A stretch of DNA of 64,000 nt from Arthrobacter stackebrandtii. Its GTDB lineage: Bacteria; Actinomycetota; Actinomycetes; Actinomycetales; Micrococcaceae. Both the position numbers and the translations under genes were made by a program. The notes below the pieces were generated by a model. That model saw only the letters and a list, made by a program, of their open reading frames with translations. It did not search any database and was not told the origin of the DNA. The stretch spans positions 2,542,001 through 2,606,000 of the forward strand of contig NZ_JAGIOI010000001.1 in assembly GCF_017876675.1 (NCBI RefSeq). Reading direction: 5' to 3'. Shown piece after piece: positions 1 to 64,000 of the stretch. The number at the start of each line of letters is the position of its first letter. Within the stretch, counting starts at the first letter, position 1.

Positions 1-253
1 GCGCAAGTCCGGTTGTGCCGCCGTCGTAAGTGGCTGCAGGCGGCTCCGCCAGGACCACAATGTAGGGCCCGTCCTGGTAGGCCAGCGGGTCGAGGACCTT
101 CTGGGGAATGGTGTTTTCTGCAAGGCTGGAAGCGGGGTCGTCCGCCGTTTCTGCCGATGCCGGCAAGGCCCCCACGGTGACCAGGAGCAGTGGCAGGCCC
201 GCGCAGACCGCGGCCGCCTTCCGCATTCCCTGGCTCTGAAACAATCGTTTCAT
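1..253 (-). CDS. Secreted S8-type (subtilisin-like) peptidase, N-terminal fragment
   Basis: The coding region runs off the left edge; only the first 84 codons are visible. The ATG is at 253. Residues 1-34 form a signal peptide: a basic start (MKRLF, RK), a Leu/Val-rich core and an ALPASA-type cleavage end. After it comes YIVVLAEPPAATYDGG, which resembles the start of the inhibitor-I9 propeptide of actinobacterial subtilases. The family call rests on this short propeptide match and no catalytic residues are visible. It may be another secreted protein with an I9-like prodomain. Confidence 0.6.
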   Translation of the reverse strand, partial: MKRLFQSQGMRKAAAVCAGLPLLLVTVGALPASAETADDPASSLAENTIPQKVLDPLAYQDGPYIVVLAEPPAATYDGGTTGLA

Positions 254-636
254 GGTGCTGTAAACCTTTCAACGGGATCCGCCCTGCGTCATTGCAGGGC
301 AGTTCATGCTTGGCTGGCCGGCCCGAAGTCCTTGGTGATGATCGGTCCTTGCGGTTTTGGCCATACTGCATCAGGTTAGCTACTGCCGGGTAGTTTGTGA
401 CCCCCACGGCAGGGGCGGGGCGAAAGACTGTCCAAAAGGACAATTTTTGCATGGTTCCAAGTCCCGGGACCATGGGCATGTGGGCGCAGCCGGGGGAGGG
501 TGGCGCATGCATGGTGCGAGAGCGTCGGGTGGGAAACGACCATTGGTGCGAGCGCGTCGGGTGGGAAACGGTCATTGGTGCGATGGCGTCGGGAAAAAGC
601 GGCGCTTATGTGATGCGGCGTTGCATGGCGGAGGGG
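254..636. other. 383-bp intergenic region with a tandem repeat array
   Basis: This lies between the secreted peptidase (transcribed leftwards from 253) and the 3' end of mshA. The left part should hold the peptidase promoter, but I see no convincing -35/-10 pair. The right part (510-625) holds three tandem ~31-bp units and a GTGATGCGGCGTTG unit, described separately. Open frames crossing it are not supported as genes. Confidence 0.6.
510..625 (-). repeat. Tandem ~31-32 bp intergenic units (locus A)
   Basis: Three imperfect contiguous copies begin at 510, 541 and 573. Each starts CATTGGTGCGA (first copy CATGGTGCGA) and continues with GCGTCGGGTGGGAAAC or a decayed form. A fourth, variant unit with GTGATGCGGCGTTG lies at 610-623. 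Read on the minus strand the units follow the stop of mshA directly, so they would be in its 3' untranslated RNA. The same family occurs at four other places in this window. Confidence 0.8.
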
Positions 637-1923
637 TCAGCAGCCCGGGGGAGCCACGTACTGGTACGTGACGGACAGGTCGTAGCTGGCCATGGTCTGC
701 TGCGCCGTGTTTTCCCAGCCGAAGGACTGGGCGAAGACGGAGGCGGCGCGGCCCATGTCGAGCCGGGTTTGCGGGAAGTCGTGCAGCGAGGCGATGGCCT
801 CGGCCCACAGCTTGGCGGATCGGCCCTGCACCAGCAGCCCGGTCCGGCCGTCGCTCACCGCGCGGGGCAGTCCGCCAACATCAGTGGCCACCACGGGCGT
901 GCCGCAGGCCTGCGCCTCAAGCGCCACGAGGCCGAACGATTCGCTGGAGGACGGCACGGCAACAAGGTCCGCGCTGCGGTACCAGTCCGCCAGGGCATCT
1001 GGCCCCACGGGTGGGTACACCGCGGCAATCCCGCCAAGCCCGGCCTCGGCAATCATTTGCGGAAGGTCGTACTTTTCGCTGCCGCTGCTGGCACCGAGGA
1101 AGCTTATTCGCAGTGGGATGTCCGGGCGCGCGGCCTGCAGCAGTGCAGCGGCCTTGACCAGCACGTGCGGGCCTTTCAGTCGCTGGATGCGGCCGGCAAA
1201 CACCACATGGAAATCGGCGGGGTCGATGCCCAGCCGCAGGCGCGAGCGGTCCCGGAATGCGGGCTGGAACACTCGCAGGTCCACGCCGGGGGAGACCACG
1301 TCGATGCGCTGTTCACAGCCGTCGTAGTGGCCCTCGATCTCGGCGGCCTCGGCCGTGGTGTTGGCGATCAGGCGGGTGGCTCCGGCGACGATGTGCTGTT
1401 CGCCGTCCTCCCTGATGCCCGGTTCCGCATGCTGGCCGGGGCGCAGCAGGTGGTTTTTGACGCGGGCCATGGTGTGCATGGTGTGCACCAGGGGCAGGTC
1501 CAGCCGCTTCGCCACCAACAGCCCGGCCATGCCGGAAACCCAGTAGTGGGAATGGATGACGTTGACCGGAAGCGCGGCCCCGCCAGGCTGCCCGGCCGGG
1601 GACGGCGCGGAGCCGAGCCCGGAAATGTGGGCGGCAACGGCGTCGGCCATTTCATTCACCAGCTCCGGCAGCTCCTCCTTGGAAACCTTGCCGAAGGGCC
1701 CGGCCGTGATGTGGTGGACATTGGCGTGCGGGGCGAGGGGGACGGTGTCGGGCTGGGTGGCGGAGGTGCGGCGGGTGTAGATGTCCACGACCATGCCGGC
1801 CGCGGCCAGTTCCAGTGCCAGGGCGCGCACGTAGACGTTCATGCCGCCGGCATCGCCGCCGCCCGGCTGCTCCAGCGGGGATGTGTGCAGCGAGAGCATG
1901 GCCACGCGCCGTACCTGATGCAT
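637..1923 (-). CDS. mshA: D-inositol-3-phosphate glycosyltransferase (MshA)
   Basis: GT4-family enzyme that transfers GlcNAc from UDP-GlcNAc to 1L-inositol-3-phosphate, the first step of mycothiol synthesis in the cytoplasm. The 428-aa length fits the family. The N-terminal signature SLHTSPLEQPGGGDAGGMN (about residues 11-29) is characteristic of MshA. The C-terminal nucleotide-sugar domain carries the retaining-GT4 motif ESFGLVALEAQACGTPVVA near residues 328-346. The ATG at 1923 has GGGAGGA a few bases upstream. It is transcribed alone, divergently from alr. Confidence 0.95.
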   Translation of the reverse strand: MHQVRRVAMLSLHTSPLEQPGGGDAGGMNVYVRALALELAAAGMVVDIYTRRTSATQPDTVPLAPHANVHHITAGPFGKVSKEELPELVNEMADAVAAHISGLGSAPSPAGQPGGAALPVNVIHSHYWVSGMAGLLVAKRLDLPLVHTMHTMARVKNHLLRPGQHAEPGIREDGEQHIVAGATRLIANTTAEAAEIEGHYDGCEQRIDVVSPGVDLRVFQPAFRDRSRLRLGIDPADFHVVFAGRIQRLKGPHVLVKAAALLQAARPDIPLRISFLGASSGSEKYDLPQMIAEAGLGGIAAVYPPVGPDALADWYRSADLVAVPSSSESFGLVALEAQACGTPVVATDVGGLPRAVSDGRTGLLVQGRSAKLWAEAIASLHDFPQTRLDMGRAASVFAQSFGWENTAQQTMASYDLSVTYQYVAPPGC

Positions 1924-2119
1924 CCGCGTCCTCCCAGCCTGCCGCGGCGCCCGCCCGCCGGGCCGCCATTTGATGCTTCAATCTTGCCACTGCCGCGCCC
2001 TGCAACCTAGCCCGACTGCGGTGCCTGGACTTGGGCGGGCAGGGCTGCGGTCCGCCGGGGACCGGGGCGGGCCGCGGTGCGTGGGCGGGGAGGGGCGGCA
2101 AACGGGCTAAAATGGGCGG

Positions 2120-3346
2120 GTGAGCCCATCAGTCGTGCCGGTTCAAGCGCCTGCCCCAGGCCTTGAACGGCAAGCCATCATTGACCTGTCCGCCATCGCC
2201 AACAACATCCGCCACCTGCGTGAGCTGGCGGCCCCCGCCCAATTCATGGCGGTGGTTAAGGCCGACGCCTACGGGCACGGCGCGGTCCCCGTGGCGCGGA
2301 CCGCCGTGGCGGCGGGTGCGCAGTGGCTGGGCACGGCCCACATCACAGAGGCGCTTGAACTGCGCGCGGCCGGCCTTGACGTGCCGGTGATGTGCTGGCT
2401 GCACACCCCGCAGAGTGATTTCACGGCCGCCGTGGCCAACAACATCGACCTCGGCTGCTCGGGGTGGGAGCTGGAGCGCATTGTTGCCGCCGCCCGCTCG
2501 CTGGAGCGCCCGGCCCGGGTCCACCTGAAGATTGACACGGGGCTGGGCCGCAACGGCTGCCCGGGCGCGGACTGGCCCGCGCTGGTCGAGGCCGCCATGG
2601 TCCACCAGCGGGCCGGCCTGATCAGGGTGGTGGGCGTGTTCAGCCACCTCGCCGTGGCCGACGAACCCGAACGGCCGGAAACCGACGATCAGCTGGAGCG
2701 GTTCCGCGATGCCGTGTCCGTGGCGGAGGCTGCCGGCGCCGAGCTCGAGGTTCGCCACATCGCCAACACCCCCGCCACCCTGTCCCGTCCCGACACGCAC
2801 TTTGACATGGTGCGCGTGGGCCTGGGCGTGTACGGGCTCTCGCCTTTTGCCGACCGTACCTCCGCCCAACTGGGGCTGGTGCCGGCCATGACGCTGCAGA
2901 CCCGGATCGCGCTGTGCAAGGACGTTCCTGCCGGGCAGGGTGTCTCCTACGGGCTGAACTACGTCACTGACGAGCCCACCACCCTGGGCCTGGTGCCGCT
3001 GGGCTATGCAGACGGCATTCCGCGTGTGGCCACCGGCGGCCCCGTGCGCGTCAACGGCATCAGCTACCCCGTGGTGGGGCGCATTGCCATGGACCAGATG
3101 GTGATCGACCTCGGGCCGCACTTCCGCCTGGCCTCGGCCGCTGCCGCTGACGCTGCCGGTGGCGTGGAGGCCACCGCCGCGGACTCCGCCGGAATCCTCG
3201 GAGCCACTGCCGAATTGTTTGGCAACGGCCACGACGGCGGGCCCCTCGTTGAACAGTGGGCCGCCGCCGCAGGGACCATCAACTACGAGGTCGTGACCCG
3301 CATCAGCCAGCGGGTGCCGCGCAGCTACACCGGAGGTGCCGAATGA
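2120..3346 (+). CDS. alr: Alanine racemase
   Basis: PLP enzyme that interconverts L- and D-alanine for peptidoglycan. It has 408 aa and starts with GTG. VVKADAYGHG places the PLP-binding Lys at residue 47, and GVSYGLNY gives the catalytic Tyr at about residue 277. The C-terminal beta domain carries GRIAMDQMVIDL. A short Ala/Asp-rich insertion (about residues 336-362) is longer than in many homologues. The stop overlaps tsaE by 4 bp (ATGA), so it is translationally coupled to the t6A genes, as in mycobacteria. Confidence 0.97.
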   Translation: MSPSVVPVQAPAPGLERQAIIDLSAIANNIRHLRELAAPAQFMAVVKADAYGHGAVPVARTAVAAGAQWLGTAHITEALELRAAGLDVPVMCWLHTPQSDFTAAVANNIDLGCSGWELERIVAAARSLERPARVHLKIDTGLGRNGCPGADWPALVEAAMVHQRAGLIRVVGVFSHLAVADEPERPETDDQLERFRDAVSVAEAAGAELEVRHIANTPATLSRPDTHFDMVRVGLGVYGLSPFADRTSAQLGLVPAMTLQTRIALCKDVPAGQGVSYGLNYVTDEPTTLGLVPLGYADGIPRVATGGPVRVNGISYPVVGRIAMDQMVIDLGPHFRLASAAAADAAGGVEATAADSAGILGATAELFGNGHDGGPLVEQWAAAAGTINYEVVTRISQRVPRSYTGGAE

Positions 3347-4038
3347 GCCAGTGGGAATTTGCCACAGGCACGGCCGCTGCCACCCAGCAGCTGGCTGAAA
3401 ACCTGGCACCGATGCTGCGGGCCGGGGACCTCATCATCCTCAGCGGCGGGCTGGGTGCCGGCAAGACCACCTTCACGCAGGGCCTGGGCCGCAGCCTGGG
3501 CGTGCGCGAGGGCATCATCTCGCCCACGTTCGTGCTGGTCCGCATCCACCCCAACCTTGTGGACGGGCACAACCCCGGCGGCCCCGACCTCGTCCACGTC
3601 GACGCCTACCGCCTGGCCGGGCCGGGCGAGATCGACGACATCGACCTGGAAAACACCATGGATTCGGCCGTCACGGTCGTGGAGTGGGGGGTGGACCGGG
3701 TGGAGCACCTTGCGGACAGCCGCCTGGAAATCGAGCTGGTCCGCGCCGTGGGCGGGGAGGATTCCCCGGGGGAAACGTCCGACGGCGGCACTGCGGAAGT
3801 GCCCGCCGGCACCTTGGCGGGGGCGGAAGCCGGGAACGGCACCCCGGGTGGGCCCGGCGCCGTCGGCCATGCCGGCTCCATGGACTTCGCCGACACCTTT
3901 GACGATGCCGATACGGACGACGACGAACCCCGCGTCCTGCGCCTTCGTGCCGTGGGGCCGCGCTGGGACGGTGTGGACTTCTCCCGCCTCGACCAGCCCG
4001 CAGCCCCGCGGAACAGCCAAGAAAACACAACGGAATAG
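3343..4038 (+). CDS. tsaE: tRNA t6A37 threonylcarbamoyladenosine biosynthesis ATPase TsaE
   Basis: ATPase partner of TsaB/TsaD in making N6-threonylcarbamoyl-adenosine at position 37 of ANN-decoding tRNAs. The ATG at 3343 overlaps the alr stop. The Walker A motif GGLGAGKTT is at residues 35-43. SPTFVLV and HVDAYRL, typical of TsaE, follow. The protein has 231 aa, while bacterial TsaE is usually about 150-170. The extra length is an acidic Gly/Ala/Asp-rich insert around residues 140-205, before a final LRAVGPRWDGVDF segment. That insert looks disordered. Confidence 0.95.
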   Translation: MSQWEFATGTAAATQQLAENLAPMLRAGDLIILSGGLGAGKTTFTQGLGRSLGVREGIISPTFVLVRIHPNLVDGHNPGGPDLVHVDAYRLAGPGEIDDIDLENTMDSAVTVVEWGVDRVEHLADSRLEIELVRAVGGEDSPGETSDGGTAEVPAGTLAGAEAGNGTPGGPGAVGHAGSMDFADTFDDADTDDDEPRVLRLRAVGPRWDGVDFSRLDQPAAPRNSQENTTE

Positions 4039-4047
4039 ACTAAAAAC

Positions 4048-4785
4048 GTGCGAATCCTGACCATTGACACCTCGGCCGTCGCCAGCGCCGCCTTGCTCCA
4101 CTTTGACCCGGCGGACCATTTGCGCACGGTTGAGGTTGTGGCGAACTTTGCCACGGAGGACACCCGCAGCCACGCCGAGGTGCTGGCGCCGGGCGTGCAG
4201 TCGCTCTTCACGGAACCTGTCAACGAGGGCCCGGCGCTGGACGCGATCATCGTCGGCACCGGCCCGGGACCGTTCACGGGGCTGCGGGCCGGCATCGCCA
4301 TGGCGCGGACGCTCAGTTTCACATGGAACATTCCGCTGTACGGGCTGATGAGCCTGGACGCCCTGGCCCAGCAGGTCTTCGACGCGCCCCGAAAAAACGA
4401 TGCCGGCCGAGCAGTGGGGCCCCTGGCCATGAACGACTTCATCATCGCCACCGACGCCCGCCGCAAGGAAGTGTACTGGGCCAGGTACAGTGCCGGTGCG
4501 CAGCTTCTGGACGGCCCGCACGTTGGCCCGGCCGACGGCGTTCCCGCCTTGCAGGTGTTCGGCGCCGGGGCCGGCCTGTACCGGGACGTGCTGGAAGCCA
4601 ACGGCGCCGGCGTGTACCCGCTGTTCGCCGACGCCCAGCCCACCGCCGTGGAACTGGGCCGTGCCGCGGCGCGGAAAATCATCGCCGCCGGCTCCCTGGA
4701 GGGAGCCGGGCTGCTGGATTCCACCCCGCTGTACCTGCGCGAATCCGACGCCAAGGTCCCCGGCCCCCGGAAGCGTGCGCTGTGA
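4048..4785 (+). CDS. tsaB: tRNA t6A biosynthesis protein TsaB
   Basis: ASKHA-fold partner that heterodimerises with TsaD. It has 245 aa and starts with GTG 9 bp after the tsaE stop. The N-terminus MRILTIDTSAVASAAL and the central GTGPGPFTGLRAGIAMARTL are TsaB hallmarks, as is NDFIIATDARRKEVYWARY. The stop overlaps the rimI start by 1 bp (TGATG). It belongs to the alr-tsaE-tsaB-rimI-tsaD operon. Confidence 0.96.
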   Translation: MRILTIDTSAVASAALLHFDPADHLRTVEVVANFATEDTRSHAEVLAPGVQSLFTEPVNEGPALDAIIVGTGPGPFTGLRAGIAMARTLSFTWNIPLYGLMSLDALAQQVFDAPRKNDAGRAVGPLAMNDFIIATDARRKEVYWARYSAGAQLLDGPHVGPADGVPALQVFGAGAGLYRDVLEANGAGVYPLFADAQPTAVELGRAAARKIIAAGSLEGAGLLDSTPLYLRESDAKVPGPRKRAL

Positions 4786-5327
4786 TGCCGCCCGCTGAAA
4801 CACCCCCCGGCCAGGCCGCACGCCCCGCCTCACTGCGCGACATGGCCCCGGCCGACATCGACTTCATCACGGCCCTGGACCGGACCCTGTTTGGCGTGGA
4901 TTCCTGGCCGCGGGAGATGTTTGCGGGGGAGCTCAGCGCGCCCGAAACCCGGCGGTACATCATCGCGGAGCTGCCCTCCGCCGTCGGGCCCCGGGGCCAA
5001 ATGCAGACAGTGGGCTATGCGGGCCTGATGTGCGTGCCGCCCATCGGCGACATCCAGACCATCGGCGTGCTGCCCGAATTCGAGGGCCGCGGCATTGCCC
5101 GGGCCATGCTCGAGGAGCTCATCGCGGAGGCGGCGCGGCGCGGGGCGGCGGACATCATGCTCGAGGTCAGCTCCACGAACCCGCGCGCGCAAGACCTGTA
5201 CCTGCGCTACGGCTTTGAACACATCCACACCCGGCGCCGGTACTACCGGGACGGATCTGACGGGCTGATCATGCGCCTGAGGCTGCCCGCCGGAACTGCC
5301 GACGAACACACGAAGGACCCCTCATGA
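4785..5327 (+). CDS. rimI: Ribosomal-protein-alanine N-acetyltransferase (RimI)
   Basis: GNAT acetyltransferase. RimI acetylates the N-terminal Ala of ribosomal protein S18; actinobacterial homologues may have wider substrates. It has 180 aa. The acetyl-CoA loop is in [20 protein letters not shown], and the C-terminal [26 protein letters not shown] is typical. The ATG at 4785 gives a 1-bp overlap with tsaB. An in-frame upstream extension exists but lies inside tsaB and is rejected. The stop overlaps tsaD by 4 bp. Confidence 0.92.
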
Positions 5328-6409
5328 AACAGCCGTTGATTTTGGGGATTGAATCCTCGTGCGATGAAACCGGTGTCGGGCTGGTGCGCGGCACGGAGCT
5401 GCTCGCGAACACGGTCTCCTCATCCATGGAGGAGCACGTCCGCTTCGGCGGGGTCATCCCGGAGATCGCCTCGCGCGCGCACCTGGACGCCTTTGTGCCC
5501 ACCCTGGCGCAGGCGCTCGAGGACGCCGGGGTGACGCTTGGGGACGTGGACGCCATTGCCGTCACGAGCGGGCCCGGCCTGGCCGGCGCGCTCATGGTGG
5601 GCGTCAGCGCGGCGAAGGCCCTGGCCCTGGCCACCGGCAAGCCCCTCTACGCGATCAACCACCTCGTGGCCCACGTGGGGGTGGGGCTGCTGGATGAATC
5701 CATCGCCGCGAAGTACGACGGCGGTGCACTGCCTGAGAATCTCGGCGCACTTTTGGTTTCCGGCGGCCATACCGAGATCCTGCGGGTGCGCTCGATCGCC
5801 TCCGATGTTGAGCTCCTGGGGGCAACGATCGACGACGCCGCCGGGGAGGCCTTCGACAAGGTGGCCCGGCTGCTGGGGCTCAGCTACCCGGGCGGACCCG
5901 CCATTGACAAGCTGGCGAAGTCCGGCAACGCGAAGGCCGTGCGGTTCCCGCGCGGGCTGACGGTGCCCAAGTACATGGGCACGGCCGAGGCGCCGGGCCC
6001 GCACCGCTACGATTTCTCCTTCTCCGGACTGAAGACGGCCGTGGCGCGCTGCGTCGAGGGCTACGAGGCCCGCGGCGAAGAAGTCCCGGTGGCGGACATT
6101 GCCGCGTCGTTCCAGGAGGCCGTGCTCGATGTCATCACGGCGAAGGCTGTTTTGGCGTGCCGCGAGCAGGGCATCACCACCCTGCTGCTGGGCGGGGGAG
6201 TGGCCGCGAACTCACGGCTGCGCGAACTGGCCGGGCAGCGCTGTGCATCGGCTGGCATCACCTTGCTCGTTCCGGCGCTGTCCCTGTGCACCGACAACGG
6301 CGCCATGGTGGCGGCACTGGGGGCGCAGTTGGTCATGAACGGCGTTGAGCCCAGCGGCCTGGCCTTCGGCACCGATTCCTCCCTGCCGGTAACCAGCATC
6401 AGCCTCTAG
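5324..6409 (+). CDS. tsaD: tRNA t6A transferase TsaD
   Basis: Catalytic subunit that transfers the threonylcarbamoyl group to A37 of tRNA. It has 361 aa. [12 protein letters not shown] lies near the N-terminus. The metal-binding pair HxxxH is H113 and H117 (NHLVAH). [35 protein letters not shown] and [14 protein letters not shown] follow. It is the last gene of the alr-tsa operon. In mycobacteria groES follows directly; here about 25 kb separates the two. Confidence 0.97.
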
Positions 6410-6432
6410 CGGTTGATCCGACCAAACCCCAG

Positions 6433-6495
6433 AATCGAATGTACATTTGATGCCAGTGTTGGGCGGGCACATTGGTGCCTAATGTACATTCGATT
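6433..6495. repeat. 15-bp perfect inverted repeat between convergent genes
   Basis: AATCGAATGTACATT at 6433-6447 and its exact reverse complement at 6481-6495 enclose a 33-base loop. Each arm contains the internal palindrome AATGTACATT. The element fills most of the gap between the convergent tsaD and APC permease genes. It may act as a two-way terminator, although there is no U-tract. It could also be a small mobile or regulatory element. Confidence 0.75.
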
Positions 6496-6518
6496 AAGGG
6501 GCCGTCGCCGCAACCCTG

Positions 6519-7772
6519 CTATGCCCGACGGCGGAGCCTGGCCATGCGGTAGGCGGCACCTGCGGCGAAAATCACCAAGCCAACGAGAACTGCTGCCAAG
6601 GGCAGCGTCGCCACAAGCACCACGCAGGCAAGCGCACCCAGCACCTGCAGAACCTTGGGGTACCGGCGGTCGGCGCCCGACTGCGTGAAGGCGGCCAGGT
6701 TTGCCACGAGGTAGTAGACCAGCACGCCAAACGAGGAAAAGGCGATGGCCCCGCGCAGGTCCGCGACGGCAATGATCACGCAAATCACGGCACCCAGCGC
6801 CAGCTCGGCGCGGTGCGGGACCTGGAACCGGGGATGGATGGCGGCGAGCCAGTGCGGCAGGTCGCCCTCCCGCGCCATGGCCAGCGTGGTCCGGCCCAGC
6901 CCGGCAACCAGCGCCAGCAGTGCACCCAGGGAAGCCAGTGCCGCGCCAACCCGGACCACCGGGGCGGCCCAGGCCCACCCGCCCGCAACCACGGCGTCGG
7001 CGAGCGGCGCGGAGGTGGAGGCAACGCCGTCGGGCCCCAACGCAGCAAGCAGCGTGACGCCCACGATGGCGTACACCGCGGCGGCGATGGCCAAGGCCAG
7101 CAGGATGGTGCGGGGGATGGTGCGCCGCGGGTCCTTGACCTCTTCGCCGAGCGTGGCGATCCGGGCGTAGCCGGCAAACGCGAAGAACAGCAGCCCCGCC
7201 GACTGCAGTATCCCGTACCAGCCGTGCGCCAGCAGCCCGCCGCCCGGTACGTCCCCGGGCGACGCAGCGCCGCCCGCCCAAACCGCCGCGACGGCGATGG
7301 TGAGGGCGGCCAGCACGGCCGCGACGATGATCCGGGCCAGGCCCGCGGTGCGGCTCACGCCCCGGTAGTTGACGGCCACGAGAAGCACGACGGCGGCAAT
7401 CGCCACCGGGCGCTCCCACCCCGGCGGGGCGGCGTAGGCGGCAAAGGTCATGGCCATGGCGGCGCTGCTGGCGGTCTTGCCCACCACAAAGCCCCAGCCG
7501 GCCAGGAACCCGGGCCAGGGCCCCAGCCTCTCGCGCCCGTAGATATAGGTGCCGCCGGACGTGGGGTAGGCGGCGGCCAGCTGGGCCGAAGAGGTGGCAT
7601 TGCAATAGGCGACGAACGCAGCAACGGCCAGCCCGACCAGCAGCCCGGAGCCGGCGGCCTGGGCCGCAGGCGTGAAGGCGGCGAACACGCCGGCGCCGAT
7701 CATGGAGCCGAGGCCAATGACGACGGCGTCGACCGTGCCCAGCCTGCGGGCAAGCTCGGGGTGGGTGCTCAT
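6519..7772 (-). CDS. APC-superfamily amino acid permease
   Basis: Inner-membrane amino acid/polyamine/organocation transporter of 417 aa with about 12 hydrophobic segments. The N-terminus VDAVVIGLGSMIGAGVFAAF is the TM1 signature of the APC family, where GSMIGAG contacts substrate. The ATG at 7772 (MSTHPELARR) is chosen because a longer frame adds a non-homologous Arg/Cys-rich leader. The substrate cannot be told from sequence. It is a single gene, convergent with tsaD. Confidence 0.88.
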   Translation of the reverse strand: MSTHPELARRLGTVDAVVIGLGSMIGAGVFAAFTPAAQAAGSGLLVGLAVAAFVAYCNATSSAQLAAAYPTSGGTYIYGRERLGPWPGFLAGWGFVVGKTASSAAMAMTFAAYAAPPGWERPVAIAAVVLLVAVNYRGVSRTAGLARIIVAAVLAALTIAVAAVWAGGAASPGDVPGGGLLAHGWYGILQSAGLLFFAFAGYARIATLGEEVKDPRRTIPRTILLALAIAAAVYAIVGVTLLAALGPDGVASTSAPLADAVVAGGWAWAAPVVRVGAALASLGALLALVAGLGRTTLAMAREGDLPHWLAAIHPRFQVPHRAELALGAVICVIIAVADLRGAIAFSSFGVLVYYLVANLAAFTQSGADRRYPKVLQVLGALACVVLVATLPLAAVLVGLVIFAAGAAYRMARLRRRA

Positions 7773-7885
7773 GGCAGTGAGAGTCCTTCGATGGCATTGG
7801 GCTCCGTGCCCGGGTGCACGGAAGCATCTGATCCACGCTAGCGCCTCCACATGAACCCGCGGTTAACTCGCGCGGCAAACAATCC

Positions 7886-8020
7886 CTGTCGCAGCAATGG
7901 CGGCATTTTCGGGGTCCCTGTCGCAGCGGGTGCGACAGGGACCGCGAAAAACCGGCCATTGCTGCGACAGCGTCCGTGGGAAACCGGCCATTGCTGCGAC
8001 AGCGTCCGTGGGGAGAGGTC
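7886..8020 (-). repeat. Intergenic repeat units with an 80-bp imperfect palindrome (locus B)
   Basis: On the + strand, two tandem units beginning CCATTGCTGCGACAGCGTCC lie at about 7956 and 7988. A reversed copy lies at 7886-7925. The reversed copy and the first forward copy form an imperfect palindrome (7886-7925 against 7931-7970, 36 of 40 positions paired by eye) with a 5-base loop. Its inner 13 bp (7913-7925/7931-7943) are perfect. The forward units follow the 3' end of the histidine kinase gene when read on the minus strand. Confidence 0.85.
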
Positions 8021-8035
8021 CGTGGGGGAAGGCGG

Positions 8036-9052
8036 TCAGGCGGCGGGCAGGGTCAGCGTCATGGTGGTGCCGGACGGGCCCGTCTCGGTCACCTCGACGG
8101 TTCCGCCGGCGGCCGTTGCGATTTCGCGGACCAGAGCCAGGCCCAGTCCGTAGCTGCGCCTACCTCCCGCCGGGGCTTCGCTGCTGCGGGCAAAGCGGTC
8201 AAACACCCGGGAGGGCTCGATCCCGGCAATGCCGCTGCCGGTGTCTGAAACGGTGACGGACACCCAGCTCCCTGACTGTGCCACGACCACCGTGATGGAC
8301 CCGCCGGCCGGGGTGTGGTTCAGAGCGTTGTCCACCAGCCCCATGACGGCCCGGCGCAAACTGTTGGCCGCGATGCGAACCCGGGGTCCGTCGTCGTCCC
8401 CGGAGGAGGCACTCCGGGCGGCGTCTCCGGGAGCCAGGGATATGCCGCGTGAGGCGGCCAGGTCCTGCAGCCCGGCCGCGACGTCCGCAATCACGGGGGC
8501 CACCGCGAGCGGTTCGGACGTGGTCCCGGCATCGCCCATGGCGGCCAGCAGGAGTTCCTGGACGGTGTCCGTCAGCGCGGCCGTGTCCTGGCGGACCTGG
8601 GCAAGGATGCGGGCGGCGTCGCTGCCGGGCTCCACCTTGAGTTCGGCGAGCTGGACGCGGGCGTCGAGGATGGCCAGCGGGGTGCGCAGCTCGTGGCTGG
8701 CATCCTGCACGAAGCGGCGCTGCATGTCGAGGGCGCGGCCGACAGGGCGGATGGCGCTGCGGGCACTGAGCCAGCCGATGGCCCCCGCGGCAACGATCCC
8801 GGCGAACCCGGCCAGCGCCATGGCCTTGAGCATGTCGTTGGACTCCACGTAAACCCGGTCGGCCGCGTCCGCGGCGGCGGTGTCCGGGTGGTGCGAGAGG
8901 TAGAGCATGTACAGCGCGGCTGCAATGATCACCACCACCACCATGAGCGCGGCGGCCACGGCAATGCGCAGACCCACGGTGACGGCGGCCCGGCGCAGCT
9001 GCGGGGAGTCGGCGGAGGGGGCGTGCGGAGCCGCCGGGCGGCGGGCGCTCAT
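8036..9052 (-). CDS. Two-component sensor histidine kinase
   Basis: Membrane sensor kinase of 338 aa. Two transmembrane helices (about residues 25-52 and 78-96) flank a very short extracytoplasmic loop of about 25 residues. The dimerisation helix carries the phospho-acceptor His in QDASHELRTPLAIL. The ATPase domain has NALNHTPAGG (N box), DTGSGIAG (G1) and GLGLALVREIA (G2). Its start overlaps the response-regulator stop by 4 bp. The short loop suggests it senses a membrane or envelope signal, or a partner protein, not a large ligand; that is inference. Confidence 0.93.
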   Translation of the reverse strand: MSARRPAAPHAPSADSPQLRRAAVTVGLRIAVAAALMVVVVIIAAALYMLYLSHHPDTAAADAADRVYVESNDMLKAMALAGFAGIVAAGAIGWLSARSAIRPVGRALDMQRRFVQDASHELRTPLAILDARVQLAELKVEPGSDAARILAQVRQDTAALTDTVQELLLAAMGDAGTTSEPLAVAPVIADVAAGLQDLAASRGISLAPGDAARSASSGDDDGPRVRIAANSLRRAVMGLVDNALNHTPAGGSITVVVAQSGSWVSVTVSDTGSGIAGIEPSRVFDRFARSSEAPAGGRRSYGLGLALVREIATAAGGTVEVTETGPSGTTMTLTLPAA

Positions 9053-9726
9053 TCGGCGTCGCCGATCTGGTATCCCAGCCCGTGCACGGTCCGGACCACG
9101 GACTTTGACACCTTCTTGCGCAGGTAGTGCACATAGGTGTCGATGACGGTGGGGGAGTCCTCGGCATGGAACAGGGCGGACAGCAGTTCCGAACGGGTGA
9201 ACACCTTGTCCGGGTGTCCCGCCAGCAGGGCCAGCAGCTCGCTCTCCTTGGCGGTCAGCCCCACCAGGACCCCATAGGGTGAGCGCAGCGAACGGTTGGC
9301 CGGGTCGAACAGCCAGCCGCCCACGTCCAACAGCGCATCCGCAGGCGCAAAACTGCGGGTCATGGCACGCAGGCGCGCCCTCAGCTCACCGGCGTCAAAC
9401 GGTTTGGACATGTAGTCGTTCGCCCCGGCGTCGAGCCCCTCAATCTTGTCCGCAGTGGCGCCCAGCGCGGTGAGGATGATGGCGGGGGTTCCGATGCCCT
9501 TGCGCCGCAGCGCCGACACCAGCTCCAGCCCGTCCAGCAGCGGCAGCCCACGGTCCACCACCAGGGCATCCCACGTTTCAGTCAGGGCGAGGTGCAGGCC
9601 GTGCCGGCCGTCGGCGGCGAGGTGGACGCTGTAGTCACCGGCGAGCAGCTCGGCGATGAGCGGGCCGAGGACGGGGTCGTCCTCCACCAGCAGCAGCCGG
9701 GGCAGTTCAGGGGTGTGCATGCTCAT
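9049..9726 (-). CDS. OmpR/PhoB-family response regulator
   Basis: DNA-binding regulator of 225 aa. The receiver domain holds the acceptor Asp in ALVVDRGLPLLDGLELV and the conserved Lys in MSKPFDAGELRARL. The C-terminal winged helix carries LTAKESELLALLAGHPDKVFTRSELL and VIDTYVHYLRKK. The ATG at 9726 has GGGGGA just upstream and lies inside the 3' end of the DedA gene (20-bp overlap). A direct repeat upstream of the operon (11332-11350) has the spacing expected for this regulator class. Confidence 0.95.
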   Translation of the reverse strand: MSMHTPELPRLLLVEDDPVLGPLIAELLAGDYSVHLAADGRHGLHLALTETWDALVVDRGLPLLDGLELVSALRRKGIGTPAIILTALGATADKIEGLDAGANDYMSKPFDAGELRARLRAMTRSFAPADALLDVGGWLFDPANRSLRSPYGVLVGLTAKESELLALLAGHPDKVFTRSELLSALFHAEDSPTVIDTYVHYLRKKVSKSVVRTVHGLGYQIGDAE

Positions 9727-10450
9727 TATTGTCCCCCGCAGGCTCCTCCGCCGGCGCGGACGGCGCGGACCTGGCGCGGCGGCGCTTGAGGAGGAAGCTG
9801 ATGGCGGCCGGGAGGACTGATGCCAGGACCAGCACGACGGCGATCACGTCTATGTTTTTGGCGACGACTTCGTAGTGGCCCAGCCAGGTGCCGAGGAGGG
9901 TGATGGAGGCTCCCCAGCCCAAGGCGCCTGCCACGTTCCACAGGGTGAACTTGCGGTGGTCGTAGTTTGCCACGCCAGCCACCAGCGGGGTGTAGGTGCG
10001 CACCACGGGGACAAAGCGGGCCAGCACAATCGCCCACCCGCCGTGCCTGGCAAAGAACGCCTCGGTCTCCTCCAGGTATTTGGTTTTGAGGATGCGGGCG
10101 TCGTCCTTGAACCAGCGGCGGCCAAACTTGCGGCCCAACAGGTAGCCCACCTGGTCGCCCGCCACGGCGGCCAGAGTCACCACGCCGATCAGGACAGGGA
10201 GGGAAAGGTGCAGCTGGTTGTGCAGCAGACCCGCCGTGAAGAGCAGTGAGTCCCCGGGAAGGAAGGGGAACAGGAGGCCCGATTCAATGAAGACAATCAG
10301 TGCGACGACGGCCAGGGTGGCCGGCCCCAGCCCGCCCAGCAGCGCGGCCGGGTCCATGACGGCCAGCAGGCCGGCCGGGACGGCGGCGGGGATGGAGGCG
10401 TGGGCGGCGGGAAGGGCAAAAGCAACTGTGTGCAGCATGGGAGGCCTCAA
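9707..10450 (-). CDS. DedA-family membrane protein
   Basis: Polytopic membrane protein of 247 aa in the DedA/VTT superfamily. Members act as lipid (undecaprenyl-phosphate or phospholipid) flippases and affect envelope stress and antimicrobial-peptide resistance. Conserved pieces seen are IESGLLFPFLPGDSLLF (acidic re-entrant loop) and ARFVPVVRTYTPLVAGVANY (essential Arg motif). A basic, Arg-rich tail follows. Its start overlaps the stop of the PAP2 gene by 4 bp. Confidence 0.92.
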   Translation of the reverse strand: MRPPMLHTVAFALPAAHASIPAAVPAGLLAVMDPAALLGGLGPATLAVVALIVFIESGLLFPFLPGDSLLFTAGLLHNQLHLSLPVLIGVVTLAAVAGDQVGYLLGRKFGRRWFKDDARILKTKYLEETEAFFARHGGWAIVLARFVPVVRTYTPLVAGVANYDHRKFTLWNVAGALGWGASITLLGTWLGHYEVVAKNIDVIAVVLVLASVLPAAISFLLKRRRARSAPSAPAEEPAGDNNEHAHP

Positions 10451-11280
10451 TCAAGGTTTCGGCGGGGTGAAGAAATACTGCTCCCGCGTTCAAGCGTAGA
10501 CCCGGAGGCCGGGGAACGGTGCGCGGGACCGCCGGCCGGCTCCAGCCCCAGGAACCTTGGCCAGCGGATGCGGGCGAGCACCGGGCTGAGCCATCCGTTC
10601 CACACCCCGGCCAACAGAAACACGGCGGCGCTCGCAGCCAGGAAGGACGCGGCAACATCGGTGGGGTAGTGCACGCCCACGTACAGCCTCGACCAGGCCA
10701 CCACCACGGGCACAAGGATCCCCAGGATGAGTGCCAGGCGGGCCCACCGCGTGCGGCGCAGCAGGAACCAGAACGCCCAAGCCAGGCCCACCGCCAGGGC
10801 GACATGGCCGCTGGGGAAGCTGTTGGAACCGGTTTCCGGGGCCAGCGGGTCAAACAGCAGGGCCGGGTTTGGCCGCTGCCGCTCCACAACCGCCTTGAAG
10901 AACTGGCTGGACAGCCACCCCGACGCCGCAACGGCGCCGAAGGTAACTGCGTCGACAGGGGCCTTGCGCACCAGGAGCAGGAACAGGCACACGATCGCGA
11001 TCAGCACCACCCCGCCCGCGGGTGAAAACACCTTGTCCAGGGCCATGGCGAGGACAGTCAGCACACCTACATGGCCGCGGCTGAGCTGCTGGTCCACAGT
11101 AAATTCCTCCGCAGTGAACCCGGGCGTGAACGAGACCGTGAACCCCAGCGCCAGCACCGCGGCAGACAGCACCGCCACCCACAGCCCCCAAAAGGGAAGC
11201 AGCGGCAGCACGGCGAGCCGGGAGCGGGAGGAGGGGCCGGCGTCGTGCCGGGATTGCCGGGAAGGGGGAGGTGCAGCCAT
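10447..11280 (-). CDS. PAP2-family membrane phosphatase
   Basis: Membrane lipid-phosphate phosphatase of 277 aa. The three acid-phosphatase motifs are present: KAVVERQRPNP, FPSGH and SRLYVGVHYPTD. Likely substrates are undecaprenyl pyrophosphate or phosphatidylglycerol phosphate. It is the first gene of a four-gene minus-strand operon with DedA, response regulator and kinase, all overlapping. Pairing PAP2 with DedA suggests recycling or control of a polyprenyl/phospholipid pool; this is inference. Confidence 0.92.
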   Translation of the reverse strand: MAAPPPSRQSRHDAGPSSRSRLAVLPLLPFWGLWVAVLSAAVLALGFTVSFTPGFTAEEFTVDQQLSRGHVGVLTVLAMALDKVFSPAGGVVLIAIVCLFLLLVRKAPVDAVTFGAVAASGWLSSQFFKAVVERQRPNPALLFDPLAPETGSNSFPSGHVALAVGLAWAFWFLLRRTRWARLALILGILVPVVVAWSRLYVGVHYPTDVAASFLAASAAVFLLAGVWNGWLSPVLARIRWPRFLGLEPAGGPAHRSPASGSTLERGSSISSPRRNLD

Positions 11281-11331
11281 GGGGGCGCCTTTCGCGTGAA
11301 GTGTCGCTTTCCTCCACTGTCCCGCACCCCG

Positions 11332-11350
11332 TCTAAGAAATTTCTAAGAA
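11332..11350 (-). promoter_or_regulatory. 11-bp-spaced direct repeat, candidate response-regulator site
   Basis: TCTAAGAA occurs at 11332-11339 and again at 11343-11350 (TTCTTAGA on the coding strand). The copies are 11 bp apart, on the same face of the helix. This is the usual arrangement for OmpR/PhoP-family dimers. It lies about 50-70 bp upstream of the PAP2 start, so it is a candidate autoregulatory site of the operon's own regulator. Confidence 0.6.
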
Positions 11351-11376
11351 CTTCACGCCGGAACGCCGTCCGGGCA

Positions 11377-11421
11377 TTTTCCCCAACGCGGCATCAACGG
11401 GTGATGCGGCGTTGGGGAAAA
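11377..11421 (-). terminator. Long hairpin downstream of lacZ (locus E repeat)
   Basis: The arms 11377-11396 and 11402-11421 pair at 19 of 20 positions around a 5-base loop. Read on the minus strand the hairpin lies about 25 bp past the lacZ stop and ends in TTTT-rich flanks on both sides. A further GTGATGCGGGGTTG unit sits at 11431-11444, matching the one at 610-623 after mshA. It probably terminates the beta-galactosidase operon and insulates the PAP2 operon. Confidence 0.65.
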
Positions 11422-11446
11422 CGGCGATTAGGTGATGCGGGGTTGC

Positions 11447-15437
<3,991 letters not shown>

Positions 15438-15441
<4 letters not shown>

Positions 15442-16415
15442 GATGACTTCCTATTCGTGAACGCCAGGAAAGCGAAGGAGAGCGCGAAAGCGACCAGGGC
15501 GATGAGCACGGCCTGGGCGGCGGCCACGTTGTAGTCGTTGTACGCAAAGGCTGTGGTGTAGGCGCTCAGGTTCGGCGTGTACTGGCTGTCAATTGCCGGG
15601 GACACTGTCTTGAGGACCTGCGGTTCGGCAAACAACTGGAGGGTGCCGATGATGGAGAAGATGGTGGTCAGCACCAGGGCCGGCTTGATCAGCGGCAGTT
15701 GGATGGCCAGCGCCACCTTGACGGGGGATGCGCCGTCCATTTTGGCCGCTTCGTACACCTCGGTGGGGATGGCCTTGAGCTGGGCGATGATGATGAGCAT
15801 GTTGTAGCCGGTGTAGCTCCACGTGACAATGTTCGCGATCGACCACAGCACGGTGCTCGGCCCCAGGAAATCGGGTGACAGGCCGAACCAGCCGGCAATG
15901 TCGATCAACGGGCTCAGGCCGGGAACATACATGAAGGACCAGAGGATCGTGGCGATCACGCCCGGCACGCCGTACGGCAGGAAATAGGCTGCACGGAAGA
16001 ACGCAGGCCACCGGGCCGAGGCTGACTCCAGCAGCAGCGCCAAAATGGTGGCCATGATGATCATGACCGGGACCTGCACCACGCCGAAAAGGAGCATGCG
16101 GCCCATGGAGGCGACGAAGTTTCCATCTGCCAGTGCCTGCGCGTAGTTGGAGAAACCGGCAAATTTGCTCGTGATGCCGGCCTCGCCAAACAGGCCGCTG
16201 CGCGTGACCTTGGTGAAGCTGGAGAGCAGGGCGGCCAGGATGGGCAGGATGAATGTCAGGATGAAGAGGGCGAGGAAGGGTGCCAGCAGCAGCCAAGGGG
16301 CGCGTTCGACGGCGGACGTGCGCCTGCCGCTGCCCCGTTGGCCGGTGTTGGGCGTGCGTCCGGGACGGGCCGCTGCTGCGCCGGCGGGATCGGTCCTTGT
16401 GGGAGGGGTGGTCAT
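15438..16415 (-). CDS. Carbohydrate ABC transporter permease (MalF type)
   Basis: Permease partner of 325 aa with about six helices, starting ERAPWLLLAPFLALFILTFILP. The EAA loop is in YEAAKMDGASPVKVALAIQLPLIKPAL. The ATG at 16415 is preferred because it overlaps the stop of the solute-binding protein by 4 bp. An in-frame upstream extension reads through that gene and is rejected. Confidence 0.93.
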
Positions 16416-17749
16416 GCCGATTCCTTCCTGATGCTCAAGCCGCTGTTCTTGAAAACGGTCATGATTTTCTGTTCCGCGTTGACCACGGTGTCCACGAGGC
16501 TGGTTCCGGAGGCCTTGAACCGGAACCCGTCGCTGAGGATGTTGAACGACTGCTGCTGGGAGGGCCACCAGGACCACTGGGTGTTTTGCTCAAGCGCCGC
16601 CGGGGCGAAGATGTCCTGGTTGTAGTTTTGGCCGCTGAAAAACTCCGACGGCTGTTGGCGCGCGGTGCCAATGACGTCCGTCGCGGGCGACCAGCCGATG
16701 CCGCAATGCTCGATCTCGGCATCCACGCCTTGTTGGGTGGAGGTCAGCCAGGCTGCGAACTCCAGGGATTCGCGCGGATGCCTGCTGTTGGCCAGGACGG
16801 ACACGGCCGAGCCGCCCAGGTAGCTGGAGCCGAAACCGGACGCACCCCAACGGGGCATGGCCGCAACTTTCCACTTGCCCGCACCGCCGCTGATGCCCTT
16901 GACGAGCGCGTCTCCCCAGCTGGCCGAGGTCAATGAGGCGATTTCGCCCTTGCCCGCGGCTGCAAACCAGCCCGGGGAGTAGGCGCCAAAATCGGTCTGG
17001 ACGAGGTCCTGGTCGATGGCCTGGTCGAAGAAACGGGCAACCTTCATGGTCGCGTCGTCGGTCATGTTGATGACCCAGCCGTCCGCGTCGGCCCGGAACC
17101 ATTGGGCGCCAGCCTGGGCGGCCAGGGCTGTGAAGAAGCCGGCCTCTGCGAGCGGAAAGCAGTCCATGTAGCTCTTGGCTTTGCGAAGCTCGGCGGCCAC
17201 CTGGGCCCACTCGTCCCAGGAGGTGGGGGCGGTGGCGCCCACCTTGTCCAGGATTTCGGGCTGGTAGAACGTGGCCATGGGGCCCGAGTCCTGGGGGATG
17301 CCGTACACGCCGCCCGCATAGCTCGACTGGCTCCACAGCGTCTTGTCGTAGCGGCCGGCGAACTCATCGGCGCCGTAGCGGGTCAGGTCCACCAGCCCGT
17401 TGACCATCATGAAGGACGGGATGACGCCGTACTCCACATGGGCAAGGTCGGGCCCGCCCCCTGCGGCCAGCGCGGAGTACAGCTTGGGGTAGCCGCCCTG
17501 GTTGCCGCCGGGGATCCACACTGTCTTGACCTGCACATTCGGGTTTGCGGCGTTCCAGATGTCCGCCACCGGCTGCAGGTTCTTGAGCCAGGACCAGTAT
17601 TCAATGGTGATCTTTTGGCCGGGGACCGAGGCAATGGTTGGTGCAGCGTTTACGGACCGGGTTCCCGGCGTGGCGCAACCGGACAGCAGTCCGAGCGCGG
17701 CCGTGCCGAGGCCGGCGTGCAGCAGTTGCCTTCGTGATATGCGTGGCAT
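16412..17749 (-). CDS. Sugar ABC transporter solute-binding lipoprotein
   Basis: Extracytoplasmic family-1 solute-binding protein of 445 aa. The N-terminus MPRISRRQLLHAG has a twin-arginine pair before a hydrophobic stretch and a lipobox (LLSGC), so it is probably a Tat- or Sec-exported lipoprotein. The ATG at 17749 has GAGAGCAGG upstream; a GTG 15 bp further up is possible. It is first in the operon with two permeases and lacZ, facing a TetR-type regulator. Confidence 0.92.
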   Translation of the reverse strand: MPRISRRQLLHAGLGTAALGLLSGCATPGTRSVNAAPTIASVPGQKITIEYWSWLKNLQPVADIWNAANPNVQVKTVWIPGGNQGGYPKLYSALAAGGGPDLAHVEYGVIPSFMMVNGLVDLTRYGADEFAGRYDKTLWSQSSYAGGVYGIPQDSGPMATFYQPEILDKVGATAPTSWDEWAQVAAELRKAKSYMDCFPLAEAGFFTALAAQAGAQWFRADADGWVINMTDDATMKVARFFDQAIDQDLVQTDFGAYSPGWFAAAGKGEIASLTSASWGDALVKGISGGAGKWKVAAMPRWGASGFGSSYLGGSAVSVLANSRHPRESLEFAAWLTSTQQGVDAEIEHCGIGWSPATDVIGTARQQPSEFFSGQNYNQDIFAPAALEQNTQWSWWPSQQQSFNILSDGFRFKASGTSLVDTVVNAEQKIMTVFKNSGLSIRKESA

Positions 17750-17859
17750 GGCCTGCTCTCTCACTTCGTTGTGTTGGGGGTCCGGCGGCCTGCCTTGGGT
17801 AAACCAGGAAGGTTTGGAACGCCCGTTTTTGGGGACGGAAGAAAAGTTACCACAAATCT

Positions 17860-17893
17860 CGAGTGTTTACTCGAATTTCAATGAGGTTACTCG
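17860..17893. promoter_or_regulatory. Inverted repeat, candidate operator of the lactose-type operon
   Basis: TCGAGT-GTTT-ACTCGA (17860-17875) is a perfect 6-bp inverted repeat. The half-site TTACTCG (17868) recurs at 17887. Both lie in the 168-bp gap between the divergent solute-binding protein and TetR-type genes. They fit an operator for the divergent regulator, which could control both directions. Confidence 0.55.
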
Positions 17894-17917
17894 GAATGTG
17901 GGCTAAGCTGACATTCC

Positions 17918-18526
17918 ATGACCACCACCCCAGCCGCCCCGTCCACCAAGCGCGGACCCTATGCCAAGTCCAAGCAGCGCCGGGAGAGCATCGTCACCGC
18001 CGCCCATGAAGTATTTGCCGCACGCGGCTACCGGGGCGGCTCGCTGCAGGACGTGGCAGACAAGGTGGGTATGAGCCAGACAAGCCTGCTGCACTACTTC
18101 CCGTCCAAGAGCGATCTGCTGCTGGCCGTGCTGAACTGGCGTGACACCGTCACGGGCGGCGGGCATCCCCGGGATCCGGAGGAATCGCTGGTGGATGCCG
18201 TGGTCCGCCAGGCACGCTTCAATGAAACCGTGCCCGGAGTCATTGAGCTCTACGCGGTGTTGTGTGCCGAGTCGATCACCGACAACCATCCGGGCCTGGA
18301 TTTCTTCACCGAACGTTACGAAAGGTTGCGCCGCAGTTATTTCAGGGCATTCTCGGCGCTCGCCGACGAGGGGCGGCTGCGTCCCGGCGTGGATCCGGGG
18401 CAGGCCGCGGCCAGCCTGATCGCCCTGTGGGACGGCATTCAGACACAGTGGCTCATGGCCCCCGGCGATGTTGACATGGCTGGCTGCCTGCGCGCGTACC
18501 TTGAGCTGGTCGTCCTGCCCGAATAG
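17918..18526 (+). CDS. TetR/AcrR-family transcriptional regulator
   Basis: DNA-binding repressor of 202 aa. The helix-turn-helix is at about residues 24-65: RRESIVTAAHEVFAARGY, SLQDVADKVGMSQTSLLHYF. The Tyr/Phe after LLHY is typical of the family. The C-terminal ligand domain has PGVIELYAVLCAESI, seen in regulators of sugar operons in this phylum. It is divergent from the sugar importer/lacZ operon and is the obvious candidate for its control. Confidence 0.92.
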   Translation: MTTTPAAPSTKRGPYAKSKQRRESIVTAAHEVFAARGYRGGSLQDVADKVGMSQTSLLHYFPSKSDLLLAVLNWRDTVTGGGHPRDPEESLVDAVVRQARFNETVPGVIELYAVLCAESITDNHPGLDFFTERYERLRRSYFRAFSALADEGRLRPGVDPGQAAASLIALWDGIQTQWLMAPGDVDMAGCLRAYLELVVLPE

Positions 18527-18608
18527 GGGCAAGCCGGCTTGGGCGCCCGCGCCCGAGGGGCCCAATGTTCAGGCGCACCGGCGGCTGCACACTGGGAGGG
18601 TGTGGGGA

Positions 18609-19751
18609 CTAGTTGCCCGCCATTTCCTTCACGAGTTCACGCACGACGGCGCGCAGCTCACCGTTGTGGGCGGCGGCCACGCGCCGCTGGCGCTGGTAGC
18701 TGGCGCCGGTGGCGATGATCTGTTCCACGCTGGCCAGCTCATCGGCACAGCCCAGCTTGGCCGCCACGGGTTCGAGCCTGTTCAGCAGCTCGACCGTGTG
18801 CTCGGTGACGAGCTGTTCCTTGCCGGCCGCATCCAGGATGATGATGGCGTCCATGCCGTACCGGGCGGCGCGCCACTTGTTTTCCTGGATGTGCCAGGGT
18901 GGCATGGTGGGGATGGTGCCGCCGTCGTCCAAGGTGTTGGAAAAATCCTCCACGAGGCATTGCGTCAGGGCTGCGATGGCACCGATTTCCTCCAGCGTGG
19001 ACATGCCGTCGCAGATGCGCATTTCAATGGTGCCCAGGCCGGCGACGGGCCGGATGTCCCAGCGGATTTCATTGGTGGCGTCGATGACCCCGGTGGTGAA
19101 CATGTCCTGCACGTAGGACTCGTAGGCGGCCCAGTCGGGGAACTGGAACGGCAGCCCGGCGGTGGGCAGCTGCTGGAACATGAGGGCGCGCTGGGAGGCG
19201 TAGCCGGTGTCCTCGCCGTTCCAATACGGGGAGGAGGCGGAGAGCGCCTGGAAATGCGGGAAGTAGTTGACCAGCCCGTCCAAGACCGGCATGGCCTTGG
19301 AGACGTGGTCCAGGCCAACGTGGACGTGCACGCCGTAGATCAGCATCTGGCTGCCCCACCATTGCGTCCGGTCCACCAGTTTCGCGTAGCGTTCCTTGTC
19401 AGTGACGGCCTGCGTGCGGGGGTTGCTGAAGGGGTGGGTTCCGGCGCTGAGCAGTTCCAGGCCCAGCGGGGCGGACGCAGCGCGCAGGACGTTCAGGTTG
19501 CGTCGCAGGTCCTCGGTGCCCTCGGCCACGGTGCGGCACACGCCTGTGACCAACTCGACAGTGTTCTGCAGCATCTCGCCCTTGATGTGGGGATGCTCGC
19601 CGTCGGCCATCAATTCCGGGTGGGCGGCCTCGATGTTCTCAAAGACATCGTTGGCGCGGGCAGCCAGCTCCCCGGTTTCCGCGTCAACCAGCGCAATTTC
19701 CCATTCAAGGCCCAGCGTTGACTGCTCAGATTTCGCGAAGTCAATCTTCAC
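18609..19751 (-). CDS. YbdK-family carboxylate-amine ligase (glutamate-cysteine ligase 2-like)
   Basis: ATP-grasp-like GCS2 protein of 380 aa. TLGLEWEIALVD opens the domain. GVHVHVGLDH and NEIRWDIRPVAGLGTIEMRICD are conserved GCS2 motifs. In E. coli YbdK shows weak gamma-glutamylcysteine ligase activity. This organism has mycothiol genes, so the physiological product is uncertain. The start is a GTG at 19751 (VKIDFAKSEQ). The upstream in-frame continuation is non-homologous and rejected. It is divergent from the AroE-like gene. Confidence 0.92.
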   Translation of the reverse strand: MKIDFAKSEQSTLGLEWEIALVDAETGELAARANDVFENIEAAHPELMADGEHPHIKGEMLQNTVELVTGVCRTVAEGTEDLRRNLNVLRAASAPLGLELLSAGTHPFSNPRTQAVTDKERYAKLVDRTQWWGSQMLIYGVHVHVGLDHVSKAMPVLDGLVNYFPHFQALSASSPYWNGEDTGYASQRALMFQQLPTAGLPFQFPDWAAYESYVQDMFTTGVIDATNEIRWDIRPVAGLGTIEMRICDGMSTLEEIGAIAALTQCLVEDFSNTLDDGGTIPTMPPWHIQENKWRAARYGMDAIIILDAAGKEQLVTEHTVELLNRLEPVAAKLGCADELASVEQIIATGASYQRQRRVAAAHNGELRAVVRELVKEMAGN

Positions 19752-19850
19752 GTGCGACGCCCCCTTGACACTGTTTCGATCACGGCTGCAAGGCGGCAGG
19801 ACGCCGGTTGCCTTCTGATTGTAGTTCAGGACATGGGGCACACTTGAGAG

Positions 19851-20663
19851 GTGCCTATTTTGAACAAAGACATGACATTGTGCATTTCCCTCGCCGCGCG
19901 GCCCAGCAACATTGGCACGCGCTTCCACAATTACCTCTACGACTCCCTCGGCCTGAATTTCATCTACAAGGCCTTCGCGCCGGTTGACCTCGCGCAGGCC
20001 GTGGCCGGGATCCGCGGGCTCGGCATCAGGGGCGCCGCCGTGTCCATGCCGTACAAGGAGGATGTCATTGCGCTCGTCGACGTCATGGATGCCTCCGCTT
20101 CCGCCATCGATTCGGTCAACACGATCGTGAACACCGACGCCGTGCTGACCGCCTACAACACCGACTACCTTGCCATCGCCCGGCTGCTCGACGAGTACAA
20201 GGTTGACCCGGCCGGCACCGTGCTGTTGCGCGGCTCCGGCGGCATGGCCAAGGCCGTCGCCGCCGCCATGCACGACGCCGGATTCGCGAACGTCACGATT
20301 GTGGCCCGCAACGAGGAGCGGGGCCGGGCCCTTGCCGCGCTGTACGGTTTTGCCTGGCTGGCCGAGCCCGGGGATGTGCCCGCCGACGTGCTGGTCAACG
20401 TCACGCCGCTGGGCATGGCCGGCGCCGACGAGTCGGTGCAGTCCTTTGATGGTGCGCTGATTGCAGCAGCGCAGGTGGTGTTCGACGTCGTCGCCCTTCC
20501 GTCCGAGACGCCGCTCATCACGGCGGCCCGGACTGCCGGTAAGCACGTCATCACGGGGGCCGAGGTCATTGCGATCCAGGCCGAGGAACAGTTTGTGCTC
20601 TACACGGGAGTGCGCCCCAGCCCGGAACTGGTGAAGGAGGCCTCGGCCTTCTCCCGTTCCTGA
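19851..20663 (+). CDS. Shikimate dehydrogenase-like protein (AroE family)
   Basis: NADP-dependent oxidoreductase of 270 aa, start GTG. The substrate domain has GAAVSMPYKEDV (catalytic Lys) and NTIVNTDAVLTAYNTDY. The Rossmann domain begins VLLRGSGGMAKAVAAAMHDAG. The usual SxS substrate motif near the N-terminus is replaced by SLAARPSNIGTRFHN. That marks an AroE-like subfamily that may act on quinate or another substrate. A housekeeping aroE is therefore expected elsewhere. Confidence 0.85.
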   Translation: MPILNKDMTLCISLAARPSNIGTRFHNYLYDSLGLNFIYKAFAPVDLAQAVAGIRGLGIRGAAVSMPYKEDVIALVDVMDASASAIDSVNTIVNTDAVLTAYNTDYLAIARLLDEYKVDPAGTVLLRGSGGMAKAVAAAMHDAGFANVTIVARNEERGRALAALYGFAWLAEPGDVPADVLVNVTPLGMAGADESVQSFDGALIAAAQVVFDVVALPSETPLITAARTAGKHVITGAEVIAIQAEEQFVLYTGVRPSPELVKEASAFSRS

Positions 20664-20667
20664 TCAC

Positions 20668-20930
20668 GACGCTGTCGCACCAATGGCGTGTTTTCCCGTG
20701 ACGCTGTCGCAGCAATGACGGAAATCCCGGCAACGCCCTCGCACCATTGGCGGGTCTGTTGGCGCCGATTTCGCGCCCCGGCGCGGCACGGGTGCGGCCG
20801 GATGCCGCCGGTGCGGCATGGACGGACAAAAAGCGGCCGTTGGTGCGATCGCGTCCAGTGACTTTCAGCCATTGGTGCGATCGGGTCGGGTGAAAACCTG
20901 CCATTGCTGCGACAGGGTCGATGGGGCGGG
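20668..20930. repeat. Intergenic repeat units facing each other (locus C)
   Basis: At 20668-20750, three units of the form GACGCTGTCGCACCAATGGC follow the aroE-like stop on the + strand, at about 20668, 20700 and 20732. At 20836-20930, three units in the opposite orientation (CCATTGGTGCGATCG types) follow the stop of the minus-strand methyltransferase. Between them is a GC-rich spacer. Each convergent gene thus carries its own set, oriented with its transcription. Confidence 0.85.
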
Positions 20931-20934
20931 AGGG

Positions 20935-22149
20935 CTACCAGCCGTGGGGTTCCACCACGATCGCGACGCGGTCCTCGCCGATCCGGGTCAGCACCAGCGT
21001 GGCCTTGTTGGGGCCCTTGCCGGAGCCGGTCAGCAGTTGGCGGCGCAGTTCCTCGGGCGTGACGGAAATGCCGCGCTTCTTGATGTCGAGCACGCCGATC
21101 CGTGAGGCCTTGACCCATGCCTTGAGCGCCTTGACGTTGTACGGCTTGACCTCCAGGACCTTGTAGCAGCGGGCCAGGGGAGTGTGCACCGGATCGTCCG
21201 AGGACAGGTAGGCGATGTGCTCGTCCAGCAGGTGCGCTCCCATGCTGCGGGCCAGGTCAGCCACCAGGCCGGCGCGGATGACGGCGCCGTCGGGTTCGTA
21301 AAGGTAGCCCGCCACCGGGCCGATTTCGGCGTCCTGCGCGGCGGGGTCGTACGCCACCGCGCTGGTGATCTCATTCATGCCGGACGGGCCCACCACCAGG
21401 GCCGAGCGGCGGATGCCGGGCCGGGCCAGCTGGTTGAAGTACAGCCCCGCCTCAACGACATCCCCGTTGACGGAAATCCATTGCGCCTCGGCGGTGGCAG
21501 GGACGGCCTCGTGGGGGATGCCCGGGCCCATCTTCACGCCGACGGCAAGCCCCCGGTCCGCCAGCTCCTCCACGAAGGACAGCGGCGGGGAAAACGCCTC
21601 CGGGTCAAAGAGGCGGGTGGTGCCGGAGGTGCTGGTGGTGCGCCGGGCCGGGTCCAGCCAGACGCCGCCGATGCCGTCCAGGTCGGCATCCTCGGCGCGG
21701 CCGCACACCACCTTGGCATGCGGGAACGGCATCAGGTTGATGGTGGTGCAGGCTGCGGTGACCTCGTCCATTTCGACCGCGGTGACGTTGATGTCCAGGC
21801 TGGCCATCGCCAGCGAGTCGGCACCCAGCCCGCAGCCGAGGTCGGCAACGGAGGTGATGCCCGCCGTCGTAAATCTTTGTGCGTGAAGGGCTGCGATGCT
21901 CAGGCGCGTGGCCTGCTCCAGGCCCGCCTGGGTGAACAGCATCTGGTGGGCAAACTCGCCAAACTTGGCCTCGGCCTTGGCGCGCAGCCGGGACTGGGTC
22001 AGTGCCGCGGCAACGAGCTCGGGGGAGTGCCCGGCCTTGCGCAGCGACTCGTTGACCTTGAGGGAATCGGCCTCGCGGTAGGGGCCCAGCGAGGACAGCA
22101 GTTCCCAGCCGGCAGGGGTCAGGAGCGGGGAAATTGCGTCGGAGGCCAT
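20935..22149 (-). CDS. Class I SAM methyltransferase with THUMP-like domain
   Basis: Methyltransferase-fold protein of 404 aa. The SAM motif VADLGCGLGADSLAMA is at about residues 99-114, and VWLDPARR lies in the position of the catalytic motif. The C-terminal part (about 320-404), with YKVLEVKPYNVKALKAWVKAS and the IGVLDIKKRGIS segment, matches the THUMP-like domain. That points to an RNA substrate. Single gene. Confidence 0.88.
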   Translation of the reverse strand: MASDAISPLLTPAGWELLSSLGPYREADSLKVNESLRKAGHSPELVAAALTQSRLRAKAEAKFGEFAHQMLFTQAGLEQATRLSIAALHAQRFTTAGITSVADLGCGLGADSLAMASLDINVTAVEMDEVTAACTTINLMPFPHAKVVCGRAEDADLDGIGGVWLDPARRTTSTSGTTRLFDPEAFSPPLSFVEELADRGLAVGVKMGPGIPHEAVPATAEAQWISVNGDVVEAGLYFNQLARPGIRRSALVVGPSGMNEITSAVAYDPAAQDAEIGPVAGYLYEPDGAVIRAGLVADLARSMGAHLLDEHIAYLSSDDPVHTPLARCYKVLEVKPYNVKALKAWVKASRIGVLDIKKRGISVTPEELRRQLLTGSGKGPNKATLVLTRIGEDRVAIVVEPHGW

Positions 22150-22255
22150 GCGACAAGAGTAGCCGTACGGGGGTCGGTGACGAGCGTCACGTCAAATACG
22201 CGAGATGTAAGTTGCGTAATTATTTTCTATCGTATTAGCTGTTGTTTATGCCCGG

Positions 22256-22274
22256 TTAGGGTTGCCTTAGCTTA
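22256..22274. promoter_or_regulatory. IdeR/DtxR-like iron box
   Basis: TTAGGGTTGCCTTAGCTTA matches 13 of 19 positions of the actinobacterial IdeR/DtxR consensus TTAGGTTAGGCTAACCTAA by eye. It is 22 bp upstream of the start of the siderophore-binding lipoprotein, inside an AT-rich promoter stretch. Iron-bound IdeR would repress the importer when iron is plentiful. Confidence 0.75.
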
Positions 22275-22295
22275 CCGAGAGTTCGGAGTACCAAC

Positions 22296-23270
22296 ATGTT
22301 GAAGAAGCGCCTGCTGACCCTTGGGGCTGCTGCCGCCCTGCTGGCCTTGACTGCCTGCGGAGCCGAAGCCACCGCCCCCGCGGATCTTGCCGGCGCCGCC
22401 ACCGTCACGGTGGAGGACAACAATGGCGAGCACACCATCGCCACCCCGCTCACGTCGGTCGTGGCCACGGACAACCGGACTTTCGAAACCCTCTCCGACT
22501 GGGGCGTGAAGCTCACCGCCGGCGCCGTGGCGCTGATGCCCGACAGCAGCCCGTACACCCAGGACAAGTCCATCGTCGACCTGGGCAGCCACCGCGAACC
22601 CAACCTGGAAGCCATTGTCGCCGTAGAGCCGCAGGTGATCATCAACGGCCAGCGCTTCACCCAGTACCACGACGACTTCACCAAGCTGGCCCCCAACGCC
22701 ACCGTCCTCGAGCTGGACCCCAGGGACGGCGAGCCGTTCGACGCCGAGCTGAAGCGCCAAGTCACGGTCTTGGGCGAGGTATTCGGCAAGCAGGCCGAAG
22801 CCAAGAAGCTGGCCGGTGACTTCGACGCTGCCGTGGCCCGCGTCAAGGCCGCCTACGACCCGAAAGACACTGTCATGGGCGTGATCACCTCCGGCGGCAA
22901 CATCAACTATGCAGCCCCCGGTTCCGGCCGCACCCTCGGCCCCCTCTTTGACATCCTGGCACTGACCCCGGCCCTCGAGGTTGAGGACGCCAGCACCGAC
23001 CACCAGGGCGATGACATCTCCGTCGAGGCCATCGCCAAGTCCAAGCCGAACTGGATCCTGGTCATGGACCGCGACGCCGCCGTCTCCGCCGATGACGCCG
23101 GCTACTCCCCGGCCAACGAGCTCCTGGAAAAGTCGGAGGCGCTCAAGAACGTCCCCGCCACCCAGGAGGGCAACATCGTCTACATGCCGGCTGACACCTA
23201 CACGAATGAGAGCATCCAGACCTACACGGAGTTCCTGAACTCCTTCGCGGATGCGCTGGAAGCCAAGTAG
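22296..23270 (+). CDS. Iron(III)-siderophore ABC transporter substrate-binding lipoprotein
   Basis: Lipoprotein of 324 aa; lipobox LLALTAC-G with Cys at about residue 22. It has the FepB/CeuE class-III fold: VVATDNRTFETLSDWGVKL and NLEAIVAVEPQVIINGQRF, with a long linker helix. It resembles the FatB/CeuE/YclQ group, which binds catecholate siderophores; the exact ligand is not readable. It is first in a four-gene import operon (binding protein, two permeases, ATPase) behind an IdeR-like box. Confidence 0.92.
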   Translation: MLKKRLLTLGAAAALLALTACGAEATAPADLAGAATVTVEDNNGEHTIATPLTSVVATDNRTFETLSDWGVKLTAGAVALMPDSSPYTQDKSIVDLGSHREPNLEAIVAVEPQVIINGQRFTQYHDDFTKLAPNATVLELDPRDGEPFDAELKRQVTVLGEVFGKQAEAKKLAGDFDAAVARVKAAYDPKDTVMGVITSGGNINYAAPGSGRTLGPLFDILALTPALEVEDASTDHQGDDISVEAIAKSKPNWILVMDRDAAVSADDAGYSPANELLEKSEALKNVPATQEGNIVYMPADTYTNESIQTYTEFLNSFADALEAK

Positions 23271-23361
23271 TCATAGTTTTTACCAGCTCAGTGGCGGTTC
23301 CGGCAGCAATGCCGGTGCCGCTGCTTTGCTGTCTGCTGGCAGGATCTGAAGGGACCGCTGC

Positions 23362-24363
23362 ATGAGTACCACGTTGAAGCCCGTCGCCGTCAACGGCGCC
23401 GCCAAACGCTCCAAGGGCAGGCTGTTCGAGCCCAAACTGCTCGTGGGCATCGCCGTCGTCGCGGCCCTTCTGGCGCTCTCGCTGTTCACAGGCGTGTACG
23501 ACATCTTCGGCGGAGAGGACGGCGGGGAAATGTTCGCCATCACCCGCATCCCGCGCACCATCGCACTGGTCCTGGCCGGCGCCGCCATGGCCATGTCCGG
23601 GCTCGTCATGCAGCTGCTCACGCAAAACCGCTTCGTCGAGCCCACCACCACCGGCACCACCGAATGGGCGGGCCTGGGCCTGCTGGCCGTCATGATCATC
23701 AACCCGCACGCCAGCATCCTCACCAAGATGTCCGGCGCGGTCTTCGCCGCGTTCATCGGCACCATGATCTTCTTCCTGTTTCTGCGGCGCGTGTCCCTGA
23801 AGGCGTCGCTGACGGTGCCGATCGTGGGCATCATGCTCGGCGCTGTCGTCGGGGCAGTCTCCACGTTCATCGCCCTGCAGACCGACATGCTCCAAAGCCT
23901 GGGCATCTGGTTCGCCGGCTCCTTCACCTCCGTCCTGCGCGGCCAGTACGAGGTCCTCTGGATCGTGGCCCTCGTGGGCGTCGTGATCTTCCTCGTCGCG
24001 GACCGCTTCACCGTGGCCGGCCTCGGCGAGGACGTGGCCACCAACGTCGGCCTGAACTACCACCAGATCATGCTCATCGGCACGGGCCTGATCGCCATTG
24101 CCACCGGCGTTGTCACGGTGGTTGTGGGCTCCCTGCCGTTCATTGGCCTGATTGTGCCGAACATCGTCTCCATGGTCCGCGGCGACGACCTCCGCGGCAA
24201 CCTGCCCTGGGTGTGCCTGCTCGGCATCGCCATCGTCACCGTCTGCGACCTCGTCGGAAGAACCATCATCATGCCCTTTGAAGTGCCCGTCTCCCTGATC
24301 CTCGGCGTCGTTGGTGCGGCTGTCTTCATCGCCCTGGTCCTCCGGCAGCGCCGCCGTGCTTGA
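23362..24363 (+). CDS. FecCD-family siderophore ABC permease
   Basis: Permease of 333 aa with about 9-10 helices. Conserved pieces are ITRIPRTIALVLAGAAMAMSGLVMQ (TM2 region of FecCD), LGEDVATNVGLNYHQ, and GSLPFIGLIVPNIVSMVRGDDLRGNLPW. It pairs with the next permease, which starts 8 bp before this gene ends. Confidence 0.93.
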   Translation: MSTTLKPVAVNGAAKRSKGRLFEPKLLVGIAVVAALLALSLFTGVYDIFGGEDGGEMFAITRIPRTIALVLAGAAMAMSGLVMQLLTQNRFVEPTTTGTTEWAGLGLLAVMIINPHASILTKMSGAVFAAFIGTMIFFLFLRRVSLKASLTVPIVGIMLGAVVGAVSTFIALQTDMLQSLGIWFAGSFTSVLRGQYEVLWIVALVGVVIFLVADRFTVAGLGEDVATNVGLNYHQIMLIGTGLIAIATGVVTVVVGSLPFIGLIVPNIVSMVRGDDLRGNLPWVCLLGIAIVTVCDLVGRTIIMPFEVPVSLILGVVGAAVFIALVLRQRRRA

Positions 24364-25465
24364 GACCCCCGCGCCCCGGCCCACCCAACGCAAGACACCC
24401 GCCGTCGGGCTTCCCAAGCCGCTGGCTTCCCTGGGGAAGCACGACGGCGGCACCCGGCACAGCGGGCGCAGCGCCGCCTCCCTGCCCACCCGCCGTGCGC
24501 AACGGCGCTACGCGGTGGTGCTCACCGTGCTGCTGGTCCTTGCTGCCGGCTTTGCGTTCGGGCTGCTTGCGTGGGGCAACCCCATGCCGGTGGGGTCGGA
24601 CGGCTTCTGGCGGATTGCGCAGATGCGCGGCACCAGCGTGGTGGTCATGGCGGTGGTGGCGGTGTGCCAGGCCATGGCGACGGTCAGCTTCCAGACGGCC
24701 ACGAACAACCGGATCATCACGCCGTCGATCATGGGCTTTGAATCGCTCTACATTGCCGTTCAGACGGGCGCCGTGTTCTTCCTGGGTGCCGCCGGGGTGA
24801 CCGCGGTGCAGGGAGTGCCGCAGTTTGTGCTCCAGATTTTCATCATGGTGGGACTGTCCATGGCGCTGTACGGCTGGCTGCTGAGCGGAAAGTACGGCAA
24901 CCTGCACGTCATGCTGCTGGTGGGCATCATCATTGGCGGCGGGCTGGGCTCCGTCTCGGCGTTCATGCAGCGGCTGCTGACGCCGAGCGAATTCGACGTG
25001 CTGACGGCGCGGCTCTTTGGTTCCGTCACCAACGCCGATGTCAGCTACCTGCCCATCGCCATCCCGCTGTGCGTGGGCGCAGGGGTGCTGCTGCTGCTCA
25101 ACTCCCGGCGGCTGAACATCATTGCCCTGGGCTCCGACACCGCCACCGGCCTGGGCCTGAACCACCGCCGCGAGGTCATGCGGGTGCTGTTCCTGGTGTC
25201 CATCCTGATGGCCACCTCCACCGCGCTGGTGGGGCCCATGACGTTCCTGGGCTTCCTCGTGGCGACGCTCGCCTACCAGCTGGCCGACACCTTCGACCAC
25301 CGGCTGGTCTTCCCGATTGCGGCGCTCGTGGGGTTTGTGGTGCTGAGCGGTTCGTACTTCGTCATGAAGAACGTCTTTTATGCCGAAGGGGTTGTCTCCA
25401 TCATCATCGAAGTGGTGGGCGGCTCTGTGTTCCTGTTCTTTATTTTGCGAAAGGGTCGACTGTGA
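24356..25465 (+). CDS. FecCD-family siderophore ABC permease (second subunit)
   Basis: Permease of 369 aa. The GTG at 24356 (VLETPAPRP) overlaps the previous gene by 8 bp and is preferred over an earlier in-frame ATG. A long basic N-terminal tail of about 60 residues precedes the first helix. IAQMRGTSVVVMAVVAVCQAMATVSFQ and ALGSDTATGLGLNHR are FecCD-type motifs; GPMTFLGFLVATLAYQ corresponds to the coupling region. The stop overlaps the ATPase start by 4 bp (GTGA). Confidence 0.92.
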   Translation: MLETPAPRPTQRKTPAVGLPKPLASLGKHDGGTRHSGRSAASLPTRRAQRRYAVVLTVLLVLAAGFAFGLLAWGNPMPVGSDGFWRIAQMRGTSVVVMAVVAVCQAMATVSFQTATNNRIITPSIMGFESLYIAVQTGAVFFLGAAGVTAVQGVPQFVLQIFIMVGLSMALYGWLLSGKYGNLHVMLLVGIIIGGGLGSVSAFMQRLLTPSEFDVLTARLFGSVTNADVSYLPIAIPLCVGAGVLLLLNSRRLNIIALGSDTATGLGLNHRREVMRVLFLVSILMATSTALVGPMTFLGFLVATLAYQLADTFDHRLVFPIAALVGFVVLSGSYFVMKNVFYAEGVVSIIIEVVGGSVFLFFILRKGRL

Positions 25466-26217
25466 TCACGCTGACCGACGTCCGGAAAAGCTACAACAGC
25501 GAGGTGTCCATCGGCCCGGTGGACCTGGTGATCCCCGCCGGGGGAGTCACGGCCCTGGTGGGGCCCAACGGTGCCGGGAAGTCCACGCTGCTGACCATGG
25601 TCGGCCGGCTGCTGGGGCTCGACGCCGGAACCATTGAGATTGCAGGCTGGGATGTGGCGTCCACGAAGTCGGCGGACCTGGCGAAGGTTGTGTCCGTGCT
25701 GCGCCAGGAGAACCACTTCGTAGCCCGCCTGACGGTGCGCCAGCTGGTGGGTTTTGGCCGGTTCCCGCACTCCAAGGGCCGGCTGACAGTGGCCGACGAG
25801 GAGGCCATCAGCCAGGCGGTCGACTTCCTGAACCTTGGGGAACTGGAAAACCGCTACCTGGACCAGCTCTCCGGCGGCCAGCGCCAGCGCGCCTACGTGG
25901 CCATGGTGCTGGCGCAAGACACCGACTATGTCCTGCTGGATGAGCCGCTGAACAACCTGGACATGAAGCACTCCGCCCAGATGATGGCGCTGCTGCAGAG
26001 GGCTGCGTCGGAGCTGGGCCGGACCATTGTGATCGTGCTGCACGACATCAACTTTGCCGCCCACTACGCGGACCACATCTGCGCGGTCAAGGACGGCGAG
26101 GTCGTGGAGTTCGGCACCCCGGAGGAGATCATGCGCGACGACGTCCTCAGCCGCGTCTTCGACACCCCCGTCCAGGTGATCGACGGCCCGCGCGGCCCGC
26201 TGGCGGTGTACTACTGA
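25462..26217 (+). CDS. Siderophore ABC transporter ATP-binding protein (FepC type)
   Basis: ATPase of 251 aa powering the importer. Walker A GPNGAGKST is at residues 34-42. The ABC signature LSGGQRQRAYVAMVLAQ is followed by Walker B YVLLDEPLNNLD and the switch His in VLHDINFAAHYADH. The GTG start overlaps the permease stop by 4 bp. A longer open frame upstream runs through the permease and is not used. Confidence 0.95.
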   Translation: MITLTDVRKSYNSEVSIGPVDLVIPAGGVTALVGPNGAGKSTLLTMVGRLLGLDAGTIEIAGWDVASTKSADLAKVVSVLRQENHFVARLTVRQLVGFGRFPHSKGRLTVADEEAISQAVDFLNLGELENRYLDQLSGGQRQRAYVAMVLAQDTDYVLLDEPLNNLDMKHSAQMMALLQRAASELGRTIVIVLHDINFAAHYADHICAVKDGEVVEFGTPEEIMRDDVLSRVFDTPVQVIDGPRGPLAVYY

Positions 26218-26235
26218 CGCGCCCCGGCCAGTGCC

Positions 26236-27045
26236 TCAGCTGTCCTTGCGGATCCAGCGGAAGGTGAGGCGGCACAGCACCAGGCCAACCACGAGCCACA
26301 CCGCGAGCACCAGCGCCACCAGTCCCAGGTTCCAGGCGTCCCCGGGCTCGGAGGCCTCGAACGAGGCCGGCAGGAACACCGAACGCATGCCCTGTGCCAT
26401 CCATTTCAGCGGAAAAATGGCGGCAAAGTTCTGCAGCCAGGCGGGAAGCTGGGAAAACGGCAGGTAGACGCCGGAAATGAATTGCAGCAGCAGGACAATC
26501 GGGATGACCACGGCCGTGGCGCTCTTCCCTGTCCGCGGCAGTGCCGAGAGCGCAATGCCCAGAACACAGCTCGTAATGACACCGAACAGGAACACCCAGG
26601 CGAACGTCAGCCATTTGGATGCCTCGGTGGGCAGGTCGACGTCGAAGGCAAAACGGGCCACCAGCAACAACAGGATCACCTGCAGTACCGAGCTGGCCAG
26701 CACCATGCCGATCTTGCCCATGAAATAGGAGAACACCGGCAGGGGAGTGCCGCCCAGCCGCTTCAGTGTGCCGTCGCCCTTCTCCGCGGCAATGTCCACC
26801 CCCAGGTTCTGTACGCCGCTGAGCAGCATGCCCGCAGCCACCATGCCGGGCAGGTAGAACGCCGCATACGTGATGCCGCCGCCGGGCATGTCCGCACCGA
26901 TCTTGGGGCTGGTGCTGAACGCCACGGCAAACACCGAGAGCATCAGGATCGGGAATAGAAAGGTGAAGAACACCGAATCGCCCTGGCGGAAGTACAGCCG
27001 CAGTTCGTAGCCAATGCGCGAGGTGCCCAGCTGCAGTGTTCTCAC
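26236..27045 (-). CDS. ABC-2 type exporter permease
   Basis: Membrane permease of 269 aa with about six helices, typical of DrrB/YhhJ-like ABC-2 proteins. LRLYFRQGDSVFFTFLFPILML opens the first helix. It forms a two-gene operon with the ATPase upstream (4-bp overlap). The substrate is unknown. It is convergent with the siderophore operon. Confidence 0.9.
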   Translation of the reverse strand: MRTLQLGTSRIGYELRLYFRQGDSVFFTFLFPILMLSVFAVAFSTSPKIGADMPGGGITYAAFYLPGMVAAGMLLSGVQNLGVDIAAEKGDGTLKRLGGTPLPVFSYFMGKIGMVLASSVLQVILLLLVARFAFDVDLPTEASKWLTFAWVFLFGVITSCVLGIALSALPRTGKSATAVVIPIVLLLQFISGVYLPFSQLPAWLQNFAAIFPLKWMAQGMRSVFLPASFEASEPGDAWNLGLVALVLAVWLVVGLVLCRLTFRWIRKDS

Positions 27046-27914
27046 GCCGCACTGCCTTCCGATTCCTCGCCGCCATGGTTTCCCACCAAGTCCAGATAAA
27101 TGTCTTCGAGGCTGGGCCGGGTGATTTCCAGCCCCGGCACCTCCCCGCCGGCTTCCGCATAAAGCCGGGCCGCGAGTGCGGCCGGCTCCGTTGTGCGCTC
27201 AACACGCACGACGCCGTCCTGCCTCCACCGCACCAGCGGCACCTTTGCGTCGTGCCCGCCAATGTCATCGATGGGTCCGATGTCCACCAGTTTGCCGCCC
27301 ACGATGACACCGGCCCGGTCGGCCAGGGTTGCGGCCTCATCCAGGTAATGTGTGGTCAGCAGGATGGTGGTCCCCTCGGCCTTGAGCTGGTTGACCAGGT
27401 CCCAGAACTGGCGCCTGGCTTCCGGATCAAAACCGGTGGTTGGCTCGTCCAGGAACAGCAGTTTGGGGCGTCCGATGATGCCCAGCGCCACATCCACCCG
27501 CCTGCGCTGTCCTCCGGAGAGCTTGCTGATCCTGGTCTTCTCTTTCCCGCCCAGCCCGACGGCGTCAATCACCTCGGCGACCTTGCGTGGCTTCGGGTAG
27601 TACCCGGCAAAGTGGCCCAGTTGCTCCAGGACGGTGACGTTTCCGCTTTCTCCGGTCGACTGAAGCACGATCCCCAGCTGTGCCTTCCACTCCAGCCCAC
27701 CGTGCTGCGGATCGACGCCCAGAACGCTGACCTCGCCCGCGGACCTGTCGCGGTAGCCTTCCAAGATCTCGATCGTGGTGCTCTTGCCAGCGCCGTTGGG
27801 GCCCAGCAGGGCAAAGGTTTCGCCTTCGTGGATGTCGAAGCTGATGCCATCCACTGCCGTGAATCCACCGTAGGACTTCTTGAGGTCCCGCACCTGTACA
27901 GGGGTTGATGTCAT
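27042..27914 (-). CDS. ABC-type multidrug exporter ATPase (DrrA-like)
   Basis: ATPase of 290 aa. Walker A LLGPNGAGKSTTIEILEG, signature KLSGGQRRRVDVALGIIG, Walker B LLFLDEPTTGFDP and H-loop LLTTHYLDEAATLADR are all present. The C-terminal accessory region is typical of the drug-exporter (CcmA/DrrA) group. Before the IS inserted, this gene and the GNAT gene were divergent with about 120 bp between them, so the two may share a resistance role; that is inference. Confidence 0.93.
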   Translation of the reverse strand: MTSTPVQVRDLKKSYGGFTAVDGISFDIHEGETFALLGPNGAGKSTTIEILEGYRDRSAGEVSVLGVDPQHGGLEWKAQLGIVLQSTGESGNVTVLEQLGHFAGYYPKPRKVAEVIDAVGLGGKEKTRISKLSGGQRRRVDVALGIIGRPKLLFLDEPTTGFDPEARRQFWDLVNQLKAEGTTILLTTHYLDEAATLADRAGVIVGGKLVDIGPIDDIGGHDAKVPLVRWRQDGVVRVERTTEPAALAARLYAEAGGEVPGLEITRPSLEDIYLDLVGNHGGEESEGSAA

Positions 27915-28026
27915 GCCTCATCCTTGCATCCGAACGAGGAATGAAACAGCAGTCGAGTGGGTTTGAACTGACTTTTGGCGGGGCAAGCAATTAGCTGCAA
28001 ATGTCCAGATGGCAATCCTTCGTGCA

Positions 28027-28034
28027 ACATTGGA
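28027..28034. repeat. Target-site duplication, left copy
   Basis: ACATTGGA, repeated exactly at 29483-29490 on the other side of the insertion sequence. Eight bases is the usual duplication length for ISL3-family elements. Confidence 0.93.
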
Positions 28035-29482
28035 GGCTCTTCAGAATTGAGAGTGTAGTTTCGGTCTGAAGCCGCCGGATTCCAGCAGTGATCTGGCGAC
28101 GTAGTTGGTGAGGTTGCGGAAGCCAAGGGCGGATCCTCGGAGGTGTTCCAATCTTCCATTAATTGCTTCAGTTGGGCCGTTAGAAGTTCCCGGACGGTCG
28201 AAGTACGCGAGGATGTCAGTTGCCCTGCGTTTGAGTGTTCGGCCCATCTTTTTCAGTTCTTTCAGAGCTGCAGGGACCCCGCTGCTGAGGGAATCAATGA
28301 GGGCTTGCATGAGCTTCTTACCTTGGGCCGGGTCTTCTGCCCGGTAAGCGGCGATCATGCGTTGATAGGCGCCCCACGTAGCTTCGACTTCGACATGTTT
28401 CTCCTCGGCGAAGAGATCAGCGATTCGCTTTTGTTGTTTCTCGGTCAGCAATCCTTCACCGGTATGCAGCGTCAGCCGGGCTTTGTAGAGCGGATCCCCG
28501 GCTCGTCCCCGATGCCCACACGTGGCCTGCTGCACCCGGCGACGGCAGTCATCGAGCGCGTCGCCGGCAAGACGGACGACATGGAATGGATCCATCACCG
28601 CAACAGCGGCAGGCAGCTCTTCGGCGGCAGCGCTTTTGAACCCGGAGAACCCGTCCATGGCCACGACTTCCACCCCGTCACGCCAAGCTTGAGGGCGTTC
28701 CTTCAACCAGGTAGCGAAGACCTGTTTGGAACGGCCCTCAACCATATCCAGCAGCCTGGAGGGGCCCTTTTTGTCGCGGACCGGGGTGAGGTCGATGATG
28801 ACGGTGACGTATTTGTCTCCATGCCTGGTGTGGCGCCACACGTGCTCGTCAACACCGATGATCTTTACTCCGTCGAAGCGTGTGGGGTCATTGATTAGCA
28901 CCCGCCGTCCTTCGGCCAACACGGCCTTGTTCGCGGTATTCCAGGACACGCCCAGCCCCTCGGCGACGCGAGCGACGGTGAGGTGCTGGCACACGATGCC
29001 TTCCAACGCCCACACCAGGCCGCGACGGGAAAGCTTTGACCGTGGTTCGGCCGCCTGGGTGGTGTCTTGCCGCCAGACATGACCGCACCCGGTACACCGA
29101 TAGCGGCGGATCCGGACCAGCAACGTCGTCGGCCGCCAGCCGAAGGGTTCATGGCCGAGTTCCCGGGTCACTGTATCCCGCGGGATACCTTGGCCGCCAC
29201 ACTTACGGCACCATTCATCCGTGGCCACCACCCGACAGGCAATCACAGCACGATCAGGAGCAAGGAACTGCCCGGTCGCTTCCAGACCAAGCCTGTCAAG
29301 GCGGCAGAAAGTAGTCAGGTCAGGGCATTGAAGAGTAGCGTTGAACACGAGGGCCTTGCTGTAGAAAAATCTGGATCTAGACAATCTGATTCTCTACCAA
29401 GGCCCTCACCTATACCGAAACGAGTTCCTCGCCCGGATTCATCACTGACCAACCCCACCTACACCCTGCATTCGGAAGAGCC
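28035..29482 (-). mobile_element. ISL3-family insertion sequence, 1448 bp, complete
   Basis: The ends are 24-bp imperfect inverted repeats (28035-28058 and 29459-29482). They share GGCTCTTC, GAAT and GTGTAG, 20 of 24 positions by eye. The element is flanked by the 8-bp duplication ACATTGGA and holds one transposase gene with an intact frame. Both ends are intact and the duplications are perfect, so insertion is recent. It sits just upstream of a GNAT gene. Confidence 0.95.
28041..29384 (-). CDS. ISL3-family transposase
   Basis: DDE transposase of 447 aa. An N-terminal zinc-binding region (CRKCGGQG and CTGCGHVW) and a helix-turn-helix precede the catalytic domain. The catalytic acidic residues are in IGVDEHVWR, AVMDPFHVVRLA and GPTEAINGRLEHL. 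The stop codon lies inside the left inverted repeat. No frameshift or internal stop is seen, so it is probably active. Confidence 0.95.
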   Translation of the reverse strand: MSRSRFFYSKALVFNATLQCPDLTTFCRLDRLGLEATGQFLAPDRAVIACRVVATDEWCRKCGGQGIPRDTVTRELGHEPFGWRPTTLLVRIRRYRCTGCGHVWRQDTTQAAEPRSKLSRRGLVWALEGIVCQHLTVARVAEGLGVSWNTANKAVLAEGRRVLINDPTRFDGVKIIGVDEHVWRHTRHGDKYVTVIIDLTPVRDKKGPSRLLDMVEGRSKQVFATWLKERPQAWRDGVEVVAMDGFSGFKSAAAEELPAAVAVMDPFHVVRLAGDALDDCRRRVQQATCGHRGRAGDPLYKARLTLHTGEGLLTEKQQKRIADLFAEEKHVEVEATWGAYQRMIAAYRAEDPAQGKKLMQALIDSLSSGVPAALKELKKMGRTLKRRATDILAYFDRPGTSNGPTEAINGRLEHLRGSALGFRNLTNYVARSLLESGGFRPKLHSQF

Positions 29483-29490
29483 ACATTGGA
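29483..29490. repeat. Target-site duplication, right copy
   Basis: ACATTGGA identical to 28027-28034. Its GGA, together with the following GG, forms the GGAGG ribosome-binding site of the GNAT gene that starts at 29494. The insertion therefore regenerated the site instead of destroying it. Confidence 0.93.
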
Positions 29491-29493
29491 GGC

Positions 29494-29919
29494 ATGCCAC
29501 CATTCACGTTGTCGACCTCCGCGGCCATTTCAGATGCCGAGTTACTTTCGCTGTATGGCTCGGTTGGCTGGACGAGCTACACCAACGACCCAGAGGTGCT
29601 CTTTCGAGCAGTCAAGAATTCGGCCTTTCTCGTATCTGCCTGGAATGCGGGTGGCAGGCTGGTTGGCCTTGCCCGGACGATTTCCGACGATGCGACGATC
29701 TGCTATCTCCAAGACATCCTGGTTCATCCGGAACATCAAGGAACGGGCGTCGGGCGAGCCCTCTTGGAACAAGTGCTCGAGAGATATTGCGATGTGCGCC
29801 AGACGGTGCTCATCACGGACGACGAGCCATGGCAACGTGCCTTCTACGAGTCCATGGGACTGACCGAAGGCGCCGATTTTAGTGACGGACCGGTGCGCGT
29901 CTTCGCCAAATTTCGGTAG
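29494..29919 (+). CDS. GNAT-family N-acetyltransferase
   Basis: Acetyltransferase of 141 aa. The acetyl-CoA loop is DILVHPEHQGTGVGRALLEQVLERY. A C-terminal WQRAFYESMGL completes the fold. The substrate is unknown. The sequence looks less GC-rich than its neighbours. The ATG follows GGAGG at 29488-29492. The ISL3 element stands immediately upstream, so the native promoter (before 28027) is now about 1.45 kb away and expression may depend on the IS. Confidence 0.9.
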   Translation: MPPFTLSTSAAISDAELLSLYGSVGWTSYTNDPEVLFRAVKNSAFLVSAWNAGGRLVGLARTISDDATICYLQDILVHPEHQGTGVGRALLEQVLERYCDVRQTVLITDDEPWQRAFYESMGLTEGADFSDGPVRVFAKFR

Positions 29920-29952
29920 GGTTGGTCGAATCAAAGCCCGGCGCACCGCGGT

Positions 29953-30255
29953 TCAGTCGCGTAATGGTGATCCGACGACGTTGAAGCGAAACCCGCCAAA
30001 ATCGCCGGACAGGAGTGGCTGTGCTGCCGCTATGGAGGCTTGGACCTCGGGCAAGGTGAGGGATGCCTGGTGCGCATCGGAGCTCTCCCAGAGTTCCACG
30101 ACGAACACTGTGTCGGGGTCGTCGTCGCTGACACCCACCTCATACGCCAGACAGCCGATCTGGCCGAGGACGTCACTGCGCCGGGTCAGATGGGCAAGCA
30201 GCTCGCCACGCCTGCCGGGGACGACACCGAGTGTTCCTGCGCTTGCGAATGTCAT
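29953..30255 (-). CDS. Putative quinol monooxygenase (ABM domain)
   Basis: Small dimeric alpha/beta-barrel protein of 100 aa of the antibiotic-biosynthesis-monooxygenase type. The pattern GELLAHLTRRSDVLGQIGCLAYEVGVSDDDPDTVFVVELWES is typical of YgiN-like quinol oxygenases, which act on quinols or electrophiles. Single gene in a decayed region between the IS and groES; the frame is intact. Confidence 0.85.
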   Translation of the reverse strand: MTFASAGTLGVVPGRRGELLAHLTRRSDVLGQIGCLAYEVGVSDDDPDTVFVVELWESSDAHQASLTLPEVQASIAAAQPLLSGDFGGFRFNVVGSPLRD

Positions 30256-30336
30256 GGCACAACCCTACCCAGATGATGCAAGACTGCGCCCCGCCAACTA
30301 GCGGCCAACATGCCACAACAAACCCCGTCAGACCAT

Positions 30337-30850
30337 TCACTGAGTGGGCCGGCATCGCATGGCGACGGCTCCCGACTGGAAATCGTGACTGTCCACGAGC
30401 TAGAGCTGGATTCGTTCGCGGAGCCCTGCCAGCAGCGTCGGCCCGTATCCGCAAGGACGGCTGTACGACTAACCCGTAATCATCCATCAGTCCCAGGTCT
30501 GCCAATGCCAGCGGGAGTGTTACGCCACCCGCCCACGGGCCATCGCCGGGCTGATGGTTGAGTTGCTGGATCTCCCGCGCCAGGTCCGCCCCGCACCAGG
30601 TCGGCGTTCCAGTCGACCCCGCCCAGCGTGCTCGACACGACGTGCTCCTAGCCTCGTCGATGGCCTCGGCCAAAGGTATCTGCCACTCACCCATCCAGGC
30701 GGGCCACGTGCCCGCGGCCGGCTTTCGCCAGGCCCTTCCATCCGGGCGGTCCAAAGGCGCATCGAATCCTCGTCCGGCGGCTGCTCCGCCTCGTGATGGC
30801 AGCAGCCGTCGAACGTTGCGTTGATCGAGTATCGAAGTGGACCATCCCGT
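30337..30850 (-). pseudogene. DHFR/RibD C-terminal-domain family protein, frameshifted remnant
   Basis: Three consecutive pieces on the minus strand match the dihydrofolate-reductase-like family. About 30845-30745: LRYSINATFDGCCHHEAEQ...PDEDSMRLWTARME. About 30735-30445, in another frame: GTWPAWMGEWQIPLAEAIDEA, then GGVTLPLALADLGLMDDY. About 30435-30337, back in the first frame: GPTLLAGLRERIQL, a TAG stop, then LVDSHDFQSGAVAMRCRPTQ and the natural stop. The catalytic strand between the first two pieces is missing. There are at least two frameshifts, one internal stop and a deletion, so it is non-functional. Confidence 0.8.
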
Positions 30851-31224
30851 TGCCCTCCCCTGATGGGCGAAGTGCATTTCGCCGAACCGACAGCCAGACG
30901 GGCTGCGGCGTTGCCTGAACCGCCCATGATCCAAGGACACGTATCCGCACCGTACGGCGGAAGGCGGCCTGCGGATGATTCCGTCCTTGATGTGTCCGGA
31001 AGGAAATCCCGCGGGCCGCGTGCGGGACAAGAGCATGAAGGCGCCCAGACGATGCCCGCTTGGGCCATGGCCGTGCGCGGCAGCCCGAAATACAGGAGCG
31101 AGGCCAGGCAGCCGGCCCGCACAGTCTCAGCCTTCATGACAACGGCGTAGGTGTCCTGACCGCCCGCCCAAGGTGCGCCGTGAGCGAAACCCGGCCCGCC
31201 GCCGTCGTGCTTCACGGGGAAAAT
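30851..31224. other. Region without a recognisable intact gene
   Basis: Open frames here have no family I can recognise and sit beside a decayed gene. The region is probably remnant DNA from the accessory segment. The right end runs into the groES control region. Confidence 0.5.
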
Positions 31225-31251
31225 CTGGCACTCGCCTTGACCGAGTGCTAA
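31225..31251. promoter_or_regulatory. CIRCE element 1 (HrcA operator)
   Basis: CTGGCACTC, 9-base spacer, GAGTGCTAA. The right half is perfect against the TTAGCACTC-N9-GAGTGCTAA consensus; the left half has two changes. Its spacer contains TTGACC (31237-31242), a good -35 hexamer. Confidence 0.85.
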
Positions 31252-31266
31252 TCAATTCCATAGAGT
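31237..31266 (+). promoter_or_regulatory. groES promoter
   Basis: TTGACC at 31237-31242 and TAGAGT at 31261-31266, 18 bp apart, form a housekeeping-type promoter. It overlaps CIRCE 1, so bound HrcA would block RNA polymerase. It is about 150 bp upstream of the groES start. Confidence 0.6.
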
Positions 31267-31271
31267 CAGAG

Positions 31272-31298
31272 TTAGCACTCTCACCCTGAGGCTGCTAA
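31272..31298. promoter_or_regulatory. CIRCE element 2 (HrcA operator)
   Basis: TTAGCACTC, spacer TCACCCTGA, then GGCTGCTAA. The left half is perfect and the right half has 7 of 9 consensus bases. It lies just after the promoter -10. Two CIRCE copies ahead of groES are known in other actinobacteria. Confidence 0.85.
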
Positions 31299-31417
31299 CC
31301 CGCAAACCTTTTGGCCATGGGAGCATCACCGGCACCGCGACGACGGTTGGGCTCCATACACATGGCGAAGAAGTCTGCCAACCATCCATGGAACTTTAGT
31401 GTGAAGGAGAGGTCCGA

Positions 31418-31714
31418 GTGTCGGTCTCTATTAAGCCTCTTGAGGATCGTATTGTTGTTCGCCAGCTCGAAGCAGAGCTGACCACTGCATCAGGTCTGGT
31501 CATCCCGGACACTGCCAAGGAAAAGCCCCAGGAGGGCGAAGTTGTGGCAGTGGGCCCCGGCCGCGTTGACGACAACGGCAACCGTGTCCCGATCGATGTT
31601 GCCGTTGGCGACGTTGTCATCTACTCCAAGTACGGTGGAACCGAAGTGAAGACCGGTGGCGAAGAGCTGCTCGTCCTCTCGGCCCGCGACGTACTGGCCA
31701 TCGTCGTTAAGTAA
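31418..31714 (+). CDS. groES: Co-chaperonin GroES
   Basis: Hsp10 lid of the GroEL chamber, 98 aa, the standard length. It begins with GTG after [25 protein letters not shown], the mobile loop [27 protein letters not shown] and KYGGTEVK are conserved. It is followed by groEL after an 89-bp gap, under two CIRCE elements. Confidence 0.98.
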
Positions 31715-31764
31715 CGACTTTCGTCAACCGCTTTGTGAAGCCCCGCGACCGGGACCGTGATTAG

Positions 31765-33411
<1,647 letters not shown>

Positions 33412-33449
33412 CGTGCCGGAAGTTGGCCGGATCACCTGATCTGGCATTT

Positions 33450-33515
33450 ATGACACCGCTCCCGCTTTCTGACACCGATATCCCGGTGTCAGAAAGCGGG
33501 AGCGGTGTCATTTTT
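33450..33515 (+). terminator. 28-bp perfect hairpin after groEL
   Basis: The arms 33450-33477 and 33484-33511 are exact reverse complements around a 6-base loop (ATATCC), followed by TTTTT. Each arm carries TGACACCG twice, so the hairpin is itself built from a repeat. It should terminate groES-groEL transcription strongly. The length and internal repetition go well beyond an ordinary terminator. Confidence 0.9.
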
Positions 33516-33579
33516 CGTTGGAGGTGGCGTTGGGGTGTTGGAGTTGGCATAACGGCCGGCTCAGGCAACACTGTTGAGC

Positions 33580-35499
33580 ATGGACGATTCTGTGAACCAG
33601 CCGCCGCTTGATCTTGTGAGCCGCCATGATGTGGCGCCCGTGAATGAGCCCGGGAAGGCAGGAAAGTTGGCCGGGTTCATCCGCCGTTACCCCGTTGTGG
33701 CGCTGACGTTGGTGGTCATGGCGGTGGCCGGCGGGCTGGCCCTGTCGGGACTGGACACGGCCGCACAATGGGTGGCGAGCGTGTACGCCGTCGGAATTGC
33801 GGTCCAGCAGGGGATTGGCATGGTCAGGGACATCATGCGCGGACACTGGGGGATCGACATCCTCGCCGTGACCGCCATTGTCGCCACGGTGGTGGTGGGA
33901 GAGTACATCGCGTCCTTGATCATTGTCCTGATGCTCTCCGGCGGCGAGGCGCTGGAGGACTACGCGGCGGGCCGTGCGCAGCGAGAACTAAAGGCACTCC
34001 TGGACCGGGCACCGCTCACAGCCCACCGCGAAGGTGCCGACGGGGCGACGGAGGAAGTGTCCGTGGCGGAGGTCCGGGTGGGTGACATTCTGGTCATCAA
34101 GCCGGCCGAGGTGGTGCCGGTGGACGGGCTGCTGCGCTCGGAGTCTGCGTCATTTGACGAGGCTGCCATCACCGGGGAGAGCCTTCCCGTGGACCGTGTG
34201 GCCGGGGAACCCGTCATCAGCGGAACCGTCAACGGATCCGCCGCCGTGCGTATGGAGGTCACTGCCACGGAGGCGGATTCTCAATACAGCCGCATCGTTG
34301 CGCTCGTCCAGGCGGCCGCCGACAGCAAGGCTCCGGTGGTCCGACTGGCCGACAGGTACGCCGTGCCGTTCACGATCGTGGCACTGGCGCTGGCGGGTCT
34401 CGCCTGGTTCCTTAGCAAGGATCCGGCGCGCTTTGCCGAGGTCCTCGTGGTGGCAACTCCGTGCCCGCTGCTGATCGCCGCACCCGTCGCGTTCCTGGGC
34501 GGCATGAGTCGTGCGGCCAAGGCCGGCATCATCATCAAGAGCGGCGGCACGCTGGAACAGCTGGCCCGGGTCAGGTCGGCCGCCTTTGACAAGACAGGCA
34601 CGCTGACTGGCGGCCACCCCACGCTGGAAGAGGTTCGGCCGGCGAGCGGATTCGGAGCAGGGGAACTGTTGTCACTTGCCGCGTCCGCGGAGCAGTATTC
34701 CTCCCACGTGCTTGCCTCTGCGGTCATTGACTCCGCCCTCAGCCGGGGCCTGGAACTGCACCCATCCGATGATGCGGTTGAGCACGCCACAAACGGGGTG
34801 GCGGCCACATGCAACGGCCGCGCCGTGATTGTTGGCAAGCCGGCGTTCATTGCGGAGAACGCCTCCGGCCTGGCCGCCGCGGAGCTCGCCTCAGGGCAGT
34901 TGGCCGTCTACGTGGCCGTCGACGGCCGCTTCGCCGGAACCTTGATCATGCGCGACCCCATCCGGCCCAACTCCGCCGCCACCATCGCCTCGTTGCATGC
35001 CATGGGTGTTGGCCACGCGATCATGCTCACCGGCGACGCCCAGTCCACCGCGGAGCACATCGCGCGGGAGGCCGGAATTGACCAGGTCAGGGCGGGGCTG
35101 CTCCCCGAGGACAAGGTCCGGATCGTCACCACCCTGGAACACCGTCCGGTCCTGATGGTGGGCGACGGCATCAATGACGCACCCGTCCTGGCCGCGGCCG
35201 ACGTCGGCATCGCCATGGGTGCCAAGGGTTCCACCGCGGCAAGCGAATCGGCGGATGTGGTCATCATGCTGGACGACCTGGCCAAGGTTGCCCAGTCGGT
35301 TGAGATCGGCCGGCGCACCATGAAGATCGCCGTCCAGAGCATTTGGATCGGCATCATCCTCAGCGTGGGGCTGATGGTCCTTGCGGCGTTCGGCTGCATC
35401 CCGGCCGTGGCAGGCGCCCTGTCCCAGGAACTGGTTGACCTGGCCACAATCCTCAACGCGCTGAGGGCACTTTTGCCGGGTCGCCGCCGGCGGCCGTGA
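33580..35499 (+). CDS. Heavy-metal-type P-type ATPase (P1B)
   Basis: Metal-transporting ATPase of 639 aa (a TTG two codons earlier is also possible). The transmembrane metal motif is TPCPLL with Cys at about residue 295. DKTGT places the phosphorylated Asp at about residue 337, and TGES (actuator), GDGINDAPVLAAADVGIAMG (hinge) and MLTGD follow. No N-terminal CxxC metal-binding domain or His-rich leader is seen. The TPC motif is unlike the CPC of copper pumps, so the metal is uncertain (Co, Zn or Cd possible). Confidence 0.9.
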   Translation: MDDSVNQPPLDLVSRHDVAPVNEPGKAGKLAGFIRRYPVVALTLVVMAVAGGLALSGLDTAAQWVASVYAVGIAVQQGIGMVRDIMRGHWGIDILAVTAIVATVVVGEYIASLIIVLMLSGGEALEDYAAGRAQRELKALLDRAPLTAHREGADGATEEVSVAEVRVGDILVIKPAEVVPVDGLLRSESASFDEAAITGESLPVDRVAGEPVISGTVNGSAAVRMEVTATEADSQYSRIVALVQAAADSKAPVVRLADRYAVPFTIVALALAGLAWFLSKDPARFAEVLVVATPCPLLIAAPVAFLGGMSRAAKAGIIIKSGGTLEQLARVRSAAFDKTGTLTGGHPTLEEVRPASGFGAGELLSLAASAEQYSSHVLASAVIDSALSRGLELHPSDDAVEHATNGVAATCNGRAVIVGKPAFIAENASGLAAAELASGQLAVYVAVDGRFAGTLIMRDPIRPNSAATIASLHAMGVGHAIMLTGDAQSTAEHIAREAGIDQVRAGLLPEDKVRIVTTLEHRPVLMVGDGINDAPVLAAADVGIAMGAKGSTAASESADVVIMLDDLAKVAQSVEIGRRTMKIAVQSIWIGIILSVGLMVLAAFGCIPAVAGALSQELVDLATILNALRALLPGRRRRP

Positions 35500-35576
35500 C
35501 ACGCCCCACGGGCAGCGTGGGGCGTCCCGATGTGACGCAGCACTCGGGAATAGGGCCTAGGCGGCTTTCGTTTTAG

Positions 35577-37181
<1,605 letters not shown>

Positions 37182-37209
37182 CGGTTCAGCCGGTTCTGCC
37201 CGCTTAAGC

Positions 37210-37254
37210 ACGACGGCGGCGACGCACCTTCCAAAGGTGCGTCGCCGCCGTCGT
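37210..37254 (+). terminator. guaB terminator
   Basis: The arms 37210-37230 and 37234-37254 are exact reverse complements (21 bp) around a 3-base loop. GC-rich stem, no strong U-tract. Confidence 0.8.
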
Positions 37255-37390
37255 TGGTTCAGGGATGTCCGGCCTGGTGACAGCTCACAGCGGGCCCGGC
37301 GCCGGGCGGATGGCGGCCAAGACTTCGCCCAGGAGCGGTCGGGTATCTGTCGTGGGGTTTCTGCCCGCCGCGTCCAGCCTGATCCGGTTG

Positions 37391-37419
37391 GTTGAAACAG
37401 CAGCACCTGCTGTTTCAAC
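37391..37419. repeat. Perfect hairpin with related half-site nearby
   Basis: GTTGAAACAGCAG (37391-37403) and its exact complement (37407-37419) enclose CAC. A near copy of the right arm occurs at 37447-37461. It is likely an intergenic repeat or a terminator for the minus-strand gene ending at 37499. Confidence 0.6.
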
Positions 37420-37498
37420 GCACCGGGCGGTCGCCGGATCGCGTTGTCTGCTGCTTCAACTTGGGGGAGGAAGGCTGCTGAAAGCCGGATGTGTCGGA

Positions 37499-38116
37499 CT
37501 ACGCGTTGAGGGCGGCCTTGAACTGCTCCACGGCGTCGGCTGCGGGGACTGAATCTTCCACGAACTCCGATTCCGTTCCGGAGCGCAGGACCCAGTCGCC
37601 GGTTTCCACGGCTGTCAGCTGGGCGACAACGCCCTCGGCGTCAACGCGCAGGCGGCGCACCACGGCGGTGGCGGGGAGACCTTCGGCGGCACCGGTCAGA
37701 TACTCGTTGCACAGGTGCAGGGCGAGCTCCAGCATGGCAGTGCCAGATTCGATGGGCTGGATTTCGTGGACGCCAAACGGGCTGATGCTCAACAGCACCG
37801 CGCCCACGTTGGAACCCACGGCAAACAACACGTGTTCGCTGCTCGGCGTGGTCAGCTTGATCTCCAGCCATTCCTGCGCCTGCGAGAGGACCGTGCCGAC
37901 AATGGCCGTCTTGTCGACGGGCACGATCTTCTCGCCCTGCGGCGCGGCCAGGCCCCGCACCATGAGTGTGGTGAGCCCGGCGTTGTGCAGCAGTTCGTTG
38001 TCCCCGTGCTGGTCGAGCCGCAGCAGGCCCAGCGTGACGGCGGCCGATTCCGTGGGCGTCATGGAAAGCAGGGTCAGCAGCTCGTGGTCGGTCAGGCGCA
38101 GTTCAGTCTCAGTCAT
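37499..38116 (-). CDS. 205-aa protein of an EspG-like/type VII-associated family (paralogue A)
   Basis: Function not established. The protein has 205 aa and starts at the ATG at 38116. It begins ETELRLTDHELLTLLSM, then LHNAGLTTLMVRGLAAPQ, then VLSQAQEWLEIKLTTPSSEHV and FGVHEIQPI. It is clearly a paralogue of the gene at 39405-40022: same length, same order of blocks. The alternating helix/strand layout and the neighbouring WXG100 gene recall EspG-type chaperones of type VII secretion. That is inference; no recognised motif proves it. Confidence 0.6.
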   Translation of the reverse strand: MTETELRLTDHELLTLLSMTPTESAAVTLGLLRLDQHGDNELLHNAGLTTLMVRGLAAPQGEKIVPVDKTAIVGTVLSQAQEWLEIKLTTPSSEHVLFAVGSNVGAVLLSISPFGVHEIQPIESGTAMLELALHLCNEYLTGAAEGLPATAVVRRLRVDAEGVVAQLTAVETGDWVLRSGTESEFVEDSVPAADAVEQFKAALNA

Positions 38117-38126
38117 GTGGCTAAGC

Positions 38127-38282
38127 CTATCCGCCGAGGGGCCCCGCCCGGGGGCCCACGCCCGCGGGGGTCCCGGCGTGAGCTTGCGAACGGTGGGAGC
38201 GGGCGGGGAGTAGCGAGGGTGGGGAGGTGGAGAGGCGCTATCCGCCGAGGGGCCCACTCCCGCGAGGGTCCCTGCATGAGAG
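38127..38282. repeat. Two imperfect direct repeats in a 183-bp gap
   Basis: CTATCCGCCGAGGGGCCC occurs at 38127-38144 and again at 38238-38255. Similar right parts follow (CCCGCG-GGGTCCC and a TGAG end), about 45 bp each in total. The pair separates the last gene of the WXG100 cluster from the four upstream genes. Confidence 0.7.
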
Positions 38283-38299
38283 GTGGAAACGGCCAGGGA

Positions 38300-38947
38300 T
38301 TACAACGGCCCGAAGTTCCTGGTTCCGGTGGGATCGTGCCAGTTGAGCGACATGGCTTCCAGGTCCTGATGCACAGCTGGAGTTCTCGCAATGTAGGCAC
38401 GGAAGTCCCGCCGCGCATGCTGCATGCAGTAAGCGGGTGCCACGAAGACGCTGGCGGTGCCCACAAGAAACAGCAGGGCAACCACCACAAATGACATGGC
38501 CGGCCCCGGTCCCTGCGACAGCCAGCCACCCAAGGCAAGTGCCATGGGGCCGCCCACGGCAAGCGTGATGAGCACGGCCAGCCCCACCCCGGAGGACGTC
38601 TTTCCCGGTGCCCTTGAAGCTTGGGGTGGGGAGGCATGGGCAATGCGCGGTAACTTGGCGGAACGGATGACGACGGCGATTGCCAGCATGGCCGCACCGG
38701 CAACCAGCAAGCTGATCCACAGGCCCGGCATGCCCGGCATTGTGGCCACCGCAAGAATCCCGCCGCCCAGAACGGCCATGCCCAGGCCGGTCATGGCTGC
38801 CGCAAGCCCGCGCCATTGTCCAAAGCTCCATGCCATGTCGCGCAGCGCCGAGGTGGTGGTTTCCGGAGCCATGCGTGCCATGTCGGAATTCAACCAATAG
38901 TCCAACGGTCTTTGCGGCATGGCAGGGAACGGGGTTGTGTGGCTCAT
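38300..38947 (-). CDS. Four-helix membrane protein, unknown
   Basis: Protein of 215 aa with about four hydrophobic segments (around residues 46-70, 72-94, 122-146, 148-172) and no known family. It starts 2 bp after the stop of the upstream 151-aa gene. The N-terminus PQRPLDYWLNSDMARMAPET is hydrophilic. By context it is part of the WXG100 cluster. Confidence 0.7.
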   Translation of the reverse strand: MSHTTPFPAMPQRPLDYWLNSDMARMAPETTTSALRDMAWSFGQWRGLAAAMTGLGMAVLGGGILAVATMPGMPGLWISLLVAGAAMLAIAVVIRSAKLPRIAHASPPQASRAPGKTSSGVGLAVLITLAVGGPMALALGGWLSQGPGPAMSFVVVALLFLVGTASVFVAPAYCMQHARRDFRAYIARTPAVHQDLEAMSLNWHDPTGTRNFGPL

Positions 38948-38949
38948 TG

Positions 38950-39405
38950 TCAGCGGTCTTTCACGGGAGTTGATGCTTGCGGGAGGCTGCGAACCCCGAG
39001 GATCAGGAACGGATAAATGGTCAGGGGAACTGAAAACAGCAGCGGGTCAACACCGAACTGCAGGTCGATCCCCACCGCGGTGAAGTACCAGAACAAGCCG
39101 GCCATGAGCCACAGAACCACGGCAATGACCACCAACGCCGCGGTTTTGGGCCCGGTCGCCGCCGGGGCTGCTGCTGCGGCTCTGTGCTGGATGGAGCCCT
39201 TCCGCACGCGGAGCCAGGCCAGCACCAGGACAATGGCAAAGATCCCGGCACCCACCCATGCCGTGCCGGCATGGGTGCGGCCGCCGAGTACGGGGTTGAC
39301 CAGGGCCAGTGCCGCAAAAACAAGGGCGACGGCGGCCGTGGCGAGCAGGAGCGCTGCAGCACGCATGCGCGGGCTGCTGCCGTTGGGTGAAGGTGTCTGG
39401 GCCAT
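38950..39405 (-). CDS. Four-helix membrane protein, unknown
   Basis: Protein of 151 aa with about four hydrophobic segments (near residues 14-36, 46-64, 86-110, 122-140) and a Ser/Pro-rich N-terminus. No known family. Its ATG overlaps the stop of the 205-aa paralogue B by 1 bp (TGATG), so translation is coupled. Confidence 0.7.
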   Translation of the reverse strand: MAQTPSPNGSSPRMRAAALLLATAAVALVFAALALVNPVLGGRTHAGTAWVGAGIFAIVLVLAWLRVRKGSIQHRAAAAAPAATGPKTAALVVIAVVLWLMAGLFWYFTAVGIDLQFGVDPLLFSVPLTIYPFLILGVRSLPQASTPVKDR

Positions 39406-40022
39406 CAGGCCAGGGCTGCGCTGAACAGGTCAAAAGCCTCGGCCGCCGGGACGGCCACGGCCTGTGCAGCATCACCGTTGCCGGTTTTCAAGGTCCAGGC
39501 ATCATTCGGTTCGCGCCTCAGGTGTGCCGTGCGGGGGGACTCCGTTGCAGCATGGCGGGTGACCATGGCTGCGGCCGGCAGTCCGTCCGTTGCATCCTGA
39601 AGATAGGCGCGGGCGAGCAGGACGCCCAGGTGCGCAACGCCGTCGGAAGTGTCCACGGGGCGCACCTGGTGGACGCCCAACCTGTCCAGCGACAGCAGCA
39701 GCGAGCCATGTTCCGAGGCCGCCACGAACATGACATGGTCAACCTTGGGCGTCACAAACGCCACCTCCAGCCAGGCCGTGGACGTGGTCAGGACCGCAGC
39801 CACGAGGGCTCCACGGCCCACGGGCTCGATGTCGTCGCCGCTGGCCTGGGCCATGCCTCGGGCCAGCAGGGTGGTGATGCCTGCCCGCTCCAGCACGTCC
39901 TGGTGGGGAACAGCGGCCAGTCGGAACAGCTCGCGGGTGAACGTGGTGGATTCACCGGGATTCATGGCAAGCAGGGCCAGAAGTTCATGGTCCGTCAGCA
40001 GGAGCTCTGATTCGTCCGTCAT
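39405..40022 (-). CDS. 205-aa protein of an EspG-like/type VII-associated family (paralogue B)
   Basis: Second member of the pair. MTDESELLLTDHELLALLAM, LERAGITTLLARGMAQ, TAWLEVAFVTPKVDHVMFVA, LGVHQVRPVD and the C-terminal VPAAEAFDLFSAALA mirror paralogue A block by block. It starts at ATG 40022, 49 bp after the WXG100 gene. It is a candidate chaperone for the WXG100 protein, by context only. Confidence 0.6.
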   Translation of the reverse strand: MTDESELLLTDHELLALLAMNPGESTTFTRELFRLAAVPHQDVLERAGITTLLARGMAQASGDDIEPVGRGALVAAVLTTSTAWLEVAFVTPKVDHVMFVAASEHGSLLLSLDRLGVHQVRPVDTSDGVAHLGVLLARAYLQDATDGLPAAAMVTRHAATESPRTAHLRREPNDAWTLKTGNGDAAQAVAVPAAEAFDLFSAALA

Positions 40023-40071
40023 TGGTCCTTCATTCCTTGGTGTCTGAATGGGGTTTTGGGCTTGCTCAACT

Positions 40072-40962
40072 CTAGCCACCGGTCAGCCATCCCCACGCTT
40101 TCTTGGCGACATTGGCTGTTTCCTTGCCCAGCCACTCGGCACCGTCGGAGACCTTGTCGCCCACCCAGCTGGCGCCGGCGCCGATCATTTCGCTGGTGGA
40201 GCCGTAGCCGAGGCTGGTGGACAGCATGCCCAGTCCGGCCCACGCGACGCCTGCCACGGCGAAGGCGGGGCCGACGACGGGGATGAACGAGCCGACGGCC
40301 AGGACGGTTGTGACGCCGCCGTCAATGATTTGGTTGGTGTCGCCCGTCATGATCCCGTTGGCCAGCTGGACGCCGCCGCCGATGACACTGAGGACCCCCG
40401 CGGCGCGGCCCACCATGGACAGCCCGTTGAGCAGTTGCGTGCCCTTGACGTACTGCCCCAGCTGGCCCGCCTCGGCGCTCAGCAGGCTCCACGGCATCCT
40501 GCGCAACAGCCCGGCGTCCACCATCTTGCCGAGGAGGTTGCTGGCCAGGATCCCCGTGGCGGAAGCGAAGAGGTTGCCGGCTTGGTAAATGGGGTTGCCG
40601 TTCGCATCGACCAGTCCCTGCAGGGGTGAATCGGCGCCGTCCCCTCCGGAGGAACCGCCGCCGGGAGCCCCGCCGCCTGTTCCGCCGCCGGTGTCGGCGC
40701 TCGCTTGTTCCTGCTCATCGGCCTGGGCCTTGATTGCGGCTGATTGCTGGGTCAGCGTCGCCCCGGTGTCGTGCAGTGTCAGGCGCAGTCCGTTGTTCCA
40801 CCGGCCGCGGAACATTTCGCTGTCCGGACCGTTCCACTGCGCCCTGCTGATCACGTTGTGGAGGGTGGAGGACAACTGGGTCAGGGTTTCGCCGGAGGTG
40901 GCCATGGTCTTGGCCAGGTCGCGCAGTTGTTCCGGATCCGCGCCGATCATGCCGTCTGCCAT
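40072..40962 (-). CDS. WXG100-domain protein with hydrophobic C-terminal region
   Basis: Protein of 296 aa, start ATG 40962. Residues about 8-95 form a WXG100 helical hairpin: ADPEQLRDLAKTMATSGETL, with WNG at residues 43-45. A Gly/Ala/Ser-rich linker (about 96-125) follows. The C-terminal part (about 130-260) has three hydrophobic stretches rich in Gly and small residues, then an amphipathic tail with WLGKE and KKAWGWL. It looks like a type VII secretion substrate with a membrane-active or toxin-like end; that end has no recognised family. No ESX core gene lies in the window. Confidence 0.8.
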   Translation of the reverse strand: MADGMIGADPEQLRDLAKTMATSGETLTQLSSTLHNVISRAQWNGPDSEMFRGRWNNGLRLTLHDTGATLTQQSAAIKAQADEQEQASADTGGGTGGGAPGGGSSGGDGADSPLQGLVDANGNPIYQAGNLFASATGILASNLLGKMVDAGLLRRMPWSLLSAEAGQLGQYVKGTQLLNGLSMVGRAAGVLSVIGGGVQLANGIMTGDTNQIIDGGVTTVLAVGSFIPVVGPAFAVAGVAWAGLGMLSTSLGYGSTSEMIGAGASWVGDKVSDGAEWLGKETANVAKKAWGWLTGG

Positions 40963-41082
40963 GTGAGCCTGCCTTAGGTGTCGCTGGTGGGTGCGTCGCG
41001 CACAACGATTTCCGTCCCACACTAGCGCCGCGCGCTGCCGTGCGCGATGGGGAGTCCTCACCATCGCGGCTAGAATCAACGC

Positions 41083-42177
41083 ATGCTTCCCGCCTATGAC
41101 CACTCCGCCGAATATTCGCACTGGGATGCCGGCCTGTGGACCCGCGTCCTGTCCGCCTCGGGCGTGCGCAGCCCGTTCACCGGCGAACCGTTTACGGAGG
41201 CCATGCTGGCTGGGCTGGCCGGCGGCATCGGCTTCATGATCTTCACGTTTGAATACAAGGACATCACCACGGCGTCGGCGGTGACCCGCTTCCACCCCGG
41301 CCCCTACACCGAGAACCTGCTCCGCCGCTCCGGCGCCGCCGTCAACATCCAGCAGACGGGCAGCGCCAAGCTGGCCCAGTCGCGACTGGACGCCGCACTC
41401 GAAACCGGGGTGCCCGCCGTCGTGCGTGTTGTGCGCGGTGAACTCCCCTGGATCGCGAAGGACCCGCTGGCCGACATGGACTCCATGGACGTTGCGGTGG
41501 TGGCCAGGGAGGGTGCCGGCTACCTGATGGACGACGGCGGCGGGCGCCTTGAGCGGATCACCGCGGCCGCGCTGGCGCAGGCGCGCGGCTCGCGCAAGGC
41601 GGACAAGCACTGGCAGGGGCATGTCGTGGTCCGCGGCGGGGCGGCGCAGGAGGGCGAGTCGCTGACCGCGGAAGTGGTGCGCCATGCCATGGCTGAGACC
41701 GCGGCGGAGCTCCTGTCCCAGCAGGCGCCGCCCGGGATTCCGCCGGGATACGCCAAGAACTTCGGCGTGCTGGGCATGCAGACCTGGGCGCAGCGGCTTG
41801 TGGATGCGTCCACCAAGCACGGCTGGATGCGGATCTTTGGCGACCCGGAACGCTCCGCCACCGGCATGGGCATGCTGCACGGGCTGCTGGCGGGGAAGCG
41901 CTACAGCGGGCCCGGCGCGCTGCGGCCGTTGTATGCGCAATTCCTCGACGAGGTGGCGCTGGCAGGGGAGGGGGTGTCCGGCGTCGAACGGGCAGGGCTG
42001 GCCGAAACCGCCGCACAATACCGCGCGTTGGGGGAGCACTGGGATGCCCTGACGGCGCTGGTCGGGGCCCCGGGTGAGCCGGATTTTGTGGCGATGGCGT
42101 CCCGGGTGGAGGCGATCGCGGTGCTGGAGGAGGCCGCGGCGAAGGAGCTGGCGGCTGTGGCGGGCAGCACGGACTAG
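41083..42177 (+). CDS. BtrH N-terminal / DUF4872-type protein
   Basis: Protein of 364 aa. The N-terminal half (HWDAGLWTRVLSASGVRSPFTG, then GGIGFMIFTFEYKD and LAQSRLDAALETGVPAVVRV) resembles the BtrH N-terminal papain-like domain. The C-terminal half (KNFGVLGMQTWAQRLVDAST, then GRRPLYAQF-like helices) resembles DUF4872. BtrH acts in butirosin assembly as an acyl-transfer enzyme; this homologue's role is unknown. Single gene, divergent from the WXG100 gene. Confidence 0.8.
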   Translation: MLPAYDHSAEYSHWDAGLWTRVLSASGVRSPFTGEPFTEAMLAGLAGGIGFMIFTFEYKDITTASAVTRFHPGPYTENLLRRSGAAVNIQQTGSAKLAQSRLDAALETGVPAVVRVVRGELPWIAKDPLADMDSMDVAVVAREGAGYLMDDGGGRLERITAAALAQARGSRKADKHWQGHVVVRGGAAQEGESLTAEVVRHAMAETAAELLSQQAPPGIPPGYAKNFGVLGMQTWAQRLVDASTKHGWMRIFGDPERSATGMGMLHGLLAGKRYSGPGALRPLYAQFLDEVALAGEGVSGVERAGLAETAAQYRALGEHWDALTALVGAPGEPDFVAMASRVEAIAVLEEAAAKELAAVAGSTD

Positions 42178-42222
42178 CCCGGTTTTCATGGCCCGGGCGC
42201 TCCCTGCGATAGGCTAGGGGGC

Positions 42223-43347
42223 GTGACTTATGAGATTGAGATTGGCCGTGGAAAGCGTGGACGCCGCGCATACTCGTTGGATGAGATTGCGATTGTGCCC
42301 TCCAGGCGCACCCGCGACCCCCAGGATGTGTCGGTGAAATGGCAGATCGATGCCTACCAGTTCGACATCCCCGTCCTCGGTGCGCCGATGGACTCGGTCA
42401 TGTCACCGGAGACGGCGATTGCCCTCGGCAAGCTCGGCGGCCTGGGCGTCCTGGACCTGGAAGGCCTGTGGACCCGCTATGAGGACCCGCAGCCGCTGCT
42501 CGACGAGATTGCGCTGCTGCAGGCCTCCGTGGTTGACGCCGAGACCACCGTGCGCCTCCAGCAGATCTACAGCGAGCCCATCAAGGCAGAACTGATCACC
42601 GCCCGCCTGGCCGAGATCCGTGCCGCCGGCGTGACCGTTGCCGGCTCCCTCACGCCGCAGCGCACGCAGGAGTTCTACAAGACCGTTGTGGCGGCGGGCG
42701 TGGACATCTTCGTCATCCGCGGCACCACGGTTTCCGCCGAGCACGTGTCCAAGTCCACCGAACCGCTGAACCTCAAGCAGTTCATCTACGAACTTGACGT
42801 CCCCGTCATCGTGGGCGGCGCGGCCGGCTACACCCCGGCCCTGCACCTCATGCGCACCGGCGCGGCGGGCGTCCTGGTCGGCTTTGGCGGCGGCGCGTCC
42901 ACCACCACCAGCCGTGCACTGGGCATCCGCTCACCCATGGCCAGCGCCATCTCCGACGTTGCCGCGGCCCGCCGCGACTACATGGACGAGTCCGGCGGCC
43001 GCTACGTTCACGTGATCGCCGACGGCGGCATGGGCTCCAGCGGCGACATCGTCAAGGCCATCGCCATGGGCGCCGACGCCGTCATGCTTGGCGCCGCACT
43101 GTCCCGGGCTGCCGAGGCACCCGGCCAGGGCTGGCACTGGGGTGCCGAGGCGCACCACCAGGAACTGCCGCGCGGCCACCGCGTCCACATGGGCACTGTG
43201 GGCACGCTGGCAGAGGTCCTGCACGGCCCGGCACACCAGGCCGACGGCGCCTCCAACCTGATCGGTGCCCTGCGCCGCTCCATGGCTACCACCGGCTACT
43301 CGGACCTGAAGGAATTCCAGCGCGTCGAGGTCATTGTCGCCCCGTAG
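42223..43347 (+). CDS. GuaB3-family IMP dehydrogenase-related protein
   Basis: TIM-barrel IMPDH paralogue of 374 aa without CBS domains, GTG start. GAPMDSVMSPETAIAL and DGGMGSSGDIVKAIAMGADAVMLG match the fold. At the place of the catalytic loop (GSICTTR in guaB) it has GFGGGASTTTSRALG, with no Cys. The same loss is known in the mycobacterial homologue, so it is unlikely to be an ordinary IMP dehydrogenase. Syntenic with guaB and guaA. Confidence 0.9.
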   Translation: MTYEIEIGRGKRGRRAYSLDEIAIVPSRRTRDPQDVSVKWQIDAYQFDIPVLGAPMDSVMSPETAIALGKLGGLGVLDLEGLWTRYEDPQPLLDEIALLQASVVDAETTVRLQQIYSEPIKAELITARLAEIRAAGVTVAGSLTPQRTQEFYKTVVAAGVDIFVIRGTTVSAEHVSKSTEPLNLKQFIYELDVPVIVGGAAGYTPALHLMRTGAAGVLVGFGGGASTTTSRALGIRSPMASAISDVAAARRDYMDESGGRYVHVIADGGMGSSGDIVKAIAMGADAVMLGAALSRAAEAPGQGWHWGAEAHHQELPRGHRVHMGTVGTLAEVLHGPAHQADGASNLIGALRRSMATTGYSDLKEFQRVEVIVAP

Positions 43348-43365
43348 CCTGTGCTTCCGCCGCAA

Positions 43366-43394
43366 GGGCGCCCGTCCGTTACGGACGGGCGCCC
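43366..43394 (+). terminator. guaB3 terminator hairpin
   Basis: GGGCGCCCGTCCGT (43366-43379) and its exact complement (43381-43394) meet at a tight centre (GTTAC). The hairpin is 18 bp past the stop of the guaB3-type gene. Confidence 0.65.
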
Positions 43395-43471
43395 CGGCAT
43401 TTAGCCCGGCTAGACTGGACGCGGGACGACCCGGTGCGGGGCCCTCCCTTGGACGCATGCGAAAGGTACCG

Positions 43472-43963
43472 ATGACGCAGGGCTCGCTGGAACGCTATGA
43501 AACCGAACTGACCAACCCGGGCCTCGTGATCCTGGAAATGGTGGCCGACTCCAAGGAGGATGCCGCCGCACAGCTCGCCGCAAAACTGTACGGGCAGGGC
43601 CGCATCTCGGACCTGGAAGGCTTCCTTGCCGACGTCAACGCCCGCGAGCACCAGATGGCCACCGGCCTGCCCGGCGGGATCGGCCTGCCGCACGCCCGCA
43701 GTGCGTTCGTCAACGAAATCTCCATCGCGGTGGGCATCACCAAGTTCGACCACAGCCTGGATTTTGGCGCGGTGGACGGTCCGGCCAACGTGATTTTGCT
43801 CATCGCGACGCCCGCCAGCTCCTTCTCGGCGCACCTGGAGGTCCTGGCCACGCTGGCCCGCTCGCTGTTCAAGGAAAACTTCCGCGAGTCGCTGCGCCGC
43901 GCCCACGACGCCGAGGTTATTGCCGAACTCATCAACTCGACCCTGGTGTTCTTCGACCACTGA
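43472..43963 (+). CDS. PTS fructose-family EIIA protein
   Basis: Stand-alone EIIA domain of 163 aa. The phosphorylated His is H74 in GIGLPHARS. NEISIAVGITKFDHSLDFGAVDGPANVILLIATPAS follows the family pattern. The ATG at 43472 has GAAAGG 7 bp upstream; other in-frame starts lie upstream. No EIIB/EIIC gene is adjacent, so it may act in regulation or with a distant fructose or mannitol permease. Confidence 0.88.
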   Translation: MTQGSLERYETELTNPGLVILEMVADSKEDAAAQLAAKLYGQGRISDLEGFLADVNAREHQMATGLPGGIGLPHARSAFVNEISIAVGITKFDHSLDFGAVDGPANVILLIATPASSFSAHLEVLATLARSLFKENFRESLRRAHDAEVIAELINSTLVFFDH

Positions 43964-44078
43964 AACCATGCACGACGGCGGCACTCGCCTGCCGCCTGCG
44001 GCCCGGCCGGGGCAGCGGGCAGGACGGGCGCCGTGGGTGCATTCGTTGTTCTACATGGTTACGAAGTACCGTTGAAGT

Positions 44079-44981
44079 GTGTTAAAAACTGCCGTCAAGC
44101 CCAAATGGATAGCAGCGCTGCTGTTTGCGCTGGCTGTCGCCGCCGTCCTAGTCCTCCTCAGCCAATGGCAGTTTTCCCGTTCGCTGGAGAAGGATGTTGC
44201 CCCGCCGTCCGTGACGGAGAAGGTGCAGCCCCTGCTTGACACCATGGAACCCGGGCAGACCATGACGGGCAACATCGAGGGCCAGTTGGTCACCGCCAAG
44301 GGCCATTTTGACCCGTCCAGGCAGGTGCTCGTCTCCTCCCGCGTCCAGGACGAGAGGATTGGCTACTGGGTAGTCACTGCCTTTGTTGTGGATGGCGCAC
44401 CCGTTCTGGAAGGCGTGGCAGCAACCGAGGAGGTCGTGATTCCCGTCGCCCGCGGCTGGATTCCCACGCCGGACAACGTCCCGGCTGCCCCAACCGGAAC
44501 CCTGGAAGTCGAGGGCCGCCTGCTCAACTCGGAGGGCCCTGTAGTTTCACAAAAGCTGCCCGAGGGACAGGTTTCCGCACTGGCGTCCGCGGAGCTGACC
44601 AACGTCTGGGAAGTGACCACCTACGCGGCCTTCATCGTTTCCCACAGTGAAACGCTGGACGGCCAGAACGTTGGTGCGGCAGCCTCCAACGGGGCGCTGG
44701 TCCCAATCACCGTCACCGCCACGGACCAGAACGACAAGATCAACTGGCTCAACATCTTCTACGCCGCCGAATGGGTCATCTTCGCCGGATTCGCTCTCTT
44801 CCTCTGGTGGCGCCTCGTCGCCGACGACTACCGCCGCGAACAGGACGAATTGTTCGACATCGACCATGATGATGACGACAAGGGCGGGGACCTCGACGGG
44901 CCCGGCGGCGGCCAGCCCGCCACAGTGCCGAACCGGCACACAGACACCACGAACCACATTGAGGAGGGCCGGCAACAGTGA
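44079..44981 (+). CDS. SURF1-family cytochrome oxidase biogenesis protein
   Basis: Membrane protein of 300 aa that helps assemble haem-copper cytochrome oxidase. GTG start. Two helices, near residues 8-28 and about 225-245, enclose a large extracytoplasmic domain with the SURF1 pattern RQVLVSSRVQDERIGYWVVTAFVVDGAPVLEGVAATEE. An acidic tail follows. The stop overlaps the DUF3817 gene by 4 bp. Confidence 0.9.
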   Translation: MLKTAVKPKWIAALLFALAVAAVLVLLSQWQFSRSLEKDVAPPSVTEKVQPLLDTMEPGQTMTGNIEGQLVTAKGHFDPSRQVLVSSRVQDERIGYWVVTAFVVDGAPVLEGVAATEEVVIPVARGWIPTPDNVPAAPTGTLEVEGRLLNSEGPVVSQKLPEGQVSALASAELTNVWEVTTYAAFIVSHSETLDGQNVGAAASNGALVPITVTATDQNDKINWLNIFYAAEWVIFAGFALFLWWRLVADDYRREQDELFDIDHDDDDKGGDLDGPGGGQPATVPNRHTDTTNHIEEGRQQ

Positions 44982-45493
44982 CCGAGCCGAAGAACACCGA
45001 ATCCAGCACCGCGCCGGAAGCACCCGCACAGCCGGGCGCCAAGGCCGCGCCCAAGCGCCGTTTTGGCGGCACCCCCGCACAGATCCTCTCCGCCTTGAAG
45101 TTCTACAAGTACCTGGCCTACGCAACTGGCGTCATGCTGTTGCTGCTGGTGGTTGAACTGATCTTCCGCTACGGCTTTGGCAGCGTCCTGGTGGCCGGCG
45201 GCACCGACACAGTGACGGGGGCCGCCCACGGCTTTGGTCTTGCCCCCATCCACTCCGTGACTGGCGGCGTGAACCTGTCCACCATGGTGCTGATCATCCA
45301 CGGCTGGATGTACGTGGTGTACTTGATCTCCGACTTCCGCCTCTGGACCCTCATGCGCTGGCCCTTCAGCCGGCTTGTCCTGATCGCCCTCGGCGGCGTC
45401 GTCCCCTTCCTGTCTTTCTTCGTTGAAGCCAAGGTGCACAAGGAAGTTCTGGCGGAAGTGGCCGCCAACCCAAAGGCCGGCAAGCGCTACTAA
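44978..45493 (+). CDS. DUF3817 membrane protein
   Basis: Protein of 171 aa with about three helices (near 46-66, 100-122, 128-150). The motif VHGWMYVVYLISDF-like segment (HGWMYVVYLISDFRLWTLMRWPF) is the DUF3817 core. GTG start overlapping the SURF1 gene. An Ala/Pro-rich soluble N-terminus precedes the first helix. Often next to guaA in actinobacteria; function unknown. Confidence 0.85.
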   Translation: MTEPKNTESSTAPEAPAQPGAKAAPKRRFGGTPAQILSALKFYKYLAYATGVMLLLLVVELIFRYGFGSVLVAGGTDTVTGAAHGFGLAPIHSVTGGVNLSTMVLIIHGWMYVVYLISDFRLWTLMRWPFSRLVLIALGGVVPFLSFFVEAKVHKEVLAEVAANPKAGKRY

Positions 45494-45501
45494 AGCCAAC
45501 C

Positions 45502-45620
45502 CCCTCGCACCATTGGCAGCTCTTTTCTGCGATGCCCTCGCAGCAATTGCTGCTTTTCCTGGGGCGTCCTCGGAGCAATGCCTGGTTTTCCCGAAGTGCT
45601 CTCGCACCCACTGCGAGAGC
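45502..45620 (+). repeat. Tandem intergenic repeat units (locus D)
   Basis: Four units start at about 45502, 45534, 45567 and 45598. They share CCCTCGCA(C/G)CAATTGC-type cores with a TTTTC stretch between them; the period is about 32 bp. They follow the DUF3817 stop on the + strand, the same orientation rule as at the other loci. The array ends about 110 bp before guaA. Confidence 0.85.
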
Positions 45621-45730
45621 ATTTCGGATTTAAGCACCATTGAAGCCGCCGCATTGGGAAAGATGAGGTGCTCGTCACCTCCGGCGGTGGTGCGGGGCAA
45701 GGCGGTGCCGGTGTGGGTTAAGATTGGTGG

Positions 45731-47320
45731 GTGACTACTCCCGCTAAGGCCCAGACTTCCCAGAAGCCCGTCCTGGTTGTGGATTACGGTGCCCAGTACG
45801 CCCAGTTGATTGCGCGCCGTGTGCGTGAGGCCAATGTGTACTCGGAAATCGTGCCGCATACCTATACAACTGAGCAGTTGCTGGCTAAAAACCCAGCTGC
45901 CATCATCCTCTCCGGTGGACCCTCAAGCGTCTACTCCCAGGGTGCGCCCAACGTTGGCGCAGACCTTTTTGAAGCCGGCATTCCGGTCCTCGGCATTTGC
46001 TATGGCTTCCAGGCCATGGCAGCAGCCCTGGGCGGAACCGTCGCCGAAACAGGCCAGCGCGAATACGGCGCAACCCAGGTGCAGATCCTGGGCGAAAGCC
46101 GTTCCATCCTCGCCTCGACCGGCGCCGAGCAGACCACCTGGATGAGCCACGGCGACGCCGTGCACCAGGCGCCCGAGGGCTTTGACGTCCTGGCCACCTC
46201 CGCAGGCGCCCCTGTTGCTGCCTTCGCGAATGAGGAAAAGTGCCTTTTCGGTGTGCAGTGGCACCCCGAGGTCAAGCACTCCGAGTTCGGCCAGCAGGTC
46301 TTGGAGAACTTCCTGTTCAACGGCGCCAAGCTGGAAAAGAACTGGACTGCCACCTCCATCCTCGACGAGCAGGTGGAGCTCATCCGCAACCAGATCGGCG
46401 ATGCCCGGGTTCTGTGCGGGCTCTCCGGCGGTGTTGACTCCGCCGTTGCAGCCGCGCTGGTGCAGCGCGCAGTGGGCGACCAGCTCACCTGCGTGTTCGT
46501 CAACCACGGCCTGCTGCGCCAGGACGAAGCCGAGCAGGTGGAGCGCGACTTCGTGGCAGCCACCGGTGCCAAGCTGTACGTTGCCAACGAACAGGACCGA
46601 TTCCTGAACGCGCTTGCGGGCGTCTCGGACCCGGAAACCAAGCGCAAGATCATCGGCCGCGAATTCATCCGCGCCTTCGAGGAAGCCGAGCGTGCCATCA
46701 TGGCCGAGGCCGCCCTGGAAGGCGAGGAGATCAAGTTCCTCGTCCAGGGCACCCTGTACCCCGACGTCGTCGAATCCGGCGGCGGCGAAGGCGCAGCCAA
46801 CATCAAGAGCCACCACAACGTGGGCGGCCTCCCTGAAGACCTGCGCTTCGAGCTCGTCGAGCCGCTGCGCGCGCTGTTCAAGGATGAGGTCCGTGCCGTT
46901 GGCGCCGAGCTGGGCCTGCCGGCCGAGATCGTCGGCCGCCAGCCGTTCCCCGGCCCCGGCTTGGGAATCCGCATCGTCGGTGAAATCACCGGTGAGCGCC
47001 TGGAACTGCTCCGGAAGGCTGACGCCATTGCCCGCGCCGAGCTGACTGCAGCCGGCCTGGACAACGACGTGTGGCAAATGCCCGTGGTGCTGCTGGCGGA
47101 CGTCCGCAGCGTTGGTGTCATGGGTGACGGCCGCACTTACGGCCACCCGATCGTGCTGCGTCCGGTCTCCTCCGAGGATGCCATGACCGCCGACTGGTCG
47201 CGCCTGCCCTACGATCTCTTGGCGAAGATCTCCAACCGGATCACCAACGAGGTGGAAGGTGTCAACCGCGTGGTCCTGGACGTCACGTCCAAGCCGCCGG
47301 GAACCATCGAGTGGGAGTAA
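45731..47320 (+). CDS. guaA: GMP synthase (glutamine-hydrolysing)
   Basis: Amination of XMP to GMP. The protein has 529 aa with a GTG start. The glutaminase domain has the catalytic Cys C90 in [10 protein letters not shown] and WHPEVKHS. The P-loop of the ATP-PPase domain is [16 protein letters not shown]. The C-terminal XMP-binding domain ends PGTIEWE. With guaB it completes the IMP-to-GMP route. Confidence 0.98.
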
Positions 47321-47330
47321 TCCCGCGCTA

Positions 47331-47393
47331 GGCACCCTGGGGGACGCCCGCAGCCTGCTATTTCAGGCTTATTTTGGCGTCCCCCAGTGTGCC
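47331..47393 (+). terminator. guaA terminator
   Basis: The arms 47331-47348 and 47376-47393 pair at 17 of 18 positions. A smaller inner hairpin (AGCCTG/CAGGCT) and TTATTTT lie inside. The element starts 11 bp after the guaA stop. Confidence 0.8.
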
Positions 47394-47433
47394 GAGCAGG
47401 CATAAGCAGGCGGAAAACGATAGCCTGAATTGC

Positions 47434-50400
47434 ATGTCAGTATGGTCAAGACCGTTTCGCTTTAGCGCAGAGAAGAAGGCACCCGTGTCCGAAGTTGCAG
47501 GTCCCACGGCGAGCTCCGCGGAATTCCAAACCTGGCTTGCTGGACTGGACTCCTTTTCCGGGGCGGACACGGCCCTGGCCTTTGAGAAAACAGCGCACGG
47601 CAGCATTGACCTCAGCCACGCCCACCCGTCCGGCCTGGCCCAGCTGCTGGCCGGACGAAAGACCCGCCTGTCGACCCTCATCCGGGAGCCGGAGCACTAT
47701 GCCGGCGCCAAGCGGGCTGCTGCAGCACTGCGGGCCAAAATTTTTGAACTGAGCACCGACCGCGGCATCGACGTCGGCTACCTTGCCGCCGGCATGGCGC
47801 GATGGTCCACCGTGGACGGCGACGGCAGCGGCGACATTTGCGCACCCGTGCTGTTGGCCGCCGTCGCCCTGACCGTCCGGGCTGGCCAGGATGACTACGA
47901 ACTTCAGCTCATGGAGCAGGCCCAGGTCAACCCGGCACTGGTGAACCACCTGGCCGAACAGCACAATATCCACCTTGACGCCGCCGCCCTGGGCAGGCTG
48001 GCCTACAGCACGGCCCGATTCGACCCGGCACCTGTGCTGGAGCGTGTCCGGTCCATGCTCGGGCCGATCTTTAGTGCCAGCGTGGACCATTCACTCGTGG
48101 TCTCGACTTTCGCGTTTCTGGCCGACCACCTGGGCGACACCGCACTGCTTGAACGCAGCGAAATGCTGGAGGAACTTCAAGGCCACAGCGGCGATGACGT
48201 GCTCCCCGTTGAGCTGGAACCGGAATTCGACCGCTTTGCAGCCTTGGATGAACGCCACCCGCGCGACGAAATCTTCGTCCGCGACGCCGATCCGCAGCAG
48301 CAGTACGTCCTTGACCTGATCCGCAGCGGCGAATCCGTGCTGGTGTCCACCCCGCCAGGCACAGGCCAGACGCAGACGGCGATCAACGCCGTCGCGCAAT
48401 TGGTCCATGACGGCAAGAGCGTCCTGGTGGTCGGGGAACGCCGCGGGACGCTGAATGAATTCGCCCAGATATTTGCCGGCCTCGACCTGGACTCCCTCCT
48501 GCTGCAACTGGGCGCCCACACCGGACCCCAGCAGATCAAGTCCCAGCTGATCCGGGCCATCACGCGCAACGAGAAGGCTTCAGAGCCGAAGCTGGACACA
48601 CTGCATGAAACGCTCGTTGACCACCGGCACCAGCTCGTGGACCACGTAGCCAGCCTGCACAACGTGCGCGAACGGTGGGGCTGCTCGCCCTACCAGGCCA
48701 TGCAGTCGCTGGCTGAACTGACCTCAATCCATCCGGCACCGTCCACCACGGTCCGGCTCAAGCGCAGCGTCCTGGACAGCATCCGCGACCGCAAGGAGCT
48801 CACGGACCGGCTCCAGCGCGCGGCACTGCTCGGCTCGTTCAGCCAAGTGGCGGTCAGCAGCGCCTGGCACGGAGCCCGCATGGTGACCCGCAAGGAAACC
48901 GAGGCCGCGTTCGCCCTGGCCGAGGACCTCTATGCACGCGTTCCCGGCTTCGCCGAGAAGATGCGAGACGTCGCAGAATTCGGCCAGATCCGGCAGGGCA
49001 ACTCATTCGCCGAGTGGGGCCGCCAGCTGGACATGCTTGTGGCCATCCGCGAAAGCCTGGACAAGTTCAACGCCGATGTCTTTGACTGGCCCACGGACGA
49101 GATGATCGCCGCCACCGCCACCAACGCCTGGCGCCGCGAGCGGGGCATCGACATGCCGGCCCTGCAGCGTGCCCGCTTCCGCCGCAACGCCAAGGACCTC
49201 GTGCGCCCGGGTGTCCACATCGCAGACCTGCACGCCTCCCTGGTGCTGGTCAGCGAACAGAGCGCACAGTGGGCCGGGGCCGCCACAAGCAAGCGCCACC
49301 CCACGGTCCCCTCCGGCCTCGCCGAGTTGAGCCGCACTTTTGCGGACCTGCGCAAGAAGCTGCTCTCCCTGGGGGCCGTGCTGGAGCGCACCGTCGACGG
49401 AGGCGACCTCCTGAACTTCAACGCCGGCGAGTTGGTTGGCCGGCTTGAAGCACTCGTGGCGTCCAGGGACTCCCTGGAAAACCTGCCCGAGCGCACGCTG
49501 CTCCTTGAAGGCATGCAGGAGCAGGGCCTGGGCGAGCTCCTCGACGACTTGGCCCGCCGTGAGGTGCCGGCCGAGCAGACCGGCGCCGAGCTGGAACTGG
49601 CATGGTGGCAATCCGCGCTGGAAGCGATGATCAGCGGCGACGAGTACCTGGCCATGTCCGACGGCGACAACCTCCGCCGCTTGGAAGCCGAGTTCCGGCT
49701 GGCAGACCAGGCACATGTCGCCTCAGGGCCCGGCCGGATTCGCTGGCGCCTGGCGCAGGAATGGGCCAAGGCCCTGGCCGGGCCGCACCGCCAGGGTGAA
49801 ATGCTGCGCAACCTCTTGAAGGACGGGCGCGTGTCCATGGGTGCGCTGACCACCCAAACACCCGACCTGCTCCGCAACCTGGCACCGGTCTTTGCCATGA
49901 GCCCGCTGGCCGTGCCGTCGGCTGTTCCATCAGGATGGCGGTTTGACGCCGTGGTCGTCCTGGACGCGGAATCAACCTCCCTGCAGTCGGCGCTGCCGTC
50001 ACTGGCACGCGCGGACCAAGTCATCGCCTTCGGTGACGAGCAGACCGCCTGCCCCAAGAGCTTCTCCGTTGCCGTCGCTGCACCGGGTGAAAACGCGGCC
50101 GGGTCCCACCCACTGGAAAGCGTGTTTGGTGCGCTCTCCAGGATACTGCCGCGTCACCGGCTCACCGTTTGCTACCGGGCGGTCGACGAAGACCTCGTGC
50201 GCCAGCTCAGCAGCGGCTTCTACGACTCGCAGCTGGAACGCCTGCCGGACGGGCGCGTCCTGACCGGCCTGGAACGCTCACTGACCGTCGACTACCTCCC
50301 GGATGGCAAGGGCCTGCCGGGCATGGGCGACGGCGGTGTGGAATCCGTGGTGGCCGAGGTCAACCGGGTCGTCGACCTGGTGTTCGAACACGCCCGGGTG

Positions 50401-51660
50401 CGCCCGCGCGAATCGCTGGCCATCATCACTGCCAGCGACCGCCACGCGGTGCGGGTCGCCCAGGCGATCAGGCTTCAGATGGCCAACCACCCGCTGCTCA
50501 ACGACTTCTTTGCCAGTGGCCCGGAATCATTCCGGGTGGTTACGGTGGACCGCGCCGCAGGCCTGGTCCGGGACAGGGTGATCTTTTCCCTGGGCTATGG
50601 CCGCACGCCGCACGGGCGGGCCCTGCACGGCCTCGGCCCGCTTTCGGAACCGGACGGCCGTTCCAAGTTTGCCCTGGCCATGACCCGGGCGCGGACGCAC
50701 ATCCACGTCATCACCTGCTTCCGTCCTGAGGACCTTGACGCAAGCCGCCTCAGCCATGGTGCCGTTGACTTCTTTGAACTGCTGGACCGTGAACTGTCCG
50801 GCAACTCCCTGCTGGGCACACCCGCCACAAGGGCCGTCGACACCGAACGCGAAACCGGCGAGGACCCCCTCGTGGCCGATTTGGCCGACAGGCTCGGTGC
50901 CCGCGGCGCCCGTGTGTGGCACCACTACGACGGTGCGCTCGACCTTGCCGCCGCACCGGATCCGCTCCGGATGCTGGGGCGGGACGACCACGAAATTCCG
51001 GCGCCCGTTGCGGTGGAGTCCGACGGCACCGCCAGGTACCAGCAAATGAGCGTGCGCGAACGCAGCCGCCTGCGCCCGCAAATGCTCGAACGTCTCGGCT
51101 GGCGCTACGTCCCGCTGTGGACGATTGAGGTCTTCACGGACCCGTCCAGCTGTGCCGACCAGATCGGCCGCTATTTGGGCGTTGCGCCGTCCTCCGGCGA
51201 CTTCCATTCCCTGATGGGCCAGCCCCTGGACGAGTCAATGACCGCGGTCATTGATTCGCCCCGTGCACGACGCCGGTCCACGGCTTCTGCTGCCCCGGCA
51301 GCCGGCGCCGTGGAAGAGCCCGTCAACACCGTTGCGGCGGACGCTGGGGAGCCGGCGCCCGCAGCACAAGAGCCTGCAGCGATGGTCCAGGATGAGGCCG
51401 ACGGTTCCGGGCATATCCCCGGAAGCCCGGATGGCGCAGCCGCGGACGGCGCAGCCAGTGAGGAAAGCGAAACTGCCATGAGTGAACCCCGGAAACCACA
51501 AAACACCGAAACCTCGGACCTGCCGGAACCGGCTGCCAAGGAATCACCCGTGCTGCCCAAGGTAGCCCCGCACGATGCAGACCACACCTGGGGCGATATG
51601 CCCTCGGACCGCGGCCACGATGAGTGGCTGCGCGAGAACAAACCCCCGCACTGGGGCTAA
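47434..51660 (+). CDS. Very large SF1-helicase-like AAA protein with degenerate Walker A
   Basis: Protein of 1408 aa. The N-terminal ~290 residues are helical. STPPGTGQTQT gives a Walker A in which the Lys is replaced by Gln (Q312). AVVVLDAESTSLQSALPSLARADQVIAFGDEQ fills the Walker B/motif III place, with DAE instead of DE. FALAMTRARTHIHV matches motif VI. The region about 1220-1280 (YQQMSVRERSRLRPQMLERLGWRYVPLWTIEVFTDP) resembles a restriction-endonuclease-like domain. A long acidic disordered tail ends the protein. The ATG at 47434 is used because the guaA terminator ends at 47393. Confidence 0.8.
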   Translation: MSVWSRPFRFSAEKKAPVSEVAGPTASSAEFQTWLAGLDSFSGADTALAFEKTAHGSIDLSHAHPSGLAQLLAGRKTRLSTLIREPEHYAGAKRAAAALRAKIFELSTDRGIDVGYLAAGMARWSTVDGDGSGDICAPVLLAAVALTVRAGQDDYELQLMEQAQVNPALVNHLAEQHNIHLDAAALGRLAYSTARFDPAPVLERVRSMLGPIFSASVDHSLVVSTFAFLADHLGDTALLERSEMLEELQGHSGDDVLPVELEPEFDRFAALDERHPRDEIFVRDADPQQQYVLDLIRSGESVLVSTPPGTGQTQTAINAVAQLVHDGKSVLVVGERRGTLNEFAQIFAGLDLDSLLLQLGAHTGPQQIKSQLIRAITRNEKASEPKLDTLHETLVDHRHQLVDHVASLHNVRERWGCSPYQAMQSLAELTSIHPAPSTTVRLKRSVLDSIRDRKELTDRLQRAALLGSFSQVAVSSAWHGARMVTRKETEAAFALAEDLYARVPGFAEKMRDVAEFGQIRQGNSFAEWGRQLDMLVAIRESLDKFNADVFDWPTDEMIAATATNAWRRERGIDMPALQRARFRRNAKDLVRPGVHIADLHASLVLVSEQSAQWAGAATSKRHPTVPSGLAELSRTFADLRKKLLSLGAVLERTVDGGDLLNFNAGELVGRLEALVASRDSLENLPERTLLLEGMQEQGLGELLDDLARREVPAEQTGAELELAWWQSALEAMISGDEYLAMSDGDNLRRLEAEFRLADQAHVASGPGRIRWRLAQEWAKALAGPHRQGEMLRNLLKDGRVSMGALTTQTPDLLRNLAPVFAMSPLAVPSAVPSGWRFDAVVVLDAESTSLQSALPSLARADQVIAFGDEQTACPKSFSVAVAAPGENAAGSHPLESVFGALSRILPRHRLTVCYRAVDEDLVRQLSSGFYDSQLERLPDGRVLTGLERSLTVDYLPDGKGLPGMGDGGVESVVAEVNRVVDLVFEHARVRPRESLAIITASDRHAVRVAQAIRLQMANHPLLNDFFASGPESFRVVTVDRAAGLVRDRVIFSLGYGRTPHGRALHGLGPLSEPDGRSKFALAMTRARTHIHVITCFRPEDLDASRLSHGAVDFFELLDRELSGNSLLGTPATRAVDTERETGEDPLVADLADRLGARGARVWHHYDGALDLAAAPDPLRMLGRDDHEIPAPVAVESDGTARYQQMSVRERSRLRPQMLERLGWRYVPLWTIEVFTDPSSCADQIGRYLGVAPSSGDFHSLMGQPLDESMTAVIDSPRARRRSTASAAPAAGAVEEPVNTVAADAGEPAPAAQEPAAMVQDEADGSGHIPGSPDGAAADGAASEESETAMSEPRKPQNTETSDLPEPAAKESPVLPKVAPHDADHTWGDMPSDRGHDEWLRENKPPHWG

Positions 51661-51679
51661 ACACTTAAAAGGACGTTTC

Positions 51680-52189
51680 ATGGCCACTCCGCCAAAGATC
51701 CCCGGGCTGGGAGCCTTCGTCGACAAGAACGCCGGCACGCCCAGGCCGCCGGCGCCCCGGCCGGTTGCCGCGGCGGCGTGGCTCATGGTGCTTGGTGCCT
51801 TCGCCCAGCTGCTGGCATCGGTATTTGCCGTTGTGTATGCGGCCTCGCCCGAGCGCCTGGAGAAGATCCAGGCCAGCCTCGACACCATGACCGGCACGGT
51901 GCCCAGCCTCGAAGCCGCTCGAAACACCGGCATCATCACGGTTGTGTTCGCCGGCATCGGAACCATCTGCGCCTACCTGTTGTTTGCTTGGTTCCTCCGC
52001 AAGGGCCGGTCCTGGGCGCGGGTTGCCGTCGGTGTCCTGGTGGCGCTGACGTGTGTGCAACTGGTGGGCATCTCCTTCCCCCTTGGCATCACGACGGTTG
52101 CGCAACTGGTGTTGGGTGCAGTGGCTTTGGCCTTGTGCTACCTGCCCGTGTCCAGCAGGTACTTTGCCCAGGTCAAGGCCGGGCACTGA
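51680..52189 (+). CDS. Four-helix membrane protein, unknown
   Basis: Protein of 169 aa; ATG at 51680 after AAAAGGAC. Four hydrophobic segments: about residues 32-52, 84-106, 112-132 and 136-156. Pro/Ala-rich N-terminus. No family recognised. It starts 19 bp after the large helicase-like gene and may be co-transcribed with it. Confidence 0.75.
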   Translation: MATPPKIPGLGAFVDKNAGTPRPPAPRPVAAAAWLMVLGAFAQLLASVFAVVYAASPERLEKIQASLDTMTGTVPSLEAARNTGIITVVFAGIGTICAYLLFAWFLRKGRSWARVAVGVLVALTCVQLVGISFPLGITTVAQLVLGAVALALCYLPVSSRYFAQVKAGH

Positions 52190-52240
52190 GCGCAGCACCG
52201 GACCGCCGGAAACCAGGCCGCACGTCCGGTCCGTGCCTGG

Positions 52241-52966
52241 TCAATTGAGCAGGATCAGGAACACTTTTCCGCGGCTGATGGCACCGGCCAGCTTGACTGC
52301 CTGCTCGGCTGTGGCCGCCACCACAAGGATTCCTTCGTTTTCCTGAGCCGGCAGCAGCCCCGTGCTTTGCGCCAGCGCGGGTGTCCACAATACGGGCACG
52401 CTTTCGGCGAGGACCTCATTGGTGGTGGGCCCGTCCAGTCCGATGCTGGAACTGAGCACCACTGTGACCAGCTGACCCTGCCGCAGCAGTCCCAGAGTCG
52501 AGGGGTCGCTGAGCCGGAGCGGAACGGCCTGGCTCCCTGGCGCGGCACCAATCAGCAACCCGCTCCCCAGCAGCGACGCATCGGTCACCACCTCCCCGCG
52601 CCGGAGCGGGCCGGAAACCTGGCGCCCTGCCCACGGAGAATCCGGGCGCAGTGCCCCGTCGGGCACCATGCCGGGGCTGACATGGGAGGCGACCAGGTTG
52701 CCGTCGGAAAGTGCATGTCCGGCGGGAAGGTCGCGGGAGGCCACCATGACTGCGGTGGTGGGTGGCTTTGTCGGGGTCAGCTGCTGGACGGCGATCGCGG
52801 CGGCCAAACACAGCAGCAGGGCCGCAAGCAGGCGCCGGTGGCGTGCCATCCAGCGAAGCAGCCTGTGCAGGGCCGAGGTGGGCGGCGGTCCGCCAGGCCA
52901 GTCATTGGAGCGCCATGCGGGCCCGGTGTAGACGGGCGGACCGGTGGCAGTAGTTTGGGTCTTCAT
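52241..52966 (-). CDS. SAF-domain protein (CpaB/RcpC-like)
   Basis: Protein of 241 aa, ATG at 52966. One transmembrane helix at about residues 48-66 (RRLLAALLLCLAAAIAVQQL) is followed by a SAF domain starting TTAVMVASRDLPAGHALSDG. CpaB/RcpC-type SAF proteins belong to Flp/Tad pili. No other pilus gene is near, so this is an orphan or serves a distant locus. Confidence 0.85.
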   Translation of the reverse strand: MKTQTTATGPPVYTGPAWRSNDWPGGPPPTSALHRLLRWMARHRRLLAALLLCLAAAIAVQQLTPTKPPTTAVMVASRDLPAGHALSDGNLVASHVSPGMVPDGALRPDSPWAGRQVSGPLRRGEVVTDASLLGSGLLIGAAPGSQAVPLRLSDPSTLGLLRQGQLVTVVLSSSIGLDGPTTNEVLAESVPVLWTPALAQSTGLLPAQENEGILVVAATAEQAVKLAGAISRGKVFLILLN

Positions 52967-53081
52967 GCGCCCACGGTATGGCTGCGGCGCGCAGGGCAAA
53001 AGAGGCACTCGGCGGATTGGGGAGAAAGCCGTCCCCGGCCGTGCCTGTGGAGGAATGAATGCAGGAAAAGCGGCCCTCGGG

Positions 53082-53351
53082 CTACTTCGCGGCGCCTGCA
53101 GGGGCCGGGGCGGGTGCCGGAGTGGAGGGTGCAGCTGCGGCGGGGGCGGAGGCCGCGGGCACGGAGCTGGAGCTTGATCGTGAATCGGTGCGGTAGAAGC
53201 CCGAACCCTTGAACACCACGCCAACTGAATTGAACTTCTTGCGCAGCGCGCCGCCGCATTCGGGGCAGACGGTCAGCGAGTTGTCGCTGAACGACTGCTG
53301 AATGTCGAAGGCGTGGCCGCAATCCTTGCAGGCGTAAGCGTAAGTGGGCAC
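53082..53351 (-). CDS. FmdB-family zinc-ribbon protein
   Basis: Small protein of 89 aa with the zinc-ribbon pairs CKDCG and CPECG at the N-terminus. The GTG at 53351 has AGGAGG upstream and gives VPTYAYACKDCGHAF, the conserved family start (an in-frame ATG 7 codons earlier lacks it). The last ~35 residues are a low-complexity Ser/Ala/Pro tail. Function unknown; it is widespread and usually near 5-formyl-THF cyclo-ligase or mscL genes. Confidence 0.9.
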   Translation of the reverse strand: MPTYAYACKDCGHAFDIQQSFSDNSLTVCPECGGALRKKFNSVGVVFKGSGFYRTDSRSSSSSVPAASAPAAAAPSTPAPAPAPAGAAK

Positions 53352-53483
53352 TGGGTTTCCTCCTGGATACATGCGTGGGGGCCGTGCGACCGCACCAAAA
53401 CTTGGCAGCCCATGGCCCCGAGTGCCAATTCTAGCACCGGCTTGTAAAACGCCCGCTGGTGCCCGTGCATTCCCGCGGCAGCC

Positions 53484-54215
53484 TCAGCCGCCCAGCCGGC
53501 GCACCCCGGACGGTGACAGTGCCCACGAAACCGGCATGTCGAACGTGTCCCTGGGCAGCATTCCGGCTGACAGAATTTCATTGGAATGCACGACGGCGGC
53601 GACCGTCACCCGTGTGCCGGGGGACGCCGTCGACCCGGCCAGGCCGGCCAGAAACCTGTCGTAGTAGCCGCCGCCCTGGCCCATCCTTGTCCCGGATTCG
53701 TCCACGGCCAGGGCGGGGACCAGGACGGCCGGAACAGGGCCCAATTCCGGGAAGGGGCGCCGCACGCCCACCGGTTCCATGACGGGGGCCAGTGCACTGC
53801 GGACCATGGCAACTCCGGGGAACCAGCGGACCCAGCTGAGGGCAAAGCCGGGCTCGCACACGGGCACATGGACCAGGTGGCCGGCAGCGGCCAGCGCTGA
53901 AAGCAGCTCATCCGTGGAGGGCTCGGTGCCCGTGGAAATATAGGCGCACACCTGCAGCCGTGCCGCGGGCGGACCGGTCCCGGGGAATGCCCCGCTGGAC
54001 AGGCCGCCGAGCGGGGCAGCATCCGCAGGAGGTCCACCGGCCGGGGCTGCAGCGGCCGCCAGCGACTCCACCCAGTCCAGCCCCACCCGGGCCAGTCCCG
54101 TGCCCGCGGCCGCCCGGGACGCCGCATCCGCAGCGGCCCGGGCGGCGCGCAGGCGGGCCCGCCATGCAGTTTTCGGGGGTGTGCTCACGGCATCCTTTGG
54201 CAGGGAAGTGGTCAT
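53484..54215 (-). CDS. 5-formyltetrahydrofolate cyclo-ligase
   Basis: ATP-dependent conversion of 5-formyl-THF to 5,10-methenyl-THF. It has 243 aa; ATG at 54215. MGQGGGYYDRFLA is the active-site ATP/folate motif. An Ala/Gly/Pro insert near residues 50-85 is longer than usual. It is divergent from galU with 53 bp between them, an arrangement common in actinobacteria. Confidence 0.92.
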   Translation of the reverse strand: MTTSLPKDAVSTPPKTAWRARLRAARAAADAASRAAAGTGLARVGLDWVESLAAAAAPAGGPPADAAPLGGLSSGAFPGTGPPAARLQVCAYISTGTEPSTDELLSALAAAGHLVHVPVCEPGFALSWVRWFPGVAMVRSALAPVMEPVGVRRPFPELGPVPAVLVPALAVDESGTRMGQGGGYYDRFLAGLAGSTASPGTRVTVAAVVHSNEILSAGMLPRDTFDMPVSWALSPSGVRRLGG

Positions 54216-54268
54216 TGTTACGACAACATTATCCGTGCTTTGTCCATAGGGTCGGTTACCCTTGGGGC

Positions 54269-55171
54269 ATGACTTCTGCAAAGCATGTACGTAAGGCGGT
54301 AATCCCTGCGGCCGGTTTGGGGACCCGTTTCCTGCCCGCCACGAAGGCGATGCCCAAAGAAATGCTGCCCGTCGTTGACAAGCCTGCCATCCAGTATGTG
54401 GTGCAGGAAGCCGTCAGCGCCGGACTTACCGACGTTCTGATGATCACGGGCCGCAACAAGCGCGCCCTGGAGGACCACTTTGACCGTGTCCCCGTGACCG
54501 AGCAGCTGCTCGAGGCCAAGGGCGACACCGACCGGCTGGCCGCCATCCAGCACGCCACCGACATCGGTGACATCCATTACGTCCGCCAGGGCGACCCCAA
54601 GGGCCTGGGCCACGCCGTGCTGCGCGCCAAGACCCACGTGGGGGACGAGCCTTTCGCCGTCCTGCTCGGTGACGACCTGATCGACGAGCGCGATCCGCTG
54701 CTGACCACCATGATCGAAGTGCAGGAGCGGACCGGCGGTTCCGTGATTGCCCTGATCGAGGTGCCGCAGGACAAGATTTCAGCCTACGGCTGTGCCGACA
54801 TGACCGTTATCGAGGGCGAGGACTATGTCCGCGTCAACCACCTGGTGGAGAAGCCCGCGGTGGAGGATGCGCCGTCGAACCTGGCCGTCATTGGCCGCTA
54901 CGTGCTGCACCCGGCTGTGTTTGACGTCCTGGAAAACACCCCTCCGGGCCGCGGCGATGAAATCCAGCTGACCGACGCCCTGCAGACCCTGGCCACCATG
55001 GAAGGCGAAGGCGGCGGCGTGTACGGCGTGGTGTTCTCCGGCCGTCGCTACGACACCGGCGACAAGCTCAGCTACCTCAAGGCCGTGGTGACGCTGGCCT
55101 GCGAAAACGAGGAACTGGGCGAAGACCTGCGCGCATGGCTGGGCGAATACACCGCCGCCGCCAAGGTCTAG
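54269..55171 (+). CDS. galU: UTP-glucose-1-phosphate uridylyltransferase
   Basis: Makes UDP-glucose for cell-envelope polysaccharides. It has 300 aa, ATG at 54269. The nucleotide motif AAGLGTRFLPATKAMPKEMLP and ADMTVIEGEDYVRVNHLVEKP are typical of GalU. A longer frame upstream overlaps the 5-FCL gene and is not used. The GNAT gene follows after 4 bp. Confidence 0.96.
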   Translation: MTSAKHVRKAVIPAAGLGTRFLPATKAMPKEMLPVVDKPAIQYVVQEAVSAGLTDVLMITGRNKRALEDHFDRVPVTEQLLEAKGDTDRLAAIQHATDIGDIHYVRQGDPKGLGHAVLRAKTHVGDEPFAVLLGDDLIDERDPLLTTMIEVQERTGGSVIALIEVPQDKISAYGCADMTVIEGEDYVRVNHLVEKPAVEDAPSNLAVIGRYVLHPAVFDVLENTPPGRGDEIQLTDALQTLATMEGEGGGVYGVVFSGRRYDTGDKLSYLKAVVTLACENEELGEDLRAWLGEYTAAAKV

Positions 55172-55175
55172 CTTC

Positions 55176-55793
55176 GTGTGGGGGCAGGCCATCTGGCCGG
55201 TGACATTGGAATGCGGTGACCTGGTCCTGCGCCCCATCAAGCTTCGCGACCAAGCGGAGTGGACGCGGGTGCGTACCCGCAACGCGGCATGGCTGGCGCC
55301 ATGGGAGGCCAGCAACCCCGTGGACCAGGGCCAGCTGCCGACCTTCGGCGGCATGGTCCGGGTCCTGAACCGGCAGGCACGCGAAGCCAGCGCGCTGCCG
55401 TTCATCATCACCGAACGGATACCGGGCCAGGCAAAGCCCGCCATTGTGGGCCAGCTGACGGTCTCCTCCATCATGTGGGGCTCGGCCATGTCCGCAACCC
55501 TGGGCTACTGGGTGGACCAGGACAGGGCCGGGCGCGGCATCGCCCCCACCGCCGTGGCCATGGCCACGGACCATTGCTTCCGCCAGCTGGGGCTGCACCG
55601 GATGGAAATCAATATCCGCCCTGAAAACAACGCAAGCCTGCGCGTGGTGGAAAAGCTGGGCTTCCGCGACGAGGGGCTGCGCCCGCGCTACCTGCACATC
55701 AACGGCCAGTGGGCAGACCACCGCAGTTTCGCCCTGACAACGGAGGAAGTCCCGGAGGGAATCCTGGCGCGCTGGCTGGCCCGGCGGGGATGA
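55176..55793 (+). CDS. RimJ/RimL-type GNAT acetyltransferase
   Basis: Protein of 205 aa, GTG start 4 bp after galU. YWVDQDRAGRGIAPTAVAMA is the acetyl-CoA loop, and NIRPENNASLRVVEKLGFRDEGLRPRYL matches the RimJ group. Substrate unknown; in this context it is probably part of the galU transcription unit. Confidence 0.9.
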   Translation: MWGQAIWPVTLECGDLVLRPIKLRDQAEWTRVRTRNAAWLAPWEASNPVDQGQLPTFGGMVRVLNRQAREASALPFIITERIPGQAKPAIVGQLTVSSIMWGSAMSATLGYWVDQDRAGRGIAPTAVAMATDHCFRQLGLHRMEINIRPENNASLRVVEKLGFRDEGLRPRYLHINGQWADHRSFALTTEEVPEGILARWLARRG

Positions 55794-55969
55794 AAACAGC
55801 TCAAGGTGCCGACTCCGCCGTCGGAGATAGTAAAAATGATGGTTTTTCTTCGCTCCAAGGGCGACACACCGCAAAAAATGCCGGAAGCAACATGTTTCCC
55901 CTCTAGGGTTGAAATGTGGCTGGATAAGCGCAACCAGTCCACCCCATCCAGCAATTGCAGGAGACGTCA

Positions 55970-56767
55970 ATGGAAAGCAGCACTTCCGACGCCCACACCC
56001 ACGTGGAGCCGGGACCTTCAAGCGTCGTGCCCCCACGGCAGCCGCTGAAAATTCGCTGGGGCCGGACGGCCATCGCCCTTGTGGGCCTTCTTGCGCTCCT
56101 GACCGCCGGAATCTCCGGTGCGCTGAGCGTCATCTCCATCGGTTCCTCCACGCTGCCACTGCTAACCCTGGGCACCTTTGCCCTGGTCATTGTCCTGCTG
56201 CGAGTCCTGGCCATGCGTGATGCGGCCATCCGCCGCGCCGCCCGCCTCGAAGCCCGCACGACGGCGGAGCAGGCTTCCAGCCACGCCTCGCCTGCCCCTG
56301 TGGAACAAAAGGAGACGGCGCTTTTTGACGGCGCCGAGGGCGCCGAACCGGCACCGGCACCCAAGCCGCTGACAGCAGAAGAGCTGCGTGCCGCCGCCAT
56401 GCGCGTTGCTGCAAAGGGTGCCGCAGATGCCAAGCTGGCGGACACCCAGACGCTCGCCGAGACCTGGGACCCCGTTGAGGTTCCCGTGCCGGGCTACGTC
56501 AAGGCCGCCAAGGCGCTGACCCTGGACAAGCCGCTGAACCTGCCTGCCGCACCGAAGTCCGCGGGCACCTCCATCAAGGCCGACCTGGCCGGTGTAGGTG
56601 CCGGAGACGGAGTGGCCGCCGTGCCGGACCTGCAGGAAGTCCCGGCGTCCGCCGGAGCCACGGCTGCAGCTGTGAAGGCGGGGCCGGGCAAGGCGCCTGC
56701 CGCCGAGCAGCGCGGCACCTACGCACTGAACAACCTGGACGACGTCCTCCAGCGCCGCCGCGCGTAG
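55970..56767 (+). CDS. Membrane protein, unknown
   Basis: Protein of 265 aa; ATG 55970 with GGAGA upstream. Two close hydrophobic segments (about residues 33-55 and 60-81) and a long soluble C-terminal tail rich in Ala/Pro. The tail ends ALNNLDDVLQRRRA. No known family. The 176 bp before it shows no clear promoter. Confidence 0.75.
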   Translation: MESSTSDAHTHVEPGPSSVVPPRQPLKIRWGRTAIALVGLLALLTAGISGALSVISIGSSTLPLLTLGTFALVIVLLRVLAMRDAAIRRAARLEARTTAEQASSHASPAPVEQKETALFDGAEGAEPAPAPKPLTAEELRAAAMRVAAKGAADAKLADTQTLAETWDPVEVPVPGYVKAAKALTLDKPLNLPAAPKSAGTSIKADLAGVGAGDGVAAVPDLQEVPASAGATAAAVKAGPGKAPAAEQRGTYALNNLDDVLQRRRA

Positions 56768-56851
56768 CTTCTTCCTTCCCCTTCTTCGCCACGGCAGCCG
56801 GGTCCCATGCCACCGCTGCCGCCCCATGTTTTCAGGCGTACTGTGGAAAAC

Positions 56852-57628
56852 ATGACGACCATTGCAGTTGCTGGAGGAACGGGGCTGGCCGGAAGGGCCG
56901 TCGTGGCGGAGGCTGTGGCAGCCGGCCAAGCAGTGCGTTCCCTGAGCCGCCACCTGCCTGCCGAAGCGCACCGCGTGGCCGGGGCTGAATACATGCGTGC
57001 CGACTTCCGCACCGGTGCCGGGGTGGCTGCCGCGCTGGCGGGCGTGGATGCCCTGGTTGAAACCATGGATGCCCGTTCCGGGCCCGGGCTGCGTGCGCTG
57101 CCGGTCATGTCGGTCGCCGCCCTTGGTGCTGCCGCGCGGGCAGGCGTGGGGCGCTGTGTCCTGCTGACCATTGTCCGGGCGGGGGAGTGCACCATGGGCT
57201 ATTACCAGGCGCAGGCCGCCCGTGCACTCAGCTACGAGAAGTCCGCCCTGCCAACTTCCGTTGTGTACGCCACCCAGTTCCACAACCTGGTGGCAGGAAT
57301 ATTCTCCGCAGGCGCCAAGGCCGGGCTCATCCCCGTCTTCAATGGGGTGTACTTCCAGACCATTTCGACGGCGGACGTCGCGGCGGTGCTACTGGCCGAG
57401 GCGCTGCGGGGGAGTGCGGCCAAGAAGAGCGTGTTTGCCGGCGGGCCCGCCGTGCAGGGCATGCGAGAGATGGCGGAAACCTGGCAGGCCGCCACCGGGA
57501 GCAGGGCATTGGTGGCTCCCCTGCCGCTGCCGGGATCCTTCGGTGCCTTCCTACGGGCCGGCAAAAACCTGGTGCCGGACCACGCCGTGGGCGTGACATC
57601 GTTTGAAAGCTGGCTCGGGAAGCACTGA
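56852..57628 (+). CDS. NmrA/SDR-like NAD(P)-binding protein
   Basis: Atypical short-chain dehydrogenase of 258 aa, starting MTTIAVAGGTGLAGRAVV (GxxGxxG dinucleotide motif). The pattern VTRADVAAVLL-like segment (FQTISTADVAAVLLAEAL) is found in NmrA-like proteins that bind NAD(P) without a canonical Tyr-Lys pair. Role unknown; single gene. Confidence 0.85.
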   Translation: MTTIAVAGGTGLAGRAVVAEAVAAGQAVRSLSRHLPAEAHRVAGAEYMRADFRTGAGVAAALAGVDALVETMDARSGPGLRALPVMSVAALGAAARAGVGRCVLLTIVRAGECTMGYYQAQAARALSYEKSALPTSVVYATQFHNLVAGIFSAGAKAGLIPVFNGVYFQTISTADVAAVLLAEALRGSAAKKSVFAGGPAVQGMREMAETWQAATGSRALVAPLPLPGSFGAFLRAGKNLVPDHAVGVTSFESWLGKH

Positions 57629-57741
57629 GCGTCGGCCCCGCGGCCATCCGGAGTCACGCAAGGTATTTTCACGGTTTAAACCGAATAAATGTAGTAGCCT
57701 GAAATTTCAGACACGTGCAGCACCTATGGAGGCAGAAGACC

Positions 57742-57972
57742 ATGGAACTCATCCCCGGCGGAACCCTGATCACGGCAACCCCTGAGGAGGGGCGGGCCTT
57801 GGCCGTCCTGATGGCACGCAAGAGCATCGGCAACATGCAGCCCGATACCGAGGTGCGGAAGGCGCTGCGCCCGGAGTACGCCAACAACGCCGATTCGCTC
57901 ACCGCGGCCGCACATGTTGTGGCCGTGGAGTTCGCCACGGTGGCTGCCGCCAACGGGTACTGGCGCAAGTAG
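57742..57972 (+). CDS. Small conserved-looking protein, unknown
   Basis: Protein of 76 aa, ATG 57742 after TATGGAGG. Sequence MELIPGGTLITATPEEGRAL, then a helical, Ala-rich middle and a short GYWRK end. No family recognised. It is intact and carries a good ribosome-binding site, so it is likely real. Confidence 0.65.
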   Translation: MELIPGGTLITATPEEGRALAVLMARKSIGNMQPDTEVRKALRPEYANNADSLTAAAHVVAVEFATVAAANGYWRK

Positions 57973-58050
57973 CACAAGTCATTTTGCGCCGGAGCCCGTT
58001 CCGGGTTTAGTGTGGAAATTGTCGAGTTCGGCAGATCCCGGAGCCGGCAT

Positions 58051-58123
58051 GGGGCTATGGCGCAGTTGGTAGCGCGCCTCGTTCGCATCGAGGAGGTCAG
58101 GAGTTCGAATCTCCTTAGCTCCA
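58051..58123 (+). tRNA. tRNA-Ala (anticodon CGC)
   Basis: It folds as a full cloverleaf of 73 nt: 7-bp acceptor stem, D arm AGTTGGTA, anticodon loop TTCGCAT with anticodon CGC, T arm TTCGAAT. The acceptor stem carries the G3-U70 wobble pair, the identity element of alanyl-tRNA synthetase. CCA is not encoded. Confidence 0.97.
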
Positions 58124-58131
58124 CCCCATGG

Positions 58132-58175
58132 AAAGCCGCTCTGACTAGGCGTTATGCCGGTCGGAGGGGCTTTTT
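58132..58175 (+). terminator. Terminator after tRNA-Ala
   Basis: AAAGCCGCTCTGAC (58132-58145) pairs with 58162-58175 at 12 of 14 positions and is followed by TTTTT. Typical intrinsic terminator. Confidence 0.8.
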
Positions 58176-58206
58176 CGTGCCTCAATCTTGGGGTCAAAAC
58201 GGGTGG

Positions 58207-58258
58207 CGTACCGCAAACGTACCGCAACCCACTCCATGGGAACTCGAAAAGAGTTCCC
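58207..58258. repeat. 11-bp direct repeat and small hairpin
   Basis: CGTACCGCAAA (58207-58217) is followed immediately by CGTACCGCAAC (58218-58228). Then GGGAACTC-GAAAA-GAGTTCCC (58238-58258) forms an 8-bp perfect hairpin. Both lie between tRNA-Ala and the tRNA-like remnant. They may be leftover arm-type integrase sites. Confidence 0.6.
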
Positions 58259-58365
58259 CTATAGCCTTCCAAGGGGAGCATGCTGCGAACCACGTTCGAA
58301 TCCGGCACTGAACCCTCCCCGCGCCGATGCCTGCCCGTGACGTGCTTGATATGCACTTGGTTCAA

Positions 58366-58396
58366 GAGGTCAGGGGCTCGAATCTCCTTGGCTCAC
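58366..58396 (+). other. Degenerate copy of the tRNA-Ala 3' end (candidate att remnant)
   Basis: GAGGTCAGG, then CTCGAATCTCCTTGGCTC repeats 58093-58124 of the tRNA-Ala with three transitions and one missing base near the end. A second copy of a tRNA 3' end near the tRNA is what integration of a phage or island leaves. The 240 bp between the copies contains no integrase gene. Confidence 0.65.
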
Positions 58397-58404
58397 TTCA
58401 AAAG

Positions 58405-58448
58405 GACAGTCCGGACCAGCCTCGAATGCGAGGCAGGCACGGACTGTC
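58405..58448. terminator. Nested hairpin before the SDR stop
   Basis: GACAGTCCG (58405-58413) pairs with 58440-58448, and inside it GCCTCG-AATG-CGAGGC (58419-58434) forms a second stem. It lies 23 bp past the end of the minus-strand SDR gene and may terminate it. Confidence 0.6.
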
Positions 58449-58470
58449 TGCGCAGTGTTCAGGCGGCGCG

Positions 58471-59256
58471 TTAGAAGTGGGTGCCGCCGTCGATCCGGAC
58501 TTCGGTCCCGGTGACAAAGGCGCCGTCGTCGCTGGCGAGCATGGCCACCACACCCGCCACGGCCTCGGGGCCGGCGAAGCCCTGGCCGAGTGCAGGCTGG
58601 AGCTTCATGAACAGCATCATGTCGGCATCCTCTGGCAGGCCCGGCCCCTGGCTCTGCTTGCTCTCGCCGCTGCCGTCGGTCATGCCCGATGAAATCGAGC
58701 CGGGCTGAACGGCATTGAATCGGATGCCCTGCTTGGCGTATTCAGCCGCGAGGGCGTGCGTCATCGACTGCACCCCGCCCTTGCTCGCGGCATAGGCCGC
58801 CATGTAGGGGTGAGCGAACATGGCTGACGTCGAACTGAAATTCACGACGGCGGAACCGTTGCCTTCCAGCAGCGCCGGGATGGATTCGCGGATCATCAGG
58901 AACGTGCCCACCAGGTTCACGTTGATGACCTGCTGGAACTGCTCAAGTGTCGTTTCATGGGTGTGCGACGAGCGCAGGATCCCGGCAGCATTGACCAGCA
59001 CATCAAGCCCGCCGAGAGTTTCGACGGCGGTCGCGACCCCTGCGCGCACGGATGCCTCGTCGGCGATGTTCACCACAACGGTGGACAGCCGGTCAGAGGC
59101 GGAGCCGGCCTTCGCCAGCGTGTCGGCGAGTCCGGCTTCGCTGACATCGGCGGCCACAACGGAGCCGCCCTCGGAAAGCATTCGAAGCACCGTTGCCTGG
59201 CCAATTCCTGAGCCTCCGCCGGTAACAACGGCGCGGCGTCCTGTATAGCGATTCAT
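58471..59256 (-). CDS. Short-chain dehydrogenase/reductase
   Basis: NAD(P)-dependent oxidoreductase of 261 aa, ATG 59256. VVTGGGSGIGQATV is the cofactor loop; AAYAASKGGV holds the Tyr-x3-Lys pair, and AVQPGSI follows. Substrate unknown. It faces a TetR regulator with a palindrome-rich gap, and is probably under its control. Confidence 0.92.
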   Translation of the reverse strand: MNRYTGRRAVVTGGGSGIGQATVLRMLSEGGSVVAADVSEAGLADTLAKAGSASDRLSTVVVNIADEASVRAGVATAVETLGGLDVLVNAAGILRSSHTHETTLEQFQQVINVNLVGTFLMIRESIPALLEGNGSAVVNFSSTSAMFAHPYMAAYAASKGGVQSMTHALAAEYAKQGIRFNAVQPGSISSGMTDGSGESKQSQGPGLPEDADMMLFMKLQPALGQGFAGPEAVAGVVAMLASDDGAFVTGTEVRIDGGTHF

Positions 59257-59298
59257 GTCTGACTGCCCTTCTTTCGAGAACGTAGTCTTATGCACGAT

Positions 59299-59336
59299 AC
59301 GTCATAGTGGCATATTGTGCCATCAATGCATGACGT
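59299..59336. promoter_or_regulatory. Inverted repeats, candidate TetR operator
   Basis: ACGTCAT (59299-59305) and ATGACGT (59330-59336) are exact complements. TGGCA-TATTG-TGCCA lies inside at 59308-59322. They lie between the divergent SDR and TetR genes, 43 bp upstream of the SDR ATG. Confidence 0.5.
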
Positions 59337-59369
59337 GCAAAGCTGTCGTTGGCCGCGTAGGCTCTTCCC

Positions 59370-60020
59370 ATGAGACCAATTCCCCCGAGCCTCACCGAGC
59401 GACGCAAGACTGTGACCCAGTTGGAAATTGCGCGCGCAGCAGCGCGCCTCTTCTCCGAGCGCGGGGCGGCCGCGGTGACTGCGGAGGAAATTGCCCGGGA
59501 GGCCGGGATCGCGGTGCGCACCTTCTATAGGTACTTCCGCACGAAGGAAGAAGCGGTTTCGCCGCTGCTCACCGTGGGTGCCGGCCACTGGCGCGCCATC
59601 ATTGCCGCCTCGGATCCGCGGGAGTCCCCGCTGGATGCGATCGAACGCACCGTCGTGGAAGTGCTTACCCCGCACAATGAGGCTGATGTTGAAGGCCTGC
59701 AGTGGACGCTCGGGCTGCTGCGTGCCATGGCGGACGACCCTGCGCTGCAACTCGTCTGGCACCGCGTGAACGGCAACTCGGAATCCCTGCTCCGCGAGGT
59801 CGTTGCCAGGCTTGCCGGCCCCACGGCTGACGCCTTCGCGGTGCGCCTCGTCGCGGCCGCGGCCACGGACGCCATGCGGGTTGCCTTGGAAACGTGTGCT
59901 GCGGCCGATGGCCAGCTGACCGGAGCTGGCGCCCCTGCCGCACTGGCGGCCCGTGCACTGCGAGAACTCACCCAAGGCATCAGCCTCAACCCGCAGGACG
60001 GGGACGTCAGCGAGGGGTAA
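59370..60020 (+). CDS. TetR/AcrR-family transcriptional regulator
   Basis: Regulator of 216 aa. The helix-turn-helix is at about residues 17-62: VTAEEIAREAGIAVRTFYRYFRTKEEAV. Its C-terminal part resembles the MftR-like group. Divergent from the SDR gene, which it probably controls. The 3' end overlaps the end of the next, convergent gene by 14 bp. Confidence 0.9.
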   Translation: MRPIPPSLTERRKTVTQLEIARAAARLFSERGAAAVTAEEIAREAGIAVRTFYRYFRTKEEAVSPLLTVGAGHWRAIIAASDPRESPLDAIERTVVEVLTPHNEADVEGLQWTLGLLRAMADDPALQLVWHRVNGNSESLLREVVARLAGPTADAFAVRLVAAAATDAMRVALETCAAADGQLTGAGAPAALAARALRELTQGISLNPQDGDVSEG

Positions 60021-60795
60021 CGGTAGGGGGCACCCCGGATTCGTCCGGCGCGGGCGAATTGCGCGCGGCGGCGACCCCTGGCCGCCGGGCCGCCCGGGCT
60101 GCGACCAGGAGCGAGATTCCGGCCGCGGCCGTGGTGGAAGCCATGACCGTCTCCGTCCATGGTGTCGTGTCATGTGAGATGTAGCCAGCGGCGAATGGTG
60201 CGATCAGAAAGGCCGCCACCAGGTAGCCGGGCACTGTCGAGCCCAGCAGGAAAACGCAGGCAGCCGCGACGGCAGGCGCCCTGGCCAGCCAGCGCACGCC
60301 AAGAACCAGCAGTCCGGCAAGAGGCATCCAGGTGATTGCGCCGAAGTGCTGCAGCGGAGAAGCTGTGTCTGTGGAAGCCGACATGAGAGCATGGGTGCCG
60401 ATGAACCCGAACGAGGCCGTCACGAGCGCCGCAGCAGCGATCTCCACGCCAAGTGCGCGTCCGCCGGACGGGGCCGCAGGCATGAGGAGCATCGCCGCAG
60501 CCATAAGCGCCACGCCCAGCGCCTGGGCCAGGGTTCCGGCGCCAAAGGCCTGCGCCGCCCAGCCCACGTTCTGCCAAGGATCAAGGGGGAAGAAATAGTC
60601 GTACAGGTGGTCCTCGCCCCGGAATTCCTCGTGCGGGCCCGCGCCCCTGAAAACCACCCACCGCTGCAGGGAAGCCGCAAGCTGAAGCGCGGCGCTCACC
60701 AGGAACAGGGCGGCGGCTCCGGCCATGGACAGGACTGAAAGCGTCCGCAAGTGCGCCGTTCGCGCATGAACACTGGAACCTTCTTTGGCCGCCAT
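60007..60795 (-). CDS. Multi-helix membrane protein, unknown
   Basis: Protein of 262 aa with about six hydrophobic segments and a soluble loop YDYFFPLDPWQNVGWAAQAFG after the first. No family recognised. The C-terminal ~25 residues are Pro/Arg-rich and are encoded in the region shared with the TetR gene. Confidence 0.75.
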   Translation of the reverse strand: MAAKEGSSVHARTAHLRTLSVLSMAGAAALFLVSAALQLAASLQRWVVFRGAGPHEEFRGEDHLYDYFFPLDPWQNVGWAAQAFGAGTLAQALGVALMAAAMLLMPAAPSGGRALGVEIAAAALVTASFGFIGTHALMSASTDTASPLQHFGAITWMPLAGLLVLGVRWLARAPAVAAACVFLLGSTVPGYLVAAFLIAPFAAGYISHDTTPWTETVMASTTAAAGISLLVAARAARRPGVAAARNSPAPDESGVPPTVTPR

Positions 60796-60966
60796 GGCCC
60801 CACCTTAGCAATGGTGCCGTTCGACAAACAGGGTTGCGGGGCGATGCGGAGCGGGGTGCGTTGAGCCGGCCGTGCACGGGCAGGCTCCTGCGGGCGCCGC
60901 AGGCGGGCGGCGCGCATGGCAGCGGAAGCCACGGGGGGTGTGCGCAGATGAAAGGTGACGTCGGCT

Positions 60967-60997
60967 ACAGTTGTTTTGAGTAACTCAAAACAACTGT
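60967..60997. promoter_or_regulatory. 31-bp perfect palindromic operator of the Fur-family gene
   Basis: ACAGTTGTTTTGAGT, one central base, then its exact reverse complement. It ends 12 bp before the start codon at 61010, directly ahead of GGAGG. A perfect 15-1-15 palindrome in this place fits an autoregulatory PerR/Fur-type box. Confidence 0.85.
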
Positions 60998-61009
60998 TAG
61001 AATGGAGGC

Positions 61010-61462
61010 ATGGCAAGGGATGCGCAGCAGGAACTTTTGGCGAGCCGGCTCAAGCAGGCCGGGCTGAAAGTGACGGCACCGCGCATTGCGGTCCTTGCCG
61101 CACTTGCCGGTCCCGGGCACCACGCGGCGGAAGCCGTTTACTCGGCCGCCGCCACGAAACTGCCAAAGACTTCCCTGCAGGCTGTCTATGGCGTGCTGGC
61201 AGCCCTGGTTGACGCCGGCCTGGCCCGCAAGATCGAGCCGGCAGGATCCCCGGCACTGTACGAAGCCAGGGTGGGGGACAACCACCACCACCGCATCTGC
61301 CTCAACTGCCACGCGGTGGAAGACGTGGACTGCGTCATCGGCGAAAGCCCATGCCTGACGCCGTCCAACATGGACGGATTCACCGTCCAGGTCGCCGAGG
61401 TCACCTTCTGGGGCCTTTGCGCCAACTGCCAGGCCGCCCAGGCCGCAGCAGCCACCGCCTAG
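61010..61462 (+). CDS. Fur-family metalloregulator (PerR/CatR-like)
   Basis: DNA-binding metalloregulator of 150 aa. The winged helix has GLKVTAPRIAVLAALAGPGHH, and KTSLQAVYGVLAALVDAGLARKI contacts DNA. Regulatory metal site: DNHHHRICLNC, and structural pairs CLNC and CANC. The group is used as a peroxide sensor or iron/other-metal sensor in actinobacteria. GGAGG precedes the ATG. A 31-bp palindrome sits directly upstream. Confidence 0.92.
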   Translation: MARDAQQELLASRLKQAGLKVTAPRIAVLAALAGPGHHAAEAVYSAAATKLPKTSLQAVYGVLAALVDAGLARKIEPAGSPALYEARVGDNHHHRICLNCHAVEDVDCVIGESPCLTPSNMDGFTVQVAEVTFWGLCANCQAAQAAAATA

Positions 61463-61562
61463 GCTGCCCACCCGCCATCGACGGCACGCACAAACTTCGC
61501 CGTCGCAGCCACCCATTGTGGCGCGCTGAACCGCGCCGCCGCACCGAACTTGAGGAGACGCC

Positions 61563-61802
61563 TTGATCAACAACGCCCTGAACCGCGTCCGCTTTTTCCA
61601 GAACAACGACCCGAACGGGGGCGGCACACAGCCCGTCCGCGGCGGAAGCTACGTGACCACCAACGCCCCGGGCCCGCGCCGTGAAGGTTCCTACGTGACC
61701 ACCACGGCAACCCGGGACGCACTGCCCGGAAGCTATGTGACCACCTCCGCCCGCCCCACCGGCCCGCTCGGCAGCTACGTCCTCAGCGCCCAGCGCATGT
61801 AA
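61563..61802 (+). CDS. Small protein with four GSYV(T) repeats
   Basis: Protein of 79 aa with a TTG start after GAGGAGA. The second half repeats GSYVTT at four places (GGSYVTTN, EGSYVTTT, PGSYVTTS, LGSYVLSA), spaced by 15-17 residues rich in Pro/Arg/Ala. No family recognised. It follows the Fur-family gene after 100 bp and could be in its regulon. Confidence 0.7.
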   Translation: MINNALNRVRFFQNNDPNGGGTQPVRGGSYVTTNAPGPRREGSYVTTTATRDALPGSYVTTSARPTGPLGSYVLSAQRM

Positions 61803-61880
61803 TATCGGGGCGGCCTTGTGCCGGGCATCACCCGGCACAAATTCTGCCGGCCGCGTGCGCGTCAGTAGACTGGGGGCACC

Positions 61881-62369
61881 ATGCGCGCCCACGATTCCAT
61901 CCACAGTGGGAGCCGGTTTCGGACCGGCTCCCACTTTGTGCTGGCCGTGCTCCTCACCGTCCTGGTGATGCTGGGGATGCTGGCCATGTCCGGCATTTCG
62001 GCCGGCAGTGCCGCTGCCATGCAAAGTCCGACGGCGTCCGGCCCCGCCATGCAGGGGGACGCCGGCACGGCACCGGGCGCCAATCCGCAGCAGGCCGGCA
62101 GCGCTTCGGTGCGGACCGCCACCGCGGCCGGGCATGCCATGGAGCACCCGCCGGCACCCGCCGCAGTGCCGTGCGCCAACTGTTCCACCGATGAACTCTC
62201 GATGGCCGCAAACTGCGGAGCCGCCGTCGTGCCCGGACCGCTGCTGCAGCCAACGGACCGCACGCCCGGCACCGCCCGGCCGGTGCGGGCCGGGCCGCAG
62301 GCGTTGGCAGGGGAATGTGTGCCGGTGCCGCGGCCGTCACTGACGCTGCTGTGCATCAATCGCTGCTGA
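61881..62369 (+). CDS. DUF6153-like small membrane/secreted protein
   Basis: Protein of 162 aa. One N-terminal helix (about residues 18-44), then a low-complexity part with AAVPCANCSTDE and the end RPSLTLLCINRC, a pattern I associate with DUF6153. The DUF number is a weak call. A 13-bp perfect hairpin (61905-61917/61923-61935) lies within the first codons; the real start could be a later GTG (61939). Confidence 0.55.
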   Translation: MRAHDSIHSGSRFRTGSHFVLAVLLTVLVMLGMLAMSGISAGSAAAMQSPTASGPAMQGDAGTAPGANPQQAGSASVRTATAAGHAMEHPPAPAAVPCANCSTDELSMAANCGAAVVPGPLLQPTDRTPGTARPVRAGPQALAGECVPVPRPSLTLLCINRC

Positions 62370-62418
62370 GGGGGCCGTTTTGCGCCGCCACATCATCGAC
62401 TGAAGCAGAAAGCACACC

Positions 62419-63024
62419 ATGAACACCACATTTTCCCGCCGTTCCCTCTTCGCCGCAGCCGGCGCCACCATCCTGTTCGCCGCGGGCTGCTCCGCGAAAA
62501 CTCCCGGCAGCGGCAGCTCCGCCCCGGCGGGCTCCGCAAACCCGGATCTCATCGCGGAGCTCGGCTTCGCGGGCATGGACGCCAAGGAGATCATCACCGA
62601 ACTGGACGCGCTGCCGCTGGAGCAGCGGCCGGCCGGGATCATGGCCTCCATCCGCCCCGACGAGCTGGTCCTGATGGACGCCGCCAAGCGGGAGGCCGCC
62701 GTGCCCATGCCCGCCGACGAGTTCTACGTGTCCGTGGCACCGTACGTTGCCCAGACGCACGAGTGCCATTTTCACAGCCTGACCACCTGCGTCGGCGAAC
62801 AGCGGAACAAGGAAATGTCCGTCACCGTCAAGGACAATGCAACGGGGAAAGCCGTCCTGGAGGAAAAGCGGAGCACGTTCGACAACGGCTTCATGGGGCT
62901 GTGGCTGCCGCGCGGCATCGACGCCACTTTGACCATTGGGTTTGACGGCAAGAGCGCCACCCAGGCGCTCTCGACCAAGGCCGGCGACGACGCAACCTGC
63001 GTAACCACGGCCCAATTGACGTAG
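62419..63024 (+). CDS. cueP: CueP-family copper-binding lipoprotein
   Basis: Periplasm-side copper-binding protein of 201 aa. N-terminus NTTFSRRSLFAAAGATILFAAGC has a twin-arginine pair and lipobox. HECHFHSLTTCVGE is the conserved CueP metal motif. It follows the DUF6153-like gene by 49 bp, so the two may form a metal/oxidative-stress unit with the Fur regulator. Confidence 0.9.
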   Translation: MNTTFSRRSLFAAAGATILFAAGCSAKTPGSGSSAPAGSANPDLIAELGFAGMDAKEIITELDALPLEQRPAGIMASIRPDELVLMDAAKREAAVPMPADEFYVSVAPYVAQTHECHFHSLTTCVGEQRNKEMSVTVKDNATGKAVLEEKRSTFDNGFMGLWLPRGIDATLTIGFDGKSATQALSTKAGDDATCVTTAQLT

Positions 63025-63068
63025 CAAAAACCCTGTTCGCGCCGTCCGCGGCGGCGTAGCGTTGGCCC

Positions 63069-63446
63069 ATGGACTGGAAACTGGAACTCATATTCGTGCC
63101 CGTCTCCGACGTGGACCGGGCCAAGGACTTCTATGTGAACAAGGTTGGCTTCAACGCCGATTACGACGAGCGACCCGGCGGCGGCATCCGCTTCGTGCAG
63201 CTGACGCCGCCGGGATCCGCCTGCTCCATCTGCATTGGCGAGGGAATCAACGACGCCCCTCCCGGCACCGCGCCGAGCCTGCAGATAGTGGTGGCCGACA
63301 TCCAGGCCGCCCACAAGCAGCTCGCGGACAACGGTGTGGAGGTCAGCGATGTTGACGTCCAGGCGTGGGGCAACTTTGTGTACTTCGCCGATCCGGACGG
63401 CAACAAGTGGGCCCTGCAATCCATGGCCAGCCGGCCCAACGGCTGA
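63069..63446 (+). CDS. VOC-superfamily (glyoxalase-like) protein
   Basis: Small metal-dependent fold of 125 aa. VSDVDRAKDFYVNKVGFNADYDE is the first beta-alpha-beta unit, and FADPDGNKWALQ the second metal-ligand region. Substrate unknown; 45 bp after cueP. Confidence 0.88.
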   Translation: MDWKLELIFVPVSDVDRAKDFYVNKVGFNADYDERPGGGIRFVQLTPPGSACSICIGEGINDAPPGTAPSLQIVVADIQAAHKQLADNGVEVSDVDVQAWGNFVYFADPDGNKWALQSMASRPNG

Positions 63447-63531
63447 TTCAGCCGAAGGCATCCGGCGGCCCGACAATCACCGCCATGCCTGCCGGTCTTC
63501 GGTGTCCATGCATGGCGATAGCGTTAAGGAC

Positions 63532-64000
63532 ATGGATCTTTCCCTCATCCCCCATGTCGATTACACGGAGCTGCGTGTTCTGGTTGGTGCCCAGGCCATG
63601 CACCGCGGCCTGGAGTATGAACGCCAGGAACGGGTCAGGCGGGTCCGCTGGGACGAAGGGGAAATGCGCCTTGATGCTGCGGTGGACGGCAGCCGGGGTA
63701 GTGCCTATGCAACATATGTGTATTTCCGCGAGGACAACAGCGGCATCCACATTGAATCCACCGACTGCAGCTGCCCTGTCGGATGGGACTGCAAGCATGT
63801 CGCCGCCCTGGTTCTGTACACCAACCGCCTGTTGGAAGACGGGCCCGGAAAGAAGACGATCCCCTTCGGCCAGGCCGCCCCTGCGAAAGCCGTTGCGCCC
63901 GCCAAGCCGGAGGCTCCCGGAACTGCCGTGTGGGAAAGGCAGCTGGGAATCCTCCTGAACCCCGGCGCCGAACCCGCCCCGCCCCAGTGGGGCGCAGCTG
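63532..64000 (+). CDS. SWIM zinc-finger protein, SNF2-helicase type (N-terminal part)
   Basis: Runs off the right edge; 156 codons are visible. The SWIM zinc finger is at about residues 82-98 (STDCSCPVGWDCKHVAALVLY: CxC...CxH). In actinobacteria this arrangement continues into a SNF2/DEAD-box helicase. The helicase is not visible here, so that part is inference. Confidence 0.75.
   Translation, partial: MDLSLIPHVDYTELRVLVGAQAMHRGLEYERQERVRRVRWDEGEMRLDAAVDGSRGSAYATYVYFREDNSGIHIESTDCSCPVGWDCKHVAALVLYTNRLLEDGPGKKTIPFGQAAPAKAVAPAKPEAPGTAVWERQLGILLNPGAEPAPPQWGAA

What the first reader, a model, noticed from the sequence alone, without database searches (positions are those of the whole stretch)
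510..45620. Dispersed ~32-bp intergenic unit family that follows gene 3' ends in one orientation
Read in the direction of transcription, the units run GACGCTGTCGCA(C/G)CAATGGC then a GTTTTCCC-type stretch. They follow the stops of mshA (510-603), the histidine kinase (7956-8020), the AroE-like gene (20668-20750), the methyltransferase (20836-20930) and DUF3817 (45502-45620). All five follow the same orientation rule, with about 15 units in total. The period is 31-33 bp with no unique spacers, so this is not CRISPR. It may be a 3'-UTR RNA structure, a terminator substitute, or a small mobile repeat. I know of no named family that fits.
Basis: partly seen in the sequence, partly recalled or inferred. 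Interest (0 to 1): 0.8.

Follow-up and report, generated by a model that had tools for sequence, protein, structure and literature searches.

The report
Phased 32-bp repeats at gene ends
A bacterium related to Arthrobacter and several of its relatives mark the ends of many genes with short arrays of a 32-letter repeat whose sequence differs between species while place, direction and spacing recur, which points to an undescribed gene-end element of unknown function.

Summary
The repeat is real and genome-wide: 136 strict core sites in 4.43 Mb against 1 for the reversed pattern. Of 115 strict sites in the fetched sequence, 1 lies inside a called gene. Of 63 arrays, 32 lie between convergent genes, 31 between co-directional genes, 0 between divergent genes.

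(1) Opposed arrays face each other (33 of 33) and close into inverted repeats. (2) Facing distances step by about 10.7 bp (70 of 81). (3) Relatives carry different 32-bp units; arrays were found in two genera. (4) 31 of 69 foreign arrays lie at gene ends where this genome also has one.

It is not CRISPR, and not a RAYT-type REP: PF01797 is absent from the five array-richest genomes. Whether it ends transcription is open: separate U-tract terminators are not rarer at array ends, but some arrays themselves look terminator-like.

I favour a polar gene-end barrier read as phased DNA by an unidentified protein (0.36). RNA hairpins and self-spreading repeats are close rivals. Nine paper searches listed nothing on it. 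There are no expression data.

The parts
495..622 (-). array of three 32-nt units (495-526, 527-558, 559-590) and a diverged fourth (591-622), 3' of the mshA-like gene (stop at 637)
   Evidence: gene; Pfam
7882..7925 (+). opposed unit plus inner 12-nt box; left arm of the inverted repeat; follows no + strand gene
   Evidence: (I4)
7931..8006 (-). inner box (7931-7942) and two units (7943-7974, 7975-8006), 3' of the histidine kinase gene (8036-9052 -)
   Evidence: hairpin of -78.9 kcal/mol over 7882-8006
   Evidence: the same gene end holds an array in A. psychrochitiniphilus (L161); boundaries read by eye; not reported at the score limits
20668..20763 (+). three units 3' of the shikimate-dehydrogenase-like gene (stop ends 20663)
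   Evidence: the orthologous gene end carries 32-bp units in 8 further genomes of 20 viewed (by eye)
20824..20919 (-). three units 3' of the THUMP-like/methyltransferase gene (20935-22149 -), facing the previous array
45498..45594 (+). three units 3' of the DUF3817 gene (stop ends 45493); first spacing 33, second 32
45593..45625 (.). terminal hairpin closing the DUF3817 array (14-bp stem, 5-nt loop)

Best explanation
The arrays are lineage-specific elements that mark the ends of transcription units. Each is a run of 32-bp units (three DNA turns) on the sense strand just after a stop codon. Where two genes converge, both genes' arrays often face each other and end in a shared inverted repeat. 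Most likely an unidentified DNA-binding protein reads the phased units and makes a polar barrier that keeps RNA polymerase from running into the neighbouring gene or its antisense strand. Unit and protein would evolve together, giving species dialects. Shown: sequence, place, polarity, period, facing rule, stepped distances, shared sites with different units, matched inner stems in part of the cases. Inferred: the protein, the barrier function and the co-evolution.
For: Placement: 32 convergent, 31 tandem and 0 divergent arrays, against 31/127/53 gaps of 60-600 bp (chi-square p 2e-10). In tandem gaps 17 arrays are sense-only, 12 have both orientations and 2 are antisense-only. Median distance from stop to first unit is 27.5 bp. 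Facing: 33 facing and 0 back-to-back in the own genome. DNA phasing: of 81 facing distances in 13 genomes, 70 lie within 1.7 bp of a 10.67-bp grid; of the 30 not explained by whole 32-bp units, 25 do, and 9 of 10 in the own genome alone. At 8 orthologous sites, 7 keep the same phase class. Direct-only arrays show little RNA fold. Shared sites with different units.
Against: No protein was identified and no binding, RNA-seq or Term-seq data were used. Phasing cases are not fully independent, because some loci are orthologous and a 32-bp period itself gives 10.67 steps; grid and tolerance were chosen after seeing the data. With looser detection 3 of 59 opposed pairs are back-to-back and one more. 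Sites differ between species, and 12 of 21 genomes viewed show no 32-bp units at the shikimate-dehydrogenase-like end. The T-run bias, matched inner stems and the arrays that themselves score as terminators also fit an RNA-level role.
Confidence: 0.36

Rival explanations
1. RNA-level 3'-end element. Each sense unit is a weak hairpin followed by a U-run, and the opposed boxes form a strong terminal hairpin. Together they end transcription or protect mRNA 3' ends as a hairpin cluster.
For: The T-run at positions 24-28 is strand-biased: T 123 against A 17 of 192 own units, and 30:1, 28:3, 27:3, 25:8 and 11:0 in five other genomes. Over positions 1-28 units are 1.0-3.3 kcal/mol more stable than shuffles in 8 of 8 groups, and significantly more so on the sense than the antisense strand in 4 of 8. 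Inner stems are perfect in 12 of 29 against 5% for partners exchanged within a genome. At 15 array ends the array itself scores as a U-tract terminator. Hairpin clusters without U-tails have been proposed as terminators (PMC8355165, abstract and section 13 read).
Against: In the best register (i+j=27) pairing shows no within-genome covariation (z 1.4), though z is 5.7 when shuffled across genomes; a worse-paired register (24) gave z 3.7. Over the full 32 nt two of six groups show no excess, and over 6-24 the antisense is the more stable in G211. Direct-only arrays have mean z -0.53. After the inner hairpin A exceeds T in 7 of 11 genomes. Steps of about 10.7 in facing distance are not explained.
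Confidence: 0.26
2. A self-spreading interspersed repeat (BIME-like in look) that inserts or expands at transcription-unit ends because these are tolerated, with no host function.
For: Dispersed copies of the same framework with differing cores within one genome. G192 has an array where the own genes are separated by 18 bp (L162). Other sites differ between species.
Against: 31 of 69 foreign arrays map beside an own array although fetched own arrays occupy about 1% of the genome (my arithmetic). Strict facing and stepped distances. No RAYT/Y1 transposase in the five array-rich genomes. Target-site duplications were not tested.
Confidence: 0.27
3. A DNA-uptake-type signal with species dialects that has been recruited to gene ends, as in Neisseriaceae.
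For: Dialects with a short shared core and inverted pairs at gene ends resemble DUS (PMC3630211, passages read).
Against: DUS occur in thousands of copies and commonly inside genes (same passages). Here 190 sites at up to one mismatch, against 8 for the reversed control, and 1 of 115 strict sites inside a gene. Tandem phased units are not a DUS feature (recalled).
Confidence: 0.04

Closest known systems
REP / BIME elements with RAYT
   Same: Dispersed intergenic units near gene 3' ends, combined in direct and inverted order (recalled; for REP in general also passages of PMC12306157)
   Different: The unit is 32 bp and not itself a clear palindrome; opposed units face inward; Y1_Tnp (PF01797) absent from G000, G202, G192, G247 and G211
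MIRU, mycobacterial interspersed repetitive units
   Same: Actinobacterial tandem intergenic repeats oriented with genes (recalled, not read)
   Different: MIRU units are longer and lie within operons (recalled); here 32 bp, at gene ends, with facing pairs and species-specific units; no sequence comparison with MIRU was run
DNA uptake sequence dialects of Neisseriaceae
   Same: Species dialects around a short core; inverted pairs associated with terminators (PMC3630211, passages read)
   Different: DUS are about 10-12 nt, thousands of copies, also inside genes; here tandem, 32-bp, far fewer, and almost all intergenic
Hairpin clusters as intrinsic terminators
   Same: Several hairpins close after the stop, U-tail not required (PMC8355165, abstract and one section read)
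   Different: Those are not described there as a repeat family; direct-only arrays here fold little better than shuffles

Membership tests
REP/BIME (RAYT type) | RAYT/Y1 transposase in the genome | tested here: not met
   PF01797 in 2 of 23 genus genomes (G096, G221), none of the five array-rich ones
REP/BIME (RAYT type) | unit is a short palindrome | tested here: not met
   unit hairpin weak, without within-genome covariation in the best register; only opposed pairs give strong stems
REP/BIME (RAYT type) | intergenic, near gene 3' ends | tested here: met
CRISPR array | unique spacers between exact repeats | tested here: not met
   the whole 32 bp repeats, no spacers
Intrinsic terminator (Rho-independent) | GC-rich hairpin immediately followed by a U-tract on the sense strand | tested here: inconclusive
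   15 array ends score as U-tract terminators within the array; a T-run follows a weak hairpin in the unit; after the inner strong hairpin A exceeds T in 7 of 11 genomes
Intrinsic terminator (Rho-independent) | transcription stops there | not testable with these tools
   needs Term-seq/RNA-seq
Known Rfam RNA family | match above gathering score | tested here: not met
   only a tRNA in the window
DNA uptake sequence | very high copy number, including inside genes | tested here: not met
   136 strict sites in 4.43 Mb; 1 of 115 strict sites inside a called gene
MIRU | sequence homology to mycobacterial units | not tested
   no MIRU sequence was compared

The most novel reading that the evidence does not exclude
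A phased, polar gene-end element read by a dedicated protein. The arrays are kept at the same gene ends across species while the repeat sequence is replaced, so each species speaks its own dialect, and facing arrays stay on one face of the helix. This would be a new kind of bacterial transcription-unit boundary.
Probability: 0.21. Interest if true: 0.88.

Novelty: new variant of a known kind. Interest (0 to 1): 0.62.

Why it matters
How high-GC actinobacteria end transcription without many U-tract terminators is, to my knowledge, poorly settled (recalled). A repeat that sits at gene ends, has direction, faces its partner at convergent genes and keeps helical phase would give a direct handle on that question. 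The combination of shared place with different sequence is a good test case for co-evolution between a site and its reader, or for biased repeat turnover. Unit number differs between orthologous arrays, so the repeats might also serve as strain markers.

Tried and rejected
CRISPR: rejected, no spacers. Rfam: no match. RAYT-driven REP: rejected. Unit as an RNA hairpin: energy excess without clear covariation, left as a rival.

Terminator test: I first read the higher rate at tandem array ends (9 of 28 against 18 of 199, p 0.002) as coexistence with separate terminators. One search showed that in 15 of 22 array ends with a terminator every one found overlaps array units, so that reading was withdrawn, the RNA rival raised from 0.22 to 0.26 and the lead reading lowered from 0.38 to 0.36. 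Two further rows, ends near an array but without one of their own (2 of 14 convergent, 0 of 5 tandem), are not in the counts above.

Inner against outer boxes by fixed offsets gave no difference (identity 0.72 and 0.82, p 0.66, n=20), with several cases out of register. The re-done test on detected pairs gave 12 of 29 perfect against 5%. Both are told. A generic 20-nt PWM is poorly specific at score 9 (54 against 32 control), so it was used only with neighbour rules.

Spacing: 32 bp in 64 of 65 own pairs without a spacing condition. The 217 of 227 is conditioned on spacing and is not used as evidence.

One search printed the wrong side of the gene for the 11 minus-strand loci. One search repeated them on the right strand and added four genomes with arrays.

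Dropped rows: units under PWM 12 were left out of array counts; facing distances over 260 were left out. G050 and G342 each gave one tandem-pattern hit; neither looks like an array.

Paper searches (listings seen) named no paper on these repeats in title or abstract start. One search looked for six unit-derived strings and listed four animal papers that share one by chance. RepRanger (PMC12306157, passages) lists Arthrobacter livingstonensis in a table of palindrome counts. PMC4679880 was seen as abstract and outline only.
Full report
THE OBSERVATION. The gene before each array fits the description: GT4 glycosyltransferase, histidine kinase, shikimate-dehydrogenase-like, THUMP-like/methyltransferase, DUF3817. 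In the whole 4,427,938-base genome the pattern TCGCASCAWTGNC occurs 76 + 60 times, against 1 + 0 for the same pattern reversed. At up to one mismatch to TCGCASCAATGGC it is 100 + 90 against 7 + 1. Genes were called with my own codon-usage script, so gene starts are approximate and some genes may be missed.

ANATOMY. A unit is 32 nt: RACGC NNNNN CA(S)C N W T N GG, then about 12 nt with a T-run at positions 24-28, then the next RACGC. Arrays commonly end with a further 12-nt box. Same-strand spacing in the own genome is 32 in 64 of 65 pairs and 33 in one. Arrays there hold 1-3 units per side. When both orientations occur they face each other: 33 facing and 0 back-to-back. With a looser rule over fetched loci of 12 genomes it was 56 to 3. 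In the tightest pairs (25-49 bp) the inner boxes are perfectly complementary over 12 nt in 12 of 29, against 5% when partners are exchanged within a genome; pairs at 58-62 bp are perfect in 1 of 16 and at 91-93 bp in 1 of 11. An earlier fixed-offset comparison showed no such difference. It counted out-of-register cases as mismatches; I give it less weight but it stands as a contrary result.

PLACE AND DIRECTION. I fetched 778 kb of the own genome, window included: the regions of the 100 strict hits listed (up to 2.88 Mb), some beyond, and 20 spread 20-kb stretches. Of 115 strict hits in it, 114 are outside called genes. Of 171 units scored at 8 or more, 90 lie between convergent genes, 79 between co-directional genes (55 sense, 24 antisense), 1 between divergent genes (score 10.2) and 1 inside a gene (score 11.6); the last two are near the noise level. 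At score 12 or more there are 63 arrays: 32 convergent, 31 tandem, 0 divergent, against 31, 127 and 53 gaps of 60-600 bp in the 20 stretches plus window. In convergent gaps the 'follows a stop in sense' rule is met by any unit, so only tandem gaps test it: 17 arrays are sense-only, 12 have both orientations and 2 are antisense-only (p 7e-4 for 17 of 19). The median distance from stop to first unit is 27.5 bp.

RELATIVES. With the strict core, only G000 and G202 have many copies among 295 family genomes. The reason is that the unit differs between species. A looser pattern gives 59, 45, 34, 31 and 31 hits in G000, G202, G192, G247 and G211, and 0 to 14 in the other 18 genus genomes, with reversed controls of 0-2. 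At the shikimate-dehydrogenase-like gene end I viewed 21 genomes by eye. 9 carry 32-bp units there: G000, G202, G247, G211, G192 and G221, G170, G182, G113. The units differ, for example GACGCTTCCTCAGCTTTCGGGG in G247, GACCCTCCCTCACCTTTCGCGG in G211, and GACGCTCCTGCAC-type in G170. G157 and G113 have a 56-57-bp repeat there. The other 11 show none of the 32-bp kind; some have another hairpin, and G052 has other neighbouring sequence. So the looser pattern misses arrays: G182 and G113 gave only 3 and 2 hits. A core-free tandem pattern (two boxes 32 bp apart) was positive in 11 of 158 family genomes, in genera g1 and g10 and one stray, with reversed control 0 in all. Across the order it was positive in 4 of 149 (G000, two g10 genomes, one stray) with the control positive once in each of 2.

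SITE SHARING. I took 69 arrays of seven other genomes and mapped their flanks on the fetched 17.6% of the own genome. 31 fell within 250 bp of an own unit: G202 9 of 12, G192 6 of 16, G247 6 of 17 (one, L176, by a single match of 69% identity), G211 5 of 16, G221 4 of 4, G170 1 of 2, G291 0 of 2. 8 mapped elsewhere, of which two are very short matches and one (L161, first array) proved to face a variant own array at 11385-11444. 30 did not map. The fetched sequence is enriched for own arrays, so 31 to 8 is biased. The fetched own array neighbourhoods make up only about 1% of the genome (my arithmetic), so 31 of 69 is far above chance. G192 also has an array between two convergent genes that in the own window are 18 bp apart at 26217-26236 (L162): arrays come or go.

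PHASING. Facing distances (5' end to 5' end) fall mainly into steps 28, 38, 49, 60, 70, 81, 92, 102, 112, 123, 135. 70 of 81 lie within 1.7 of a 10.67 grid. Of 30 that whole units cannot explain, 25 do, where 32% would be expected by chance (p about 1e-8 if independent, which they are not fully). The own genome alone gives 9 of 10, and 7 of 8 orthologous pairs keep the phase class while most differ by whole units. Grid and tolerance were set after seeing the data. I read this as B-DNA helical phase, since an RNA hairpin does not need it.

RNA-LEVEL EVIDENCE. The T-run is strand-biased (123 T, 17 A of 192 own units). Over positions 1-28 units are more stable than shuffles in 8 of 8 groups, with a sense-strand advantage in 4 of 8. 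Over positions 6-24 G211 shows the opposite, and over 1-32 the own genome and G202 show almost no excess. The best register does not covary within genomes. Direct-only arrays fold little better than shuffles (mean z -0.53, 63 arrays); opposed arrays fold strongly (mean z -8.3, 53) as their inverted repeats require. After the inner hairpin A exceeds T in 7 of 11 genomes. U-tract terminators occur at 22 of 79 array ends and 33 of 280 others, but in 15 of the 22 they overlap the array itself. Separate terminators are thus neither clearly rarer nor commoner at array ends, and a part of the arrays is terminator-like in its own right.

CONCLUSION. A lineage-limited gene-end repeat family with species dialects, which my searches did not find described. 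The facts fit a polar barrier or boundary read as phased DNA by a protein still to be found. RNA hairpin clusters and self-spreading repeats remain close rivals. It resembles REP/BIME elements and DUS dialects in part, and fails a defining test of each. Nothing here is an experiment.

Noticed in passing
L135, L136 and loci L259-L270; pattern CCNCTACTCGCAAGCTCGCAGCGGG, up to 2 mismatches: A second repeat family, tandem with a 56-57-bp period in G157, occurs in 21 of 23 genus genomes (reversed control 0 in all); in G157 and G113 it sits at the same gene end where others carry 32-bp arrays.
   Followed up: partly
own genome, GCACGACGSCG (e.g. near window 7382, 24436, 43967, 53576): Another recurrent motif, 56 copies in 464 kb of which 23 lie outside called genes; seen close to several gene ends.
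   Followed up: partly
L033, L036, L039, L040, L044, L047, L049, L051, L054 (NZ_JADHDY01...): A record titled Sporosarcina beigongshangi REN13 (a Bacillota species) has 65-69% G+C and is handled as same genus as the window; name and sequence do not agree.
   Followed up: partly
window 33450-33511: A perfect 28-bp inverted repeat with a 6-nt loop, unrelated to the 32-bp units (I13).
   Followed up: no
own genome 354012 and 1220786: The only two antisense-only arrays in tandem gaps; a missed gene or true exceptions.
   Followed up: no
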